From Pseudogemmobacter humi (GTDB lineage Bacteria > Pseudomonadota > Alphaproteobacteria > Rhodobacterales > Rhodobacteraceae), in the NCBI RefSeq assembly GCF_900609055.1, contig NZ_UXAW01000120.1:1-55172 (forward strand): a stretch of 55,172 nt of DNA. Direction: 5' to 3'. The notes beneath the pieces are model-generated. The model was not told where the DNA came from and did not search any database. It saw only the letters and a list, made by a program, of their open reading frames with translations. The position numbers were made by a program, and so were the translations under genes. Positions within the stretch are counted from its first letter, which is position 1. Each line of letters begins with the position of its first letter. Below, piece by piece: positions 1 to 55,172 of the stretch.

Positions 1-2120
1 GCCAAAGTCGCACCCCAGGCCGCCAGCACCAGCAGCGCCGCCGCCAGCGGCCAGAGCCAGCCGGGCCCCTCCATCCCCACCGGCGGGAAATCCTCATGAA
101 TGGTCCAGAAGAAGAAATAGCCGAACATCAGCCCCAGCCAGGCGGTCAGATCGCCGGTCATGGTGATGAACATCGCCCACCAGCCGGTCGATCCCGGCCC
201 CGAGACATAGATCGGCACCAGCCGCCCGTCGCCGATGTCCTTCGCGGGTTTCTCGGGGATCTCCGCCGTGCCGGTCCAGAGCCAGCGGAACAGGGCCACC
301 AGAAACACCGCCCCGCCGAGGCCCGCCGGCAGCCACAGTTTGAACGTGGCGCAGATGAACACCGTGCCAAGGCCGAAGGCCGCGATCATCGGCAGCCAGC
401 CCGGCGTTCCCACCCGCAGGACCTGCACCGGCTGCGCATCCAGAACCGATGTCACCAGCGTCTCGCGCCGCCCCTCTTCGGCATCGGCAAGATAGCCCTC
501 GCCCGCCTCGATCTTCTCGTGCAGCCCGGGGTCGTCCCAGAGCGGATAGCGGCTTTCGATCTGCGGAATCGCGCGCCACCCCCAGGGCTGGCCCGGCAGC
601 TTCGTCGCCCATTCCAGCGTGCCCGCCTTCCAGGGATTGAGCGGCGGCTTTTCCTGCGGCCGCAGACAGTTCCACACGAAGACGAGGAACCCGGCGGCGA
701 AGACGAAGGCGCCAATGGTCGAAACCATGTTCAGCATGTCCCAGCCCCGGTCGGCGCCATAGGTGAACACCCGGCGCGGCATCCCCAGAAGCCCGGTCAG
801 ATGCATCGGCAGGAAGGCGGTGTTGAACCCCGCGAAGGTCAGCCAGAACGACCAGATCCCAAGCCGGCGCGACAGCATCCGGCCACGCGCCAGCGGGTAA
901 TAGTAATGCACCCCCGCCATCACCGGAAACAGCATCCCGCCGATCAGCGTGTAATGCAGATGCGCCACGATGAAATAGCTGTCATGGGCTTGCAGATCGA
1001 AGGGCACCACCGCGATCATCACGCCGGTGAGCCCGCCGATGATGAAGCTCGCCAGCGCGCCGAGGCAGAACAGCATCGGCACCGATTTCACCACCCGGCC
1101 CAGCATCACCGTGGCGATCAGCGCGAAAAGCTGGATCCCGGTCGGGATCGCCACCGCCTCGGACGCCGCCGAGAAAATGCCCAGCGAGACCGAGGGCAGG
1201 CCGGTGGCGAACATGTGATGCACCCAGAGGCCGAAGGACAGGAACCCGGTCCCGATAGCCGACAGCACCACCCAGGAATAGCCCGCGATCGGTCTTTGCG
1301 AAAACGTGGGCACGATCATCGCCAGCAGCGCAATCGAGGGCAGGAAGATGATATAGACCTCGGGGTGGCCGAAGATCCAGAACAGGTGCTGCCACAAGAG
1401 GGGATCGCCGCCGCGGGTGGCATCGAAGAACGGCCAGTCCAGCATCCGCTCCAGCTCGAACAGGATGTCCCCGGCGATCAGCGGCGGAAAGGCGAACAGG
1501 ATCATCGCGCCGACGATCAGCACATACCAGGCGTAAAGCGGCGTCAGGTTGATGTGCATGCCCGGCGCCCGGCATTTCAGCACGCCCACGATCAGCTCGA
1601 CCGCCGCGGCGATGCTGGCGATCTCGATGAATGAGAGGCCCAGGAGCCAGATGTCGGCGCCGATCCCGCCCTGTTTGGTGGCAAGCGGCGGATACATGAA
1701 CCAGCCCGCATCCGGCGCCACATTGAAGAAGATCGAGCCGCAGACGAAGATGCCGCCGATCAGATAGCACCAGAACCCGAAGGCCGAGAGCCGCGGGAAC
1801 GGCAGATCCCGCGCGCCCAGCATGCCGGGCAGGATCAGGATCGCCACCGCCTCGAAGATCGGCACGGCGAACAGGAACATCATCACCGTGCCATGCAGGG
1901 TGAACATCTGGTTGTAGGTGTCGGCGGAAACCAGGTCGTTTTCCGGCACTGCCAGTTGCAGCCGCATGATCAGCGCCAGCGCCCCCGCGAACAGCATGAA
2001 GGCGAAGGCGGCGCCGGTATACCACAGCCCCACCGTGGAATTGTTCACGTCGGAAAGCATCCGCCAGCCCTTCGGGCGCGCCCAGACCTGTTCCAGTTTC
2101 TCCGCCCCGGCCCGTTTCAT
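1..2120 (-). CDS. coxA: cytochrome c oxidase subunit I, caa3/aa3 type (3' end outside window)
   Basis: Catalytic heme-copper subunit that reduces O2 to water and pumps protons in the inner membrane. The frame runs open from ATG at 2120 to the left edge (706 codons, no stop), so the C-terminus is missing. Visible ligands are a heme histidine in TLHGT (about residue 74), the CuB His and cross-linking Tyr in GHPEVYI (about 248), the HH pair in WVHHMF (about 301) and the heme ligands in VAHLHY (about 386). After the normal subunit I core (about 540 residues, ending in the NPW...LEWATK linker) the protein continues with more membrane helices, e.g. MTGDLTAWLGLMFGYFFFW. This suggests a fused subunit I/III form, though the end is not visible. 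The ATG overlaps the coxB stop (ATGA), so the two are translationally coupled. Confidence 0.93.
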   Translation of the reverse strand, partial: MKRAGAEKLEQVWARPKGWRMLSDVNNSTVGLWYTGAAFAFMLFAGALALIMRLQLAVPENDLVSADTYNQMFTLHGTVMMFLFAVPIFEAVAILILPGMLGARDLPFPRLSAFGFWCYLIGGIFVCGSIFFNVAPDAGWFMYPPLATKQGGIGADIWLLGLSFIEIASIAAAVELIVGVLKCRAPGMHINLTPLYAWYVLIVGAMILFAFPPLIAGDILFELERMLDWPFFDATRGGDPLLWQHLFWIFGHPEVYIIFLPSIALLAMIVPTFSQRPIAGYSWVVLSAIGTGFLSFGLWVHHMFATGLPSVSLGIFSAASEAVAIPTGIQLFALIATVMLGRVVKSVPMLFCLGALASFIIGGLTGVMIAVVPFDLQAHDSYFIVAHLHYTLIGGMLFPVMAGVHYYYPLARGRMLSRRLGIWSFWLTFAGFNTAFLPMHLTGLLGMPRRVFTYGADRGWDMLNMVSTIGAFVFAAGFLVFVWNCLRPQEKPPLNPWKAGTLEWATKLPGQPWGWRAIPQIESRYPLWDDPGLHEKIEAGEGYLADAEEGRRETLVTSVLDAQPVQVLRVGTPGWLPMIAAFGLGTVFICATFKLWLPAGLGGAVFLVALFRWLWTGTAEIPEKPAKDIGDGRLVPIYVSGPGSTGWWAMFITMTGDLTAWLGLMFGYFFFWTIHEDFPPVGMEGPGWLWPLAAALLVLAAWGATL

Positions 2121-3085
2121 TTCAGCCCCATCAGAAAATCGAGGATCGCCTCGCGCTCCGCCTCGGGCAGATCGCCGTAGGCGGGCATTCTGGCATCGGG
2201 TTTGATCGCCGCGGGGTTCGCGAGCCAGGCCGCCAGCGCCGCGCGCGTCATCGGCAGCGTGCCTGCCGCCAGCGTGGTGCGCCGCGCCAGATGGGTCAGA
2301 TCCGGCCCCACCGCGCCCTCTTCCACCAGCCCGCGCACCCCATGACAGGCGCCGCAGCCGGCGCGGGTGAACGCCGTGGCGTCGCCCCTCGCCGGCGCGG
2401 CCTCGGCCGCGAGCCAGGCGGCGAAGGCATCGGGTTCCTCGACCACCGCCTCGAACGCCATCAGCGCATGCGACATGCCGCAGAATTCGGCGCAGATCCC
2501 GCGGAAGGTGCCGGTGCGGTCCGCCGTCAGCCGCAGGATATTGGTGCGGCCCGGGATCATGTCGAGCTTGCCCCCCAAAGGCGGGATCCAGAAGGAATGG
2601 ATCACGTCCTGCGCGCTCAGATGGAACTCCACCTCCTGGCCTTTCGGCAGGCGGACCTGGTTGGCGGTCTCGACCCGCGCACCGTCGGGGCCCTCGTAGA
2701 CCACCCGCCACCAGAACTGCTCGCCGGTGACATGGATGCGCAGATCAGGCGCGCCCGGGTGCCAGGCCCCGGGCAGCAGCCGCAGCCCGAACACCAGCAG
2801 CGCCGCCAGAACCACGGTGGGAAAAATCACCCCGCCGGTCAGGATGAAGCGGTCGGCGAAGCGCTCGCTGACGGGGCGGCGGCGGCCCAGAACCGCATAG
2901 ACCACGATCCCCATCATGATCAGCCAGATCACCGCGCCGCCCGCCGTCATCACCCAGAACAGGGTGGCGACATCGCGCGCGTCCTGGCTGGCGGGATGCA
3001 GCGCGCTCTGCTCTGCCTTGCAGGCGGCCAGCGTCATCAGCCCGAGCGCGGGCATCCGCCAGCCTGCCCCTCTCCTGCGCGCCAA
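2117..3085 (-). CDS. coxB: cytochrome c oxidase subunit II with C-terminal cytochrome c domain (caa3 type)
   Basis: Electron-entry subunit of the oxidase. The N-terminus is a lipoprotein signal ending in LAAC, followed by a membrane helix (FWVMTAGGAVIWLIMMGIVV) and a second one. The CuA domain carries His in VIHSFWIPP, the CAEFC cysteine pair (about residue 199), then His and Met. A C-terminal class I cytochrome c domain has CGACH (about 244) with Met in ARMPAYG (about 299). I chose TTG at 3085 because GGGGGAG lies 6 nt upstream and it gives an arginine-rich signal start (MARRRGAGWR). ATG at 3055 is possible but would leave a signal of only 12 residues without positive charge. About 322 aa. 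The upstream GGAAC-N16-GGTT promoter suggests stress control. The subunit identity is near certain; the start is less so. Confidence 0.92.
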   Translation of the reverse strand: MARRRGAGWRMPALGLMTLAACKAEQSALHPASQDARDVATLFWVMTAGGAVIWLIMMGIVVYAVLGRRRPVSERFADRFILTGGVIFPTVVLAALLVFGLRLLPGAWHPGAPDLRIHVTGEQFWWRVVYEGPDGARVETANQVRLPKGQEVEFHLSAQDVIHSFWIPPLGGKLDMIPGRTNILRLTADRTGTFRGICAEFCGMSHALMAFEAVVEEPDAFAAWLAAEAAPARGDATAFTRAGCGACHGVRGLVEEGAVGPDLTHLARRTTLAAGTLPMTRAALAAWLANPAAIKPDARMPAYGDLPEAEREAILDFLMGLK

Positions 3086-3102
3086 TGCCTCTCCCCCGTG
3101 AC

Positions 3103-3127
3103 GGAACCTTTGCTGGCCGAACCGATT
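3103..3127 (+). promoter_or_regulatory. possible EcfG-type promoter for cytochrome b561
   Basis: GGAAC at 3103-3107, a 16-nt spacer and GATT at 3124-3127, 21 nt before the ATG of the cytochrome b561 gene. The -10 departs from GGTT by one base, exactly as in the candidate site before nepR. It overlaps the opposing coxB promoter. Confidence 0.45.
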
Positions 3128-3144
3128 GGAAGGGAAAGGGTTCC
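3120..3144 (-). promoter_or_regulatory. EcfG-type promoter for coxBA
   Basis: On the minus strand GGAAC (3144-3140), a 16-nt spacer and GGTT (3123-3120) match the known EcfG -35/-10 form. The -10 is 35 nt before the proposed TTG start of coxB. The same spacing recurs before phyR, DUF1328 and other genes in this window. Confidence 0.7.
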
Positions 3145-3148
3145 GCTT

Positions 3149-3727
3149 ATGATCACGAATGAACATAAAGCCGCCCCGGCGGGCTATGCGCGGGGACAGA
3201 TCATCCTGCACTGGCTGATCGCGGCTCTGGTGCTGGCGCAGCTGGTGGTGAACGAGGATATCCGCGCGGCTTTCGGGGCGCGGCTGACCGGCGCCACGCC
3301 GCTGCCGCCCGGCGCGGCCTTCCACCTGATCGCGGGGCTCGCGGTGCTCGGGCTGATGCTGATCCGCATCGCGTTGCGGCTGATCCATGGCGCGCCACCG
3401 CCGCCGCCCGCGCCGCGGGTGATGCAGGTCGTGGCGGAATGGGCGCATCGCGGGCTTTACGCGCTGCTGCTGATGATGACCCTTTCGGGCGCCGCCGCCT
3501 GGTTCTGGCGCAGCGAGGCGGCGGGCCTCTTGCATGATGCCACGCGCTTTGCGCTGATCGGGCTGATCCTCGCCCATATCGCGGGCGCGCTGGTCGAGCA
3601 TTACCTGATCGGCAACCGGGCGATCCGGCGGATGCTTACTCCTTCGGCTCGCGCCTCCCGCGCGCCAGCCATTGCGAAACGTGGCGCAACAGCCACAGCA
3701 CCAGCACCGCCAGCACCGTCGCCATGA
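3149..3727 (+). CDS. cytochrome b561 family protein
   Basis: Di-heme b-type membrane cytochrome predicted to exchange electrons with the quinone pool. It is 192 aa with four hydrophobic helices. Candidate heme histidines lie in IILHW (residue 21), FHLIAG (about 59), the AEWAHRG segment and the last helix LAHIAGALVEHYLIG. ATG at 3149 is preceded by an AAGGGAAAGGG purine stretch. It is transcribed away from coxBA across a 63-bp gap that holds two overlapping EcfG-like promoters. The last 30 residues are low complexity (Ala/Pro) and run about 90 bp into the 3' end of the convergent mgtC-like gene, so the natural C-terminus may be longer than the functional core. Confidence 0.85.
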   Translation: MITNEHKAAPAGYARGQIILHWLIAALVLAQLVVNEDIRAAFGARLTGATPLPPGAAFHLIAGLAVLGLMLIRIALRLIHGAPPPPPAPRVMQVVAEWAHRGLYALLLMMTLSGAAAWFWRSEAAGLLHDATRFALIGLILAHIAGALVEHYLIGNRAIRRMLTPSARASRAPAIAKRGATATAPAPPAPSP

Positions 3728-4148
3728 TGGCAAGCGGCAGCCGCCCGGTGCCGCAGGCCAGCCCGATCGCCCCCGCCATCCACATCCCCGCCCCGGTGGT
3801 CAGCCCGGTGATCCTGCCGCCCGAGGTGATGATCGACCCGGCGGCCAGGAAGGCCACCCCCGCCGTCACCGCCTCGATCAGGCGCAGCGGGTCGCTTTGC
3901 AGCTGCATCGCGCCGGGCACTTCGGTGGCGATGATCTCGACCGAGATCAGCGTGAACAGACAGGCCGCCATCGCCACCATGATATGGGTGCGCAGCCCGG
4001 CGGCATGGGCGTGGATCTCGCGCTCGATGCCGATCACCGCGCCGAGCAGCGCCGCGAACAGCAGCCGGATCAGCGCCGTCTCGCCGCGCACGGCCTGGAA
4101 CGGATCGCGGAAATCGGCAATCAGCGCCTCGTAAAGGGGGTCGATCAT
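3636..4148 (-). CDS. MgtC/SapB family membrane protein
   Basis: Small integral membrane protein of 170 aa. It has the family's N-terminal signature around residues 27-60 (RLLFAALLGAVIGIEREI, then GLRTHIMVAMAACLFTLIS) and the following GVAFLAAGSII and LTTGAGMWMAGAIGLACG helices. MgtC proteins are linked to magnesium or phosphate stress and modulate ATP synthase in some bacteria; the exact role here is unknown. The ATG overlaps the stop of the topoisomerase gene (ATGA), so the two are one transcription and translation unit. The 3' end overlaps the convergent cytochrome b561 gene. Confidence 0.85.
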   Translation of the reverse strand: MIDPLYEALIADFRDPFQAVRGETALIRLLFAALLGAVIGIEREIHAHAAGLRTHIMVAMAACLFTLISVEIIATEVPGAMQLQSDPLRLIEAVTAGVAFLAAGSIITSGGRITGLTTGAGMWMAGAIGLACGTGRLPLAIMATVLAVLVLWLLRHVSQWLARGRREPKE

Positions 4149-5134
4149 CGGCGGGTCTCCGTTGTGTCCAGAAAGCTGAGCAGCCTGCGCTCGGGCGCGC
4201 GCAGGCCGGGGGTGTCGGGCGGGTTCAGGCCCGACAGCCGGTCCTGGCGCGCGGGCGCATCCAGCGCGGCCAGATCCAGCACCGCCGGATGTATGTAAGA
4301 GGACCGGCAGATCGCCGGGGTATTGTGCAGCCGAAGAGCCGCCGCCCCGGCCATGGCGCGAATGGTCAGCGGCTCTTCGGCGGCGCGCCCGAAAGCCGCC
4401 AGCGTGCCGCCCCAGGTGCGGAATGTCCTGGCGGTGACGCCCTCGCCCATGGCCTCGGCGAGATATCCGTTCACATCCCCGGTCCCGAGCGGACAGGGCC
4501 GCCCGTCCTCGTCCAGCCAGGTGAAGAGGTTGCGCCCCGGCAGATCGCCGATCTGATGCAGGATACGGTGCAGCTTGCGGTCGCGCAGCACCTGGCGCAC
4601 CCGCCGCCCGCCCTTGGCGCGGAAATCCAGCCGGACCGAGTCTTCGTCAAGCCGCAGATGCCGCCGCCGCAGCGTCACCGCGCCGAAAGAGCCGTTCTGC
4701 GCCGTATATTCCGGGTTGCCGATCCGCAGCCAGGCCCGGTCCAGCAGCATCACCAGCGCGGCGAGGGTGAAATCGCGGTTCCCCGCCTCCTGGCGCAGAT
4801 CGCGGTCCAGACGGCGGCGCAGGGCGGGCAAGGCGCGGGCGAAATCGGTCAGCCCGGCATATTTGGTTTCGGCCCGGCTCGCCTGCCACAGCGGGTGGTA
4901 GAGGTATTGCTTCCTTCCCCGCGCGTCGCGGCCGGTGGCCTGGATATGGCCATCCTCGCGCGGGCAGATCCAGACCTGTTCCCAGGCCGGGGGCACCGCC
5001 AGCGCCACGGCGCGCGCGCAGAGCGCGCCGCTCAGCCGCTGCCCGCCGGGGGAAAAGTAGCAAAACCCCTTGCCCGCGCGGCGCCGGGTGATGCCGGGGT
5101 CGCTGTCGGACACATAGACCAGCCCCTGCGTCAT
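4145..5134 (-). CDS. type IB DNA topoisomerase (poxvirus-like)
   Basis: Relaxes supercoiled DNA through a 3'-phosphotyrosyl intermediate. It is 329 aa, the usual size for bacterial poxvirus-type enzymes. The N-terminal half holds the DNA-binding beta domain. The catalytic domain carries arginines in TARTFRTWGG, a basic strand with Lys and Arg near KGGRRVRQV, and the active-site tyrosine in RSSYIHP (about residue 281). It precedes and overlaps the mgtC-like gene. A weak EcfG-like sequence (GGAAC-N16-GGAT, 5189-5165 minus) lies 31 nt before the start, so stress induction is possible. Bacterial TopIB genes often occur on accessory replicons. Confidence 0.9.
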   Translation of the reverse strand: MTQGLVYVSDSDPGITRRRAGKGFCYFSPGGQRLSGALCARAVALAVPPAWEQVWICPREDGHIQATGRDARGRKQYLYHPLWQASRAETKYAGLTDFARALPALRRRLDRDLRQEAGNRDFTLAALVMLLDRAWLRIGNPEYTAQNGSFGAVTLRRRHLRLDEDSVRLDFRAKGGRRVRQVLRDRKLHRILHQIGDLPGRNLFTWLDEDGRPCPLGTGDVNGYLAEAMGEGVTARTFRTWGGTLAAFGRAAEEPLTIRAMAGAAALRLHNTPAICRSSYIHPAVLDLAALDAPARQDRLSGLNPPDTPGLRAPERRLLSFLDTTETRR

Positions 5135-5164
5135 AGCCCCCTCGCGCCACCCACATGCGAAGAA

Positions 5165-5189
5165 ATCCCGATCCCCGCCGCGCGGTTCC
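5165..5189 (-). promoter_or_regulatory. weak EcfG-like promoter before topoisomerase IB
   Basis: Minus-strand GGAAC (5189-5185), 16 nt, then GGAT (5168-5165). The last element has one mismatch to GGTT. Distance to the ATG resembles the coxB site. Supported only by similarity to its neighbours. Confidence 0.3.
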
Positions 5190-5234
5190 GCCCGCCGCCG
5201 CTTCGGCGGGCCGCCGCCGATACCGGGCGGTGCA

Positions 5235-5259
5235 GGAACCGCCGCCGGGCCGCCGGGTT
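5235..5259 (+). promoter_or_regulatory. EcfG-type promoter for the PRC-barrel gene
   Basis: GGAAC at 5235-5239, 16-nt spacer, GGTT at 5256-5259. This is a full match to the form seen before phyR. It lies about 60 nt upstream of the PRC-barrel ATG. Confidence 0.65.
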
Positions 5260-5318
5260 TGAGGACTGGAACCGCGGAACCCGTTCACAGGCTCCGCGTC
5301 GCAACCCCGGAGGATAGC

Positions 5319-5615
5319 ATGGATCACAGCAGACATATCCCGCTCGACCGTCAGGAACTGAACGAGGCGATCCTGACCGACGCGCCGGTCTACGGCGCCG
5401 ACGACCGCAAGATCGGCACCATCTCGCATGTGCATGGCGTCGGCGCCGTCACCGATGTGGTGATCGACGTGGGCGGCTTTCTCGGCATCGGCTCGAAGCC
5501 GGTGCTCCTCAGCGTGGATCAGCTGAACCTGATGCGCGACGAGGACGGCAATGTCCATGGCGTCACGTCCTGGACAAAGGAACAGCTCAAGGAACTGCCC
5601 GAGCACCGCCACTGA
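5319..5615 (+). CDS. PRC-barrel domain protein
   Basis: Small soluble protein of 98 aa. Residues about 20-95 form a PRC-barrel domain, with VYGADDRKIGTISHVH, a VVIDVGGFLGIGSKPVLL segment and the closing VTSWTKEQLKELPEH. Such stand-alone PRC-barrels are abundant stress-induced proteins in alphaproteobacteria; their molecular role is not established. ATG at 5319 follows a clear CGGAGG site (about 7 nt). A full EcfG-type promoter lies upstream and a strong terminator directly downstream, so it is probably monocistronic and part of the general stress regulon. Confidence 0.85.
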   Translation: MDHSRHIPLDRQELNEAILTDAPVYGADDRKIGTISHVHGVGAVTDVVIDVGGFLGIGSKPVLLSVDQLNLMRDEDGNVHGVTSWTKEQLKELPEHRH

Positions 5616-5640
5616 CGCCGCCTGTGTGAGGCTTCAGGGA

Positions 5641-5671
5641 CGCGCCGGTTTCGCCGGCGCGTTCCGCTTTT
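5641..5671 (+). terminator. intrinsic terminator after PRC-barrel gene
   Basis: Perfect 8-bp stem CGCGCCGG / CCGGCGCG with a TTTCG loop (5641-5661), followed by TTCCGCTTTT. It lies 25 nt after the PRC-barrel stop. Confidence 0.8.
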
Positions 5672-5692
5672 CGCTCTCCGTCAGGGCCGGAT

Positions 5693-6409
5693 ATGGAACC
5701 CGTGATCCCCTTCGACTGGCTGCGTCTGCTGATCGGCGACGCCCCGCCGCTGTTCCTGCTGGAAATCACCCTCCGGGTGCTGGCGATCTTTCTCTGGACC
5801 ACCACGATGCTGCGCTGGATCGGCGGGCGCAGCATCTCGCAGCTCTCGCTGGTCGAGTTCCTGCTGGTGATCGCGCTCGGCTCGGCGGTGGGCGACGGGA
5901 TGCTCTACCCCGACGTGCCCTTGCTGCATGCCTTCCTCGTGGTGTTCCTTGTGATCGCGATGGACAAGCTGATCGACTGCGGCATCCACAAATGGCACGG
6001 GTTCAAAACGGTGGTGGACGGAACACCCGTTCAGCTGGTGGAGCGGGGCCGCATCCTGACCACCGCGCTGAAAGCGGCCCGGATCGCGCCATCCGAGGCG
6101 CATGAGATGCTGCGGCTGAAGGGTATCCGCAACCTCGGCCAGGTCGAAACGGCCTGGATGGAGACCTCGGGCGCGGTCTCGGTGTTTTGCGCCGACGCCC
6201 CCGTGTCGGGGCTGCCGCTGGTGCCGCCGCCCGTTCTGCGCGAGGCAAAGCCGCTGCCGCCGGACGCGCGCGCCTGCTGCGCCGATTGCGGTTTCCTGAC
6301 CGATGCGCGAGCCCCCTGCCCGCATTGCGGCTGCACCGACCGGCTGGCCGCCGCTCTTCCGCCCTCACGGGCGTCATCGCTGAGCGAAGAGGTCCGTCAG
6401 GACCGATGA
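5693..6409 (+). CDS. DUF421 (YetF-like) membrane protein with C-terminal zinc ribbon
   Basis: Membrane protein of 238 aa. Three hydrophobic helices (about residues 18-105) are followed by the DUF421 cytosolic domain, with VVDGTPVQLVERGRILTTALK and a MLRLKGIRNLGQVETAWME segment. An extra C-terminal tail carries two cysteine knuckles, CCADC (about 193) and CPHCGC (about 209), like a zinc ribbon. Many DUF421 proteins end without such a tail. Function is unknown; DUF421 members are often stress or sporulation associated. The start at 5693 has only a weak AGGGCC site upstream. It is separated from the PRC-barrel gene by a terminator and converges on the SorC gene with an 8-bp gap. Confidence 0.8.
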   Translation: MEPVIPFDWLRLLIGDAPPLFLLEITLRVLAIFLWTTTMLRWIGGRSISQLSLVEFLLVIALGSAVGDGMLYPDVPLLHAFLVVFLVIAMDKLIDCGIHKWHGFKTVVDGTPVQLVERGRILTTALKAARIAPSEAHEMLRLKGIRNLGQVETAWMETSGAVSVFCADAPVSGLPLVPPPVLREAKPLPPDARACCADCGFLTDARAPCPHCGCTDRLAAALPPSRASSLSEEVRQDR

Positions 6410-6417
6410 GCGGCGGA

Positions 6418-7410
6418 TCAGCGCTCGCGGATCAGCCGGTCGGCCACCAGTTCGTCCACGATCAGCACATGCGGGCGCAGACTGGTCAGCGAGGCGCGGA
6501 TCACCGCGTGTTTCTGCCAGCCGCCCGAGGCCAGCACCAGGTTTCGCGCGCCCCTCAGATCGGCGGGATGCACCGCCAGCACCCGGCGGTTCACCTGGTG
6601 TTCGACCACCTCGCCCGCGGCGTCGATGAAATGGCACAAAACATCGCCGATCGCCCCCGCGGCCTCCAGCGAGGCCAGCTCGTCCGCGCTCAGCAGCCCG
6701 TATTCGCGGAACACCGAATGCGGCGTCAGATCCCCGACCGAGATCACCGCCATATCGAGCGAGCGCGCCGCGCTGAAGATGTCGCGGATGCCGATATGCG
6801 CGGCCAGAGCGTCACGGGTCCGCGCATCGGGCGCAAAGACCGGACCGGCCATCATATGGCACTCGGCGCCAAGCCGCGCCGCCACCCGCCAGGCGAATTC
6901 CGAAGGGTTATGCGCATTCACCCGCGTCAGCCCGCCCAAGAGCGAGACCACCCGCACCCCGTCGGGGTTCCTCGGCACGATGGCCGGGACCGCGGCCGAA
7001 AGCGTCTTGCCCCAGCCCAGACCCACGGTCATGTTCGCGGCCAGGTTCTGCGACAGGTAATGCCCGACCTCGGCCCCGATCAGGTTGCGCAGCTGCGCCT
7101 CGTCCTGCGGGTTCGGCACCACGATGGCCTGGGTCAGGCCCCAGCGTTCCTCAAGCGCGCGCTCCAGTTCCACGCAATGCGACAGTTTCGTCGTGACGCG
7201 GATCTGCACCGTGCCGTCCTGGCGCGCGGCCGACAGGATGCGCAGCACCCGCGAGCGGCTGATCCCCACCTTGGCGGCCACCTCGTCCTGGGTCAGCCCC
7301 TCCATGTAATAGAGCCAGGCGATCCGGGTTCTCAGGTCTTCGTTCACATCGGCTGCGGGCTGCACTTTGGCTGACGACCTTCTTGCTCTGACAGGGGACA
7401 GCAATGCCAT
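6418..7410 (-). CDS. SorC-family transcriptional regulator (module 1)
   Basis: 330 aa. An N-terminal helix-turn-helix (about residues 28-62, with LYYMEGLTQDEVAAKVGISR) is followed by the SorC sugar-binding domain (about 80-325), including VGLGWGKTLSAAVP, VVSLLGG and FIDAAGEVVEHQVNRRVLA. SorC proteins bind phosphorylated sugars or polyols and control nearby catabolic genes. It is the last gene of an operon pfkB-SBP-ATPase-permease-sorC, so it probably controls that operon and the divergent adh-glpD pair. Likely operators with TGAAC half-sites lie at 12140-12205. EryD of erythritol catabolism belongs to the same family, which is a reason to suspect a polyol substrate. Confidence 0.88.
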   Translation of the reverse strand: MALLSPVRARRSSAKVQPAADVNEDLRTRIAWLYYMEGLTQDEVAAKVGISRSRVLRILSAARQDGTVQIRVTTKLSHCVELERALEERWGLTQAIVVPNPQDEAQLRNLIGAEVGHYLSQNLAANMTVGLGWGKTLSAAVPAIVPRNPDGVRVVSLLGGLTRVNAHNPSEFAWRVAARLGAECHMMAGPVFAPDARTRDALAAHIGIRDIFSAARSLDMAVISVGDLTPHSVFREYGLLSADELASLEAAGAIGDVLCHFIDAAGEVVEHQVNRRVLAVHPADLRGARNLVLASGGWQKHAVIRASLTSLRPHVLIVDELVADRLIRER

Positions 7411-7435
7411 TGCAGCCTTTCCCCTGTCCAGCCTC

Positions 7436-8413
7436 TCAGTTGCTTCTGCGGCGCAAGAGATCGACCAGCACCGCGACCAGAACCACCGCGCCCACGATCA
7501 CCCGCTGCCAGAAGCCCGAGACATTGAGCAGCACCGTGCCGTTCGCCAGCACCGCCAGCAAAAGCGCGCCGAGGATGGTGCCGACGATCGAGCCCTGGCC
7601 GCCCCGCAGGCTGGTGCCGCCGAGGATCGCCGCGGTGATCGCCCCCATCAGCCAGCCTTCGCCGACCGAGGGCTGGCCCGCATCCATCCGGCTGGCGTAA
7701 AGGATCCCGGCCAGCGCCGCGAACATCCCCGCCAGCGCGAAGGCCGCGAATTCCACCCAGCGAACCCGGATCCCCGCCAGCACCGCCGCATCGCGGTTGC
7801 CGCCGAGCGCAAAGATGTTGCGGCCGAAGCGGGTCTGGCCCAGCACCCAGATCAGGATCGCGCCGGCCACAAGGAAGATCACCACCGGCACCGGCACGCC
7901 GAAGATCTCGCCCTTGCCGAACACGCCGAACGCCTCGCCCAGGGGCCGGATCGGATAGCCGCCGGTGATCACCAGCGTCAGACCGGCGAAGATCTCCCAT
8001 GTGGCCAGCGTCACGATGAACGGGTTCAGCCGCAGCCCGGCGACGAAAGCGCCGTTGATCGCGCCGATCAGCAGGCCGAACCCCATGGTGAAGGGCACGA
8101 TCAGCCAGGGATGGATGCCCCATTGCGTCAGCGCGATAGAGCCGACAATGGCCGAAAGCCCCGCCGCCGCCCCCACCGACAGGTCGATCCCGCCGACCAT
8201 CAGCACCAAAGTCTGGCCAAGCGCCACCAGGCCTACAAAAGCCGCCTGCCGCGCCACCGCCGAGATGTTGTAGCTCGACATGAAATTGTCGGTGGCGATG
8301 GAAAGCAGCAGCGCCAGCGCAACCAGGGCGACGAGGATGCCGCTGGCCTCCCACCGCCAGAAGCGTTGCAGCGAGAAGAGGGAGGCTCGGGAAGTGTTCA
8401 TTTTATCGCCCAT
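7436..8413 (-). CDS. sugar ABC transporter permease (RbsC/XylH type)
   Basis: Inner-membrane permease of a CUT2-class sugar importer, 325 aa, with about ten hydrophobic segments. It contains the family landmarks GQTLVLMVGGIDLSVGAAAG (about residues 66-85), GFGLLIGAINGAFV, and the C-terminal LGGTSLRGGQGSIVGTILGA. It follows the ATPase gene by 18 nt. ATG codons at 8413 and 8401 (MNTSRAS) are both possible, with no strong ribosome site deciding between them. Confidence 0.9.
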   Translation of the reverse strand: MGDKMNTSRASLFSLQRFWRWEASGILVALVALALLLSIATDNFMSSYNISAVARQAAFVGLVALGQTLVLMVGGIDLSVGAAAGLSAIVGSIALTQWGIHPWLIVPFTMGFGLLIGAINGAFVAGLRLNPFIVTLATWEIFAGLTLVITGGYPIRPLGEAFGVFGKGEIFGVPVPVVIFLVAGAILIWVLGQTRFGRNIFALGGNRDAAVLAGIRVRWVEFAAFALAGMFAALAGILYASRMDAGQPSVGEGWLMGAITAAILGGTSLRGGQGSIVGTILGALLLAVLANGTVLLNVSGFWQRVIVGAVVLVAVLVDLLRRRSN

Positions 8414-8431
8414 TCGTCAGGTCGCCATATT

Positions 8432-9934
8432 TCAGGTCATCGCCAGTTTCAGCAGGGATTCCTGGCTTTCCCCGGCCGCGTCCACGATCCCGCGCGCGCG
8501 GCCCTCGTGCATCACCAGGATGCGGTCGGCCACGTCGAGCACCTCTTCCATCTCGGAAGAGATCAGGATGATGGAGAGGCCGCGCTCTTCCGTCAGGCGG
8601 CGCAGCACCGCCTGGATCTCGAATTTCGCATTCACGTCGATGCCGCGGGTCGGCTCGTCCATGATCAGCACTTTGGCGTCGCGCATCAGCCAGCGGGCGA
8701 TGATCACCTTCTGCTGGTTGCCGCCCGACAATGTGGTGATCGCATCGCGCGGGCTGCCGATCCTAGTCTTCAACAGCGCGATATAGTCCATCACCTCGGC
8801 CAGCATCTCGCGGTTGCGCATGGCCAGAAGCCCCCGGAAACGGGCCATGCTGGGCATGGCGGCGTTCTCGACGATCGACAGAAGCGGGAAGATGCCTTCC
8901 TGCTTGCGCTCTTCGGGCAGATAGATCAGCCCGGCCTGGATCGCCTGCAAGGGCGAGGTGAAACGGGTCTTTTGCCCGAAATATTCGATCTCGCCCGCCG
9001 TTGCCCGGGTCAGCCCGAACAGGCATTTCGCCATTTCGGTGCGGCCCGAGCCGATCAGGCCCGAGACGCCCAGGATCTCGCCCTTGCGCAGGCTGAAGGA
9101 CAGGTCCTGGAACTCGCCCGGGCGGGTCAGGCCGGTCACTTTCAGCACCACCGGCGCGTCCCCGGGGATACGGCGCGGCTCCTGGCGCATGGCCGAGGGC
9201 GGGCGTCCGGCCATCAGCGTGACCATTTCCTCGCGTGTCGCGGTGGCCGGGTCCAGCGTGCCGGCAAGCGCGCCGTCGCGCAGCACGGTGATGCGATCCG
9301 AGAGCGCCTTCACCTCGTCCAGCCGGTGCGAGATGTAGAAGATCGAATGTCCGCGCGCCTTGAACGAGCGGATATAGTCGAACAGCCGCGCGGTCTCACG
9401 ATGCGTCAGCGTGGCGGTGGGTTCATCCAGGATCAGAATCCGCGCATCGGTCGCCGCCGCCCGCGCGATCTGCACAAGCTGCTGCTGCGCCTTGGACAGA
9501 TCCCCGACCCGCGACGCGGGGTCGATCTGGTCGTCCACCTCGTGCAGATGGCGGATCGCCTCGGCGCGGGTGGCCTTCCAGTCGATCACGGCCCCGCCGC
9601 AGATACGGGCGCCGATCTGGGCGCCCAGCATGATGTTCTCTGCCACGGAAAGCGCCGGGACCAGGTTGATCTCCTGCGGCGCGATGGCGATCCCCGCGGC
9701 TGCGGCCTGTTTGGGCGAGCTGAAATGAACCGGCTGGCGGTCGATCAGCAAGGCGCCGGTATCGGGGCGCAGCCTGCCGCAGAAGATGTTCATCAGCGTC
9801 GACTTGCCCGCGCCGTTCTCGCCGATGATCGAATGCAGCTCGCCCGCGCCGATGGCGATCGAAACCTCGTTCAGCGCCCGCACCGGGCCGAACCGTTTCG
9901 AGATGTTCCTGGCCTCAAAGATCGGATCGGGCAT
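8432..9934 (-). CDS. sugar ABC transporter ATP-binding protein (RbsA/MglA type, two ATPase domains)
   Basis: Energises the CUT2 importer, 500 aa with two nucleotide-binding domains. Domain 1 has Walker A GENGAGKST, a degenerate signature (LSKAQQQLV) and Walker B LILDEPT. Domain 2 has a variant P-loop GLIGSGRTE, a good LSGGNQQKV signature and LIMDEPT. The asymmetry is normal for RbsA/MglA proteins. The start was set at ATG 9934 (MPDPIFEARN); an in-frame GTG five codons upstream is an alternative. It lies between the binding-protein gene, from which it is separated by a strong hairpin, and the permease gene. Confidence 0.92.
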   Translation of the reverse strand: MPDPIFEARNISKRFGPVRALNEVSIAIGAGELHSIIGENGAGKSTLMNIFCGRLRPDTGALLIDRQPVHFSSPKQAAAAGIAIAPQEINLVPALSVAENIMLGAQIGARICGGAVIDWKATRAEAIRHLHEVDDQIDPASRVGDLSKAQQQLVQIARAAATDARILILDEPTATLTHRETARLFDYIRSFKARGHSIFYISHRLDEVKALSDRITVLRDGALAGTLDPATATREEMVTLMAGRPPSAMRQEPRRIPGDAPVVLKVTGLTRPGEFQDLSFSLRKGEILGVSGLIGSGRTEMAKCLFGLTRATAGEIEYFGQKTRFTSPLQAIQAGLIYLPEERKQEGIFPLLSIVENAAMPSMARFRGLLAMRNREMLAEVMDYIALLKTRIGSPRDAITTLSGGNQQKVIIARWLMRDAKVLIMDEPTRGIDVNAKFEIQAVLRRLTEERGLSIILISSEMEEVLDVADRILVMHEGRARGIVDAAGESQESLLKLAMT

Positions 9935-9966
9935 CGGGGGCTCTGTCACTCTCGGATAGGGGGAAA

Positions 9967-9990
9967 GGGCCGGGCACAATCGCCCGGCCC
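9967..9990 (-). other. intercistronic hairpin between binding-protein and ATPase genes
   Basis: Perfect 9-bp inverted repeat GGGCCGGGC / GCCCGGCCC with a 6-nt loop, 9 nt after the binding-protein stop. Such stems after periplasmic binding-protein genes usually protect the upstream mRNA or attenuate read-through, giving more binding protein than ATPase. Confidence 0.65.
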
Positions 9991-9998
9991 CCGCAGGA

Positions 9999-10955
9999 TC
10001 ACTTGCAGTCGTCTTTGGTGATGAAGCGCGAGCCGGTGTTGTGGTCCATCGGGAAGGTATGGCCCTCGTTCGCGGCGACCATGTAGATCACCGACCAGTA
10101 GCCGATGTCCCACTGACGCTGCGCTTTCAGCGCGGTGATGGTGCCGTCGCAGACGAAGTCCACCGCCTCGGGCAGGTCGTCCATGCCGACGATGGCGATC
10201 TCGCCCGATTTGCCGGCGTTCTTGACCGCGCGCGCCGCGCCGATCGGGTTCGAGGCGTTCGAGCCGAAGAAGCCCTTGATGTTCGGATGCGCCAGCATGG
10301 CGTTCTCGGTCAGGGCGACGGCCTCTTCCAGCACGTCGTTGTCGGGCTGCTCGAACACCACCTTGATGCCCGGATGATCCTTGATCGCATCCTTGAAGCC
10401 GAGGATCCGCTCGACGTGATCGGTCGCGGTCAGGCTGCCGGAAAGGATGCCGACCTCGCCCTCGCCGTTCAGCACCTCGACCAGTTTCGCGCCGAGGTCA
10501 TAGCCGTCCTGATAGCTGTCCTTCTGGCCGACGAAGGGGAATTCCCCGGAACAGAACGAGTTGAAGGTGAAGGTGTTGATCCCGGCCGCTTTGGCCTCTT
10601 TCAGCATCTGCACATTGGTGGCCTGGTCAAGACAGGCGACCGAGAGCCCGTCGGGACGGCGGCCGATATTGGCCTCGATCCGCTGGTTCTGATCGACCAC
10701 ATCGGCCTGGGGCGGCTGGTCCCAGATCACGTTGACCTTGACGCCGCGCTTTTCCAGCTCGGCTGCGGCGAAATGGCTGCCCTCGGCCACCACGTCATAC
10801 CAGGGATGGATGACCTTGGGGATGAAGACGAAGGTCAGCTCCTTGTCGATCGGCGTGATCATATCGGCCTGCGACTGCGCCAGCACCGGCGCCGCCAGCG
10901 CGGCCATCCCGGCCGCAAGCGCCAGCCCGCTCAGCCCTGCTTTCATCCTGGTCAT
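9999..10955 (-). CDS. sugar ABC transporter substrate-binding protein (RbsB-like)
   Basis: Periplasmic type I binding protein, 318 aa. A Sec signal peptide (MTRMKAGLSGLALAAGMAA, cleavage near VLAQ, about residue 26) is followed by the two-lobed fold, with FVFIPKVIHPWYDVVAEG, VACLDQATN, GILSGSLTATDHVERILGF, FFGSNASNP and VGMDDLPEAV. Within the family, sequences around these segments set sugar specificity, which cannot be read directly here. It sits between the pfkB-type kinase and the ATPase, so it presumably delivers the kinase's substrate or its precursor. Confidence 0.9.
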   Translation of the reverse strand: MTRMKAGLSGLALAAGMAALAAPVLAQSQADMITPIDKELTFVFIPKVIHPWYDVVAEGSHFAAAELEKRGVKVNVIWDQPPQADVVDQNQRIEANIGRRPDGLSVACLDQATNVQMLKEAKAAGINTFTFNSFCSGEFPFVGQKDSYQDGYDLGAKLVEVLNGEGEVGILSGSLTATDHVERILGFKDAIKDHPGIKVVFEQPDNDVLEEAVALTENAMLAHPNIKGFFGSNASNPIGAARAVKNAGKSGEIAIVGMDDLPEAVDFVCDGTITALKAQRQWDIGYWSVIYMVAANEGHTFPMDHNTGSRFITKDDCK

Positions 10956-11044
10956 GGAATCTCTCCTCCTGTTGTCAACGCTTGTCGTTTCCGGCCGCCC
11001 GTTTCGTGGGGCCTTGCCGTCTTTCCTTCCCTGCCCGCCGGGGG

Positions 11045-11992
11045 TCAGCCCTCCCGAACCGGGGTCTTGCGCATGAAATCCAGCGTCGCCTCCAGCGAGA
11101 CGATCCCCGCCTGGCTGCCAAGGCCGGTGGCGTTCAGCGCCGAACAGGCCTGGGCAAGGCGCACCGAATCCTGCGGGCTCATGCCTTTCAGGACACCCGC
11201 GGCGAAACCGGCGTTGAACACGTCGCCGCAGCCGCAGGTGCAGATCACGTCGATGGCAAAGGCCGGGATGCGGAAGCTCAGCCCCGAGCGGTCGCGATAC
11301 CAGGCGCCCTCGCCGCCAAGCGTGAACACGCAGGCCCCGGCGCCGAGGCCGAAGAACACCTCGGCCATCGCGTCCAGATCTTCGAGGCCCGTCAGCGCGC
11401 GCGCTTCCTCGACCGAGGGGATGAAGTAATCGGTAAAGGGCAGCACCGCCGCCACATCGGGCATGTCGTCGGCCGATCCGGCGAAGACATCCACCGTGGT
11501 CACCGCGCCGCGCGATTTGGCGTGTTTCATCAGCGCCGCGTTGCGCGCGCCGTCCATCGCATCCATCAGCCCCACGCCGCCCAGGTGGAACACCCGCGCA
11601 TCGGTCACGCGGTCGAACTCTTCGGGCGGCACCACGAAGGCGCCGGTCGCGCCTTTCAGATGCAGCGCCGGACGCGAGCCGTCTTCCCGGGTCAGCACGA
11701 TCGAGCTTGAGGTCGGAACGTCATCGAACCGCTGCAAGGCCGAGGTGTTCACCCCGAACTTCTCCAGCCAGGCCACCGACCAGTCGCCGGTCATGTCGCG
11801 GCCGTAACCGCCGATGGCCAGCGTGCTCAGCCCCAGCTTCGCCGCCGCGATCACCGCCGTTCCCGCCGCGCCCGAAACCGCCAGCGTGATGTCCCGGATG
11901 AAATTCGTGCCGCCGCCGTCCGGAACCGCGCTGAACGGCCAGCCCAGACAGTCGAACGTATAGAACCCGGCGGATGCGTAATCGTAGCGCAC
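11045..11992 (-). CDS. PfkB-family carbohydrate kinase
   Basis: 315 aa sugar kinase of the ribokinase/PfkB family, expected to phosphorylate the imported sugar or its oxidation product with ATP. The N-terminal glycine motif region (GGTNFIRDITLAVSGAAGTA) and the C-terminal catalytic motif CGCGDVFNAGFAAG, with the base Asp at about residue 245, are both present. The start is GTG at 11992 with GGGGGAGG 7 nt upstream. It is the first gene of the minus-strand operon and is divergent from adh-glpD across 221 bp of regulatory DNA. Specificity is not evident. Confidence 0.88.
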   Translation of the reverse strand: MRYDYASAGFYTFDCLGWPFSAVPDGGGTNFIRDITLAVSGAAGTAVIAAAKLGLSTLAIGGYGRDMTGDWSVAWLEKFGVNTSALQRFDDVPTSSSIVLTREDGSRPALHLKGATGAFVVPPEEFDRVTDARVFHLGGVGLMDAMDGARNAALMKHAKSRGAVTTVDVFAGSADDMPDVAAVLPFTDYFIPSVEEARALTGLEDLDAMAEVFFGLGAGACVFTLGGEGAWYRDRSGLSFRIPAFAIDVICTCGCGDVFNAGFAAGVLKGMSPQDSVRLAQACSALNATGLGSQAGIVSLEATLDFMRKTPVREG

Positions 11993-12157
11993 CTGCGTCC
12001 TCCCCCTTCGCTTCGTGGTCGATCATTTCGGACAAAGCTGTATTCGTCAATATATTTGTTTGCGCAATAGTTCCGCGGACTACATCTTTATCGCAGCGGT
12101 TCGCCGCATAATAAGGCGAAACCGGCGAATTTCTCACGAACAAAACAATAGTCTTGC

Positions 12158-12180
12158 GTGAACTTGTGCGATCAAGTTAC
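12158..12180. promoter_or_regulatory. candidate SorC operator in the pfkB/adh divergent region
   Basis: Inverted repeat GTGAACTTG-N6-CAAGTTAC in the 221-bp gap (11993-12213). It fills the spacer of a possible plus-strand promoter TTGCGT (12154-12159)-N17-TTACAT (12177-12182). More GAACAA/TTGTTC half-sites lie at 12138-12143 and 12197-12202. A similar GAACTT/AAGTTC pair overlaps the promoter of the second module. Confidence 0.5.
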
Positions 12181-12213
12181 ATCTTGCCGCAAACATTGTT
12201 CATGGAGGGCACC

Positions 12214-13245
12214 GTGAAGGCGGCGATTCTGACAGCACCGAACGCGCTTGTGACAGGGGAAGTCGCCGATCCCGCGGCGGAACCCGGCGATCTGATTCTG
12301 CGGGTCCGCGCGGCAACGATCTGCGGCACCGACATCCGTATCTGGCGCGGGCGCAAGACCGCAGGCGTGCGCTATCCTTCGGTCATCGGCCATGAATTCT
12401 CGGGCGACGTGATCGAGGGCGGCGGGCTGTTCCAGCCCGGCCAGCGCGTCAGCGTCTGCCCCCCCATCCCCTGCGGCGGCTGCCACTACTGCCAGCGCGG
12501 GATGGAGAATCTCTGCCCCGACCTGATCGCCATCGGCTATGAGATCGACGGCGGTTTCGCCGAATATATCCGCATTCCCGCCCGCGCGCTGGCCATGGGC
12601 AACGCGCATCTCCTGCCCGATCACGTCAGCCATGAAGAGGCCGCCCTGGTCGAGCCGATGGCCTGCGTGCTGAACGGCCAGGACAAGGTGGGGCTCACGC
12701 TTGGCGACACGGTGGTGATCCTCGGCTCGGGCCCGATCGGCACGCTGCACATCAAACTGGCGAAGCTGCGCGGCGCTGGCCGCATCATCGTCAGCGAGCC
12801 CAACGCCGGCCGCCGCAAGATGGCGCTGGACGCCGGGGCCGATGTCGCCATCGACCCGACCGCCACCGACCTGCGCGCTGCCGTGCTGGCCGAGACCCGC
12901 GGCCTCGGCGCCGATGTGGCGATCTGCGCCATCGGCATCCCGGCGCTGGCGCGAGAGGCCGTGGGCCTCGTGCGCAAACGCGGCCGGGTCAGCCTGTTCG
13001 CCGGTTTCTCGAAGGGCGAGATCGGCCAGCTCGACATCAACGCGGTGCATTACGATGAGATCACCCTGACCGGCGCCTTCGGCCTGACCCGCGCCAATTA
13101 CGGCGATTCGCTCAACCTGATCGCCGATGGCCGGATCGAGGTCGCCAGCATGGTCAGCCACCGTTACGGGCTGGAGGATTGCCTCGGCGCGTTCGAGATG
13201 GCCGAAGGCGGCGGTGCGATGAAAGTGGCGCTGATCAATGACTGA
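12214..13245 (+). CDS. zinc-dependent alcohol/polyol dehydrogenase (MDR family)
   Basis: NAD(P)-dependent medium-chain dehydrogenase, 343 aa. It has catalytic zinc residues in ICGTDIR and GHEFSGDV, the four structural-zinc cysteines in CPPIPCGGCHYC...C (about residues 86-104), and a Rossmann motif LGSGPIGTLHIK (about 166). Members oxidise sorbitol, xylitol, threonine or similar substrates. GTG at 12214 was chosen because GGAGGG ends 4 nt before it and the protein then begins with the family-typical start KAAILTAP; an ATG 12 nt upstream overlaps that ribosome site. It overlaps the GlpD-like gene by 8 bp, so the two are coupled. Confidence 0.9.
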   Translation: MKAAILTAPNALVTGEVADPAAEPGDLILRVRAATICGTDIRIWRGRKTAGVRYPSVIGHEFSGDVIEGGGLFQPGQRVSVCPPIPCGGCHYCQRGMENLCPDLIAIGYEIDGGFAEYIRIPARALAMGNAHLLPDHVSHEEAALVEPMACVLNGQDKVGLTLGDTVVILGSGPIGTLHIKLAKLRGAGRIIVSEPNAGRRKMALDAGADVAIDPTATDLRAAVLAETRGLGADVAICAIGIPALAREAVGLVRKRGRVSLFAGFSKGEIGQLDINAVHYDEITLTGAFGLTRANYGDSLNLIADGRIEVASMVSHRYGLEDCLGAFEMAEGGGAMKVALIND

Positions 13246-14800
13246 GGACTACGAGGTCGTCATCCTCGGCGCCGGGATCAACGGCTGCGGCACCTTCCGC
13301 GACCTCTGCGCGCAAGGCGTCCGCTGCCTGATGATCGACCGCGAGGATTACTGCGCCGGGGCCTCGGCCGCCTCGTCGCGGCTGATGCACGGCGGGCTGA
13401 AATACCTGGAAACCGGCGAGTTCCGCCTGGTCCGGGAATCGCTTTACGAGCGCAACATGCTGCTGGCGACCGCGGGCCATCTGGTGCATCCGCTGGAATG
13501 CCTGGTGCCGGTGCGCTCTGCCTTTGGCGGCATCCTCGGCTCGGTCGCGCGGTTCTTCCGCATCAGGGCAAAGCTGAACGACCGTGGCTCGCTGATCACC
13601 GCGCTCGGGCTGACGCTTTACGACATCTACGGCCGCAAGCTGCGCAAGATGCCGACGCACCGGATGCTGAACCGCCGGGGGCTGGCGCGCGAGATGCCGC
13701 AGCTTGCGCCCGCGATCACCGGCGCCGGGGTCTATTACGAGGGCCGGATCAGCCATGCCGAACGGCTGGGGCTGGAGCTGGCGCTGGACGGCGAGGCCAT
13801 GAGCCCGGAAAGCCGCTCCGTCACCCATGCGGAAATCCTCGGCGCCGGGGACGGCGTGATCCGCTGGCGCGACCGGACGGGCGAACATGCGGCGCGGGCG
13901 CAGGTCGTCATCAACGCGGGCGGCGCCTGGATCGACGCGGTGAACCGCCAGATCGGCCTTGAGACCCGGCTGATGGGCGGCAGCCGAGGCTCGCATCTGG
14001 TGGTGGATCACCCGGCGCTTTACGCGGCGCTGGCGGGCCGGATGGTCTATTTCGGCACGGCGGACGGGCGGGTCAACCTGCTCTACCCGTTCGAGGGCAA
14101 GGTTCTGGTCGGCTCGACCGATCTGCCGACGCCCGACCCCGATCAGGCCCGCTGCACGCAGGAGGAAGAAGACTACCTGCGCGCCGCCGTGGCCGAGGTG
14201 TTCCCCGATCTGCCGATCCGCCCCGAGCAGGTGGTGCAGCGTTTCTGCGGCACCCGCCCACTGCCCCGCGCCGATGGCCAGGACATCGGCCTCGTCACCC
14301 GCGACCATTCCATCGCCCGGCTGGCGCTGCCCGGGAGCGACACGCCGGTGCTGTGCCTGATCGGCGGCAAATGGACCACCTTCCGCGGCTTCGCCGAACA
14401 GGCCACCGACGAGGTGCTGGCGATCCTCGGCCGCCCCCGCCGGGTCTCGACCGCCGGGATGCAGATCGGCGGCGGCAAGGATCTGCCGCCCGACGACAAG
14501 GGCCGCGAGGCGCTGGCGCAGAGCCTTTCCCGGCCGGGCCTGCCGGTCGAACGGGTCCGGGTGCTGCTTGGCCGCTACGGCACCGCGGTCAGGGCGTATC
14601 TGGCCGGGCTGAGCGGCCCTGAGACCCCGCTGCCCGGCTGCCCGGACTACAGCGTGGAAGAAATCCGCCACATCTGCCGGCATGAGCGGGTGCAGACCCT
14701 GGACGACGTGCTGCGCCGCCGCACCCTGATCGCGCTGACCGGCCAGGACACGGCGGAAGTGCGGGCGGCGGTGGAGGCGATCCTTAGGGAAACCGCCTAG
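13238..14800 (+). CDS. FAD-dependent glycerol-3-phosphate dehydrogenase family protein (GlpD/EryB-like)
   Basis: Quinone-linked flavoprotein of 520 aa. The FAD-binding motif VVILGAGINGCG is at residues 8-19. The GlpD signature SRLMHGGLKYLETGEF is at about 47-62. Downstream are VINAGGAWIDAV, VLVGSTDLPTPDP and GGKWTTFRGFAEQATDE, then the C-terminal helical DAO_C domain. It is the right length for GlpD. It is co-transcribed with a zinc polyol dehydrogenase and opposite a sugar kinase and SorC regulator. EryB (erythritol-phosphate dehydrogenase) is in the same family, so the real substrate may be a polyol phosphate other than glycerol-3-phosphate. The 3' end overlaps the convergent gene by 4 bp. 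Confidence 0.88.
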   Translation: MTEDYEVVILGAGINGCGTFRDLCAQGVRCLMIDREDYCAGASAASSRLMHGGLKYLETGEFRLVRESLYERNMLLATAGHLVHPLECLVPVRSAFGGILGSVARFFRIRAKLNDRGSLITALGLTLYDIYGRKLRKMPTHRMLNRRGLAREMPQLAPAITGAGVYYEGRISHAERLGLELALDGEAMSPESRSVTHAEILGAGDGVIRWRDRTGEHAARAQVVINAGGAWIDAVNRQIGLETRLMGGSRGSHLVVDHPALYAALAGRMVYFGTADGRVNLLYPFEGKVLVGSTDLPTPDPDQARCTQEEEDYLRAAVAEVFPDLPIRPEQVVQRFCGTRPLPRADGQDIGLVTRDHSIARLALPGSDTPVLCLIGGKWTTFRGFAEQATDEVLAILGRPRRVSTAGMQIGGGKDLPPDDKGREALAQSLSRPGLPVERVRVLLGRYGTAVRAYLAGLSGPETPLPGCPDYSVEEIRHICRHERVQTLDDVLRRRTLIALTGQDTAEVRAAVEAILRETA

Positions 14801-15456
14801 CGGCGGCGGCGGAAGGTCGCGAACAGATCCGCCAGCCGCGCCTCGTTCGTCACCGAATCCGCCCGGGCGACATCAGTTGCGATGCTGCGGGCGCGATCCA
14901 GAGCGCGGCTTTCGCCGAGGCTCTCGCCGGTTCCGGCCACCTGGTCGGGCTCGGATTGCAGCCACAGAAGCAGGGTGAAAACGGCGACCGGCAGAACCTC
15001 GCCCGGCTCCAGCCCGGCGGCGGAGGCGGGCTCCAGATCGCGCAAGACCCGCTGCTCACGCAGGTCCAGATACAAAGCCGCGCTCAGCCTCGGCATCTCC
15101 CAGACCTCGTGGCGAGGGATCACCCTGAGCCAGGCCTGCTGCGCCGCCGCCTCGCTGATGAAGGCATGGGTCACGCCAAGCCGGTCAAGGATCAGCGACA
15201 GGCCGACATAGCAGAACCCCGCGAAATCGCTGGCCGCCGCCGCGCCGCGGTCGGCGAAATCCTGAAGGCTGGCCTGATCCGGCGCCCCCGCGCCCAGAAA
15301 CCGCCGCAAGACCTGCGAGGCGACGTGATCGAGCCGCCGCGCGATCTGATCGCCGGTCTTCAGCGCCAAAGCCGCCTCGCGCGGCAGAACGTCCAGCGGC
15401 GCGGTGCCCGCCAGCGTCTCGCGCCCGCTGCGAAGCGCATGACGCAGCCCGCGCAA
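14797..15456 (-). CDS. hypothetical protein, last gene of the SAF-oxidoreductase/AcoABC-like operon
   Basis: 219 aa from a TTG at 15456. Largely alpha-helical by composition, with no signal peptide or clear membrane helix. Features include FAGFCYVGLSLILDRLGVTH, an AFISEAAAQQAWLRVIPRHE stretch and an arginine-rich tail. I do not recognise the family. The TTG has no good ribosome site. The frame stays open upstream, and an AAGGAG 8 nt before an in-frame CTG (about 15507) would add a proline-rich leader, so the true start is uncertain. It lies 96 bp after the second SorC gene on the same strand and converges on glpD. Confidence 0.6.
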   Translation of the reverse strand: MRGLRHALRSGRETLAGTAPLDVLPREAALALKTGDQIARRLDHVASQVLRRFLGAGAPDQASLQDFADRGAAAASDFAGFCYVGLSLILDRLGVTHAFISEAAAQQAWLRVIPRHEVWEMPRLSAALYLDLREQRVLRDLEPASAAGLEPGEVLPVAVFTLLLWLQSEPDQVAGTGESLGESRALDRARSIATDVARADSVTNEARLADLFATFRRRR

Positions 15457-15552
15457 AGCCTCGCGCAGGGGGACGGGATGTGGAAGCGGCGGCGGGGGAA
15501 GGGCCAGGGGAGATGCTCCTTGCTGCGGTCTGCGGCGAGTATAGCCTGGAAG

Positions 15553-16518
15553 TCAGCCCTCGGCGAGCAGCGCCTTCGCCGACTGCTCGTCGCTGATCAG
15601 CACGGTGGGCGAAAGCGTCAGGATCGCGGCGCGAAGCGCGACATGCTTCTCGCGCCCGCCCGAGATCAGCACCCGCTCGGGCGTGCGGCGAAGCTGATCA
15701 AGCTGGACCGAGATCGCCCGCGCGTTCACCTCATGCTCGACCGGGCGGCCCTGGGCGTCGATGAAATTGTAAAGCACGTCGCCCACGGCGCCGGTCTCCA
15801 CCAGCGAGCGGCGGTCGGATTCGGTGATATGGCCGGTGCGGTAGCTGGTGGTGATCTGCGAGATCCCGCCACAGGACACCAGCGCCATGTCAAGCTGCCC
15901 CGCCATCTCGAAGATCGCGGCAAGGCCGCAGCGTTCCAGGAGCGCGTGTTTGGTCTCGGGGCTGTCCACCACCGCCGGGGCGGGGATCAGGAAGCCCTCG
16001 CCCTGGAACAGTTCGGCGAATTGCCAGGCGAATTCGGCAGGGTTGAACCGCCGCGCCGCTGCGATCCCGCCCAGAAGCGAGACCACGCGGAAATCCTGCA
16101 AGGTGGCGCCGGTGATGAAGGGCAGCGCATTATAGAGCGTGCGGCCCCAGCCCACGCCCACCGTCATCCCCGATTTCATCCCCGAGGAGATGAAATTCCC
16201 CGCCGCCGCCGCGATCACCTTTGTCGGATCGCCCGCCGGATCGGCAAAGGGCGCAAGGATCACCCGGCCGATGCCGTAGCGGGTTTCCAGCGCGCGCTCC
16301 ATCCCCGCCAGATCGCCAAGCGGCGCGGCGATGGTGATCCGCACCTCGTTCCTGCGGCGCGCATCGGCCAGCAGCCGCACCACCATCACCCGGTTGATGC
16401 CCAACTGCCCGGCGATCTCGCTCTGGGTGCAGCCCTCGGCGTAATACAGCCAGACGGCACGGGCGCGCAGGCGGTCGGCGTCGGATTGCGGCACGCTCGC
16501 CTGTTGCGCTGACTGCAT
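15553..16518 (-). CDS. SorC-family transcriptional regulator (module 2)
   Basis: 321 aa from ATG 16518, which has GGAGAGA 8 nt upstream. The N-terminal helix-turn-helix (about residues 22-50) contains WLYYAEGCTQSEIAGQLGIN. The sugar-binding domain follows, with VGVGWGRTLYNALPFITG, VVSLLGGIAAARRFNPAEFA, FIDAQGRPVEHEVNARAISV and a C-terminal LISGGREKHVALRAAI. It closely resembles the module 1 regulator in architecture. It is 17 nt downstream of the E2 gene and so in the same operon. It probably controls the promoter at 21190-21218, which is overlapped by a GAACTT/AAGTTC repeat. Confidence 0.88.
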   Translation of the reverse strand: MQSAQQASVPQSDADRLRARAVWLYYAEGCTQSEIAGQLGINRVMVVRLLADARRRNEVRITIAAPLGDLAGMERALETRYGIGRVILAPFADPAGDPTKVIAAAAGNFISSGMKSGMTVGVGWGRTLYNALPFITGATLQDFRVVSLLGGIAAARRFNPAEFAWQFAELFQGEGFLIPAPAVVDSPETKHALLERCGLAAIFEMAGQLDMALVSCGGISQITTSYRTGHITESDRRSLVETGAVGDVLYNFIDAQGRPVEHEVNARAISVQLDQLRRTPERVLISGGREKHVALRAAILTLSPTVLISDEQSAKALLAEG

Positions 16519-16535
16519 ATGGCGTCTCTCCGGTT

Positions 16536-17843
16536 TCACCCTGCGGTGGCTTCGGCCCCCGCCAGATGGCGCGCAAGGATACGGGCCACGGGCTCGGGGC
16601 ACTCGTATTGCGGGATATGGCCCGCCCCTTCGACGCGATGAATAGCGCATTCTGAGCCTGCCGCAAGGGCGTGGCGGGCGGGCAGAATCCGGTCCTCGCG
16701 CCCCCAGAGGATCGCCGCGGGGGTCTCCAGCCGCGCCAGCGCCGGGCGCAGATCGAAGCACTGGGTGCTGTCGGCGAACAGGCTTTGCGCCATATCGGCC
16801 TGGGCCGCGCGCAACTCCGGGTCGCGCCGGGTGGCCATGGCGGCGCGGGCGTAATCATCGGTGATCGTGTCGGGCGAGGCGGTCAGGCGGCGCAGCCAGG
16901 GCGCAAGGCTTTCCGCCCGGCTGGCGCGGATGATGCCGGTCAGCGCTTCGGCATCCACCTCGGGGCCGAGGCCCGCGGGCGCGATCAGCGACAGGCTGGT
17001 CAGTTTCCGCGCGCGGATGTCGGCGATGGCCAGCGCCAGCGCGCCGCCGAGCGAATGGCCCAGCAGATGCACCTGGTCATGGGCGCGGGTGGCGTCGTCG
17101 AAAGCCTCGACCAGCATCCGGGCGAGATCGGCGAAGCTGGCGATCCGGCGGCGCGGGCTTTTGCCGTGGCCGGGCAGGTCGATGCGGATCAGCGGGCGCG
17201 CGCGGCCCATGGCCTTTTCCAAAGGCATCCAGCTTTGACTGTCGGCGGTGAAACCGTGGATCATGACGAGGGGCACGCCCTCGCCCCCACGGGTCGAGAC
17301 CGCCAGCGGGCCAGGCTGCGGGCTCCATTCGGCCACAGACGCGGCGGGCTGGCGATACACCGCCAGCGCCTGCGCAACGTCGCTGCCCTGGATCCGCCCG
17401 CGCGGGCCCGAGCCGGTGAGCGAGGCGAGCGCAATGCCCCCTTCGCGCGCCGCCTTGCGCGCCGCCGGAGTGGCGCGGATCTTGTCGGTTTGCGCAACCG
17501 GAGCCGCGATTTCCGCCGGGGCAGAGACGGTTTCCGCTGGTTTCGCGGCGGGTTCCTCTGCCGGGGCCGGGGCGGCCGCCGCCGGAGCCGGGCCGACCTC
17601 TTCGCCCTCGGCATAAAGCCAGCCGATCACCGCGCCCACGGCGATGCGGTCGCCTTCCTTCGCGGTGACATGGTGCAGATAGCCCGTGGCGGGGGATTCC
17701 ACCTCCATCGCGGCCTTGTCGGTCTCGATGTCGAACAGGGCCGCACCCTGGCGCACGAGCTCTCCCTCGGCCACATGCCAGGCCGAGAGCGTGCCATGGC
17801 TCATGTCCATATCGACCTTGGGCAGGATCACTTCGACCGGCAT
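16536..17843 (-). CDS. dihydrolipoamide acyltransferase E2 with alpha/beta-hydrolase domain (AcoC-like)
   Basis: 435 aa. The N-terminal lipoyl domain (residues 1-80) has the lipoylated lysine in ETDKAAMEVE (about 43). An Ala/Pro/Glu linker leads to a peripheral-subunit-binding domain (about 125-160, ATPAARKAAREGGIALASL). The C-terminal half is an alpha/beta hydrolase (about 180-430) with the HGFTADSQSW oxyanion region, nucleophile elbow GHSLGG and a late His in GAGHIPQ. This replaces the usual CAT catalytic domain, exactly the layout of AcoC of acetoin dehydrogenase. Two nt separate it from E1 beta. No E3 gene is present in the window. Confidence 0.9.
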   Translation of the reverse strand: MPVEVILPKVDMDMSHGTLSAWHVAEGELVRQGAALFDIETDKAAMEVESPATGYLHHVTAKEGDRIAVGAVIGWLYAEGEEVGPAPAAAAPAPAEEPAAKPAETVSAPAEIAAPVAQTDKIRATPAARKAAREGGIALASLTGSGPRGRIQGSDVAQALAVYRQPAASVAEWSPQPGPLAVSTRGGEGVPLVMIHGFTADSQSWMPLEKAMGRARPLIRIDLPGHGKSPRRRIASFADLARMLVEAFDDATRAHDQVHLLGHSLGGALALAIADIRARKLTSLSLIAPAGLGPEVDAEALTGIIRASRAESLAPWLRRLTASPDTITDDYARAAMATRRDPELRAAQADMAQSLFADSTQCFDLRPALARLETPAAILWGREDRILPARHALAAGSECAIHRVEGAGHIPQYECPEPVARILARHLAGAEATAG

Positions 17844-17845
17844 GG

Positions 17846-18838
17846 TCAGACCTCGCCCCGCACCAGCGAGCGCGCCGCCGCCTCGATCCCGTCGGTCTGC
17901 GGCACCGCCACGCGTTCCAGATCGGGGTTGTAGGGGATCGGCGCCTCGGCGCCGCCAAGCCGCAGGATCGGCGCCTCAAGATAGTCGAACGCATCGCTTT
18001 CGGCGACCATGGCGCTGATCTCGGCACCGACGCCGTAGCTTTTCACGCCCTCATAGACCACCATCAGCCGCCCGGTCCTGCGCACCGAGGCGAGGATCGT
18101 CTCATGGTCGATGGGCCGGATCGAGCGCAGGTCGATCACCTCGGCGTCGATCCCTTCCGCCGCCAGTTTCTCCGCCGCCTCAAGCGCGCGGTGCAGCATG
18201 ATCGCACCGGCGACGATGGTCACGTCGCGCCCGGCCCGGGCGATGCGGGCCTTGCCGATCGGGGTGGTATAGGCCCCCTCGGGCACCGGGCCCTTCATCT
18301 TGTAAAGCAGCTTGTGCTCGAAGATCAGCACCGGATCGGGGTCGGCCAGCGCGGCCAGCAAAAGACCCTTGGCATCCTCGGGGGTCGAGGGCTGCACGAC
18401 CTTCAGCCCCGGCACATGGCCGAACCAGGCCTCCAGGCTCTGGCTGTGCTGCGCCGCCGCCCCGGTGCCCGAGCCCGCGGGCATGCGGAACACCACCGGC
18501 ACACTGGCCTCGCCGCCCAGCATGTAGCGCAGCTTGGCGGCCTGGTTGACGATCTGCTCCATGGCGAGCGCGGCGAAGTCCGAGAACTGGAACTCGAAGA
18601 TCGGCTTCAGCCCGGTCAGCGCGGCACCCACGGCGACCCCGGCGCCGCCGAGTTCGGAAATCGGCGTGTCCATCACCCGTTCCGGCCCGTAGCGGTCGAT
18701 CAGGTCCAGCGTGACCTGGAACGCGCCGCCATAGGTGCCGATGTCCTCGCCCATCAGGATCACCGCCGGATCGCTGTCGAGCGCGATGGCCATCGCCTCG
18801 CGGATGGCTTCGGAATAGCTGATCTCGCGGGTGGTCAT
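17846..18838 (-). CDS. thiamine-dependent dehydrogenase E1 component, beta subunit (AcoB-like)
   Basis: 330 aa transketolase-like beta subunit, paired with the alpha subunit to cleave an acetoin-like or 2-oxo substrate. Landmarks are the N-terminal [50 protein letters not shown], the [20 protein letters not shown] segment (with a His typical of E1 beta) and [11 protein letters not shown]. The start was set to ATG 18838, one nucleotide after the alpha-subunit stop and with GAGG at the right distance; a longer reading would overlap the alpha gene by over 30 bp. Confidence 0.9.
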
Positions 18839-18839
18839 T

Positions 18840-19838
18840 TCAGGCCTCGGCGTAAACGTAGCGGGTGACATCGGTCACCGAAGGGGCGGGGCTTTGCTTC
18901 GCAAACTCGATACCCTGTTCCACCGCTTCGGCGGCGGCGGCCTCGATGGCCCCGGCTTCCGCCTCGTCCAGGATCCCGTGGGTGATCAGCTCGGCGCGGA
19001 AGCGCAGGATCGGATCCTTCGCGATCCAGTCCTCGATTTCCTCTTTGGTGCGATAGCGGTTGCGGTCGGATTTGGAATGGCCGCGCCAGCGGTAGGTCAG
19101 GTTCTCGATCAGGCTCGGCCCCTCGCCGGCCCGGGCGCGGGCGATGGCATTGTGCACCGCCTCGGCCACCGCCGAGAAATCGTTGCCGTCCACCGTGACG
19201 CCGGGCATGGCATAGGCGGCGGCCCGGTCCGCGATGTTCGGCACCGCCGTGGCATAGGCGGCGGGGGTGGACATGCCGTATTTGTTGTTCTCGCAGATGA
19301 AGATCACCGGCAGCTTCCAGATCGCCGCCATGTTCAGCGCCTCGTGGAAGGCGCCCTCGTTGTTCGCGCCGTCGCCGAAGAAGCAGATGGTCACATCCGG
19401 CCGCCCCAGCTTTTTCGCCGACAAAGCCGCGCCCACGGCAATCGGGATACCGCCGCCGACGATGCCGTTCGCGCCGAGGTTGCCGGTCTTCACGTCCGCG
19501 ATATGCATCGAGCCGCCGCGGCCGTGGCAATAGCCGGTCTCCTTCCCGAAGAACTCGGCGAACATCCGGCCGACATCGGCGCCCTTGGCGATGCAATGGC
19601 CGTGGCCGCGGTGGGTCGAGGTGATCTTGTCCTGGTCGGAGAGCTCGATGCAGGACGCCATGGCGCTGGCCTCCTGCCCGATGGAAAGGTGCATCGTGCC
19701 GTGGATCAGCCCGCGCATGTAGCTTTGTTCCGCGCCTTCCTCGAAGCGGCGGATCAGATACATGCGCCGCAGGGCCTCGCGCAGTTGGTCAGGCGCGTAT
19801 TGGCGGATCGCGAAGGGGCGGTTGTCAGGGTCGGCCAT
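18840..19838 (-). CDS. thiamine-dependent dehydrogenase E1 component, alpha subunit (AcoA-like)
   Basis: 332 aa. It carries the thiamine-diphosphate motif [18 protein letters not shown] (about residues 160-177) ending in ENN, the [12 protein letters not shown] loop, [12 protein letters not shown], and the phosphorylation-loop-like [15 protein letters not shown]. Resemblance is to acetoin/pyruvate dehydrogenase E1 alpha. The gene starts 1 nt after the SAF-oxidoreductase stop and is followed by E1 beta and E2. Without E3, it likely uses a lipoamide dehydrogenase from elsewhere in the genome. The substrate is unknown; acetoin itself is possible but does not explain the upstream oxidoreductase or the sugar-type regulator. 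Confidence 0.9.
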
Positions 19839-19839
19839 G

Positions 19840-21159
19840 TCAGAGCCCCAGCATCTTGTCCTGGCGCGCGCGCAGCGCGGCGATGCGGCTGTTCGCGGGC
19901 ACTTCGGTGTTCAGGGTGGTGATCAGTTCGCCCTTGCGGATCGGCGCGGTGACTTTCGCCCCGGCCAGCAACCCGCAGGGAATCCCTTTGGCGGCGCGGG
20001 CCTCGCCCGCCTCCATGATCCAGGCGCGGTAGCAATATTCGCCGATCTGGTCGAGCGTCTCGCCCACCGCCAGATCGCGCTTCGCCAGCGCGCAGACCTC
20101 GGCCACCGGGCGCGCCATCGGCACCATATCGGCCTTGCCGTAAAGCACGACGCGGGCGCAGGTCAGCGGCACTTCAAGCGAGGTCAGGTGATAGGGGCGG
20201 AAGAAGGTGAAATAAGGCCCCTGCCCCATCTTCAGATCCTCCATCCGCTCGCGGATGCGGGGATGGTCCATCTCGGCCACGACGAAGACGCCCGGCGCCA
20301 CGCCCTTGCCGATGGTGTAATCCACCCGCCCCTCGTTCGAGGACAGCAGACCCCCCGCCGATTGCGGCACCAGCACCTTGTTCAGCTCTTCGCGCGAACA
20401 GGCGGGGCCGTGCATCCCGGGCTTGTCGGGGATCAGGCCGGTCGCATTGGCGATGGCCGCCATCTCGACCATGGTTTTCGAGCCGTCGACGAATTCCACC
20501 AGCATCCGCGGGTTCATATGCCGGCGGATCGCCTCTTCGGTATAACCGTCGGGCGTCGCGTCGATGTTGAGCGGGTTGTTCTTGCCCTTGCCGGCCGAGA
20601 CGATCCGATGCCCCATGGCCGAGACGAATTCGATCAGTTCCATGCAGGACGAGGGCTCGTCCCCGGCGCCGAGGCTGTAGACCACGCCCAGCCGGTCGGC
20701 CTCGGCGCGCAGGTAAGCGCCGATGGTCACGTCGGCCTCGACGTTCATCATCACCAGATGCTTGCCGCGCTCCATCGCGCGCAGGCCGATTTCCGCGCCC
20801 ACGGCGGGAACCCCGGTCGCATCGACCACCACGTCGATCAGCCCGGCTTCGAGCAGCGCGTCCACATTGTCGGTGACGGCGATCTTGCCGCCCTCCATCG
20901 CCGCATTGGCCTGGTCGGCGCTGCCGATCTCCTGCACGCGGTCGGCGTTGCCGTAAGCGATTTCCACCGATTTCGCCGCCGCCCCGGCTTTCAGCTCGCT
21001 GATCGCACCGATCTCGATCCCCGGCATATGGGCGACGCGGCTGACGATATCCGTCCCCATCTCACCCGCGCCGACAAGGCCGATGCGGATCGGCTGACCG
21101 CCCTCGGCGCGGCGGGCGAGATCCTTCGCAAGCCCGGTCAGGGCGACATTGGTCGGCAT
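19840..21159 (-). CDS. NAD(P)-dependent oxidoreductase with C-terminal SAF domain (COG4091, homoserine-dehydrogenase-like)
   Basis: 439 aa. The N-terminal Rossmann fold has RIGLVGAGEMGTDIVSRVAH (about residues 24-43), followed by VVDATGVPAVGAEIG and MMNVEADVTIGAYL. The middle domain includes SLGAGDEPSSCMELIEFV and AGKGKNNPLNIDATPDGY. The C-terminal part (about 365-439) resembles a SAF domain. Such proteins are annotated as predicted homoserine dehydrogenases, but their role is tied to sugar-acid or branched-sugar catabolism in several bacteria. It is the first gene of an operon with AcoABC-like proteins and a SorC regulator, which argues against a role in threonine synthesis. Confidence 0.85.
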   Translation of the reverse strand: MPTNVALTGLAKDLARRAEGGQPIRIGLVGAGEMGTDIVSRVAHMPGIEIGAISELKAGAAAKSVEIAYGNADRVQEIGSADQANAAMEGGKIAVTDNVDALLEAGLIDVVVDATGVPAVGAEIGLRAMERGKHLVMMNVEADVTIGAYLRAEADRLGVVYSLGAGDEPSSCMELIEFVSAMGHRIVSAGKGKNNPLNIDATPDGYTEEAIRRHMNPRMLVEFVDGSKTMVEMAAIANATGLIPDKPGMHGPACSREELNKVLVPQSAGGLLSSNEGRVDYTIGKGVAPGVFVVAEMDHPRIRERMEDLKMGQGPYFTFFRPYHLTSLEVPLTCARVVLYGKADMVPMARPVAEVCALAKRDLAVGETLDQIGEYCYRAWIMEAGEARAAKGIPCGLLAGAKVTAPIRKGELITTLNTEVPANSRIAALRARQDKMLGL

Positions 21160-21189
21160 GGCGTTTCTCCCTCGGCAGAACCTGCTTCC

Positions 21190-21218
21190 GGTCTATGAAC
21201 TTTTGATCTTTGTGTCAA
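21190..21218 (-). promoter_or_regulatory. sigma70-type promoter with overlapping operator, module 2 operon
   Basis: On the minus strand TTGACA (21218-21213), 17-nt spacer, TAGACC (21195-21190), about 30 nt before the SAF-oxidoreductase ATG. An inverted repeat GAACTT (21197-21202) / AAGTTC (21223-21228) brackets the -35 and spacer, a position fit for SorC control. Confidence 0.6.
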
Positions 21219-21282
21219 TCATAAGTTCCAGAGAGATGGCGCGGATCTTCGGAAAATCGGGAGAATATGCGCCGCCCGCGCC

Positions 21283-21298
21283 ATGAACATCTGTTCAT
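21283..21298. promoter_or_regulatory. palindrome ATGAACA-TC-TGTTCAT, candidate SorC operator
   Basis: Perfect 7-bp arms with a 2-bp centre, about 65 bp upstream of the module 2 -35 and 32 bp after the surE stop. The TGAACA half-site recurs near adh/pfkB and at the module 3 control region. Confidence 0.5.
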
Positions 21299-21329
21299 AG
21301 CCTCTGCCCTTACAGATCCGGGGAATCGC

Positions 21330-22076
21330 TCAGCCCTGCGGCAGGCGCGAGAGCAGGCCCGGCCCAAGCGGCACATCGGCGCACCAGCACAGCCGGTTGA
21401 CCGTCACCTTGCCCGAGTCGATGGCCTCATTCTCGTCGCCCGGGCTGGTGGTTTTCGGCCGCCCGCGCGGCACGATGATCTCGACCCGCGCGCCGTCGCG
21501 CGAAACCTCTTCGGCGAGGCTGCCGATCTTGTCGCGGCCCACCCGCGGCTCGGTGATCGGGGCGGGCAGGCGTTCGGGCAGGTTGACCGAGAGGTAATGC
21601 CCTTCCGGCAGCCAGTCCGCGCGGTCCTGCCAGATTTCGCGGATGAAAGCGGCAAGCCAGGGCGCGTCCTCACCGCCGATCACCGGCTCTTTCACCCGGC
21701 TGAAGCCGATGGCGGGGATGCCCCAGAACGACGCCTCGCGCGCGATGCCGAGCGTGCCGGAATAGGTCAGATCCTCGGCCACGTTGCGCCCGTCGTTCAC
21801 GCCCGACAGCACCAGATCGGGGCGCTGGCCGCCCGCGAACAGCCAGGTCATCGCCACCACAACCGAATCCGCCGGCGTGCCCGAGGTGGCGAAATGCCGC
21901 TCGTCGTGGCGGGTGATGGTCAGGGGCCGGGCGACGGTGATCGCCCCCGATCCCGCGGTGCGTTTGGCCTCGGGCGCGACCACCCAGACATCCCCGCTGA
22001 TCAGCCGGGCGACGGATTCGAGGAACACCAGCCCCGGCGCGCCGATGCCGTCGTCATTACAGACCAGAATGCGCAT
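21330..22076 (-). CDS. surE: 5'/3'-nucleotidase SurE
   Basis: Metal-dependent phosphomonoesterase acting on nucleotides and other small phosphate esters, 248 aa. The active-site motif CNDDGIGAPG is at residues 6-15. The SGVNDGRNVAEDLTYSGTLG segment supplies the conserved Asn and the family loop. ATG 22076 has AAAGGA at the right distance. It is the last gene of the AfuABC-like transporter operon, 10 nt after the metallo-hydrolase. In most alphaproteobacteria surE sits beside pcm or serS; here it stands in an uptake operon, so it may dephosphorylate the imported compound rather than act in housekeeping. Confidence 0.9.
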   Translation of the reverse strand: MRILVCNDDGIGAPGLVFLESVARLISGDVWVVAPEAKRTAGSGAITVARPLTITRHDERHFATSGTPADSVVVAMTWLFAGGQRPDLVLSGVNDGRNVAEDLTYSGTLGIAREASFWGIPAIGFSRVKEPVIGGEDAPWLAAFIREIWQDRADWLPEGHYLSVNLPERLPAPITEPRVGRDKIGSLAEEVSRDGARVEIIVPRGRPKTTSPGDENEAIDSGKVTVNRLCWCADVPLGPGLLSRLPQG

Positions 22077-22086
22077 GGGGTTCCTT

Positions 22087-23238
22087 TCAGAGGATAAGCT
22101 GCTGCCCGGTGCGGGCGGTGACATCCAGCGCCGGGATCCGTGCGCGCAGCCCCTCCAGCCCTGCCGGTTCGCAGGAATGACCAAGGACAAGGCCCGCGCC
22201 GGTCCCGGCGTGGATCTCATGGTTTTCCGAGGCAACCGGATGGGTCGGCAGGCGGATCCAGGCGGCGCGGCCCGCGTCATGCAACCGCCGCGCCGGGGTG
22301 CCGGGCGGGATATGGCCGGTCAGCAGGATCGGCAGGCCCGCCGCATCGGCCCGCGCCAGCGCCTCGACTGACGGCCCGGTCGCGCCCATCCCGTCCCAGA
22401 TCAACAGCGGACAGCGCGGCAGCGGATCGCCGTCCCACCAGGCCCGCGCGCGGTCGAGCGCGGCGCGGATCCGCGTAACCGCCGCCGGGCGCAGGGCCGC
22501 CGCGCTTTCCAGTTGCGCCCGGATCGGCGCGATCATCGTCTCATGGATCGCCAGATCGCCGTCGAGCAGCGCGAGGATCTCCAGCGGTTTCCCCGCCATC
22601 GGCAAGGGCAGCAGGCAGCCCTCCGAAGCCCCGGCCAGCCAGGCCCGGATCGCGGCGGTGCGCAGCGCGGCGCCCTGGTCGTCGTCACCATAAGAGGCAT
22701 CGAGCAGAACCAGATCGCAGGCCGGGATCGGGTCCATCACCAGCACCGGCGAATGCGGCACCACATCGCCTGAGTAGCCGATCCGCCGGCCCTGCGTCTC
22801 AGCCAGAAACCAGGCGCCGCCCGGCACATGGCCCGAGCGCCCGGTCTCCACCGCCAGATCGCCGCAGATCAGCCGCTCGCCGGGGCGAAACAGCCGCCGC
22901 CGGTCCTCGGGCAGGTGGAACCGCTCCAGATCCTCGGGCCGGGCGTAAAGCCGCTGCATCCCGGGCGTATCGGCCCAGGTCTCATGCGTCATGAACACGA
23001 GCCCCCCGAAGCCGCGCGCGATCAGCCAGCTCAACGCCCCGACATGATCCTCATGCGCGTGAGAGATGAACACCGCATCCAGCCGCGGAATGTCCTCAAC
23101 CGGGATCGCCGGGTGGTAATCGTCGGCGCCGCCGACCTTGATTCCGGCGTCGAACAGCACCCGCGCGCCCGGGGTCTCCAGCCCCAGACAGGTGCGGCCC
23201 TTCTCGCCGAAGCCGCCGTAAAGCGAGAGCCGGATCAT
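22087..23238 (-). CDS. MBL-fold metallo-hydrolase, RNase J/CPSF (beta-CASP)-like
   Basis: 383 aa. The metallo-beta-lactamase core has the zinc motif SHAHEDHVGA (about residues 59-68), preceded by LFDAGIKVGG, with GRSGHVPGGAWF and IGYSGDVVPHSP supplying further metal ligands. The C-terminal half contains LLIWDGMGATG, LLTGHIPPGTPARRLHDAG and a THPVASENHEIHAG segment resembling the beta-CASP/RMMBL region of RNase J-like proteins, with HEIHAG where SAHAD is usual. The substrate could be a nucleic acid or a small phosphodiester. The start overlaps the ATPase stop (ATGA). Identity of the fold is firm; the substrate is unknown. Confidence 0.82.
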   Translation of the reverse strand: MIRLSLYGGFGEKGRTCLGLETPGARVLFDAGIKVGGADDYHPAIPVEDIPRLDAVFISHAHEDHVGALSWLIARGFGGLVFMTHETWADTPGMQRLYARPEDLERFHLPEDRRRLFRPGERLICGDLAVETGRSGHVPGGAWFLAETQGRRIGYSGDVVPHSPVLVMDPIPACDLVLLDASYGDDDQGAALRTAAIRAWLAGASEGCLLPLPMAGKPLEILALLDGDLAIHETMIAPIRAQLESAAALRPAAVTRIRAALDRARAWWDGDPLPRCPLLIWDGMGATGPSVEALARADAAGLPILLTGHIPPGTPARRLHDAGRAAWIRLPTHPVASENHEIHAGTGAGLVLGHSCEPAGLEGLRARIPALDVTARTGQQLIL

Positions 23239-24302
23239 TCCTGCCCCGCGGGCAGAACCCAACCGCCAGTGATCGCGAGGCGGGCGACCTCTCCGGCCGC
23301 CAGCCGCGCCGGGTCGGGCAGATCGAAGCCGATCTCCAGATCGGGGCGCAACACCGGGTGCCCCTCGATCCGAAAGCCGCCGCCGCGATAGACCGCGCGC
23401 TTCACCGCGACCCCGATCCCGCCGCTGTCGGCCAGCCGCAGATCGGCCGGGCGCAGGCAGACCCCGGCAGGGCGCGGCCCGGTGCCGGGCGGGCAATCCA
23501 TCACCACCTGCTCGCCCAGCACATCGACCAGGACCTTCCCCGCCTGCTCCTCGCCCAGAACGGTCGCGGGCAGCACGATTCCATTGGCGATGAAATGCGC
23601 GACCATGGCATTCGCGGGGCGGGCATAAAGCTCTTGCGGCGTGGCGAACTGGATCAGCCGCCCGTGGTCCATCACCGCGATCCGGTCGGCCAGCGCCACC
23701 GCCTCGGCCTGGTCGTGGGTGATATAGACGATGGTGGTGCCGGTGCGCTTGTGGAAATCGGCGAATTCCGCCTCCATCGCGGCGCGCAGATGCACGTCGA
23801 GATTGGCCAAAGGCTCATCGAACAGCACAAGCGAGGGCGTCGCCACCAGGCAGCGCGCCAGCGCCACCCGCTGACGCTGCCCGCCCGAGAGATTGGCCGG
23901 GCGCCGCTCGCCCATGGCGCCCAGATCGACCAGATCCAGCGCCTCCTGCACCCGGCGCCCGCGCTCGGCCCGGGGCACTTTCGCCACTTTCAGCGCATAG
24001 CCGACGTTTTCCGCCACGCTCATATGCGGCCAGAGCGCGTAGTTCTGGAACACGATGCCGACATTCCTCGCCTCGGGCGGCACATGGCGGCCCGGGCCGG
24101 AAACCTCGGCCCCGCCCACGGTGATCGAGCCTTCGCTGATCTTCTCGAACCCGGCGATGGCGCGCAAAAGCGTGGTCTTGCCGCAGCCCGAAGGCCCCAG
24201 CACCGCGACGAATTCGCCGTTGCCGATCTCCAGCGTCACCTGTTTCAGCGCCTCGAACTCGCCGAAGCGCCGGGTCACACCGTCGATTTTCAATCCCGCC
24301 AT
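23235..24302 (-). CDS. ABC transporter ATP-binding protein (PotA/AfuC/FbpC type)
   Basis: 355 aa. Walker A GPSGCGKTT (about residues 35-43), Q-loop region VFQNYALWPHMSV, signature LSGGQRQRVALARCL, Walker B LVLFDEPLANLD and H-loop THDQAEAVALADR are all present. The C-terminal about 110 residues form a TOBE-like regulatory domain. It overlaps the permease gene by 13 bp and the metallo-hydrolase gene by 3-4 bp, so all are one operon. Confidence 0.92.
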   Translation of the reverse strand: MAGLKIDGVTRRFGEFEALKQVTLEIGNGEFVAVLGPSGCGKTTLLRAIAGFEKISEGSITVGGAEVSGPGRHVPPEARNVGIVFQNYALWPHMSVAENVGYALKVAKVPRAERGRRVQEALDLVDLGAMGERRPANLSGGQRQRVALARCLVATPSLVLFDEPLANLDVHLRAAMEAEFADFHKRTGTTIVYITHDQAEAVALADRIAVMDHGRLIQFATPQELYARPANAMVAHFIANGIVLPATVLGEEQAGKVLVDVLGEQVVMDCPPGTGPRPAGVCLRPADLRLADSGGIGVAVKRAVYRGGGFRIEGHPVLRPDLEIGFDLPDPARLAAGEVARLAITGGWVLPAGQE

Positions 24303-25987
24303 GGGAGGACTCCGTTCGGAAGGCGGCGCGCGAAGAGATTCGTCGCCAGCATCAGCGCCACGGTCGCGATCACGGTCATCACCGACACCGCCGAGGCAAA
24401 GGCGGAATCGCCGCCCTGTTCAAAGGAAAAGATCACCACGCCGATGGTCTCGGAGCCCGAGGACCACAGAAGCGCCGAGACCGTCAGTTCGCTGAGCGCG
24501 GTCAGGAAGATCAGACAGCCCCCCGCCAGCGTCGCGGGCGCGACCAGCGGGAAGATGATGGTGCGCAGCCGGGTCATCAGCCCGGCACCGGCGACCTGGG
24601 CGGCCTCTTCCAGCGCGCGGTCGATCTGCTGATAACCGACGATGGTCGGGCGCAGGGCCAGCACCAGGAACCGGGCGCAATAGGCGAAGAGGATGATCCA
24701 GATCGTGTTGTAGATCTGGATGCCCAGCACCGGGATCGGTTTCAGGAACAGCAGAAGCGAGGCGATGGCCAGCACCACGCCCGGCAGCGCATAGGGCAAT
24801 TCAATCGACAGGTTCAGCGCCCGGGTCCAGCGGTTCCGCTGCCAGGCGATCATATAGCCAAGGGGCACCGCGATCATCACCGCCACCAGCGCGGCGGCCA
24901 GCGACAGGCCGAAACTGTTCACGAAGGCCCGCGGCGTGGCGGCATGTTCCGTCAGGATGAAGCCGTAATTCGCCAGCGTCAGCTCGGACAGCACCACCTT
25001 GCGCCCGATCGCGGTAATCATCGAGGTCAGCGTCAGCCCGGTCAGCGGCAGCACCAGAACCGCAAGGATCAGCGCCGCCAGCCCGGCCTCGACCAGGATC
25101 CGCCAGCGGCCAAGCCCGAACGGCTCGGGCGGCAGCGAGGTGGTGGTGATGCGGTAATCGCGGCGGCGCGACAGGAAGTCCTGCGCCACGATCCCGGCCA
25201 TGGCGATCAGGCTGATCACGATGGAAAGGATCGTCACCTCGGTCAGCACCGCCGGGCCCGCGCCCGCCAGCTTCTGATAGATCAGCGTCGGCAGCACCAG
25301 GTAATTCGCCGGAATGCCGAGGAAGGCGGGTATCCCGAAATTCCCCACGCAAGAGACGAAGACCAGCGCCGCCGCCCCGATCAGCGCAGGCGTGATCAGC
25401 GGCAGGATGATGGTGCGCAAAACGGTGAACCGCGAGGCGCCGCCCGACAGCGCGGCCTCGACCAGTTCGCGCGGCAACCGGCGCAGGGCGGCCCGCACCA
25501 TCAGGAAGGCCATCGGCCCGTATTGCACGCCCAGAAGCAGGATGATCCCGCCCGGCGAATACAGCGGATTGCGGCTGCCCAAAGGCGGTGCCATGCCGAT
25601 CAGCTTGAGAAACGGGCTGGCCGGGCCGAACAGTTGCAGCCAGGCCAAAGCCGTCACCTGCGGCGCGATCAGAAGCGGGATCACATAGAGGAAGACGAAC
25701 ACCCCCCGCCCGCGCACATCGGTCAGGCTGACGATCAGCGCCGTCGTGGTGCCCAGCACCATGGCGAGCACCGTCCCCGCCACGCCGGTTTGCAGCGAAT
25801 TCCACGTCGCGGTCCAGGTCGACCCGGCCGACAGCGCCTTCGTCAGGCTCTGGGCGGCGGTCCCGCTTTGCGGCGCAACCAGTTCCCACATGAGCCGCGC
25901 CATGGGCAGGACCGACAACAGAAGAACCACCGCCGCCACCATCAGGATGAGCATGCGGTCCTGCCGGCTGTGGTCCTGCGCGCGCAC
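24290..25987 (-). CDS. ABC transporter permease, fused double-domain (AfuB/FbpB-like)
   Basis: 565 aa with about twelve membrane helices in two homologous halves, each with an EAA-type loop: ELVEAALSGGASRFTVLRTI in the first (about residues 165-184) and ALEEAAQVAGAGLMTRLRTI in the second (about 460-480). This is the architecture of iron, phosphonate and sugar-phosphate importers of the AfuB/FbpB class. GTG at 25987 starts 3 nt after the binding-protein stop. Confidence 0.9.
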   Translation of the reverse strand: MRAQDHSRQDRMLILMVAAVVLLLSVLPMARLMWELVAPQSGTAAQSLTKALSAGSTWTATWNSLQTGVAGTVLAMVLGTTTALIVSLTDVRGRGVFVFLYVIPLLIAPQVTALAWLQLFGPASPFLKLIGMAPPLGSRNPLYSPGGIILLLGVQYGPMAFLMVRAALRRLPRELVEAALSGGASRFTVLRTIILPLITPALIGAAALVFVSCVGNFGIPAFLGIPANYLVLPTLIYQKLAGAGPAVLTEVTILSIVISLIAMAGIVAQDFLSRRRDYRITTTSLPPEPFGLGRWRILVEAGLAALILAVLVLPLTGLTLTSMITAIGRKVVLSELTLANYGFILTEHAATPRAFVNSFGLSLAAALVAVMIAVPLGYMIAWQRNRWTRALNLSIELPYALPGVVLAIASLLLFLKPIPVLGIQIYNTIWIILFAYCARFLVLALRPTIVGYQQIDRALEEAAQVAGAGLMTRLRTIIFPLVAPATLAGGCLIFLTALSELTVSALLWSSGSETIGVVIFSFEQGGDSAFASAVSVMTVIATVALMLATNLFARRLPNGVLPWRD

Positions 25988-25990
25988 CCG

Positions 25991-26974
25991 TCAGCCCCCG
26001 AACATCTCGGCGAAACGGGCCTTGTCGGCTTCGGTCGCGGTCACGACGGCGGAGATATCGGCGGGCATGATCTTCACCTCGGCGCCCTCGGGCAGCCAGG
26101 CGGGTTTGCCCACCGCCGGATTGGCCGGCAGATAGCCCTGTTCCAGCGCCAGCTTCTGGCCGTCCTCGGACAGGATGAAGTCGATGAACTTCTTCGCATC
26201 CTCGACATTGTCCGAGGATTTCATGATCGCCACCGGCTCGGTCACCGCCACCACGCCCTCGTCGGGGAACACGAATTCGATGGGCGAGCCCCCGGCCTTC
26301 GCGTTCAGCGCCATGAAATCGACAAGGATGCCATAGGGCTTCTCGCCCGAGGCGATAGACTTCAGCACCGCGCCGTTGCCGCGCACCGCGATCAGCTCAT
26401 TGGCCTTCAGCGCCTCGAAATAATCCCAGCCCTTGGTCGGATCGGCGACGAAAGTCGACAGCAGGAACGCCGCCGCGCCGGAATAAAGCGGGCTCGGCAT
26501 CACCACCTGACCCTTGATTTCCGGGTTGGTCAGATCGGCCCAGGTCTGCGGCCGGAACGACGCATCGCTGTGATAAGCGATCCCGGTGGTGATCAGCTTC
26601 GAGCCGAAATAGCTGTGGTCGGGATCCCAGGCGTCTGCCGCCAGCCCGCTGACATCCGCCTCGGCATAGGGCAGCAGCCGGTCCTGGCCTTTCAAAAGCT
26701 CCATCGACACCGCATCGGCGATCAGCAACACATCGGCCTGCGGCGCCCCGGCGGCGAATTCCGCCGCCATTTTCGACAGGATGTCCGAAGTGCCCGAGCG
26801 GTAGACCTGCACGGTCACGTCCGGGTAAGCGGCCTGGAACCGCTCGACCGTCTTTGTCGCATCGGCCTCGGGCTGCGAGGTGTAGAGCGTGATCTCGCCC
26901 GCAAGCGCGGCCCCCGCCATCAGCGAAAGCGCCAGCGCCGTTCCGCCCGCAAGGCGGGTGATCTGCTTGTTCAT
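25991..26974 (-). CDS. ABC transporter substrate-binding protein (AfuA/FbpA/PhnS class)
   Basis: Periplasmic type II binding protein, 327 aa from ATG 26974 (GGGAGGAG upstream). A signal peptide (MNKQITRLAGGTALALSLM, cleavage near ALAGE, about 25) precedes EITLYTSQPEADATKTVERF, VQVYRSGTSDILSKMAAEF, ADVLLIADA, GIAYHSD and VMPSPLYSGAAAF. The double tyrosine that binds iron in FbpA proteins is not apparent, so ferric iron is unlikely. AfuA homologues bind hexose phosphates and PhnS binds 2-aminoethylphosphonate. With SurE and a metallo-hydrolase in the operon, a phosphate ester is a reasonable guess. Confidence 0.88.
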   Translation of the reverse strand: MNKQITRLAGGTALALSLMAGAALAGEITLYTSQPEADATKTVERFQAAYPDVTVQVYRSGTSDILSKMAAEFAAGAPQADVLLIADAVSMELLKGQDRLLPYAEADVSGLAADAWDPDHSYFGSKLITTGIAYHSDASFRPQTWADLTNPEIKGQVVMPSPLYSGAAAFLLSTFVADPTKGWDYFEALKANELIAVRGNGAVLKSIASGEKPYGILVDFMALNAKAGGSPIEFVFPDEGVVAVTEPVAIMKSSDNVEDAKKFIDFILSEDGQKLALEQGYLPANPAVGKPAWLPEGAEVKIMPADISAVVTATEADKARFAEMFGG

Positions 26975-27038
26975 GATGGCTCCTCCCATGGTCGCCGGTT
27001 TGTGTCGTCCGCAGAGTATCCCCGTCGTCCACGGCCTG

Positions 27039-27132
27039 GAACACGGCTGGCAGTCTGCGGTGTTCATATGATCTCCGTCAACAACAAATGATCTTATTGC
27101 GTTCTTTTGTAACATCATCATGATAGATGATC
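27039..27132. promoter_or_regulatory. divergent control region of module 3 with repeated ATGATC and an inverted repeat
   Basis: This AT-rich part of the 176-bp gap between the binding-protein and sorC genes holds ATGATC at 27068, 27088 and 27127 (20 and 39 bp apart), an inverted repeat GAACAC/GTGTTC (27039-27044 and 27060-27065) and an ATCATC/GATGAT repeat at 27113-27130. The near 20-bp phasing suggests cooperative binding of the SorC protein on one DNA face. Confidence 0.4.
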
Positions 27133-27150
27133 ATGACCCGGAGGCCCCGC

Positions 27151-28104
27151 ATGACCCTTCGCGCCCCGCTGATTTCCTCGGACCAGAAGGTCAAGGCGGC
27201 CTGGCTTTACCATGTCGAGGGTCTGACCCAGGAACAGATCGCCGCGCAGATGAGCCTGAGCCGCGTCAAGGTGATGCGGCTTCTGGCCGAATGCCTGACC
27301 GAAGGGCTGATCACCATCCGCATCAACCAGACCGCCGCCGGCCATGTCGCGCTGGAACGGCGGCTGGAGCGCGCCTTCGGCTTCGATTCCGCGGTGGTGT
27401 TTCCGGCCTCGGATTCGGCCGAGGGGCTGGAAAAGGGCCTCGCCCATGCCCTGGCCGATGTGCTGGACCAGAGCGTGGCACCCGGGATGACGCTGGCGGT
27501 CGGCAGCGGCCATACGCTGTTTCACAGCCTGCGCCATCTGGAGCCGCGGCCGCCCGGGCCGGGGGCGGTGGTCGGCCTTGTCGGCGCGCTGGCGCATTCG
27601 GGCTGGATCAACCCCTCCTCGGTCGCGATGCGGCTTGGTGAGGTGTTCGGCGTGTCGAGCCACCAGATCCCCGCCCCGGTGCTGGTCGATGACGAATCGC
27701 TGGCCGCGCGGCTCTGGCAGCAGCAGCCCCTGCGCGAAACCCGCGCGCGCGCGCTGGCCGCCGATCTGGCGGTGCTGACGGTGGGCAGCCATTCGCCGCA
27801 GGCCACGGTGTTCCGCCACGGGCTGATTCCGCCCGAACATTTCGACTCGCTGCGCGAGGCCGGGGCGGTGGCGAATATGCTGTGCCGCTTTATCGACGCC
27901 GGGGGGCGCGAGGTCGATCATCCGATCAACCGCTGCGTGATGTCGCTGGATCTGAACGCCGTGGCCCGCATCCCCCACATCATCCTGGCCGCCGCCGGGG
28001 CGCAGCGCCTGCCCGCGATCCGCGCCGCGATCCGGGCGGTGCCGGTCTCGGTGCTGATCACCGACGAGGGTTGCGCCGCCGCTTTGCTGGACGGTCAGCC
28101 CTGA
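27151..28104 (+). CDS. SorC-family transcriptional regulator (module 3)
   Basis: 317 aa. A helix-turn-helix is at about residues 12-40 (WLYHVEGLTQEQIAAQMSLS), followed by the SorC effector domain with LAVGSGHTLFHSLRHL, VVGLVGALAHSG, FIDAGGREVDHPINRCVMSL and LITDEGCAAALLDG. ATG 27151 was preferred over ATGs at 27127 and 27133 because CGGAGG stands 7 nt before it. It is divergent from the AfuABC-like operon and presumably its regulator. The 3' end overlaps the convergent Na/Pi cotransporter gene by 10 bp. Confidence 0.88.
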   Translation: MTLRAPLISSDQKVKAAWLYHVEGLTQEQIAAQMSLSRVKVMRLLAECLTEGLITIRINQTAAGHVALERRLERAFGFDSAVVFPASDSAEGLEKGLAHALADVLDQSVAPGMTLAVGSGHTLFHSLRHLEPRPPGPGAVVGLVGALAHSGWINPSSVAMRLGEVFGVSSHQIPAPVLVDDESLAARLWQQQPLRETRARALAADLAVLTVGSHSPQATVFRHGLIPPEHFDSLREAGAVANMLCRFIDAGGREVDHPINRCVMSLDLNAVARIPHIILAAAGAQRLPAIRAAIRAVPVSVLITDEGCAAALLDGQP

Positions 28105-29771
28105 ACCGGCGGCGCGGAGGGCACCCGCGAGGGCGCTGCATCCGGCTCGCGCAGACGGCTTTCGCGCAAGAGGCCCAGATCGTCCAAGATCGGATGCGCC
28201 ACCGTCACCAGATGCGCGTTGATCCGTTTCAGATCGCGCAGAATGTCGAGATGCAGCGATGAGGTCTGCATGCTCTCTCGCCGCCCCTGTTGCAGCCGCA
28301 ACAGATGGTTCTCGGCCGATCGCTTCTCGACCGTGCGGACCCGCTCTTTGATTTCCATCAGCTGGCGGGCGAGGTTGATGTCGTGGCTGACCACCACCGT
28401 CTGCGCGATGCGCAGATTGTGCAGCGTGATGTCGAACAGTTCGCGCAGCTCGGCCTCGCCGTCGGGCGAGAACACCAGCCCGCTGTCGATCTTCTTGAAC
28501 ACCTCTTCGGCAAGGCCCTTCTCGATGATATCGCCGACATGTTCCAGGTTGATCGCGTAATCCATCAGATTCATCGAGCCGGACGCCTCGGCCTCGCTCA
28601 GTTGCGAGCGGTTCAGCCGCGACAGATACAGTTTCACCGCCTGTTGCAGCTTGTCGACCCGCGCCTCCAGATCGGGGATTTCGGCCAGCGGCGTGCGGGT
28701 GCCGGTCTCGAAAGCGGTGATGGTGCGCATCAGCATCGCCTCGATCAGATCGCCGATCCGCAGCACCTCGCGCGTGGCCGAGGACAGCGCCATAAGCGGG
28801 GTCTTCAGCTCATGCTCGGCGATGAATTCGGGGCCGAAGTCGCGGGCCGGATCGTCGGGGATCAGCCGCTCCATCGCGCGCGACAAGAGCCCCGAGAGCG
28901 GCCAGACGATCAGCCCCAGCACCAGATTATAGCCGAGGTGAATGTCCACCGGCAGCATCGCGGGCGACAGTTTCAGCGAAACGAGCCAGGCCGCGAGCGG
29001 CTCGGCGAAGGGCATCACCGCCAGCGCCCCGATCACCCGCACGCCGAGGTTGCCGAACATCACCCGCCGGGTGGCCGCGGGCGCGCGCAGGGTCGCCAGC
29101 ACCGGCGTGACCGCGCCGCCGATATTGGCGCCCAGCACCAGAGCGAAGGTCAGCGGCACCGACAGCAGCGCCGATTGCGACAGCGTAAGGATCAGCACCA
29201 CCACCGCGAGCGACGAGGACGAGATCATCGCCAGCACGGCGGCCAAAATCAGCGCCACCGGCAGCGCATTGCCCAGAAGCGCGATGAAACTGAGCAGCGC
29301 CGGGGATTCGCGCAGGGGCTCGGTCGCGGCCGTCAGGTGATGCAGCGACAACAGCATCAGCCCGATGCCGATCAGCGCATTGCCGCCGCCTTTGCGGGTG
29401 TTGGTGTCGCGGCTGCGCCGCAGCACGTAACCGGCGAGGATCAGCAGAGGCGAGACCCAGGCCGTGCCGCTTGCCACCAGCCAGGCGGTGATCGCAGTGC
29501 CGATATTCGCGCCCAGAAGCACGATCTGCCCCGCCGTGCCCGCCACAAGCTGACGCTCGACGAAAGAGGCGATCATCAGCGCGGTCGCGGTCGAGCTTTG
29601 CAACAGCACCGTCGCCACCAGCCCGGCGACGAAGGCGCGCACCGGGCCGCGGGTTCCGGCATGCAGCCCCTTGCGCAGCCGCGGCCCGAAGGCCAGCGTC
29701 ATCCCGTCCTTCACGAGGGCCAGCCCGAACAAGAGCAGCGCCACCGCACCGCCCAGATTCAGCATGACCAT
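28095..29771 (-). CDS. Na+/phosphate cotransporter (NptA-like) with PhoU-like C-terminal domain
   Basis: 558 aa from ATG 29771. Two inverted Na/Pi-cotransporter repeats carry the QSST motif (VLLQSSTATALMIAS, about residues 55-70) and the paired GANIGTAITAWLVA and GANIGGAVTPVLA segments. The C-terminal about 200 residues are helical and PhoU-like (LKTPLMALSSATREVLRIGD, then helices with LEHVGDIIEKGLAEEVFKK). Imports phosphate using the sodium gradient, with the PhoU-like part a likely regulator. A Pho box lies 71 nt upstream. ATG 29765 or an in-frame TTG 12 nt further upstream with AGGAAAGG are alternative starts. Confidence 0.9.
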   Translation of the reverse strand: MVMLNLGGAVALLLFGLALVKDGMTLAFGPRLRKGLHAGTRGPVRAFVAGLVATVLLQSSTATALMIASFVERQLVAGTAGQIVLLGANIGTAITAWLVASGTAWVSPLLILAGYVLRRSRDTNTRKGGGNALIGIGLMLLSLHHLTAATEPLRESPALLSFIALLGNALPVALILAAVLAMISSSSLAVVVLILTLSQSALLSVPLTFALVLGANIGGAVTPVLATLRAPAATRRVMFGNLGVRVIGALAVMPFAEPLAAWLVSLKLSPAMLPVDIHLGYNLVLGLIVWPLSGLLSRAMERLIPDDPARDFGPEFIAEHELKTPLMALSSATREVLRIGDLIEAMLMRTITAFETGTRTPLAEIPDLEARVDKLQQAVKLYLSRLNRSQLSEAEASGSMNLMDYAINLEHVGDIIEKGLAEEVFKKIDSGLVFSPDGEAELRELFDITLHNLRIAQTVVVSHDINLARQLMEIKERVRTVEKRSAENHLLRLQQGRRESMQTSSLHLDILRDLKRINAHLVTVAHPILDDLGLLRESRLREPDAAPSRVPSAPPVQG

Positions 29772-29841
29772 CACAGAGCCCAAGGCGCATCCTTTCCTGC
29801 CGCCCTTTCGCACCGCCGGACAGCGCGAAAGGAAGATCAGA

Positions 29842-29859
29842 TGTAACAGTTATATGACA
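29842..29859 (-). promoter_or_regulatory. Pho box upstream of the Na/phosphate cotransporter
   Basis: On the minus strand TGTCATATAAC followed by TGTTACA. These are two PhoB half-sites 11 bp apart, close to the consensus CTGTCATAAATCTGTCAC. It sits in the 214-bp gap (29772-29985), which shows nothing else. Confidence 0.65.
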
Positions 29860-29985
29860 CGTCTTCAAACGCAGGGTTAACGCCCCCGCGGTTTTCCCCC
29901 TGCCCGCGCGGGCGATGTGACAGCGCGGCCACGCCGGGCACCGGCGCAAACCCTGTTTCAGGCTCATGCCGGCGGGCGGGCCGCC

Positions 29986-32622
29986 TCAGCCCCCGTCCAG
30001 CGCCGCCCGGATCGCCGCCGCCAGCTGATCGAAGCTGAAGGGTTTCGCCAGGAACCCGTGCCCGGCACAGGTGCCGCCGCCCGTCACCCTGGCGTTGCGG
30101 CTGAAGCCGCTGGTGAACACCACCCGCAGATCCGGGCGCAGCGCGCAGGCGCGCTCAGCGAGTTGCGGTCCGCTCATCTGCGGCATCACGATATCGGTGA
30201 AGAGCAGGCTGACCGGCGCGCCGCTGCCCAGAATATCCAGCGCCTCTGCCCCCGAGGCGGCGGACAGCACACTGTAGCCAAGCTCGCGCAGCGCCTCGGC
30301 GGTGAAATTGCGCACCCGTTCCTCATCCTCGACCACGAGGATCACCTCATCGGCGCGCCCCTCCGGCGCGGCCCCGTCAGAGCGGCGCGGCTCGGCCCCG
30401 GGCGTCTCGTCCCCCTCATGGACCGGCAGGTAAAGCTCGGCCCGCGTGCCCTCGCCGGGTTGCGAGGCAATGCGGATATGGCCGCCCGACTGGCGGATGA
30501 AGCCGTAAACCTGGCTCAGCCCGAGGCCCGTCCCCTTGCCCACGGCCTTGGTGGTGAAGAACGGATCGAACGCCTTGGCCAGCACCTCGGGCGTCATCCC
30601 CGCCCCGGTGTCGCTGACCGAGATCCGCACATATTGCCCGGCGTCGATCCCGGTCGCGCGCGCCTCGGCCGCGCCGATCATCGCATTGGCGGTTTGAATC
30701 GTGACGCTGCCGCCCTCGGGCATGGCGTCGCGCGCATTCACCGCCAGATTGACGATGGCATTCTCCAGCTGGTTCGGATCGACCCGCGCGCGGCGCAGAT
30801 CGGGCGCCAGCACCCGTTCCAGCCGCACCCGCTCACCCAGCGAACGCGAGAGCATATCGGCCAGCCCGCCGACCAGCGCATTGGCATCGACCACCCCGGG
30901 TTGCAGCGGCTGCTGGCGCGCGAAGGCCAGCAGGCGATGCGTCAGCGCGGCGGCGCGTTTCGCCCCTTCCAGCGCGCCGTCGATGAATTCGGCGGCCCCG
31001 GCCTCGCCCTTGGCCAGCCGGCGCTGCGCCATGTTCAGCCCGCTGATCACCACCGCCAGCATATTATTGAAATCATGCGCGATTCCGCCGGTCAACTGGC
31101 CGACGGCCTCCATCTTCTGCAACTGGCGCAACTGGCTCTCGGCCGCCTCGCGCCTTGCGAATTCCTCGCGCAGCACCGCCTCGCGCTGCGCGATCTCAGT
31201 CTCCTGATCCGCGATCCGGCGGTTCAGGCTGATCAGCGCCTCGGCCCGTTCGATGGCAAGCCAGGTCTGCAAGACCACCTCTTTCGCCAGCGCGATCTCG
31301 GCGGGCTTCCACGAGCGGACCGAGGCCTGATGCAGATAGATCCCCGCCGCCCAGGCCCCGTCGGTCATCAGCGGCACGCAGATCCCGGCCAGCACGCCCT
31401 CGTCGGCATAGGGCCGCAACTGCCCCCCGGCGTCGCGCAGACTGTCGCCGAACACCATGGTCTGGCCGCGCCGCCGCTCGGCCTCGGCGAAGGGGCCGTA
31501 ATGGCCGGTCGCCTGCCCGCCGGTCAGCGGCGCCAGCACGCCATCGGTCCAGCACCCGTCATGGCGGACGGTGCGCGCGCCCAGCACCCGGTAGAAACCG
31601 ACGCGGTTGACCCCCAGCCTCTTGCCGATCGCCTCCGAGGAGATGCGCAGGATCTCTTCCGGGTCGGTCAGCAGGCGCTGGCGCGCGATCTGCTCCAGCA
31701 CGAATTCGCGCTCTTCCATGGCACCGCGCAGCCGCAGTTCGGCCTCTTTCAGATCGGTGATGTCGTAGCTGACGCCGGGAAAGCGGTGGCAGCGCCCGTC
31801 CGGCCCGGCGATGCAGCGCCCCTGCGCCGAGACCCAGCGGACCGAGCCGTCCGGCCCGAGCAGCCGGTATTCCGACGAGAACGGGGTAAGATCCTCGATC
31901 GCGCGGCGGGCCTCCGCCTCGACCCGGGCCAGATCCTCGGGATGGATACGGGCGAAGAAGGCGCTTTCCGGCGCCCCTGTCGCCGCCAGCGCCGGATCCA
32001 CCCCGTAAAGCGAGGCGAAACGGCTATCGACGGTGATGCGCCCCTCCGGCACGTCCCAGTCCCAGATGCCGATGCTGTTGCCTGACGACAAGGCCAGGTC
32101 CAGCCGCTCGTCGGCCCGTCTGCGGGCGCGTTCGGCCATCACGCTCGATGTGGTCTCGCCGGTGACGCAGAACATCCCCGCGATCCGGCCATCGTCGCCG
32201 TAAGCGGGGGAATAGGTGAAGGTCCAGTAGCTTTCTTCCGGCACGCCCTCGCGGCTGATGTCCAGCCGCATGTCCTCCACCTTCTGCGGCCGCCCCGCCA
32301 GCGCGCCCTCGACCAGCGGCGAGATGTCGGGCCAGATGCTCTCCCAGACCTCGCGGAACGGCCGGCCGAGCGCGTGATCCGCGCGCCAGCCAAGGATCGG
32401 GCGATAGGCATCGTTGAACAGACACAGAAGCCGCGGCCCCCAGGCCAGGAACATCGGCGTGGGGCAGGCCAGCATCATGGCGACAAGGCTGCGCAGCGAA
32501 CGGGGCCAGCCGCCGACCGGCCCGGGGCCGGCCGAATCCCAGTCGAAGGCCGCGATCTCGCGCCCCATCGGAGTGTCGCAAAAGCAGTCGGGCAGACCGG
32601 ACACGGGAACCTGTCGATCCAT
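29986..32622 (-). CDS. PAS-PAS-GAF hybrid histidine kinase with C-terminal receiver
   Basis: 878 aa, soluble. A first PAS domain (about 25-140, PRLLCLFNDAYRPILGW) and a second PAS/PAC (about 175-300) are followed by a GAF domain (about 310-460), a coiled coil, the histidine phosphoacceptor GGIAHDFNNMLAVV (His about 515), and an ATPase with NAIVNLAVNARDAMPEGG (N box), DTGAGM and GTGLGLSQVYGF. A receiver with the phospho-Asp in LLFTDIVMPQ (about 807) ends the protein. ATG 32622 was chosen because the first PAS is complete from there; an upstream extension would read into non-conserved sequence. It lies beside the phyR locus and may feed it or act as a self-contained phosphorelay. Confidence 0.9.
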   Translation of the reverse strand: MDRQVPVSGLPDCFCDTPMGREIAAFDWDSAGPGPVGGWPRSLRSLVAMMLACPTPMFLAWGPRLLCLFNDAYRPILGWRADHALGRPFREVWESIWPDISPLVEGALAGRPQKVEDMRLDISREGVPEESYWTFTYSPAYGDDGRIAGMFCVTGETTSSVMAERARRRADERLDLALSSGNSIGIWDWDVPEGRITVDSRFASLYGVDPALAATGAPESAFFARIHPEDLARVEAEARRAIEDLTPFSSEYRLLGPDGSVRWVSAQGRCIAGPDGRCHRFPGVSYDITDLKEAELRLRGAMEEREFVLEQIARQRLLTDPEEILRISSEAIGKRLGVNRVGFYRVLGARTVRHDGCWTDGVLAPLTGGQATGHYGPFAEAERRRGQTMVFGDSLRDAGGQLRPYADEGVLAGICVPLMTDGAWAAGIYLHQASVRSWKPAEIALAKEVVLQTWLAIERAEALISLNRRIADQETEIAQREAVLREEFARREAAESQLRQLQKMEAVGQLTGGIAHDFNNMLAVVISGLNMAQRRLAKGEAGAAEFIDGALEGAKRAAALTHRLLAFARQQPLQPGVVDANALVGGLADMLSRSLGERVRLERVLAPDLRRARVDPNQLENAIVNLAVNARDAMPEGGSVTIQTANAMIGAAEARATGIDAGQYVRISVSDTGAGMTPEVLAKAFDPFFTTKAVGKGTGLGLSQVYGFIRQSGGHIRIASQPGEGTRAELYLPVHEGDETPGAEPRRSDGAAPEGRADEVILVVEDEERVRNFTAEALRELGYSVLSAASGAEALDILGSGAPVSLLFTDIVMPQMSGPQLAERACALRPDLRVVFTSGFSRNARVTGGGTCAGHGFLAKPFSFDQLAAAIRAALDGG

Positions 32623-32739
32623 GGCTGTGTTCCGCAAACCTCCGATGATCCTGGTGGGAATGGCCCGATCATGAAGCGGGCGAAGCCGCCTGTCCACAAC
32701 CACAATGGCATCCGGCGCGGCCTGCCCCGCCCCGCGAAA

Positions 32740-32770
32740 GGAAAAGCCACCGCCCTCAGGGGCGATGGCT
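32740..32770 (-). terminator. intrinsic terminator after DUF1328 gene
   Basis: Minus strand: AGCCATCGCCCCTGAGGGCG-GTGGCT stem-loop (32770-32745) followed by TTTTC. It lies 39 nt after the DUF1328 stop. Confidence 0.75.
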
Positions 32771-32808
32771 TCCTGCACCCGGGGACGGCGGGTGCATACC
32801 GCCGGTGG

Positions 32809-32982
32809 TCAGACCGGCGGACGGCTGCGGATCGCACGCGACAGGATCGCCACCACGAAGAGGGCGATGAAGACGAAGAACAGCACCTGCGCGATGGAAG
32901 ATGCCGTTCCCGCGACGCCGGTAAAGCCAAGCGACGCCGCGATCAGCGCAACGATCAGGAATGTAAGGGCCCAGCCAGGCAT
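32809..32982 (-). CDS. DUF1328 (YtjA-like) small membrane protein
   Basis: 57 aa with two hydrophobic helices: [20 protein letters not shown], a [10 protein letters not shown] turn, then [15 protein letters not shown] and a basic end. These match the whole length of the DUF1328 family. These proteins are common members of the alphaproteobacterial general stress regulon; their mechanism is unknown. ATG 32982 has AAGGAAAA upstream. A full EcfG-type promoter lies at 33025-33049 and a strong terminator follows, so the gene is a single unit. Confidence 0.85.
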
Positions 32983-33024
32983 GGGGTTTTCCTTTCTGCG
33001 TCAGTTACTTCAGTCTGAAAACCA

Positions 33025-33049
33025 AACCCGCCGCCGGTGCAAAGGTTCC
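33025..33049 (-). promoter_or_regulatory. EcfG-type promoter for DUF1328 gene
   Basis: Minus strand GGAAC (33049-33045), 16-nt spacer, GGTT (33028-33025). 43 nt before the ATG. Confidence 0.7.
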
Positions 33050-33186
33050 GGCAAACGGCATCCCCCCTCCGGCGCGCCCTCCGTATCCCACGCACCGGCC
33101 AGTCCCCGCCATGCCGGGAAGACGCGCCCTCGCCACGGCGCTCCTTCCGCCCCTTCATTTTCTGTCTGAAAATATCCTCGGGGGGA

Positions 33187-33228
33187 GCCCGCGGCATGGC
33201 CGCGGGCGCGGGGGGCAGACAGCCCCCC
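33187..33228. terminator. paired GC hairpins downstream of phyR
   Basis: Two adjacent stems lie just beyond the phyR stop: GCCCGCGG-CATGG-CCGCGGGC (33187-33207) and GGGGGGC-AGACA-GCCCCCC (33210-33228). There is no long T run. They may end phyR transcription or shield it from the DUF1328 promoter; a dispersed repeat is another possibility. The rest of the 275-bp gap shows only the DUF1328 promoter. Confidence 0.5.
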
Positions 33229-33257
33229 GTTCCCCGGCCGGCCAGAGCCGGAACGCC

Positions 33258-34124
33258 TCAGCCCATCAGCGTCTCGGTCGAGGCGAAGAACATCGCCTGG
33301 CTGACCGCCGATCTGACGCGCTCCTCGGTGAAGGGTTTGGTGATCAGGAAGGCGGGCTCGGGCTTTTCCCCGGTCAGCAGCCGCTCGGGGAAGGCGGTGA
33401 TGAAGATCACCGGCACCTCGCCCAGATCCGGCAGCAGCATGCGCACCGCGTCGATCCCCGAGGAATTGTCGGCAAGCTGGATGTCGGCAAGGATCAGATC
33501 CGGCCCGGTCTCGCGCCCCAGCCGGACCGCGTCGTCGCGGGTCGCGGCGATCCCGGTCACCTCATGGCCCATTTCCTCAACGATGCTGCGGATGTCCAGC
33601 GCGATCAGCGGCTCGTCCTCGATGATCATGATCCGGCCCGGAATCCCGGCCTGGGTCTCGCGATAGGCGATGGCGACCAGCTCGTCCGCCTCGCTCGCGG
33701 GGATCCGCATGATCTGGCCGATCTCCTCGCGGGTGAATTCCTCGATGGTGAACAGCAAAAGCGCCTCGCGGGTATTCGAGGTCAGCCCCGCCAGCCGGGC
33801 CTGCGCCCGCCGCTCGGGGCCCGCCGCGGGCGGATCCGCCACCGCCCGGCCCGAGCTTTGCCAGACGCTGTGAAAGGTGCGAAACAGCACGATCCGCGGC
33901 GACACCCCGGGATCAAGCAACGAGCGGTCGGCGAGCAGCGCCTCGATCGTCGCCGCCGCATAACGGTCGCCGCTGTCCTGGCTGCCGGTCAGCGCGCGGG
34001 CATATCGTCTCAGATAGGGAAGTTCCGCCGCAACGCGGACGGCCATGCTGTTTTCCACCACCGGCGTCTCGCGGGGGGCCTGAGGCGCACCCGCCGGGGG
34101 GTCGTTCGGATCTGTCTGGCTCAT
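33258..34124 (-). CDS. phyR: general stress response anti-anti-sigma/response regulator PhyR
   Basis: 288 aa. The N-terminal sigma-factor-like domain (about residues 28-150, with AAELPYLRRYARALTGSQDS, LFRTFHSVW and FTIEEFTREEIGQIMRI) mimics EcfG. The C-terminal receiver (about 165-285) has MIIEDEPLIALDI, phospho-Asp in ILADIQL (about 214), VIFITAFPERL and FLITKPF. When phosphorylated, PhyR binds NepR and frees EcfG. ATG 34124 has AAGGCGG upstream. It is divergent from nepR-ecfG, the classical arrangement. A GGAAC-N16-GGTT promoter gives positive autoregulation. Confidence 0.95.
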   Translation of the reverse strand: MSQTDPNDPPAGAPQAPRETPVVENSMAVRVAAELPYLRRYARALTGSQDSGDRYAAATIEALLADRSLLDPGVSPRIVLFRTFHSVWQSSGRAVADPPAAGPERRAQARLAGLTSNTREALLLFTIEEFTREEIGQIMRIPASEADELVAIAYRETQAGIPGRIMIIEDEPLIALDIRSIVEEMGHEVTGIAATRDDAVRLGRETGPDLILADIQLADNSSGIDAVRMLLPDLGEVPVIFITAFPERLLTGEKPEPAFLITKPFTEERVRSAVSQAMFFASTETLMG

Positions 34125-34159
34125 TGCCGCCTTCTTCCTCGGTTCCTGCACTTTGGCAG

Positions 34160-34184
34160 GGAACCAAACCCATTCGCCGGGATT
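34160..34184 (+). promoter_or_regulatory. possible EcfG-type promoter for nepR-ecfG
   Basis: GGAAC at 34160-34164, 16 nt, GATT at 34181-34184. It overlaps the opposing phyR promoter, just as the b561 and coxB sites overlap. The leader to the nepR ATG would be about 110 nt. Confidence 0.45.
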
Positions 34185-34191
34185 AGGTTCC
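34167..34191 (-). promoter_or_regulatory. EcfG-type promoter for phyR
   Basis: Minus strand GGAAC (34191-34187), 16 nt, GGTT (34170-34167), 43 nt before the phyR ATG. The known autoregulation of phyR supports this site and fixes the local consensus. Confidence 0.75.
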
Positions 34192-34301
34192 ACAACAAAA
34201 TGCAGCACGGGCCCGCCTTCCGCAGAGGAACGGACCTGACGCAAGGTCACGCCAAGCAGCCTTCACGCCGGACGGAACGAGTGGACGAACAGATAACAGC
34301 G

Positions 34302-34511
34302 ATGCCAGACAAGAACCCTGCAAAAAGCACCGGCAAGACCTCCGGGAAGAACGACGCCCCGACCCCCCGCGAGCCCGTGGTCGATCCGGTCCTGCAACAG
34401 CAGATCGACGAGAATCTGCGGCTGCTCTACAAGGAATGCCTGAAGGACGACCTGTCTGAATCGCTTCAGCTTCTGGTCGACAGGCTGCGCAACGGGGGGA
34501 AACCGTCGTGA
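34302..34511 (+). CDS. nepR: anti-sigma factor NepR
   Basis: 69 aa. A disordered Lys/Thr/Pro-rich N-terminus (about 1-25) is followed by two helices with the NepR core: PVLQQQIDENLRLLYKECL and LSESLQLLVDRLR. NepR holds EcfG inactive until phosphorylated PhyR displaces it. The 3' end overlaps the ecfG start (GTGA), which couples production of the two partners. ATG 34302 is the only start that gives the usual size; upstream sequence in the frame is not coding. Confidence 0.92.
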   Translation: MPDKNPAKSTGKTSGKNDAPTPREPVVDPVLQQQIDENLRLLYKECLKDDLSESLQLLVDRLRNGGKPS

Positions 34512-35092
34512 CGGCCGCGCAACCCGCCGCTCCGCCGCCTGATCGCGACCCGCGCGAGGAGATCATCGTGCATCTGCCCGCGCTCCGGGCCTTCGCGCTC
34601 GGGATCACCCGCGATCCGGTGCTGGCCGACGATCTGGTGCAGGAGACCCTGCTCAAGGCCTGGTCCAAGTTCCATCTGTTTGAACAGGGCACCAAACTGC
34701 GGTCCTGGCTGTTCACCATCCTGCGCAACAGCCTGCGCACCATTCAGCGCAAACGGGCGCGCGAAGTGGCCGATGTCGATGACGTGCTGGCGGGCCGGCT
34801 GGCCACCAAACCCGCGCAGGAGGGCAATCTGGTGCTGCGCGAGGTCGAGGCCGCGCTGGCGAAACTGCCGGTCGAGCAGCGCGAGGTGCTCTGGCTGGTC
34901 GGCGCCATGGGGTTTTCCATCGAAGAGGCGGCCGAGACCTGCGGCTGCGCCACCGGCACGATCAAAAGCCGCGCCAACCGCGGGCGGCGCGCGCTGGCGG
35001 CGCTGCTTGGGATGAAGGCGGGCGAGTCCATTGAGTTGACCGACCGCGCCACGCTGGCGGTGATGGCCGGCCAGCCGGGCCGGTCCGGCTGA
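34508..35092 (+). CDS. ecfG: RNA polymerase sigma factor EcfG
   Basis: 194 aa ECF sigma factor of the EcfG group. Region 2 (about residues 22-85) has LPALRAFALGITRDPVLADD, LVQETLLKAW and LRSWLFTILRN. Region 4 (about 115-170) has ALAKLPVEQREVLWLVGAMG, SIEEAAETCGCATGTIKSR and RGRRALAALLG. The start is GTG at 34508, overlapping nepR. It is followed 4 nt later by a sensor kinase. It is predicted to read the GGAAC-N16-GGTT promoters listed in this window. Confidence 0.95.
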   Translation: MTAAQPAAPPPDRDPREEIIVHLPALRAFALGITRDPVLADDLVQETLLKAWSKFHLFEQGTKLRSWLFTILRNSLRTIQRKRAREVADVDDVLAGRLATKPAQEGNLVLREVEAALAKLPVEQREVLWLVGAMGFSIEEAAETCGCATGTIKSRANRGRRALAALLGMKAGESIELTDRATLAVMAGQPGRSG

Positions 35093-35096
35093 TCCG

Positions 35097-36572
35097 ATGC
35101 CGGGCCGCAGGATCCTGTCTCGCAACGGCCCGTTCAGCCGTCTGACGACCCGCCTTGTGCTTCTGATGACGCTGGCGCTTCTGCCCCTGGGCACCATCGC
35201 GGTGTCCCTGTCATCCGGAATGATCGGCCGCGACCGCATCGCCAACCGCCTGCTGACCGGCATGACCACCAACGCTTTGCGCGCCGAGGCCGAACCGCTG
35301 AGCGCCGCCTGGCAGCAGATCTCGTCGCTCGCCGCCCGGGCCGGGGAGGCGAGCGGCGACGAAATCTGCGCCATGCTCGCCGCGGAGCCGGGGGCGTCCC
35401 TGCTGGAGGACGGCGCCGCGCTGTTCAACCGCCAGGGCGAACGGATCGGCGGGGCCGATCCCGGCGCTGCCTTGCCGCCCGCGACCGTCCTCGACCTGAT
35501 CGCCCGCGCCGCGCCCGACGGGGCCATTCTCGGCGCCCCGGACCATGGCGGCGGCGACAGCCCGTTGGTCTTTGTCGCCAGCATCGTGGTACCCGGCCAG
35601 GTCTTCGCCATCGCGGGCTGGCCCGGCAGCGCGCCGCCCGCGCCGCTGGCCCCGTCCAGCTATATGCCGCTGGCCTTCCCGGCGCTGATGTGGCTGGCCA
35701 GCCTCGGCGTGATCTTCATGTCGCTCGACTATCTGCTCCTGCGCCATCTGCGCAATCTCAACCGCCAGATGCGCCGCTTCGCCCTTGGCCACCCCGAGCC
35801 CTGGCAGGAACTGAACCACGACGCCCCGACCGAGCTGCGCCAGCTCAACACCACCTTCCAGAACATGGCCCGCATCATCGCCCGCGACGAGCAGGAGCTG
35901 GAATCCGCCCTGTCGGAGAAATCCGCCCTGCTGCGCGAGGTGCATCACCGGGTCAGGAACAACCTTCAGTTGATCTCGTCGATCATCAACCTGCAACTGC
36001 GGCAGATCGACGATCCGGCCGCGCGCCGGGTGCTGCGCGACGTGCAGGACCGGGTGCTGTGCCTTGCGATCATCCACTATCAGCTGCACGGGGCCGAGCG
36101 GCTGTCGGATCTGCGCGCCGATCAGGTGCTGGAGCAGATCCTCCGCCAGCTGGTCGCCGCGCGCCGCAGCCCGGGGCGCGAGCCCGGCCTGACGCTGCGC
36201 ATCGCGCCGCTGGCGATCCCGGCCGACCGGATGGTGCCGCTGGCCTTTCTGCTGACCGAGGCGGTCAGCGACCCGATCCGCCGGATGGAGAGCCGCAACG
36301 ACCCCCTGCCCTGGATCGACGTGCGGCTGAGCGAGCCCGCCCCCGGCACCGGCCTGCTGGAAGTCGCCACCGCCGATCCCGAAAACGGCGGCGGCGGCCT
36401 GCCGATGCGCGACCGGATCCGCGACGATCTGATCCGCGCCTTCGCCGGTCAGCTCGGCGGCAGTCTGGAAACCGCATCCGCGCAGGATCCGCGCGGCCCG
36501 GCCCGCCGCCTGCGCCTCAGCTTCGCGACCGGCACTGGCACGGGCACGCCGCAACCGGCGCTGCCGGGCTGA
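35097..36572 (+). CDS. membrane HisKA_2-type histidine kinase (PhyK-like) with degenerate ATPase
   Basis: 491 aa. Helix 1 (about residues 20-42), a periplasmic sensor (about 45-185), helix 2 (about 193-215), a HAMP-like linker and coiled coil, then the HisKA_2 phosphoacceptor EVHHRVRNNLQLISSIINLQ (His about 283). The ATPase domain is unusual. Where EL(V/I)TNALKHA is expected there is LLTEAVSDPIRRM, so the metal-binding Asn is replaced. The D-x-G-x-G box reads ATADPENGGGG, and the lid is short. Next to nepR-ecfG this position is that of PhyK, which controls PhyR phosphorylation. The enzyme may be a weak kinase, or mainly a PhyR phosphatase or scaffold. Confidence 0.85.
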   Translation: MPGRRILSRNGPFSRLTTRLVLLMTLALLPLGTIAVSLSSGMIGRDRIANRLLTGMTTNALRAEAEPLSAAWQQISSLAARAGEASGDEICAMLAAEPGASLLEDGAALFNRQGERIGGADPGAALPPATVLDLIARAAPDGAILGAPDHGGGDSPLVFVASIVVPGQVFAIAGWPGSAPPAPLAPSSYMPLAFPALMWLASLGVIFMSLDYLLLRHLRNLNRQMRRFALGHPEPWQELNHDAPTELRQLNTTFQNMARIIARDEQELESALSEKSALLREVHHRVRNNLQLISSIINLQLRQIDDPAARRVLRDVQDRVLCLAIIHYQLHGAERLSDLRADQVLEQILRQLVAARRSPGREPGLTLRIAPLAIPADRMVPLAFLLTEAVSDPIRRMESRNDPLPWIDVRLSEPAPGTGLLEVATADPENGGGGLPMRDRIRDDLIRAFAGQLGGSLETASAQDPRGPARRLRLSFATGTGTGTPQPALPG

Positions 36573-36592
36573 CGCGCCCTGCCCGGGCCGGC

Positions 36593-36617
36593 GGAACAAA
36601 TCCCCGTTACCCCGGTT
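36593..36617 (+). promoter_or_regulatory. EcfG-type promoter for small secreted protein gene
   Basis: GGAAC at 36593-36597, 16-nt spacer, GGTT at 36614-36617; 30 nt before the ATG at 36647. Confidence 0.65.
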
Positions 36618-36646
36618 ATGCCTTCGAACCAGCCGGAGGAAGGCCG

Positions 36647-36826
36647 ATGAAGATCCCTTTGTTCATTGTCATTCTTGCCGCCGCCGCCGCTCTGCCGCCC
36701 GCATCCGGGGAACAAACCGCGGTGGCGGGCTTTACCTTGCTGGCGCAGGCCGGACCGCCCTGCCCCGCCGCGCCGGCGCAACCCGATACCGGAGCGCAGA
36801 AGATCTGCGCCCTGCGGTTTCGGTAG
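36647..36826 (+). CDS. small secreted protein, putative stress-regulon member
   Basis: 59 aa. A hydrophobic signal peptide (MKIPLFIVILAAAAALPPAS, cleavage near ASGE, about 21) is followed by a mature chain of about 38 residues with two cysteines (CPAAPAQPDTGAQKIC), which could form a disulfide. No family recognised. ATG 36647 has a strong GGAGGAAGG site 4-5 nt upstream and an EcfG-type promoter before that, which is the main reason to call this a gene. It sits immediately after the PhyK-like gene and converges on the phytochrome-like gene with a 6-bp gap. Confidence 0.65.
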   Translation: MKIPLFIVILAAAAALPPASGEQTAVAGFTLLAQAGPPCPAAPAQPDTGAQKICALRFR

Positions 36827-36832
36827 ACCGCG

Positions 36833-37720
36833 TCACCGCAACCCGCGCCCGGCCGCCGCGATCTGCAACGCGAAATACTGGCCGAACAGTTCCGCCGCGA
36901 TCCGCAACGCCAGCGGCACCGTTTTCGGCGCGGCATTATGGCAGGCAATCGTCCCCCAGGGCTCGTTCCCGCACATCACCGCAAGCGTCAGCACCGCGCC
37001 GATTCCCTGCGCGCGCAGGTCGGCCAGCGGGCCGGGCGCAGCGACCCGCAGCCAGGCATGGGCCAGATCCGGGGGCGGCCCCTGCGCGGGCTCCAGCCGC
37101 ACCGGCGCCGCGCCGGTATCGGGGATCAGCCGCAGCGGCGGGCCGGGGCAGACCGCGCCCGGCAGCCCCGCCGCCGAAGGCCCCGCCGCGCCGGAAAGCT
37201 GCGCGCTGGCCAGCACCTCGGGCCCCTCCGCTGCGAACCGGCTGACCGTTACCCGGTCGAAACCCAGCATCGCCTGCATCAGCCGCGCGGCCATGGTGAA
37301 CAGCCGCGCCGGATCGCTCACCTGCGCCAGCCGCAGCACCATATGCCGCAACAGATCCAGCGTCTGTTCCGCGCTCTGGCCGCCCGGCTCTGCCGGTTCC
37401 AGCTCGACGATCATCGCCCCGGCATGCGTGTGGATCGCCGCATCGAACGCCCCCATGGCGCAGGGCAGCCGCAGCCCGGCGATCATGCCCTGGCGCTCGG
37501 GCCCGCCGCCCGCGCGCGCCGCCGCGTTGCGCAGATCGTGGACCGCCGCCGCGCCCAGGATATCCGCCAGCGCGAGGCCGGGGAACAAATCCCCGCCGAA
37601 CCGCGTTATTCCGCGAAAGTTTTGCGAGACGCAGCGGAGCTCCAGTGAAACCGGGTCGCAGACCAGCATCGCCCCATGCGGCAGGATCGCCCCGGCAGGA
37701 CCGCCCGCATCCTCAGCCAT
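36833..37720 (-). CDS. truncated phytochrome-like photosensory module (PAS-GAF only)
   Basis: 295 aa. The PAS part begins with ILPHGAMLVCD (family: I-Q-P-H-G). The GAF part (about residues 130-295) ends with the phytochrome hallmark LAHAWLRVAAPGPLADLRAQ, WGTIACHN and ALRIAAELFGQYFALQI. Missing features: the N-terminal biliverdin-binding Cys segment, the ASDIP motif of GAF (here AAGLPG), the PHY domain and any output domain. The start at ATG 37720 is fixed by GGGAGG upstream and a stop a short way above in frame. It may bind no bilin, or bind it differently, and act by protein contact. The gene lies beside the stress-response core. Confidence 0.8.
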   Translation of the reverse strand: MAEDAGGPAGAILPHGAMLVCDPVSLELRCVSQNFRGITRFGGDLFPGLALADILGAAAVHDLRNAAARAGGGPERQGMIAGLRLPCAMGAFDAAIHTHAGAMIVELEPAEPGGQSAEQTLDLLRHMVLRLAQVSDPARLFTMAARLMQAMLGFDRVTVSRFAAEGPEVLASAQLSGAAGPSAAGLPGAVCPGPPLRLIPDTGAAPVRLEPAQGPPPDLAHAWLRVAAPGPLADLRAQGIGAVLTLAVMCGNEPWGTIACHNAAPKTVPLALRIAAELFGQYFALQIAAAGRGLR

Positions 37721-37937
37721 GGGCCGCCTCCCGGCCTCCGGGCAGGCCCGTCCTGCGGGGGAAACGCACCGAAATCTTCCGCCTCATCACCATGCTCCTC
37801 TGCGTCGGGCGGCGGGTCACAGCCGCGCCTGCCCGGACGGTTGTGTTCACGGGTAACATAAGCTCCGGCAGTCTTCTGTCTACAACCAGACATAATCACC
37901 ACGCAACTATAACGGGAATCGCCGAAAGGAAGCCGCC

Positions 37938-38690
37938 ATGGCCGCATCCGCGCTGAACCGGCAGGCCAACCGCCTGCTCTCCCGGCTGAGCGACGAGGAC
38001 TGGCAGCGCCTCGCGCGCCATCTGATCGCGCATGAGCCGGGCCCGGGCGACATGCTGCAAAAGGCCGGAGACGAGGTGAGCCAGACCTGGTTTCCCTGCG
38101 GCACGGCCAGCGCCGGCTTCCAGGTCTGGACCGATTCCGACTGCACCGCCGTCGATGTCGGCACCATCGGTTCCGAGGGCGCGATCGGCGGCATCGTCTC
38201 GAACGGACGGGTTCCCGCCTATGCCAGCGCCGAGGTGCGCAGCCCCGGCCTGTTCCTGTCGATCCGCATTTCGCAGCTTGAACGCGCCAAGACCGAATCG
38301 CTGGCGCTGCGGCACTGGTTCGCGCGCTATTCCGATTGCCTGGTGGCGCAGTTGTTCCAGAACTCGGCCTGCAACGCCAGCCACACCATCCGCCAGCGCG
38401 TCGCCCGCTGGCTGCTGGCCAGCGCCGAAAGCTACGGCGGCGACCATGTGCCGATGACGCAGGAACAGCTTGCCCGCATCCTGGGCGTCGGGCGCACCTT
38501 CATCACCCGCGTGGTCGGAGAGCTGCGCGCAAGCGGCCTGATCGCCACCCGGCGCGGGTTGTTCATCCTGAGCGATCCCGATGGCCTGCGCGCCGCCGCC
38601 TGCGGCTGCTCCGGCTTCATCGCCCGGCATTACGAGGCGGTGATGGGCGGCATCTATCCCCACAGCCCCGGCGGCCCGCATGGCCGGTGA
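37938..38690 (+). CDS. Crp/Fnr-family transcriptional regulator
   Basis: 250 aa. An N-terminal cyclic-nucleotide-binding-like beta barrel (about residues 10-125, with TIGSEGAIGGI) lacks the FNR iron-sulfur cysteine cluster. A long dimer helix follows, then a winged HTH (about 165-225) with RVARWLLASAESYGG, MTQEQLARILGVGRTFITRV and LRASGLI. Two cysteines occur near the C-terminus (CGC). ATG 37938 follows AAGGAAGCCGCC. The end overlaps the FAD protein gene by 11 bp, so the two are co-translated. The 217-bp gap before it shows only a GTCT-N6-AGAC inverted repeat (37878-37891) of unknown meaning. Confidence 0.85.
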   Translation: MAASALNRQANRLLSRLSDEDWQRLARHLIAHEPGPGDMLQKAGDEVSQTWFPCGTASAGFQVWTDSDCTAVDVGTIGSEGAIGGIVSNGRVPAYASAEVRSPGLFLSIRISQLERAKTESLALRHWFARYSDCLVAQLFQNSACNASHTIRQRVARWLLASAESYGGDHVPMTQEQLARILGVGRTFITRVVGELRASGLIATRRGLFILSDPDGLRAAACGCSGFIARHYEAVMGGIYPHSPGGPHGR

Positions 38691-40257
38691 TCCGCTGCAC
38701 ATCGCTTTGACCGGCGCCGGTCCGCGCGCGCTCGGCGCGGCCGAGGCCCTGGCGGCCGGGGCGCGCGGCCGTCCGCTCTCGCTCGACCTTTACGACCCGC
38801 AACAGCCGGGCGGGGCGGGGCCGAACTTCGATCCGGCGCAAAGCCCGCTCTGCCTGCTGAACACGCCCTTGCGCAATCTCGACCTGCCGGGGGCGGCGTT
38901 CCGCGACTGGCTGCCCGCCGACCGGCGCGATCCCGACAGCTTTCCGCCGCGCAGCGAGATCGGCGCCTGGCTCGCCGCCCGGCTGGCCGCGCTGATCGCG
39001 CATCCGCCGCCGGGCGTCTCGGTGCAACTGATCCCGGCGCGGGTGACCGGGCTGGAACGCGCGGGCCGGGGCTGGCGGCTGAGCAGCACGGCGGGCGCCA
39101 CGGATTACGCCCATGTCGCGCTGATCCCAGGCCAGCCCCAGACCGCGCCCGACGACCAGCTTGCCGCCTGGCAGCGCCATGCCGGGGCCAGTGGCGCCAC
39201 GCTGGCGCCCGCCTATCCCGCCAATGCGCTGCTGCAATCCGCCAGGGCATGGACGGGCAGGACCGTGGCGATCCGCGGCCTCGGCCTGTCCACGCTCGAT
39301 GTGCTGCGGCTGCTGACACTGGGCGCGGGCGGGCGGCTCAAAGCCGGGCGCTACCTGCCCTCGGGGCGCGAGCCCGCGCGGATCCTGCCCTTCTCGCGCG
39401 ACGGTCTGCCGCCCTGGCCCAAGCCCGAAACCGCCGCCATCGACCGCCGTTTCGACCCGCTTCGCGCAGAAACCGCAGCCTTCCGCCAGGCGCTGGCCCA
39501 GGCGATGACCGACTCCCCCGGCCCGGCGATGGAGCGGATCTGCGCGGCGCTGATTGTCCCCGCCCGCCGCATCCTCGGCACCGGCGAGGGCCTGCGCGCC
39601 TGGCTGGAAGCCGAGCGCGACAGCCCCGGCAGCCAGGAAACCCGCCCCGCGGCCGAGGTGCTGCGCCACGGCATCGCCATGGCAGAGGGCGGCGCCCCCG
39701 ATCCCGGCTACACGCTCGGCCAGATCTGGCGCAAATGGCAAAGCGGGTTGCGCGAGGGCTTCGACCCCTCGGCCCGCCCCGAAACCATCCGCGCGCTGAA
39801 CGATTTCGACGAGGGGATGAAGCGCATCTCCTACGGACCGCCGGTCTGCATTGCCCGCGAGCTGGACGCGCTGCTCCGGGCCGGGATCGTCACCCTCTGC
39901 GCCGCCGACGATCCCGAAGTGGAAACCGTTCCGGGCGGCTGGCGCATCACCGAAGGCGGGACGCAACACACCGCAAGCGTGATGATCGACGCCGTTCTGC
40001 CGGCACCGAAGCTTGACACCCTGCGCGACCCGCTGCTGGCCGGCCTGCGCGACGCAGGCCACCTGACCCCCTGCCCCGCCACCGGCGCCCTGCGCACCGA
40101 TGCGGCAGGCCGCGTCCTCGGCAGGGACGGCGCCGTCCCCGGCCTCACCCTTCTGGGGCGGATGGCGCTCGGCAGCGTGATCGCACCGGATTCGCTGCAT
40201 GATTGTTTCGGCGAGACCACGCGGCGCCACGCCAGGGCGGTGCTGGATCCGGACTGA
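38680..40257 (+). CDS. FAD/NAD(P)-binding protein (NAD_binding_9 type)
   Basis: 525 aa. The N-terminal Rossmann motif is IALTGAGPRALGAAEALAA (about residues 8-26). It is followed by PGGAGPNFDPAQSPLCLLNT, typical of FAD/NAD(P)-binding proteins annotated as hydroxyacylglutathione-linked or HcaR-like oxidoreductases of unclear activity. A second nucleotide fold has VAIRGLGLSTLDVLRLL (about 205), and the C-terminus has TLLGRMALGSVIAPDSLHDCF. The reaction is unknown. It starts 11 bp inside the Crp/Fnr gene, so expression is linked to that regulator. It has no close EcfG site of its own. Confidence 0.75.
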   Translation: MAGDPLHIALTGAGPRALGAAEALAAGARGRPLSLDLYDPQQPGGAGPNFDPAQSPLCLLNTPLRNLDLPGAAFRDWLPADRRDPDSFPPRSEIGAWLAARLAALIAHPPPGVSVQLIPARVTGLERAGRGWRLSSTAGATDYAHVALIPGQPQTAPDDQLAAWQRHAGASGATLAPAYPANALLQSARAWTGRTVAIRGLGLSTLDVLRLLTLGAGGRLKAGRYLPSGREPARILPFSRDGLPPWPKPETAAIDRRFDPLRAETAAFRQALAQAMTDSPGPAMERICAALIVPARRILGTGEGLRAWLEAERDSPGSQETRPAAEVLRHGIAMAEGGAPDPGYTLGQIWRKWQSGLREGFDPSARPETIRALNDFDEGMKRISYGPPVCIARELDALLRAGIVTLCAADDPEVETVPGGWRITEGGTQHTASVMIDAVLPAPKLDTLRDPLLAGLRDAGHLTPCPATGALRTDAAGRVLGRDGAVPGLTLLGRMALGSVIAPDSLHDCFGETTRRHARAVLDPD

Positions 40258-40269
40258 CCCCGCCGCCGC

Positions 40270-40358
40270 CGCAGAAAAAATTACGAAAGCTCCGCCCCCT
40301 GCGGAACCAAATGCGCCGCCGCGCGTTCGGTGAGAATTTGATCACATCCCGGGGGATA
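40270..40358 (-). ncRNA. candidate EcfG-dependent small RNA or short leader, antisense to the hybrid-kinase promoter
   Basis: A perfect minus-strand EcfG promoter (40392-40368) points into a region with no minus-strand gene. About 60-75 nt downstream is a small hairpin TCCGC-AGGGG-GCGGA (about 40305-40290) followed by GCTTTCGTAATTTTTT, which could end a transcript of about 90 nt. A 66-codon GTG frame (40345-40145) also opens here but runs antisense into the FAD gene and looks non-coding. The transcript would overlap the forward promoter of the hybrid kinase. Confidence 0.35.
40303..40327 (+). promoter_or_regulatory. EcfG-type promoter for the hybrid kinase-cheR operon
   Basis: GGAAC at 40303-40307, 16-nt spacer, CGTT at 40324-40327, an exact match to the textbook EcfG promoter. 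Leader to the ATG at 40458 is about 120 nt. Confidence 0.7.
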
Positions 40359-40367
40359 CGTGCAGAT

Positions 40368-40392
40368 AACGATCAGGGCCGCGTCCGGTTCC
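40368..40392 (-). promoter_or_regulatory. EcfG-type promoter on minus strand, convergent with the 40303 promoter
   Basis: Minus strand GGAAC (40392-40388), 16 nt, CGTT (40371-40368). It faces the forward promoter and has no annotated downstream gene. Confidence 0.6.
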
Positions 40393-40457
40393 CGCAACCC
40401 GCGCGCTGAAGACATTGTGCGTACCCGCTCCTTTGCCGGCTGCGGGGAAGTCTGATC

Positions 40458-43400
40458 ATGGCAAAACCACGCTCTGCCCCTTATGAAGTGACGCTTTTCC
40501 TTGCCGTCGCCGCGATCATCGCCGCCACTTTCGTCGTGGACGGGCTGGTGCCGCTCGGCACCAATGTCTGGCTGGCCTATCTGTTGCCGCTGGTGCTGGC
40601 CTTTATGTCGCGGCTGCCCTGGCTGCCGGTTCTGGTCGCCGCGACCGCCATCATCGCCATGGCCATCGGCGTGTTCCTCAGCCCCGACGGCGTGCGCCCG
40701 CAGATCGCCATCCTGAACCGCTCGATCGCCGCCGTGGTCATGCTGATCCTGGCCGGTCTGGGCGTGGCGATGATCCGCTACCGGCTGCGGCTGACCGCCC
40801 TCGACTGGGAGCAGCGCGCCGAGGTGCGCCTTGCCCAGGCCTTGCAGGGCGATCCCGACGCCGCCACCATCGGCGAGCGCGCGCTCGCCACGCTGGCCGA
40901 TGTGCTCGACGCCCGCGCCGCCGCCGCCTGGGTGGCCCAGGGGCCGCATCTGAAGCGCATCGCCGCCTGGGGTCTCGATGCCGACACCCGCGGCGACGGC
41001 GATCAGGGCCACCTGCGCCGCGCGCTGAACGAGGGCCGGGTGATCGGCCTGACCGCGGATCCCGAACACGCGCTCGGCTGGCGATCGGGCCTGCTCCGCG
41101 GGCGCACGGTGCATTCGGTGATCGTGCCGGCCAAAGTCGGGCCGGTGGTCAACGGCGTGCTGGAATTCGGCCTCGACCATCCGCTCTCGGACCGCGCCCG
41201 CGATCTGCTGGAACAGGTCTCCGTCATGCTGGGCGCCGAACTGCGCTCGGCCGCCTATCGCACCGAACTGCATGACCTGATCGAGGAAACCCGCCGCCAG
41301 GCCGAGGAATTGCGCAGCCATACCGAGGAACTCGCCGCCAGCAACGAGGAACTCGAAGAGCAAACCAGCGCCCTCCAGATCAGCGAGGCCCGGCTGCGCG
41401 AACAGCAGGCCGTGCTGGAGGAGCAGAACGCCCGGCTGGAAGAGCAGCGCGACGCCATCGCCCGCTCGCGCCGTCAGTTGTCCGATCAGGCCCAGGTTCT
41501 GGCCCGCGAAAGCCGCTACAAATCGGAATTCGTCGCCAATATGTCGCATGAGCTGCGCACGCCGCTGAACGCGCTTCTGATCATGGCGCGGCTCCTGGCC
41601 GAGAACCGCGGCCGGACCCTGAGCGAGGAACAGCTTCGCTGGGCGGAAACCATCGAAGCCTCGGGCAAGGATCTGCTGGCGCTGATCAACGACATTCTGG
41701 ATCTCTCGAAGATCGAGGCCGGCAAGGTCGAGGTGAATCCCGAATCCGTCTCGCCCGCCGCGCTGGCCGGGCAGCTCAAAACCAGCTTCGAGGCCCAGGC
41801 CCGGCAGAAGGGGCTGGATTTCACCCTGGACCTGGCGCCCGACATCGCCCGGATCGTCACCGATCCGGCCCGCGTCGGGCAGATCCTGCGCAATTTCCTG
41901 TCGAATGCGCTGAAATTCACCGACAAGGGCGGCGTCACCCTCGGCGTGAAACCCGACGGCACCGGCGTGGCGATTTCGGTGAAGGACACCGGCATCGGCA
42001 TCTCGGAATCCGATCAGAAAGCCGTGTTCGAGCCGTTCCGCCAGGCCGACGGCACCATCTCGCGTCGCTACGGCGGCACCGGGCTGGGGCTGTCGATCTC
42101 GCGCGATCTGGCAGAGCTTCTGGGCGGGAAGATCACGCTCGACAGCCGCCCGGGCCAGGGCAGCACCTTCACCCTGCACCTGCCCGACCAGGCCCCGGGC
42201 GCAAGCGCGGCCCTGCCGCCACAGATGCCGCAGGACATGCCGCTTGGCCGGCTTCCCGGCTTTACCGACGACCGCGACCTGCCCGACCGCACCGAACGTC
42301 TTCTGCTGATCGTCGAGGACGACCCCGCCTTCGCCCGCCTTCTGTTCGATCTGGCGCATGAGATGGATTTCGGCGCCATCGTCGTGGGCACCGCCGACGA
42401 TGCGATCCGCGCCGCGCATGATCACCGGATCCGCGGCATCATCCTTGACATCGGCCTGCCCGACCATTCCGGCATGACCGTGCTCGACCGGCTGAAACGC
42501 GATGCCGAGACCCGGCACATCCCGGTCCATGTCGTCTCGGCCAACGATCATATCCGCGCCGCGCTGGAACAGGGCGCGGTCAGCTACCTGCTGAAACCCG
42601 TGGAACGCGAGGCGCTGGTCCAGGCGCTGGAAGCCCTCGGCCGGCAGCTTGAGCACCACCTGCGCCGCGTGCTGATCGTCGAGGACGATCCCGCGCAACT
42701 GGAAGGGCTGCGCGAATTGCTGCGCAGCGACGAGGTCGAGACGCAAGGCGCCGCCACCGCCGCCGAGGCGCTGGAGGCCTGCCGCGCCACCACCTTCGAC
42801 TGCATCGTGCTGGACATGACCCTGCCCGACGCCTCGGGTTTCGACCTCCTGGAAAAGCTGAGCGAGGACGAGACCGCCTCTTTCCCGCCGGTGATCGTCT
42901 ACACCGCCCGCGCTTTGTCCGAGGCCGAGGAACAGCGCCTGCGCCGCCATTCGCGCTCGATCATCATCAAGGGCGCCAAATCGCCCGAACGGCTGATCGA
43001 CGAAGTGACCCTGTTCCTGCACCAGGTGGTCTCCGACCTGCCGCCGCGCCAGCGCGAGATGCTGGCCGCCTCGCTCAACCGCGACGCCCAGCTTGAGGGG
43101 CGGCGGATCCTGGTGGTCGAGGACGATATCCGCAACATCTACGCGCTTTCCGGCATTTTCGAGCCGCATGGCGCCGAGGTCCAGATCGCCCGCAACGGCC
43201 GCGAGGCGCTGGATGCGCTGGCGCGCGTCGCCGAAGGAACCGCGCCGAAGGTGGACCTCGTGCTGATGGATGTGATGATGCCCGAGATGGACGGCCTCAC
43301 CGCCACCCGCGAGATCCGCCGCGATCCGCGCTGGAAAACGCTGCCCATCATCATGCTGACCGCCAAGGCGATGGCCGACGATCACGCGCAATGCCTGGCG

Positions 43401-43481
43401 GCCGGGGCCAACGACTATCTGTCGAAGCCGCTCGATGTCGACAAACTCCTGTCGCTGGCGCGGGTCTGGATGCCGAAATGA
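40458..43481 (+). CDS. membrane-anchored GAF hybrid histidine kinase with three receiver domains
   Basis: 1007 aa. N-terminal membrane helices (about residues 10-115) are followed by a GAF domain (about 130-270), a long coiled coil, HisKA with MSHELRTPLNAL (His about 364), an ATPase with FLSNALKFTDKG, KDTGIGI and GTGLGLSISRDLA, and three receivers with phospho-Asp in ILDIGLPDHSG (about 663), VLDMTLPDASG (about 784) and LMDVMMPEMDG (about 937). The stop overlaps the cheR ATG (ATGA). This layout matches complex kinases that sit with CheR/CheB-type and HWE kinases in alphaproteobacteria. It is driven by an EcfG promoter, so it is induced by stress and may feed back on it. Confidence 0.92.
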   Translation: MAKPRSAPYEVTLFLAVAAIIAATFVVDGLVPLGTNVWLAYLLPLVLAFMSRLPWLPVLVAATAIIAMAIGVFLSPDGVRPQIAILNRSIAAVVMLILAGLGVAMIRYRLRLTALDWEQRAEVRLAQALQGDPDAATIGERALATLADVLDARAAAAWVAQGPHLKRIAAWGLDADTRGDGDQGHLRRALNEGRVIGLTADPEHALGWRSGLLRGRTVHSVIVPAKVGPVVNGVLEFGLDHPLSDRARDLLEQVSVMLGAELRSAAYRTELHDLIEETRRQAEELRSHTEELAASNEELEEQTSALQISEARLREQQAVLEEQNARLEEQRDAIARSRRQLSDQAQVLARESRYKSEFVANMSHELRTPLNALLIMARLLAENRGRTLSEEQLRWAETIEASGKDLLALINDILDLSKIEAGKVEVNPESVSPAALAGQLKTSFEAQARQKGLDFTLDLAPDIARIVTDPARVGQILRNFLSNALKFTDKGGVTLGVKPDGTGVAISVKDTGIGISESDQKAVFEPFRQADGTISRRYGGTGLGLSISRDLAELLGGKITLDSRPGQGSTFTLHLPDQAPGASAALPPQMPQDMPLGRLPGFTDDRDLPDRTERLLLIVEDDPAFARLLFDLAHEMDFGAIVVGTADDAIRAAHDHRIRGIILDIGLPDHSGMTVLDRLKRDAETRHIPVHVVSANDHIRAALEQGAVSYLLKPVEREALVQALEALGRQLEHHLRRVLIVEDDPAQLEGLRELLRSDEVETQGAATAAEALEACRATTFDCIVLDMTLPDASGFDLLEKLSEDETASFPPVIVYTARALSEAEEQRLRRHSRSIIIKGAKSPERLIDEVTLFLHQVVSDLPPRQREMLAASLNRDAQLEGRRILVVEDDIRNIYALSGIFEPHGAEVQIARNGREALDALARVAEGTAPKVDLVLMDVMMPEMDGLTATREIRRDPRWKTLPIIMLTAKAMADDHAQCLAAGANDYLSKPLDVDKLLSLARVWMPK

Positions 43482-44338
43482 ACGCGCTGCCCGCCCCTGC
43501 CCTTTCCGCTGACGCCCTCGCGGCGGGGATCGAGCTCGACCTGTTCCTCGAGGCGCTGAAACGGCGCTGGCATTACGATTTCCGCTCGTATTCGCGCGCC
43601 TCGCTGCACCGCCGGGCCGGGGTCGCGCGCGAGCGCCTCGGCTGCGCCACGCTGTCGGAACTCCAGGGCCGCCTGTTGCGCGACACCGCCGTGCTGCATG
43701 AGGTGATCGACTGCATGACCGTCCAGGTCAGCGACCTGTTCCGCGATCCCGACTATTACCGGGCGCTGCGCGAGCAGGTGATCCCGCATCTGCGCACCTT
43801 TCCCTCGCTCAAGGTCTGGGTGGCGGGCTGCGCCAATGGCGAAGAGCTTTACTCGCTGGCGATCCTGTTTTCCGAAGAGGGGCTGCTGGAGCGCACCCTG
43901 TTCTACGCCACCGAGATCAACCGCCGCGCCCTTTCCCGCGCGGGCGCAGGCGTCTACGACATCGCCCGCCTGCCCGGATTTTCGGAAAACTACCAGCGCG
44001 CGGGCGGCAGATCCTCGCTGTCCGATTATTACACCGCGGCCTATGGCGGCGCGGCCTTCCACCGCGAATTGCGCCGCCGGGTGGTGTTCACCGAACACGA
44101 TCTCGCCACCGATCAGGTGTTCTCCGAGGTGCATCTGATCTCATGCCGCAACGTGCTGATCTATTTCGACGCGGCACTCCAGGACCGCGTTTTCGGCCTG
44201 TTCGCCGATGCTCTGGCGCGCGGCGGCTTCCTCGGCCTCGGCGCGCATGAGACGTTGCGCTTTTCCAGCCGCACCGCGGCCTTCTCTCCGTTCAACGAAA
44301 GCCAGCGCATCTGGCGCCGCACCCCGGAGGTCTATTGA
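43478..44338 (+). CDS. CheR-type protein-glutamate methyltransferase
   Basis: 286 aa. An N-terminal helical CheR domain (about residues 15-85, with FLEALKRRWHYDFRSYSRAS) is followed by the SAM-binding domain with VWVAGCANGEELYSLAILF (about 115) and CRNVLIYFD (about 225). CheR normally methylates chemoreceptors, but no receptor, CheB or other chemotaxis gene is in the window. Here it lies between two sensor kinases with overlapping stop/start codons, so it probably modifies a kinase or another signalling partner. Confidence 0.9.
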   Translation: MNALPAPALSADALAAGIELDLFLEALKRRWHYDFRSYSRASLHRRAGVARERLGCATLSELQGRLLRDTAVLHEVIDCMTVQVSDLFRDPDYYRALREQVIPHLRTFPSLKVWVAGCANGEELYSLAILFSEEGLLERTLFYATEINRRALSRAGAGVYDIARLPGFSENYQRAGGRSSLSDYYTAAYGGAAFHRELRRRVVFTEHDLATDQVFSEVHLISCRNVLIYFDAALQDRVFGLFADALARGGFLGLGAHETLRFSSRTAAFSPFNESQRIWRRTPEVY

Positions 44339-46152
44339 TGCCTGACAGGCCGATCCGTTTCCTTCTGGTCGATGATGTCGCCGAGAACCTGATCGCGCTC
44401 GAAGCCCTGCTCGTCCGCGACGGGCTTGAGATCCACAAGGCCCGCTCGGGGGCCGAGGCGCTGGAACTGATGCTGTCGCAGGATTTCCAGCTTGCCTTCG
44501 TCGACGTGCAGATGCCCGGGATGAACGGCTACGAACTGGCCGAACTGATGCGCGGCACCGAGCGCACCCGCGGCATCCCGATCATCTTCGTCACCGCCGC
44601 CGAACTCAGCGAGGCGCGGCGCTTCCGCGGCTATGAGGCGGGCGGCGTCGATTACATCTTCAAGCCGATCGACCCCGTGATCCTGCAATCCAAGGCCGAT
44701 GTGTTCTTCCGTCTGGGCCGCCAGGCCAAGGATTTGGAACGCCAGCGCGATGAGTTGCGCGAGGCCGCCCGCACCCGCGATCTGGCGCTGGCCTCGCTGC
44801 GCGCGCATGCCGACAATTCACCGCTGGCGCTGGTGGAATGCGACGACGATCTGACCGTGCACGGCTGGTCGATGGGGGCCGAGCGCATCCTCGGCATCCC
44901 GCCCGCCGCGATGATCGGCCAGCCGCTTGCGCATGCCGGGCTGTTCACCGACAAGACGCTGGCGATGCTGACGAACTGGATCGCCGGGGCCGACAGCCTG
45001 GCCCGCCATACCGCCGAAGTGGTCGCCGAAACCCCCGCGGGCCAGATCCATGCCGAGCTTTACGGCTCGGTCCTGACCGATCCCGGCAGCGGGCGGGCCT
45101 CGCTGTCGCTGCAACTCCTCGACGTGACCGAGCGGCACCGCGCCGAAGAGGTGCGCTCGCTGCTGGTGGGAGAGCTGAACCACCGCATCAAGAACACCCT
45201 CGCCAATGTCCAGGCCATCGCGCGCCAGACCCTGCGCCATTCCGGCGATCTGGACGATTTCGGCGCGCGGTTCTCGGGGCGGCTCCAGGCGCTGGCGCGG
45301 GCGCATTCGATCCTGTCGGATGTCACCTGGTCCTCGGCCTCGCTGGACGAGCTGCTGGACGATCTGATCCGCGCCGGGACGCTCGACCCCGACAGCCTGC
45401 ACCGCTCGGGGCCGCAGATCGGCCTTTCGCCCGAGAACACCCTGCGCATGGCGCTGGTGCTGCACGAACTCGTCACCAATGCGGCCAAATACGGCGCGCT
45501 CTCGGTCCCCGAGGGCCGGATCCGCCTTCACAGCGCGGTGGAGAACGGCGAACTCACCCTTGTCTGGCATGAGATCGGCGGCCCGCCGGTCACGCTCCCC
45601 GCCGCGCCCGGCTTCGGCTCGACCCTGATCGAGGCGGGCACCGGCGATCACGACGCCAGCGTCGACTGGCGCCCCGAAGGCGCGGTCTGGACCATACGCA
45701 TCCGCAACGGCTTTAGCTGCGCCGCCCCCGCCGGCAGCGGCCCGGCCGCCCTGCCCGGCAAAGGCGCAGGCCCCGCCGGGGTGATCACCGGCTGCCGGGT
45801 GCTGCTGGTCGAGGACGAGCCGCTGGTCGCCATGGATGTCACCTGCGAACTGGAGGACGCCGGCGCCGCGCTGGTCCGGCTGGCGCAGACCGTGGACGAG
45901 GCCATCGCCGCCGCCGATGCCGGCCAGATCGACGTGGCGCTGCTCGACGGCAATCTGGCGGGCCAGCCGGTCGACCGCGTGGCCGAGACCCTGGCGCGGC
46001 GCAAGATCCCGTTCTGCTTCGTCTCGGGCTACGGCAAGGAACATCTGCCGCGCGCCTTCGCCGATACGCCGGTGCTGACGAAGCCGGTCGATCCCGGCGC
46101 GCTGCTCGACGTGATCTGCCGGATCCGCGCGCGGCAGGTGGCCGGAACCTGA
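44338..46152 (+). CDS. REC-PAS-HWE kinase-REC hybrid histidine kinase
   Basis: 604 aa from ATG 44338, which overlaps the cheR stop (TGATG). Receiver 1 has FLLVDDVAENLIALEALL and phospho-Asp in AFVDVQMPG (about residue 55). A PAS-like segment follows (about 160-275). The HWE-type dimerisation domain has GELNHRIKNTLANVQAIARQ (His about 281) and the ATPase a good N box LHELVTNAAKYGAL (about 380). Receiver 2 has LLVEDEPLVAMDV and ALLDGNLAG (about 536). Unlike the PhyK-like kinase, its ATPase looks intact. HWE kinases are known inputs to PhyR, so this may be an active kinase of the local stress pathway. Confidence 0.9.
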   Translation: MPDRPIRFLLVDDVAENLIALEALLVRDGLEIHKARSGAEALELMLSQDFQLAFVDVQMPGMNGYELAELMRGTERTRGIPIIFVTAAELSEARRFRGYEAGGVDYIFKPIDPVILQSKADVFFRLGRQAKDLERQRDELREAARTRDLALASLRAHADNSPLALVECDDDLTVHGWSMGAERILGIPPAAMIGQPLAHAGLFTDKTLAMLTNWIAGADSLARHTAEVVAETPAGQIHAELYGSVLTDPGSGRASLSLQLLDVTERHRAEEVRSLLVGELNHRIKNTLANVQAIARQTLRHSGDLDDFGARFSGRLQALARAHSILSDVTWSSASLDELLDDLIRAGTLDPDSLHRSGPQIGLSPENTLRMALVLHELVTNAAKYGALSVPEGRIRLHSAVENGELTLVWHEIGGPPVTLPAAPGFGSTLIEAGTGDHDASVDWRPEGAVWTIRIRNGFSCAAPAGSGPAALPGKGAGPAGVITGCRVLLVEDEPLVAMDVTCELEDAGAALVRLAQTVDEAIAAADAGQIDVALLDGNLAGQPVDRVAETLARRKIPFCFVSGYGKEHLPRAFADTPVLTKPVDPGALLDVICRIRARQVAGT

Positions 46153-46201
46153 GCCACCGCGCCCGTCCGGCGGGAAAATCTGCACGCTTTCGCGCCGGGC
46201 G

Positions 46202-46226
46202 GGAACCATCCCCCGCCCCGCCGGTT
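46202..46226 (+). promoter_or_regulatory. EcfG-type promoter for 29-residue peptide gene
   Basis: GGAAC at 46202-46206, 16 nt, GGTT at 46223-46226; 28 nt before the ATG. Confidence 0.65.
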
Positions 46227-46254
46227 GGGTCCTCAATGCAGACGGAGGATCACG

Positions 46255-46344
46255 ATGAATATTGTCAGGTTCTACGCCTTTTGTTCGGCCGCCTCGCTCG
46301 TCATCGCCGCGCTGGCCATGTCTTACGCCGTCAGCGTGTTCTGA
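46255..46344 (+). CDS. 29-residue single-span membrane peptide, putative stress-regulon member
   Basis: Short frame MNIVRFYAFC...YAVSVF, almost entirely hydrophobic after an initial Arg, fit for one membrane helix. Evidence that it is a gene: a GGAGG ribosome site 6 nt before the ATG, an EcfG-type promoter 28 nt upstream and a strong terminator 28 nt after the stop. This complete unit would be hard to explain otherwise. No family recognised. It follows the HWE kinase gene, as the 59-residue secreted protein follows the PhyK-like gene. Confidence 0.65.
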   Translation: MNIVRFYAFCSAASLVIAALAMSYAVSVF

Positions 46345-46371
46345 CGCCCTTTCCACCCTTGTCACCGATCA

Positions 46372-46398
46372 CGGGGCCTCATCACGAGGCCCCGTTTT
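46372..46398 (+). terminator. intrinsic terminator after the 29-residue peptide gene
   Basis: Perfect 9-bp stem CGGGGCCTC / GAGGCCCCG with an ATCAC loop, followed by TTTT. Confidence 0.85.
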
Positions 46399-46499
46399 CG
46401 TTTCCCCGGCCGGGTGCGAAACACTGATGATCCATAACTTGACATGAGTGCACATTTTGCGAAAACTGCGCGCGTCACCCTGTTCCCAGAGGCAGCCTC

Positions 46500-48536
46500 A
46501 TGTCCAACGATCCGCTTCTCCAGCCCTATCAGCTGAAGCACCTGACCCTGCGCAACCGCATCCTCATCACCAGCCACGAACCGGCCTATCCCGAGGACGG
46601 GATGCCCAAGGGCCGTTACCGCGCCTATCACGTGGAGCGGGCGAAAGCGGGCGTCGCGCTGACGATGACGGCGGGCTCGGCCTCGGTCGCGCGCGACAGC
46701 CCGCCGGTGTTCAACAACATCCTCGCCTGGAAGGACGAGGTGGTCGGCTGGATGAAGCAGATGGTGGATGAGTGCCACGACCACGGCGCGGCGGTGATGA
46801 TCCAGCTCACCCATCTGGGCCGCCGCACCCGCTGGGACAAGGGCGACTGGCTGCCCGTCGTCGCCCCCAGCCACGAGCGCGAGGCCGCGCACCGCGCCTT
46901 TCCCAAGCGGATGGAAGACTGGGATCTGACCCGCATCATCCAGGACTTCGCCGATGCGGCCGAGCGGATGAAGACCGCGGGCGTCGACGGGATCGAGCTG
47001 GAAGCCTATGGCCACCTGCTGGAACAATTCTGGTCGCCGCTGACCAACGACCTCGACGCGCCTTACGGCGGCAGTCTCGACAACCGCCTGCGCTTCACCT
47101 TCGACGTGCTGCGCGCGATCCGGGAACGCTGCGGGCCCGATTTCATCACCGGCCTGCGCTACACCGGCGACCAGGACATGCCCGGCGGCATGGGCCGCGA
47201 CGAGGGAATCGAAGTCTCGAAGAAGCTGCGCGATTCGGGGCTGGTCGATTTCCTCAACGTGGTGAAGGGCCATATCGACACCGATCCCGGCCTGACCGAT
47301 CTGATCCCGATCCAGGGCATGCCGAGCGCGCCGCATCTGGATTTCGCCGGTGAGATCCGCGCCGCCACCGGCTTTCCCACCTTCCACGCCGCGCGCATCC
47401 CCGACGTGCCGACCGCCCGCCACGCCATCGCAAGCGGTAAGCTCGACATGGTGGGCATGACCCGCGCCCATCTGGCCGACCCGCATCTGGTGCGCAAAAT
47501 CATCGAGGGGCGCGAGGACGACATCCGCCCCTGCGTCGGCGCCAATTACTGTCTCGACCGGATCTACCAGGGCGGCATGGCCTTCTGCCTGCACAACGCC
47601 GCCTCGGGCCGCGAAGAGACCATGCCGCATGACATCCCCAAGGCCCCCGCCCGCCGCCGGATCACCATCATCGGCGCCGGTCCCGCAGGGATGGAGGCCG
47701 CCCGCGTCGGCGCCGAACGCGGCCATGAGGTCACCGTGCTTGAGGCCGCCGACCAGCCCGGCGGCCAGATCCGCCTGACCGCCCAGGACGAGCGCCGCCG
47801 CGAGATGATCTCGGTCATCGCCTGGCGGATGGCGCAATGCGAACGCCTCGGCGTCACCTTCCGCTTCAACACTTTCGCCGATGCGGAAACCGTGCGGGAG
47901 ACCCGCCCCGACGAGGTGATCGTCGCCACCGGCGGGTTGCCGCATACCGAGGTGTTGACAGCCGGCAACGATCTGGTCTGCTCGGCCTGGGATATCCTCT
48001 CGGGCGATGTGAAGCCCGGCGCAAGCGTGCTGATCTTCGACGATGCGGGCGATCATGCCGCGCTCCAGGCCGCCGATCTGATCTCGGCCACCGGCGCCGC
48101 GGTCGAGATCGTCACGCCGGACCGCAGCTTCTCGCCCGAGGTGATGGCGATGAACCTGGTGCCCTATATGCGCAACCTGCAAAAGCGCGACACCACCTTC
48201 ACCGTGACCTGGCGGCTGTTGTCGGTCACGCGTGAGGGCAACCGCCTGCGCGCGGTTCTCGGCAGCGATTACGGCGACGTGCGGCGCGAGCGGCTGGTCG
48301 ATCAGGTGGTGGTCAACCACGGCACCCGCCCGCTGGACGATCTGTATTTCGAGCTGAAACCGCAGTCCTCGAACCTCGGCGAGGTGGATTACGAGGCGCT
48401 GGCGACCGGCGGCTTGCAGAAGGTGAGCCGCAATCCCGAAGGGGCGTTCCGGCTGTTCCGCATCGGCGATGCAGTGGCCGCGCGCAACACCCATGCCGCG
48501 ATCTACGACGCGCTCAGGCTGGTGAAAGACCTCTGA
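46500..48536 (+). CDS. Old Yellow Enzyme-family N-demethylase/oxidoreductase (DgcA/TMADH-like)
   Basis: 678 aa. An N-terminal FMN-binding TIM barrel (about residues 5-335, with IQLTHLGRRTRW, GIELEAYGHLLEQFWSPLTN and MVGMTRAHLADPHL) is followed by an iron-sulfur segment CVGANYC...C (about 344-360), in which the second cysteine position is Ala. A C-terminal FAD/NAD part has ITIIGAGPAGMEAARVGAER (about 388). The segment CVGANYCLDRIYQGG is characteristic of dimethylglycine, N-methylproline and related methylamine demethylases. Next to it, on the opposite strand, are a ProC-like reductase and a TetR regulator, so a proline-betaine or N-methyl amino acid substrate is plausible. ATG 46500 follows an AGAGG site. 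Confidence 0.88.
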   Translation: MSNDPLLQPYQLKHLTLRNRILITSHEPAYPEDGMPKGRYRAYHVERAKAGVALTMTAGSASVARDSPPVFNNILAWKDEVVGWMKQMVDECHDHGAAVMIQLTHLGRRTRWDKGDWLPVVAPSHEREAAHRAFPKRMEDWDLTRIIQDFADAAERMKTAGVDGIELEAYGHLLEQFWSPLTNDLDAPYGGSLDNRLRFTFDVLRAIRERCGPDFITGLRYTGDQDMPGGMGRDEGIEVSKKLRDSGLVDFLNVVKGHIDTDPGLTDLIPIQGMPSAPHLDFAGEIRAATGFPTFHAARIPDVPTARHAIASGKLDMVGMTRAHLADPHLVRKIIEGREDDIRPCVGANYCLDRIYQGGMAFCLHNAASGREETMPHDIPKAPARRRITIIGAGPAGMEAARVGAERGHEVTVLEAADQPGGQIRLTAQDERRREMISVIAWRMAQCERLGVTFRFNTFADAETVRETRPDEVIVATGGLPHTEVLTAGNDLVCSAWDILSGDVKPGASVLIFDDAGDHAALQAADLISATGAAVEIVTPDRSFSPEVMAMNLVPYMRNLQKRDTTFTVTWRLLSVTREGNRLRAVLGSDYGDVRRERLVDQVVVNHGTRPLDDLYFELKPQSSNLGEVDYEALATGGLQKVSRNPEGAFRLFRIGDAVAARNTHAAIYDALRLVKDL

Positions 48537-48548
48537 CAGGACACATCC

Positions 48549-48579
48549 CCGCAGGCAGGCGCTGATCCCCTGCCTGCGG
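48549..48579. terminator. bidirectional hairpin between convergent genes
   Basis: Perfect 11-bp stem CCGCAGGCAGG / CCTGCCTGCGG with a 9-nt loop, between the demethylase and proC-like stops. No T run, so termination efficiency is uncertain. Confidence 0.6.
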
Positions 48580-48597
48580 AGGCGCCGCCCCGCGCCG

Positions 48598-49383
48598 TTA
48601 CGCCAGGGGCGGCCGGGCCATCGCCCGCGCCTTATCGGTCGCGGCCTCCAGCGCCAGCCGGATCGCGTCACGGAACCCCGCCGCCTCGGCCGCGTTCAGC
48701 CCGGCATCCGTTGTGCCACGATAATCGTGATAGGCCGCAAGCAGTTCCCCCGCCCGGCCCACCTGCCCCTCCAGCATCCTCGCGCCGCCGCAGACCGCGG
48801 CCTCGACCGCGCGCAGAGCGACCGGCTCGGGCAGGCCATGGGCGCGGGCGACCGCCAGCATCGCCTCGGCCATCAGCGCCGGATAGGCCGCGCCAGAGCC
48901 CGGAAGCGCGGTCATCAGGTCAAGCTGCCCCTCCTGCGTCAGCTCATCCGAGGTGCCGATCGCGGACAGGATCCGCGTCACGGTCTGGCGGTCGTGATCC
49001 GTCACCCCGGGCGCGGCGAACCAGGGCGAATAGGACGCAGCAATCTCCGCCGCCGCATTGGGCATCGCCCGCACGATCCGCCCGCCGCAGGCGGCCAGCC
49101 CGGAGCAATCCACCCCGGCCATGAAGGAAATCACCAGCCGCCCCGGGCTGTGCAGAGCCAGCGCCGGCCAGTCCCCGGGCCGCACCGAGACCACGATCAC
49201 ATCGGCCTGCGCCGCCAGCGCGGCGGCATCCGCGGCCCAGGTCACGCGCCGCCCGTGGTAGTCCGCACGCGGGCCGCTGCGGTTGAGCAGCACCAGATCC
49301 CCGGGCGCGGTGCCTTTGTCCAGAAGCCCCCGGCCAAGCGCCGATCCAAGCCAGCCGGTGGCGCCGATGATTCCGATCTTCAT
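48598..49383 (-). CDS. pyrroline-5-carboxylate reductase family protein (ProC-like)
   Basis: 261 aa. An N-terminal NAD(P) motif IGIIGATGWLGSALGRGLL (residues 3-21) is followed by VIVVSVRPGDWPAL, ISFMAGV and the dimerisation domain with MTALPGSGAAYPALMAEAML (about 158) and a late GTTDAGLNAAEAAGF, the ProC signature with most Gly-Thr-Thr residues kept. ProC reduces pyrroline-5-carboxylate to proline. This member is divergent and lies in an accessory operon with a TetR regulator, so it may act on a related imine. Its ATG overlaps the TetR stop (ATGA). Confidence 0.87.
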   Translation of the reverse strand: MKIGIIGATGWLGSALGRGLLDKGTAPGDLVLLNRSGPRADYHGRRVTWAADAAALAAQADVIVVSVRPGDWPALALHSPGRLVISFMAGVDCSGLAACGGRIVRAMPNAAAEIAASYSPWFAAPGVTDHDRQTVTRILSAIGTSDELTQEGQLDLMTALPGSGAAYPALMAEAMLAVARAHGLPEPVALRAVEAAVCGGARMLEGQVGRAGELLAAYHDYRGTTDAGLNAAEAAGFRDAIRLALEAATDKARAMARPPLA

Positions 49384-50030
49384 GACTGTCCCTCCGGCTC
49401 GTATCCGTGGCGGGCATGGAACCGCGCCATCTCACGCGGGCCGGGCCGGGCTCGCCCGCTGTAGATCTCGACGTAATGCGGAATCCGCGCCATCCGTTCC
49501 GCCAGACTCTCCTGCGCCTGCATCGAGATATAGCCGATCTGCACGAGGTAGATCGTCCGCGCCCGCACCTCGGCATCCTGCGTGGCGTGGCCCCATTTCT
49601 CCAGCAGGGCCGCCAGGGCCGCCAGCCGGGTCCGGTCGGCCTCCTGCACCCGGGCCATGACGCCCGCATCCTGCAAGGCCCAGCTTCGCACAGCGAATTC
49701 CAGCCGGTCGTCGAACTGATCGCGCGAGAGGAAGCAACCGATCACGTTCAGCAGCGCCTCGGCCTCGGTCTCGGCATAAGCGCCGGTGGCCAGGATCAGC
49801 GGCGCGGTGGTGCGCTGGTCCCAGCGGGAGAGCAGGGCGGCGAGCAGATCCTCGCGGCTGCGGAAATGCCAGTAAAAGCTGGTGCGCGCCAGTTTCAGCC
49901 GGTTGGCCAGCGGCAGGATGCGCACCGCGTCGATCCCGCCCTCGATCAGCGCCTCGTAACCGGCCTCCAGCCAGCTTTCGGGCGAGCCGCGCCAGCCGGT
50001 GGGTTCCTCGGGATTTTTCCGCTCTGCCAT
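49380..50030 (-). CDS. TetR-family transcriptional regulator
   Basis: 216 aa. The TetR helix-turn-helix is at about residues 18-65, with GYEALIEGGIDAVRILPLAN, RLKLARTSFYWHFRSREDLL. The C-terminal ligand domain is variable. It is the first gene of a two-gene unit with the ProC-like reductase and is convergent, through that unit, with the demethylase. Probably controls both. ATG 50030 has an AGGAAAGG stretch slightly upstream. Confidence 0.87.
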   Translation of the reverse strand: MAERKNPEEPTGWRGSPESWLEAGYEALIEGGIDAVRILPLANRLKLARTSFYWHFRSREDLLAALLSRWDQRTTAPLILATGAYAETEAEALLNVIGCFLSRDQFDDRLEFAVRSWALQDAGVMARVQEADRTRLAALAALLEKWGHATQDAEVRARTIYLVQIGYISMQAQESLAERMARIPHYVEIYSGRARPGPREMARFHARHGYEPEGQS

Positions 50031-50069
50031 AGGGATTGGCTACCTTTCCTGTCCGGCGCTGGCAAGCCG

Positions 50070-50085
50070 GTTGACGGCTGTCAAC
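50070..50085. promoter_or_regulatory. parS-type palindrome downstream of repC
   Basis: GTTGAC-GGCT-GTCAAC, 16 bp, directly after the repC stop. It matches the repABC parS form GTT-N4-GC-N4-AAC and shares its arms with the copy at 51312-51327. RepB is the expected binder. Confidence 0.75.
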
Positions 50086-51267
50086 TCAGGCCGCATGGGT
50101 GTTCTCGGCCCGCAAGAGGGCCATGACCATCGGCCCGGGCGAGAAGGCCCCCTCGGACGCCTTGCGCGACAAAGCCCGCAGATAGCCGCCGGGTTTCGCG
50201 ATCCGCTCGAAACTTTGCAGGATGCAGGTAACTGTGATGGCTGCGACGGCAGGGGTCATGTGGTGCTGGGCCTCCTCCCAGGCGTCGGGGCTGATCCCCA
50301 TCATGCCGCGCACGAACGCCGCCGCGGCAATCAGATCGCGCCAGTCCTGAATGCCGTGCGGCGCATAAGAACGGATCTCGGGGCAGGCGCGCAGCACCAG
50401 ATGCAGCGGCAGCTTCGGATCGGCAGCGGTGACATCCGGGATTGTCTCCACGACTTCCGCCTTTGCCGGTTTTCGGCGAAGTTCAGGATCAGGAGTGTTT
50501 ATGGTTGAATATTGTTTGTGCCGCTCAGTTTCGGCGACATTGCCGTTCATATTCTCTGTTTTCTGCGGTGTCAGAGCCTTCTGCACACGTTCCAGCATCT
50601 CAGAGACCAACCCGTCGAGATGCTCCAGAGCCGCCGGATCCAGCCGCCGCCGCAGCGCCCGTTTGGTCAGCACAACGGCATCCGAGAGCGCATCCCAGGG
50701 GCCGGGCTGGGTCTCGATGCCGTAGGCCACCAGCTTCTCGCAATCGCGCAGCCGCAGGACGATGCTCTCGCGCTGGCGCCGCAGCCGTTCCGCCGCCATC
50801 AGCGCAGCCTGCGCCGCCGCCGCGATCTCTTCGGCGCGGCGGGCGAGGGGGGAAAGATCGAAGCCGAAGGCCCGGTCCACCCCGCCGAAACCGCGCACCG
50901 CGTAGCGTTTGCCGTTGGGGCTGTCGTGGCGCAGGATCAGCCCGGCGGCGACCAGGGCCGCGATATGCCGGCGCAGAGTGCTTTCCGCCATGCCATGCGC
51001 GCGCGCCGACAGCGCCGCGTTCGAGGGGAAGACGATGGTGCTGTCGCCGCCGATCTGGTCCTCACGGTGGAACGAGATCAGCGCAGAGAGCACGGCAAGA
51101 TCCCGGTCGCTGACCGCGAAAGCCGCGCGCGCGGCGCCGAGATCGCGCAGGATCTGCCATTTATCGGCGGGCGGACAATCGCAGGCCTCTCCGGCCAGCG
51201 CTTGCGCTGCCAGAAGCCCGGCCGTTACCGGCCGCCGCCCGAAGGGCGTCGTGGAAATATGCTGCAT
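50086..51267 (-). CDS. repC: plasmid replication initiator RepC
   Basis: 393 aa. Typical RepC N-terminus (TTPFGRRPVTAGLLAAQALA), then KWQILRDLGAARAAFAVSDR, a DNA-binding domain (ALSARAHGMAESTLRRHIAA, about residues 88-107), RYAVRGFGGVDRAFGFDLSP, and the C-terminal LVLRACPEIRSYAPHGIQDW and PGGYLRALSRKASEGAFS. It initiates replication at an origin inside its own gene. It is translated from its own leader, which the ctRNA on the opposite strand controls. ATG 51267 is preceded by ACAGG at close range. Confidence 0.95.
   Translation of the reverse strand: MQHISTTPFGRRPVTAGLLAAQALAGEACDCPPADKWQILRDLGAARAAFAVSDRDLAVLSALISFHREDQIGGDSTIVFPSNAALSARAHGMAESTLRRHIAALVAAGLILRHDSPNGKRYAVRGFGGVDRAFGFDLSPLARRAEEIAAAAQAALMAAERLRRQRESIVLRLRDCEKLVAYGIETQPGPWDALSDAVVLTKRALRRRLDPAALEHLDGLVSEMLERVQKALTPQKTENMNGNVAETERHKQYSTINTPDPELRRKPAKAEVVETIPDVTAADPKLPLHLVLRACPEIRSYAPHGIQDWRDLIAAAAFVRGMMGISPDAWEEAQHHMTPAVAAITVTCILQSFERIAKPGGYLRALSRKASEGAFSPGPMVMALLRAENTHAA
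50487..50575. other. AT-rich segment in repC, probable replication origin
   Basis: This stretch of the repC coding sequence (around residues 232-260) is clearly richer in A and T than its surroundings (e.g. TTTATGGTTGAATATTGTTT). The repABC origin is known to lie in such a region inside repC. Confidence 0.55.
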
Positions 51268-51311
51268 CCTGTTTCACGGGGATACAAAACGACATCCCGC
51301 CGAATCGACGA

Positions 51312-51327
51312 GTTGACAGTAGTCAAC
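51312..51327. promoter_or_regulatory. parS-type palindrome between repB and repC
   Basis: GTTGAC-AGTA-GTCAAC, 16 bp. The -35 of the ctRNA promoter (51313-51318) lies inside it, so RepB binding may also affect ctRNA transcription and copy number. Confidence 0.7.
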
Positions 51328-51348
51328 GAAAGCCGCTAGATTCGAGTT

Positions 51349-51404
51349 ACCAGATCGACCAACGGCCCTTCGGAATGTTCATCGTTCCGGGGGGCTTTTG
51401 TTTT
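51349..51404 (+). ncRNA. counter-transcribed RNA of the repABC system (IncA-type ctRNA)
   Basis: Promoter TTGACA (51313-51318)-N18-TAGATT (51337-51342) on the plus strand, opposite repABC. About 20 nt after the expected start a stem GCCCTTCGGAA / TTCCGGGGGGC (51365-51395, with G-U pairs) is followed by TTTTGTTTT. Size near 55 nt, position and antisense direction all match the small RNA that limits RepC synthesis in repABC plasmids. Confidence 0.8.
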
Positions 51405-51439
51405 GCCTTGCCTGTGCCTCCTGTCCTGGTTGCCGTTTC

Positions 51440-52360
51440 TTAATCCTTCCGCTCCAGCCAGCGCGCGTGCAGCTCTGCCATCTGCGCCACCAGCCAGTCG
51501 CCGAAGCCCTCTGCCGGTTTCCCCGCCAGCGTCAGCACCAGCCGGTCGCCCTTGCGGCTGACCTCGCCAAGCCGTGTGGCCTGCGCCCCCACCAGCGGCT
51601 CGGGCGCCGCCGGGCGGGGCCGGCGCGGCGCGAGTTTGCGGAAAAGCGTCTCGAACCTTGCATCCGAACTGTCGCCCTCGACCGCCGCCAGCACCGCCTC
51701 GGGGTCGCGGTCGGGCAGACGTTCGACCAGTTCCAGCCACCGGTCGCGGCCGACCGAGGGCGCGGCGCCGATGGCATGCAGCAAGGGCAGGGGGATCGCA
51801 TCGGCCACGGTCAGCATCCGGCTGATCACCGTCTTGTCGACGGCCAGCGCATCGCAGATCACCGCGCGCTCAAAGCCGTTGTCGCGCATCTGGCGGGCGA
51901 AATTCGCCTTTTCGATGAAGGACAGATCCTTGCGCAGCGCGTTTTCCTGGCCCTGGGCGATCATCAGATCGCGGTCGGTCAGATCGCGCAGCATCGCCTT
52001 GACCGGCAGGCCGGCAAGCTTCAGCGCCGCCACCCGGCGGCGGCCATAGACCACCTCATAGCGCCCCTCGGCCCCGGGGGCGTGGCGCAGAAGCACCGGC
52101 ACCTGCTGGCCATAGACGCGCATCGACTCGGCCAGTTCCGCCAGGCCCTCGGCATCTTCGTCCAGCCGGTCCTCAAGCCCGCCGTTGTCGATCAGATCGG
52201 TGGCGATCTCGATCACCGAGCGGCTTTTCAGATCGGCGATCGACTGGCCCACGGCGCCGATCGCGCCCTTGGTCATTCTGGGCGGCGGGGCAGGGGGGCG
52301 GGCCGGATCAGGCTCTGCACCGGCGGAAAGCAGCCCTTTCAACAGGTCCTTGCGTGCCAT
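51440..52360 (-). CDS. repB: plasmid partition protein RepB (ParB-like)
   Basis: 306 aa. An N-terminal segment (MARKDLLKGLLSAG) typical of RepB is followed by the ParB nuclease-like domain (about residues 45-140) with GLAELAESMRVYGQQVPVLL, YEVVYGRRRVAALKLAGL and LMIAQGQENALRKDLSFIEK, then a helix-turn-helix (about 158-190, AVICDALAVDKTVISRML). Binds the two parS palindromes at 50070 and 51312. The ATG overlaps the repA stop (TGATG). Confidence 0.95.
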   Translation of the reverse strand: MARKDLLKGLLSAGAEPDPARPPAPPPRMTKGAIGAVGQSIADLKSRSVIEIATDLIDNGGLEDRLDEDAEGLAELAESMRVYGQQVPVLLRHAPGAEGRYEVVYGRRRVAALKLAGLPVKAMLRDLTDRDLMIAQGQENALRKDLSFIEKANFARQMRDNGFERAVICDALAVDKTVISRMLTVADAIPLPLLHAIGAAPSVGRDRWLELVERLPDRDPEAVLAAVEGDSSDARFETLFRKLAPRRPRPAAPEPLVGAQATRLGEVSRKGDRLVLTLAGKPAEGFGDWLVAQMAELHARWLERKD

Positions 52361-53544
52361 CAGCGTCTCGCCTCCCGTCCCCAGGCCTGCTGGATCAGGC
52401 CCTCGATCTCGCCGTTCACCGCGTTCAGGCTTTCCAGCGCGCGCTCATAGGTCTGGCGGGTGAAGGCCCCGCGGTCGACCTCATAGAGCGTCTGTTTGGT
52501 GATCCCGGCATCCGAGATCGCGGTGGATTTCAGCGCGGTATGGTTCAGCACATGCTCGCCGAACATCGAGCGCATGAAGCTGACCATCTGGTTCTGCGGC
52601 CCGTCGCCGGGCTCGTAGCGCGTCACCAGGTAGCGCATCCAGTCGTAGGACATATCGCCGCCGGCATCGGCCACCACGCCGAGCAGATTCGAGGTCATCA
52701 AGAGGAACTGGCACATCGACATCACGTCCAGCATCTGCGGGTGAACCGTCACCAGGACGGCCGTAGCGGCGGAAAGCGCGCTCATGGTCAGGAAGCCGAG
52801 CTGCGGCGGGCAGTCGATCACCACCACGTCGTAACCGGCTTCCACCTCGGCCAGCCTTTCGCTGACCCGCGTGAAGAACATCTCACCCGTCCGCGCGGCC
52901 AGAACGCGCGGCGTGTCGTGCTCGAACTCCATCAGATCGAGATTGCCGGGGATGATATCCAGGTTGGTGAAATAGGTCTGCTGGATCACCTCGCGCAGCG
53001 GCACCGGATTGTCGTAGCGGATCGCGTCGTAAAGCGTGCCGCCATCGGGCAGGTCGAACTCGGGCTGGAAACCGTGCAGCGCGCTGAACGAGGCCTGCGG
53101 ATCAAGGTCGATGCCCAGCACCCGGTAGCCGTCGAGCGCCAGTTTCTGCGCCAGATGCGCGGCGGTGGTGGTCTTGCCGGAGCCGCCCTTGAAATTGATC
53201 ACGGTGATGACCTGGAGATGATCGCCCGCGCGCCGCCCCGGCAGATAGGTGCCAGGGGTCTTGGCGCCTTTCTCCAGCATCCGGCGCAGGGCGAGGATAT
53301 CCTCGGGCGTGTAGAAGCGCCGCCCGCCGGTGCGGGTTTCGGGTTGCGGGCCGCGGCCTTCGAGACTGAGCTTGCGCAGATAGGCATCTTTCACGCCCAG
53401 AAGATCGGCCACCTCGCCGCTGGTGAACTTGCGCAGCACGCGGCGCGCATTGGGGGGAAAGAGCTGTTCGCGATGCGCCTGCAACCGCTCGGACAAGCGT
53501 GCGGCATGATCCCCCACCAGGCGGTCGATTCTGTCCTTGGTCAT
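52360..53544 (-). CDS. repA: plasmid partition ATPase RepA (ParA-like)
   Basis: 394 aa. An N-terminal helix-turn-helix domain (about residues 40-90, FTSGEVADLLGVKDAYLRKL) is followed by the ParA ATPase with deviant Walker A INFKGGSGKTTTAAHLA (about 116), GIDLDPQASFSALHG, the VVIDCPPQLGFLTMSAL Walker B segment and VTVHPQMLDVMSM. With RepB it segregates the plasmid and represses its own operon. The upstream 215 bp (53545-53760) is AT-rich near 53580-53615 and should hold the promoter, which I could not place exactly. Confidence 0.95.
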   Translation of the reverse strand: MTKDRIDRLVGDHAARLSERLQAHREQLFPPNARRVLRKFTSGEVADLLGVKDAYLRKLSLEGRGPQPETRTGGRRFYTPEDILALRRMLEKGAKTPGTYLPGRRAGDHLQVITVINFKGGSGKTTTAAHLAQKLALDGYRVLGIDLDPQASFSALHGFQPEFDLPDGGTLYDAIRYDNPVPLREVIQQTYFTNLDIIPGNLDLMEFEHDTPRVLAARTGEMFFTRVSERLAEVEAGYDVVVIDCPPQLGFLTMSALSAATAVLVTVHPQMLDVMSMCQFLLMTSNLLGVVADAGGDMSYDWMRYLVTRYEPGDGPQNQMVSFMRSMFGEHVLNHTALKSTAISDAGITKQTLYEVDRGAFTRQTYERALESLNAVNGEIEGLIQQAWGREARR

Positions 53545-53697
53545 CTGTCTGCCCCGGGCCCCTTGCTTGTTACGCTTTGGACCGTCTTATTCTCTCTTTA
53601 GCGTATATAACTGCCCTGGCCCCCGGATTCGGGCAAGCGTTTTCTTCAACATCTGGTGGCCTGCCGGGGGTCTGGCACAAGCCAAAAAGCGGCAGGC

Positions 53698-53742
53698 TTG
53701 ACCGGAAAGGGCAGGGGACCCATATTCTGTCCAGTTATCTGG
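53698..53742 (+). promoter_or_regulatory. promoter and operator of the toxin-antitoxin operon
   Basis: TTGACC (53698-53703), 17-nt spacer, CATATT (53721-53726). Just downstream, CCAG-TTAT-CTGG (53731-53742) with a repeated CCAGTT is a likely site for autoregulation by the antitoxin. Confidence 0.55.
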
Positions 53743-53760
53743 CCAGTTGAGGGCGCGAGA

Positions 53761-54003
53761 ATGTGGACCCTGCAAGATGCGAAGAATCGGTTCTCGGCCG
53801 TGGTCGCGGCGGCTTTGGCCGGGCGCCCGCAGGAGGTAAGCCGGCGCGGCAAGCCCGCGGTCGTGGTGATGTCAGTTGAGGAATACCGCCGGTTGCTGGC
53901 CCGCGCCGCCTCGGAACGCGAGAGTTTCACCGATCACATGCTGGCCTTTCCCGGCGGCGATTTCCCCCGCCTGGGCGCGAAGCCGCGCAACGTCAGCTTC
54001 TGA
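53761..54003 (+). CDS. antitoxin, Phd/YefM family
   Basis: 80 aa. The N-terminal DNA-binding Phd fold has MWTLQDAKNRFSAVVAAALA (residues 1-20), QEVSRRGKPAVVVMSVEEYR, and a C-terminal tail (FPGGDFPRLGAKPRNVSF) that should wrap the toxin. ATG 53761 and the overlap with the toxin gene (TGATG) fit the family. It binds and silences the downstream PIN toxin and, with it, represses the operon. Confidence 0.88.
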   Translation: MWTLQDAKNRFSAVVAAALAGRPQEVSRRGKPAVVVMSVEEYRRLLARAASERESFTDHMLAFPGGDFPRLGAKPRNVSF

Positions 54004-54410
54004 TGTATATCCTCGACACCAACGTGATCTCGGCCGTGCGCCGTCCGGACCGCGCGCCGCAGGTGGCGGCCTGGCTGCGGGCACGGAACGAGGCGGAGCT
54101 GTTCCTGTCGGTGATCACGCTGGGCGAGATCGAACGCGGCATCCGCGCGCAGGAGCGGATCAATCCGGTCTTCGCCGCCGATCTGCGGGCCTGGGTCGAC
54201 CGCACGGTGCGGCTGTTTTCCGACCGCATCCTGCCCTTCGGTGCCGACGATGCGCGGATCTGGGGGCGGCTGTCGCAGGATATCGGCAACAGCGGCGCCG
54301 ATCTGATGATCGCGGCGACGGCGCTGGCCCATGACGCGGTGGTGGTCACCGGCAACGAGGATGACTTTCGCCCCACCGGAGCACGGCTGGAAAATCCGTT
54401 CCGGGCCTGA
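54003..54410 (+). CDS. PIN-domain toxin, VapC family
   Basis: 135 aa ribonuclease toxin. It has the acidic PIN residues: Asp in YILDTNVISAV (residue 5), Glu in ITLGEIERGI (about 41), Asp near SGADLMIAATAL (about 101) and the final TGNEDDFRPTG (about 118). VapC enzymes cut tRNA or rRNA. Next to repABC the pair likely acts as a plasmid addiction module. Downstream, GCCCCT-N9-AGGGGC (54435-54455) could form a weak stem without a T run. Confidence 0.9.
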   Translation: MYILDTNVISAVRRPDRAPQVAAWLRARNEAELFLSVITLGEIERGIRAQERINPVFAADLRAWVDRTVRLFSDRILPFGADDARIWGRLSQDIGNSGADLMIAATALAHDAVVVTGNEDDFRPTGARLENPFRA

Positions 54411-54476
54411 GGGCGCATCCGGCTGGCACTCTCAGGCCCCTGAACATTAAAGGGGCACAGATATACCGCGGGCGGA

Positions 54477-55172
54477 TCAGATTAAGAACGGCAGGGGTCG
54501 GAAGCCGGAATCGTCGAGCGCCGACTTGTCCTCCCGGATGCAATCCCCGGTGAGATTCACCTGCTCCGAGGAGAGCGGCGACAGGCTCGACAGCTGGTGA
54601 TCGGGCACATGCTGCCCGGCGCCGTGCAAGGCCTCAACGACGCGGCCGGTATAGATCGTGTTCCAGCGGAGGATGGCGGTGCAGATTGACCGCCCGCACA
54701 AGATTGTCGCGGCTTTCCCCTTTGTTCAGCTCTGCCGTTGTCGTTTTCCTCAGCTCCTCATCGTTGATCCAGTCCAGCGTGAGCAGGGTCCGCTCGATCC
54801 GGCCCATCTGGCGTAATGCCTGGGCGAGACCACTCTGCCTTGTGGTGCCGGACGGCCTCGCTCGCTGTGGCCATCGCCGCGATGGATATGTTGCCCGTCA
54901 GAAGATGATATCATGTGCGCGCCGAAGACGCTGGCGAATGGGGCAGAGTGCCGGGCTTCGACCAAACGGGCAGGCGCCTGCGTGAAGGTTTCCTCTCTGA
55001 CGTGCCATCTTAGCTGGCGATGTGTGACGCCGGGGCAGGCGAGTGTCATCTTCGAGAAGCCGGGATTGGTGGCCGCACCAGGGCATTTATGATGTTACCG
55101 CCGCCCGACGGCATCTGTTTGCCAGGGAGGGCCTGCGAGGCTCCACACAGGAGAGCGGTCATGCCGGAGATT
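54477..55172 (-). pseudogene. Tn3-family transposase remnant (3' part, frameshifted and deleted)
   Basis: Minus-strand translation gives recognisable Tn3 TnpA pieces in changing frames: NPGFSKMTLACPGVTHRQL (about 55075-55020), REETFTQAPARLVEARHSAP, SSSDGQ (about 54905), then after an internal loss [20 protein letters not shown] (about 54830-54770) and [15 protein letters not shown]. After another shift come [17 protein letters not shown] and LSSLSPLSSEQVNLTGD, ending with FRPLPFLI and a stop at 54477. No intact reading frame or terminal inverted repeat was seen. The 5' part lies outside the window. It marks the edge of the replication-maintenance block. Confidence 0.8.

Follow-up and report, generated by a model that had tools for sequence, protein, structure and literature searches.

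An accessory PhyR-NepR-EcfG module and candidate EcfG-type promoters on a repABC replicon of Pseudogemmobacter humi

Does a repABC replicon of Pseudogemmobacter humi carry its own general stress switch together with the genes which that switch controls? The window analyzed here is a whole contig of 55,172 bp, carrying repABC, phyR, nepR, ecfG, and the gene of a PhyK-like kinase. Family profiles identified repA, repB, and repC together, which marks a repABC-type replicon. It had been proposed that transfer of this replicon would move a working stress response, and this finds no support: the window ORFs scanned matched no relaxase or conjugation family of the kind that marks a self-transmissible plasmid, in a contig that may be just a part of the replicon. 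The switch and replication genes are:

33258-34124, minus strand: phyR, anti-anti-sigma response regulator, 288 aa (PF22029 PhyR_sigma2, PF22233, PF00072)
34302-34511, plus strand: nepR, candidate anti-sigma factor, 69 aa, between phyR and ecfG (PF18557, weak)
34508-35092, plus strand: ecfG, sigma factor (Sigma70_r2, r4_2), with Lys at the position of SigH Asn77
35097-36572, plus strand: HisKA_2 sensor kinase, PhyK-like, downstream of ecfG (PF07568, E 6e-21)
50086-53544, minus strand: repC, repB, and repA, replication and partition (PF03428, PF11800, PF07506, PF13614)

The original prediction placed phyR, nepR, and ecfG in this window, and the family profiles agree, with a weak score for NepR. 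PhyR combines a sigma-like domain with a receiver (Pfam, NCBIfam), scores 341.6 bits against the NCBIfam PhyR family NF006623 (cut-off 240), and is 75% identical to the plasmid copy of Ketogulonicigenium vulgare. The candidate NepR, its frame read from 34293, reached E 0.002 and 18.1 bits against PF18557, under the cut-off of 25.7, and matched no NCBIfam profile. It is 47% identical to an ORF of K. vulgare and, over 33 aa, 42% identical to an annotated Gemmobacter NepR, and the 3' end of its gene overlaps the start of ecfG. EcfG, whose best solved relative is 5uxx, scored 248.5 bits against the NCBIfam equivalog NF009198, narrowly under the cut-off of 270, which the copy on host contig C49 passes (289.7). 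Its identity to seven EcfG-like proteins ranges from 46 to 73%, the highest value being that to K. vulgare EcfG, with which it groups in a tree of 47 of the 59 sequences, 12 having been left out (SH-aLRT 99); this is the placement of an EcfG-type sigma factor. The kinase scored E 1e-44 and 153 bits against the PhyK profile NF051872, under its cut-off of 750. All switch genes are open frames. The set adds a new plasmid-borne case to the known PhyR-NepR-EcfG system. That NepR falls under its Pfam cut-off and EcfG under its NCBIfam cut-off counts against the main explanation offered below.

Published work gives the EcfG promoter motif as GGAAC-N16-CGTT (PMC3892343, PMC7083833). Candidate sites of this type, and the genes that they face, are:

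3-2120, minus strand: cytochrome oxidase subunit I (coxA), frame still open where the contig ends (PF00115, 454.6 bits)
2117-3085, minus strand: coxB, start codon not certain (COX2 and cytochrome c; TIGR02866 above cut-off)
3103-3127, plus strand: GATT site, relaxed motif, 21 nt 5' of the cytochrome b561 gene, overlapping the cox site
3120-3144, minus strand: GGTT site, exact motif, 34 nt 5' of coxB
3149-3727, plus strand: cytochrome b561 family protein (PF01292)
4145-5134, minus strand: topoisomerase IB (PF01028, PF21338), overlapping mgtC (3636-4148, PF02308)
5164-5189, minus strand: GATT site, relaxed motif with 17-nt spacer, 29 nt 5' of topoisomerase IB
5235-5259, plus strand: GGTT site, exact motif, 59 nt 5' of the PRC-barrel gene
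5319-5615, plus strand: PRC-barrel protein, followed by yetF at 5693-6409 (PF05239, PF04239)
29986-32778, minus strand: hybrid histidine kinase (PAS, GAF, HisKA, REC; Pfam)
32809-32982, minus strand: DUF1328 small protein (PF07043)
33025-33049, minus strand: GGTT site, exact motif, 42 nt 5' of the DUF1328 gene
34160-34191, both strands: overlapping divergent promoter pair, inverted GGAAC motifs between phyR and nepR
34160-34184, plus strand: GGAAC-N16-GATT towards nepR-ecfG, relaxed motif
34167-34191, minus strand: GGAAC-N16-GGTT towards phyR, exact motif
36593-36617, plus strand: GGTT site, 29 nt 5' of a 59-aa ORF, spacer start resembling the class on host contig C101
40303-40327, plus strand: CGTT site, 130 nt 5' of a hybrid kinase-CheR-HWE kinase cluster (40458-46152)
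40368-40392, minus strand: CGTT site, exact motif, no gene downstream
46202-46226, plus strand: GGTT site, 31 nt 5' of a very small ORF (46258-46344)
48672-48696, plus strand: exact motif, inside and antisense to a proC-like gene

Eight matches to GGAAC-N16-(G/C)GTT had been listed previously; we recovered each in position and strand, and all are intergenic, but the list lacked the genic match at 48672-48696(+), which is probably due to chance. All but one had been described as lying 20-130 nt from a start codon, and the seven distances that we measured span 29-130 nt, the exception being 40368(-). No family was matched by the 59-aa ORF (36647-36826) or by the very small ORF. Relaxing the motif to GGAAC-N16/17-(C/G)(G/A)TT gave 17 window matches, of which those at 18659, 32608, 37582, 48672, 48723, and 49475 are genic; 18659 is the sole match between 5260 and 32,600. 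The gene-facing sites of nepR, cytochrome b561, and topoisomerase IB were seen only with this relaxed motif. Read as promoters, the sites would precede about ten plasmid gene groups. That 40368(-) faces no gene, that 48672 is genic, and that three sites need the relaxed motif, which has genic matches too, also count against the main explanation.

The placement of the sites is not random. Dinucleotide-preserving shuffles of the window gave a mean of 0.58 exact matches (maximum 3; 0 of 100 reached the observed 9), in agreement with the earlier estimate of fewer than one. Eight of the nine sites are intergenic, though intergenic DNA makes up about 6% of the window under hand-set gene boundaries. 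N16-SGTT follows 8/24 intergenic GGAAC vs 1/134 genic ones (P 7e-7), and with G or A allowed at the second -10 base the counts become 10/24 and 2/134 (P 5e-8). A mechanical gene caller put 6/9 window sites between genes, because it extended phyR too far and kept an 80-aa ORF of low score that spans the DUF1328 site. Its call at 14956-16512(+) matched no family. We take a gene at 15553-16761, on the opposite strand, to be of the SorC type; since it overlaps that call, intergenic counts near 14956-16761 are approximate.

A genome-wide scan had been suggested as a check. Across 4,472,338 bp in 143 contigs, there were 100 matches vs 62 for the reversed control pattern, and the density on the window is indeed high, with 9 of the 100 on 1.2% of the DNA (binomial P 4.6e-6, post hoc). 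We discarded the counts as evidence in themselves: CGTT matches equaled the control (48 vs 50), and GGTT matches, although above it (52 vs 12), were in excess (40 vs 21) even in G199, which belongs to the genus but in which no EcfG was detected. Genome-wide pattern density is mostly background, a further point against the main explanation below. Outside the window, 18/91 matches were intergenic by the mechanical caller.

Our main explanation, which we consider very probable, is that a complete accessory PhyR-NepR-EcfG module resides on a repABC replicon, where the module itself, stress genes, and sensor kinases are all under EcfG-type promoters. If the module works like the systems studied so far, stress would activate the HWE/HisKA_2 kinases, phosphorylated PhyR would pull NepR off EcfG, and EcfG-RNA polymerase would transcribe units 3' of GGAAC-N16/17-N(G/A)TT; we infer the operons, phosphotransfer, partner switching, and transcription alike. 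DUF1328 and the hybrid kinase, 30 bp apart, are possibly co-transcribed, as judged from the gap. The module would control itself through the two divergent promoters that overlap in the phyR-nepR gap. It would also boost its own level and that of its own sensors, because phyR, nepR-ecfG-kinase, DUF1328-hybrid kinase, and hybrid kinase-CheR-HWE kinase all have upstream sites. Among stress genes, topoisomerase IB and PRC-barrel genes are EcfG-dependent in Sphingomonas melonis (PMC6599016).

The arrangement is that of alphaproteobacterial PhyR-NepR-EcfG (ECF15) systems: phyR is divergent from nepR-ecfG with a GGAAC-type promoter on each side, HisKA_2/HWE kinases are present, and GGAAC-N16/17 promoters stand at core and stress genes. 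Inverted GGAAC(C/T) pairs of the same kind occur at 24/37 EcfG loci and at 10/10 loci of the genus (L132-L141); titles and abstract openings from a literature search named no earlier report of the overlapping phyR/nepR promoter. EcfG-type sites precede phyR and nepR in five relatives and on C49, DUF1328 in five relatives, and PRC-barrel in three. In R. litoralis (L037), neither phyR nor nepR has a usable site, which counts against the main explanation. The kinase cluster, too, is preceded by a GGAAC site in K. vulgare (-10 TATT) and in Paracoccus sp. AK26 (CGTT, 17-nt spacer).

Unlike a typical system, the window set is carried by a repABC replicon in a host that also has a full resident set. 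The original prediction had called for a search for a second set, and we found a complete phyR-nepR-ecfG set on C49, its ecfG type present in 11/13 genus genomes, the host among them, and a third ecfG standing alone on C101. A phyR-like match on C101 was dismissed as a third phyR, as it is this ecfG; two more distant ECF-like matches lie on C99 and C118. The claim that the replicon holds both a switch and its targets stands as to the switch and the sites before stress and sensor genes, but the C49 set and the C101 ecfG coexist with the plasmid EcfG, so the sites cannot be credited to it alone.

A plasmid location for phyR is not new: it is plasmid-borne in records of K. vulgare, Gemmobacter, Dinoroseobacter, and Roseobacter litoralis, among others, five of which we inspected, and titles and abstract openings from the literature search named no plasmid phyR sets in Rhodobacterales. 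The nearest set found is on K. vulgare plasmid 2 (NC_017385.1; PhyR 75%, EcfG 73%), which carries phyR, a nepR-like ORF, ecfG, mgtC, DUF1328, and PRC-barrel, with the homologous kinase-CheR-kinase genes about 40 kb off. It differs in having C at the phyR, nepR, DUF1328, and PRC promoters where the window has G, and Asn in EcfG. The window switch occurs once among the 13 genus genomes, and this single occurrence and the kinship with K. vulgare point to lateral acquisition. Rhizobium etli EcfG2 is likewise an accessory plasmid EcfG beside a chromosomal one and prefers its own promoter (PMC3892343), but the one known NepR there is chromosomal (PMC8103513), whereas the window carries the whole switch.

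At all four comparable window promoters (phyR, nepR, DUF1328, PRC-barrel), the first -10 base is G; at 20 comparison sites from five relatives and C49, it is C at 19 and T at one (the PRC-barrel site of L152). GGTT or GATT, not the consensus CGTT, is found at 9/10 gene-facing window sites, a departure rather than a defining failure because flexible -10 elements have been published (PMC7083833). Among 52 EcfGs (locus L151 left out), the window EcfG alone has Lys instead of Asn at the position of SigH Asn77, and residues aligned with SigH 90-94 differ too. In SigH, Asn77 lies in the specificity loop and touches the second T of GTT rather than the base that precedes G, and N77A severely lowers activity (PMC6411747). 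This last point, too, counts against the main explanation.

A reading with about an even chance of being right is that the C49 and C101 EcfGs also transcribe the plasmid promoters, the plasmid adding gene dosage and sensors with no regulon of its own. GGAAC and N(G/A)TT are common to the sites, 40303 and 40368 have CGTT like the C49 island, and one site of the C101 island (GGAAC-N2/3-TCCCC) is similar to 36593, 46202, and the genic 37582. That pattern, chosen after the sites were seen, has eight places in the genome, three of them in the window (reversed pattern 0), and two of the five outside are genic by the mechanical caller (C75, C125). The paralogous EcfG1 and EcfG2 of Sphingopyxis granuli seem to share targets, with GGTT and CATT among natural -10 elements, though CGTT is commonest there while G dominates the window replicon (PMC7083833), and R. 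etli EcfG1 and EcfG2 have some targets in common. Against such sharing, the C49 phyR/nepR sites have C where 9/10 gene-facing window sites have G, and each R. etli EcfG prefers its own promoter (PMC3892343).

The G-type -10 and the lysine could instead mark a distinct promoter dialect. That plasmid EcfG and promoters drifted jointly to a G-initial -10, largely apart from the resident CGTT regulon, is a tentative idea which we think rather unlikely; slightly more doubtful still is its fuller form, in which EcfG and regulon co-evolved a private -10 (G for C before G/A-T-T), one cell runs two partly insulated PhyR-EcfG programmes, and the dialect travels with the plasmid. G at 4/4 comparable window promoters, its rarity at phyR/nepR promoters outside the window (7/91), and a lysine confined to the window EcfG within the specificity loop fit such drift. 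Several observations oppose it: the second T of GTT is unchanged in window sites, S. melonis has GGTT at its PRC-barrel promoter (PMC6599016), CGTT is kept at the kinase cluster, and the pattern comes from one lineage with few promoters. A one-to-one match between lysine and -10 base is likewise doubtful, since Asn77 reads another base and six Asn-type loci (L103, L117, L118, L122, L126, L153) show G on at least one side. GGTT is found in the C101 island as well, although the EcfG encoded there is of the Asn type, and the island has it in common with G205, whose EcfGs share no more than 51% identity with the window EcfG. The idea that the plasmid made this island shift from C to G was dismissed because G205 homologues share the first -10 letters. 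Among these homologous stress genes, SDR and DUF892 have G and a small protein C.

It is improbable that the module is decaying, with Asn-to-Lys crippling EcfG, non-consensus -10s reflecting lost selection, and resident EcfGs carrying the load. The effect of N77A, lowered EcfG transcription from CATT and TGTT (PMC6411747, PMC7083833), and the sub-threshold EcfG score would fit, but the switch genes are open, gene-facing promoters retain GGAAC, spacing, and TT, and a change of mostly one base to one letter is not what decay would produce. That the matches arose by chance in GC-rich DNA, or serve a different ECF sigma factor whose -35 is GGAAC, is disfavoured and very unlikely, as genome-wide counts near or modestly above controls and the matches on C99 and C118 are set against strong intergenic enrichment, sites before both phyR and nepR, and comparable sites in relatives.

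The roles of multiple EcfG copies and their differences in promoter choice are called unsettled in PMC3892343 and PMC8103513. The window adds an accessory general stress switch that coexists with a resident one, along with kinases that may feed the accessory switch. One base across most promoters of the replicon and one specificity-loop residue make a simple test case for the insulation of EcfG paralogues, and the changed -10 letter at most plasmid promoters may mean a partly separate stress programme.

The pattern GGAAC-N16-(G/C)GTT occurs nine times in the window, against 0.58 expected from shuffled sequence, which confirms the observation behind the original prediction. The eight sites listed there are all exact; a ninth match, at 48672 and inside a gene, had been left off the list. 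The genome-wide scan proposed at the same time placed nine of 100 matches on the window, which holds 1.2% of the DNA. With gene limits placed by hand, 24 of the window's 158 GGAAC sequences were intergenic, and (G/C)(G/A)TT followed at exactly 16 nt in 10 of these 24 versus 2 of the 134 genic ones. Relaxing the pattern added further sites, listed here with the switch and replication genes.

Switch genes, additional promoter sites and replication genes
3103-3127, cytochrome b561 site, gained by permitting A at the second -10 base
5164-5189, site upstream of the topoisomerase IB gene, gained with a 17-nt spacer
33258-34124 (-), phyR
34160-34184, nepR site, gained by permitting A at the second -10 base
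34302-34511 (+), nepR
34508-35092 (+), ecfG
35097-36572 (+), PhyK-like kinase
50.1-53.5 kb, repC, repB and repA, identified by family matches

The gene-facing sites were grouped in two stress clusters, at 3.1-5.3 kb and 33.0-46.2 kb. Across the whole window the relaxed pattern (N16/17, (C/G)(G/A)TT) gave 17 matches, and between 5260 and 32,600 it gave one, at 18659, which is genic, as are those at 32608, 37582, 48672, 48723 and 49475. The match at 37582-37607 (+), of the GGAACAAATCCCC type, has a 17-nt spacer and lies within and antisense to a PAS/GAF gene (36833-37720).

The PhyR protein cleared its curated model (341.6 versus 240 bits). Among solved structures, 5uxx is the best relative of EcfG, an ECF sigma factor. 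NepR scored weakly against its profile (18.1 bits, cut-off 25.7); its gene is in the expected place, overlapping the start of ecfG, and a HisKA_2 kinase related to PhyK lies downstream of ecfG. The gap between phyR and nepR holds two opposed, overlapping promoters, GGAACC-N20-GGTTCC, in which each -10 adjoins the other's -35. This arrangement would mean that the two promoters could not be occupied simultaneously. Inverted GGAAC(C/T) pairs of the same kind were found at 24 of 37 EcfG loci, and at all ten of the genus loci L132-L141. A similar geometry is seen at 3103-3144, where overlapping divergent EcfG-type promoters are common to the cox operon and cytochrome b561.

The host genome comprises 4.47 Mb in 143 contigs, of which the window is one entire contig. 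Because it carries repC, repB and repA, this contig is all or part of a repABC replicon; a repC-family match is also present on three other host contigs. The window contig may be incomplete, since its left end cuts through a cytochrome oxidase operon (coxA, coxB) and its right end carries a Tn3 transposase fragment. The stretch at ~6.4-29.8 kb holds mainly transport and catabolism genes, many from sugar-related families. Adjoining repA, a Phd/YefM-type antitoxin and PIN-domain toxin pair (53656-54410) is likely a plasmid maintenance system. A flavin oxidoreductase at 46500-48536 matches plasmid genes of Paracoccus and Rhodobacter that bear the annotation hpbA (N-methylproline demethylase), and DNA matches that include it are 80-86% identical to those plasmids.

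A search for a second switch set, also suggested originally, found phyR, nepR, ecfG and a kinase on another host contig, C49, the nepR and kinase being assigned there from position and sequence rather than by profile. A third contig, C101, carries ecfG alone, without switch partners. EcfG was present in 11 of 13 genus genomes, host included; in the other ten, the best matches were 48-52% identical to the window EcfG and clustered with C49. In two of these genomes (G209 and G210) the gene is probably chromosomal, because the contigs that carry it are at least 3.1 and at least 1.9 Mb long, respectively. At E 1e-25, 94 of 199 sampled family genomes had an EcfG match. In a quick tree that included 47 of 59 sequences, the window EcfG paired with that of a K. 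vulgare plasmid (SH-aLRT 99), apart from the C49/genus clade, and only five others among 394 family genomes reached E 1e-66 (58-63% identity). These sequence relationships make the window's switch set an accessory one, probably gained by lateral transfer. Two EcfG-like genus matches (L148 and L143) reported with an in-frame TGA are possibly broken paralogues.

Plasmid location of phyR and EcfG is already known: PMC3892343 describes R. etli EcfG2 as plasmid-borne. With the window PhyR as tblastn query, 337 plasmid records matched, and in 13 of them (Ketogulonicigenium, Gemmobacter, Roseobacter and Dinoroseobacter included) a single place covered 80% of the protein. In all five records inspected, phyR was oriented away from either a small ORF or an annotated nepR, with ecfG next in line, and all were typed non-mobilizable; DUF1328 fell within the stretch shown in four.

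The window sites differ from those of relatives in the first -10 base. We compared sites upstream of the same genes between the window, C49 and five relatives represented by plasmid or MAG contigs (L033-L036, L152), with some L152 and window start codons placed by hand. This base was G at all four comparable window sites versus C at 19 of 20 comparison sites (phyR 6, nepR 6, DUF1328 5, PRC-barrel 2) and T at one (PRC-barrel, L152). For the K. vulgare PRC gene the site at 49 nt was taken and a farther TGTT match (226 nt) set aside; R. litoralis was uncounted, its sole phyR match being TGTT at 233 nt upstream, with none at nepR. Among all gene-facing window sites G occurred at 9 of 10, the kinase cluster retaining C. 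At the phyR/nepR promoters of 51 other loci, counting the first match per direction, some of which may not be real promoters, G occurred in 7 of 91 matches and C in 72.

The sigma factor itself also differs. In the SigH open complex described in PMC6411747, T76 and N77 of the specificity loop hold a flipped T, and the G:C pair preceding it is contacted by residues 91 and 92. When EcfG was aligned to SigH by eye through the common GT(N/K)L..W stretch, with SigH numbering inferred from that description, position 77 was Asn in 49 of 52 EcfGs, Asp in one, Ser in one and Lys in the window protein. The plasmid EcfG and the G-starting -10 could form a private promoter dialect, which we consider rather unlikely. 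In the same structural account residue 77 and the changed base do not touch, and G also occurs at six Asn-type loci. GGTT is moreover found at the S. melonis PRC-barrel promoter and in natural Sphingopyxis promoters, according to PMC6599016 and PMC7083833, respectively.

More than one EcfG may act on the replicon's promoters, since the sites at 36593 and 46202 start with GGAAC-N2/3-TCCCC and that of the kinase cluster (40303) is CGTT, as in C49 sites. The former pattern, picked after the sites had been seen, occurs eight times in the genome versus none for its reversed control. Three places are in the window (one genic), one is upstream of a DUF892-like gene in the C101 island, and two others, on C75 and C125, were genic by a mechanical gene caller. 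The C101 EcfG may recognise sites 36593 and 46202. Its gene lies in an island (14968-19084 on C101) whose sites begin GGAACAA and which is partly common to genome G205; it is possibly a separate EcfG class. We take its neighbours to resemble DUF892, short-chain dehydrogenase and superoxide dismutase genes. The kinase cluster (40458-46152) comprises a hybrid kinase, a CheR-like methyltransferase and an HWE kinase with receivers. It recurs on plasmids of K. vulgare and Paracoccus sp. AK26, where each copy is likewise preceded by a GGAAC site.

The system is of a known kind. The variant seen here is a single replicon that carries a full switch, its promoters and sensors, in a host that also has a resident set, and with the -10 shifted.
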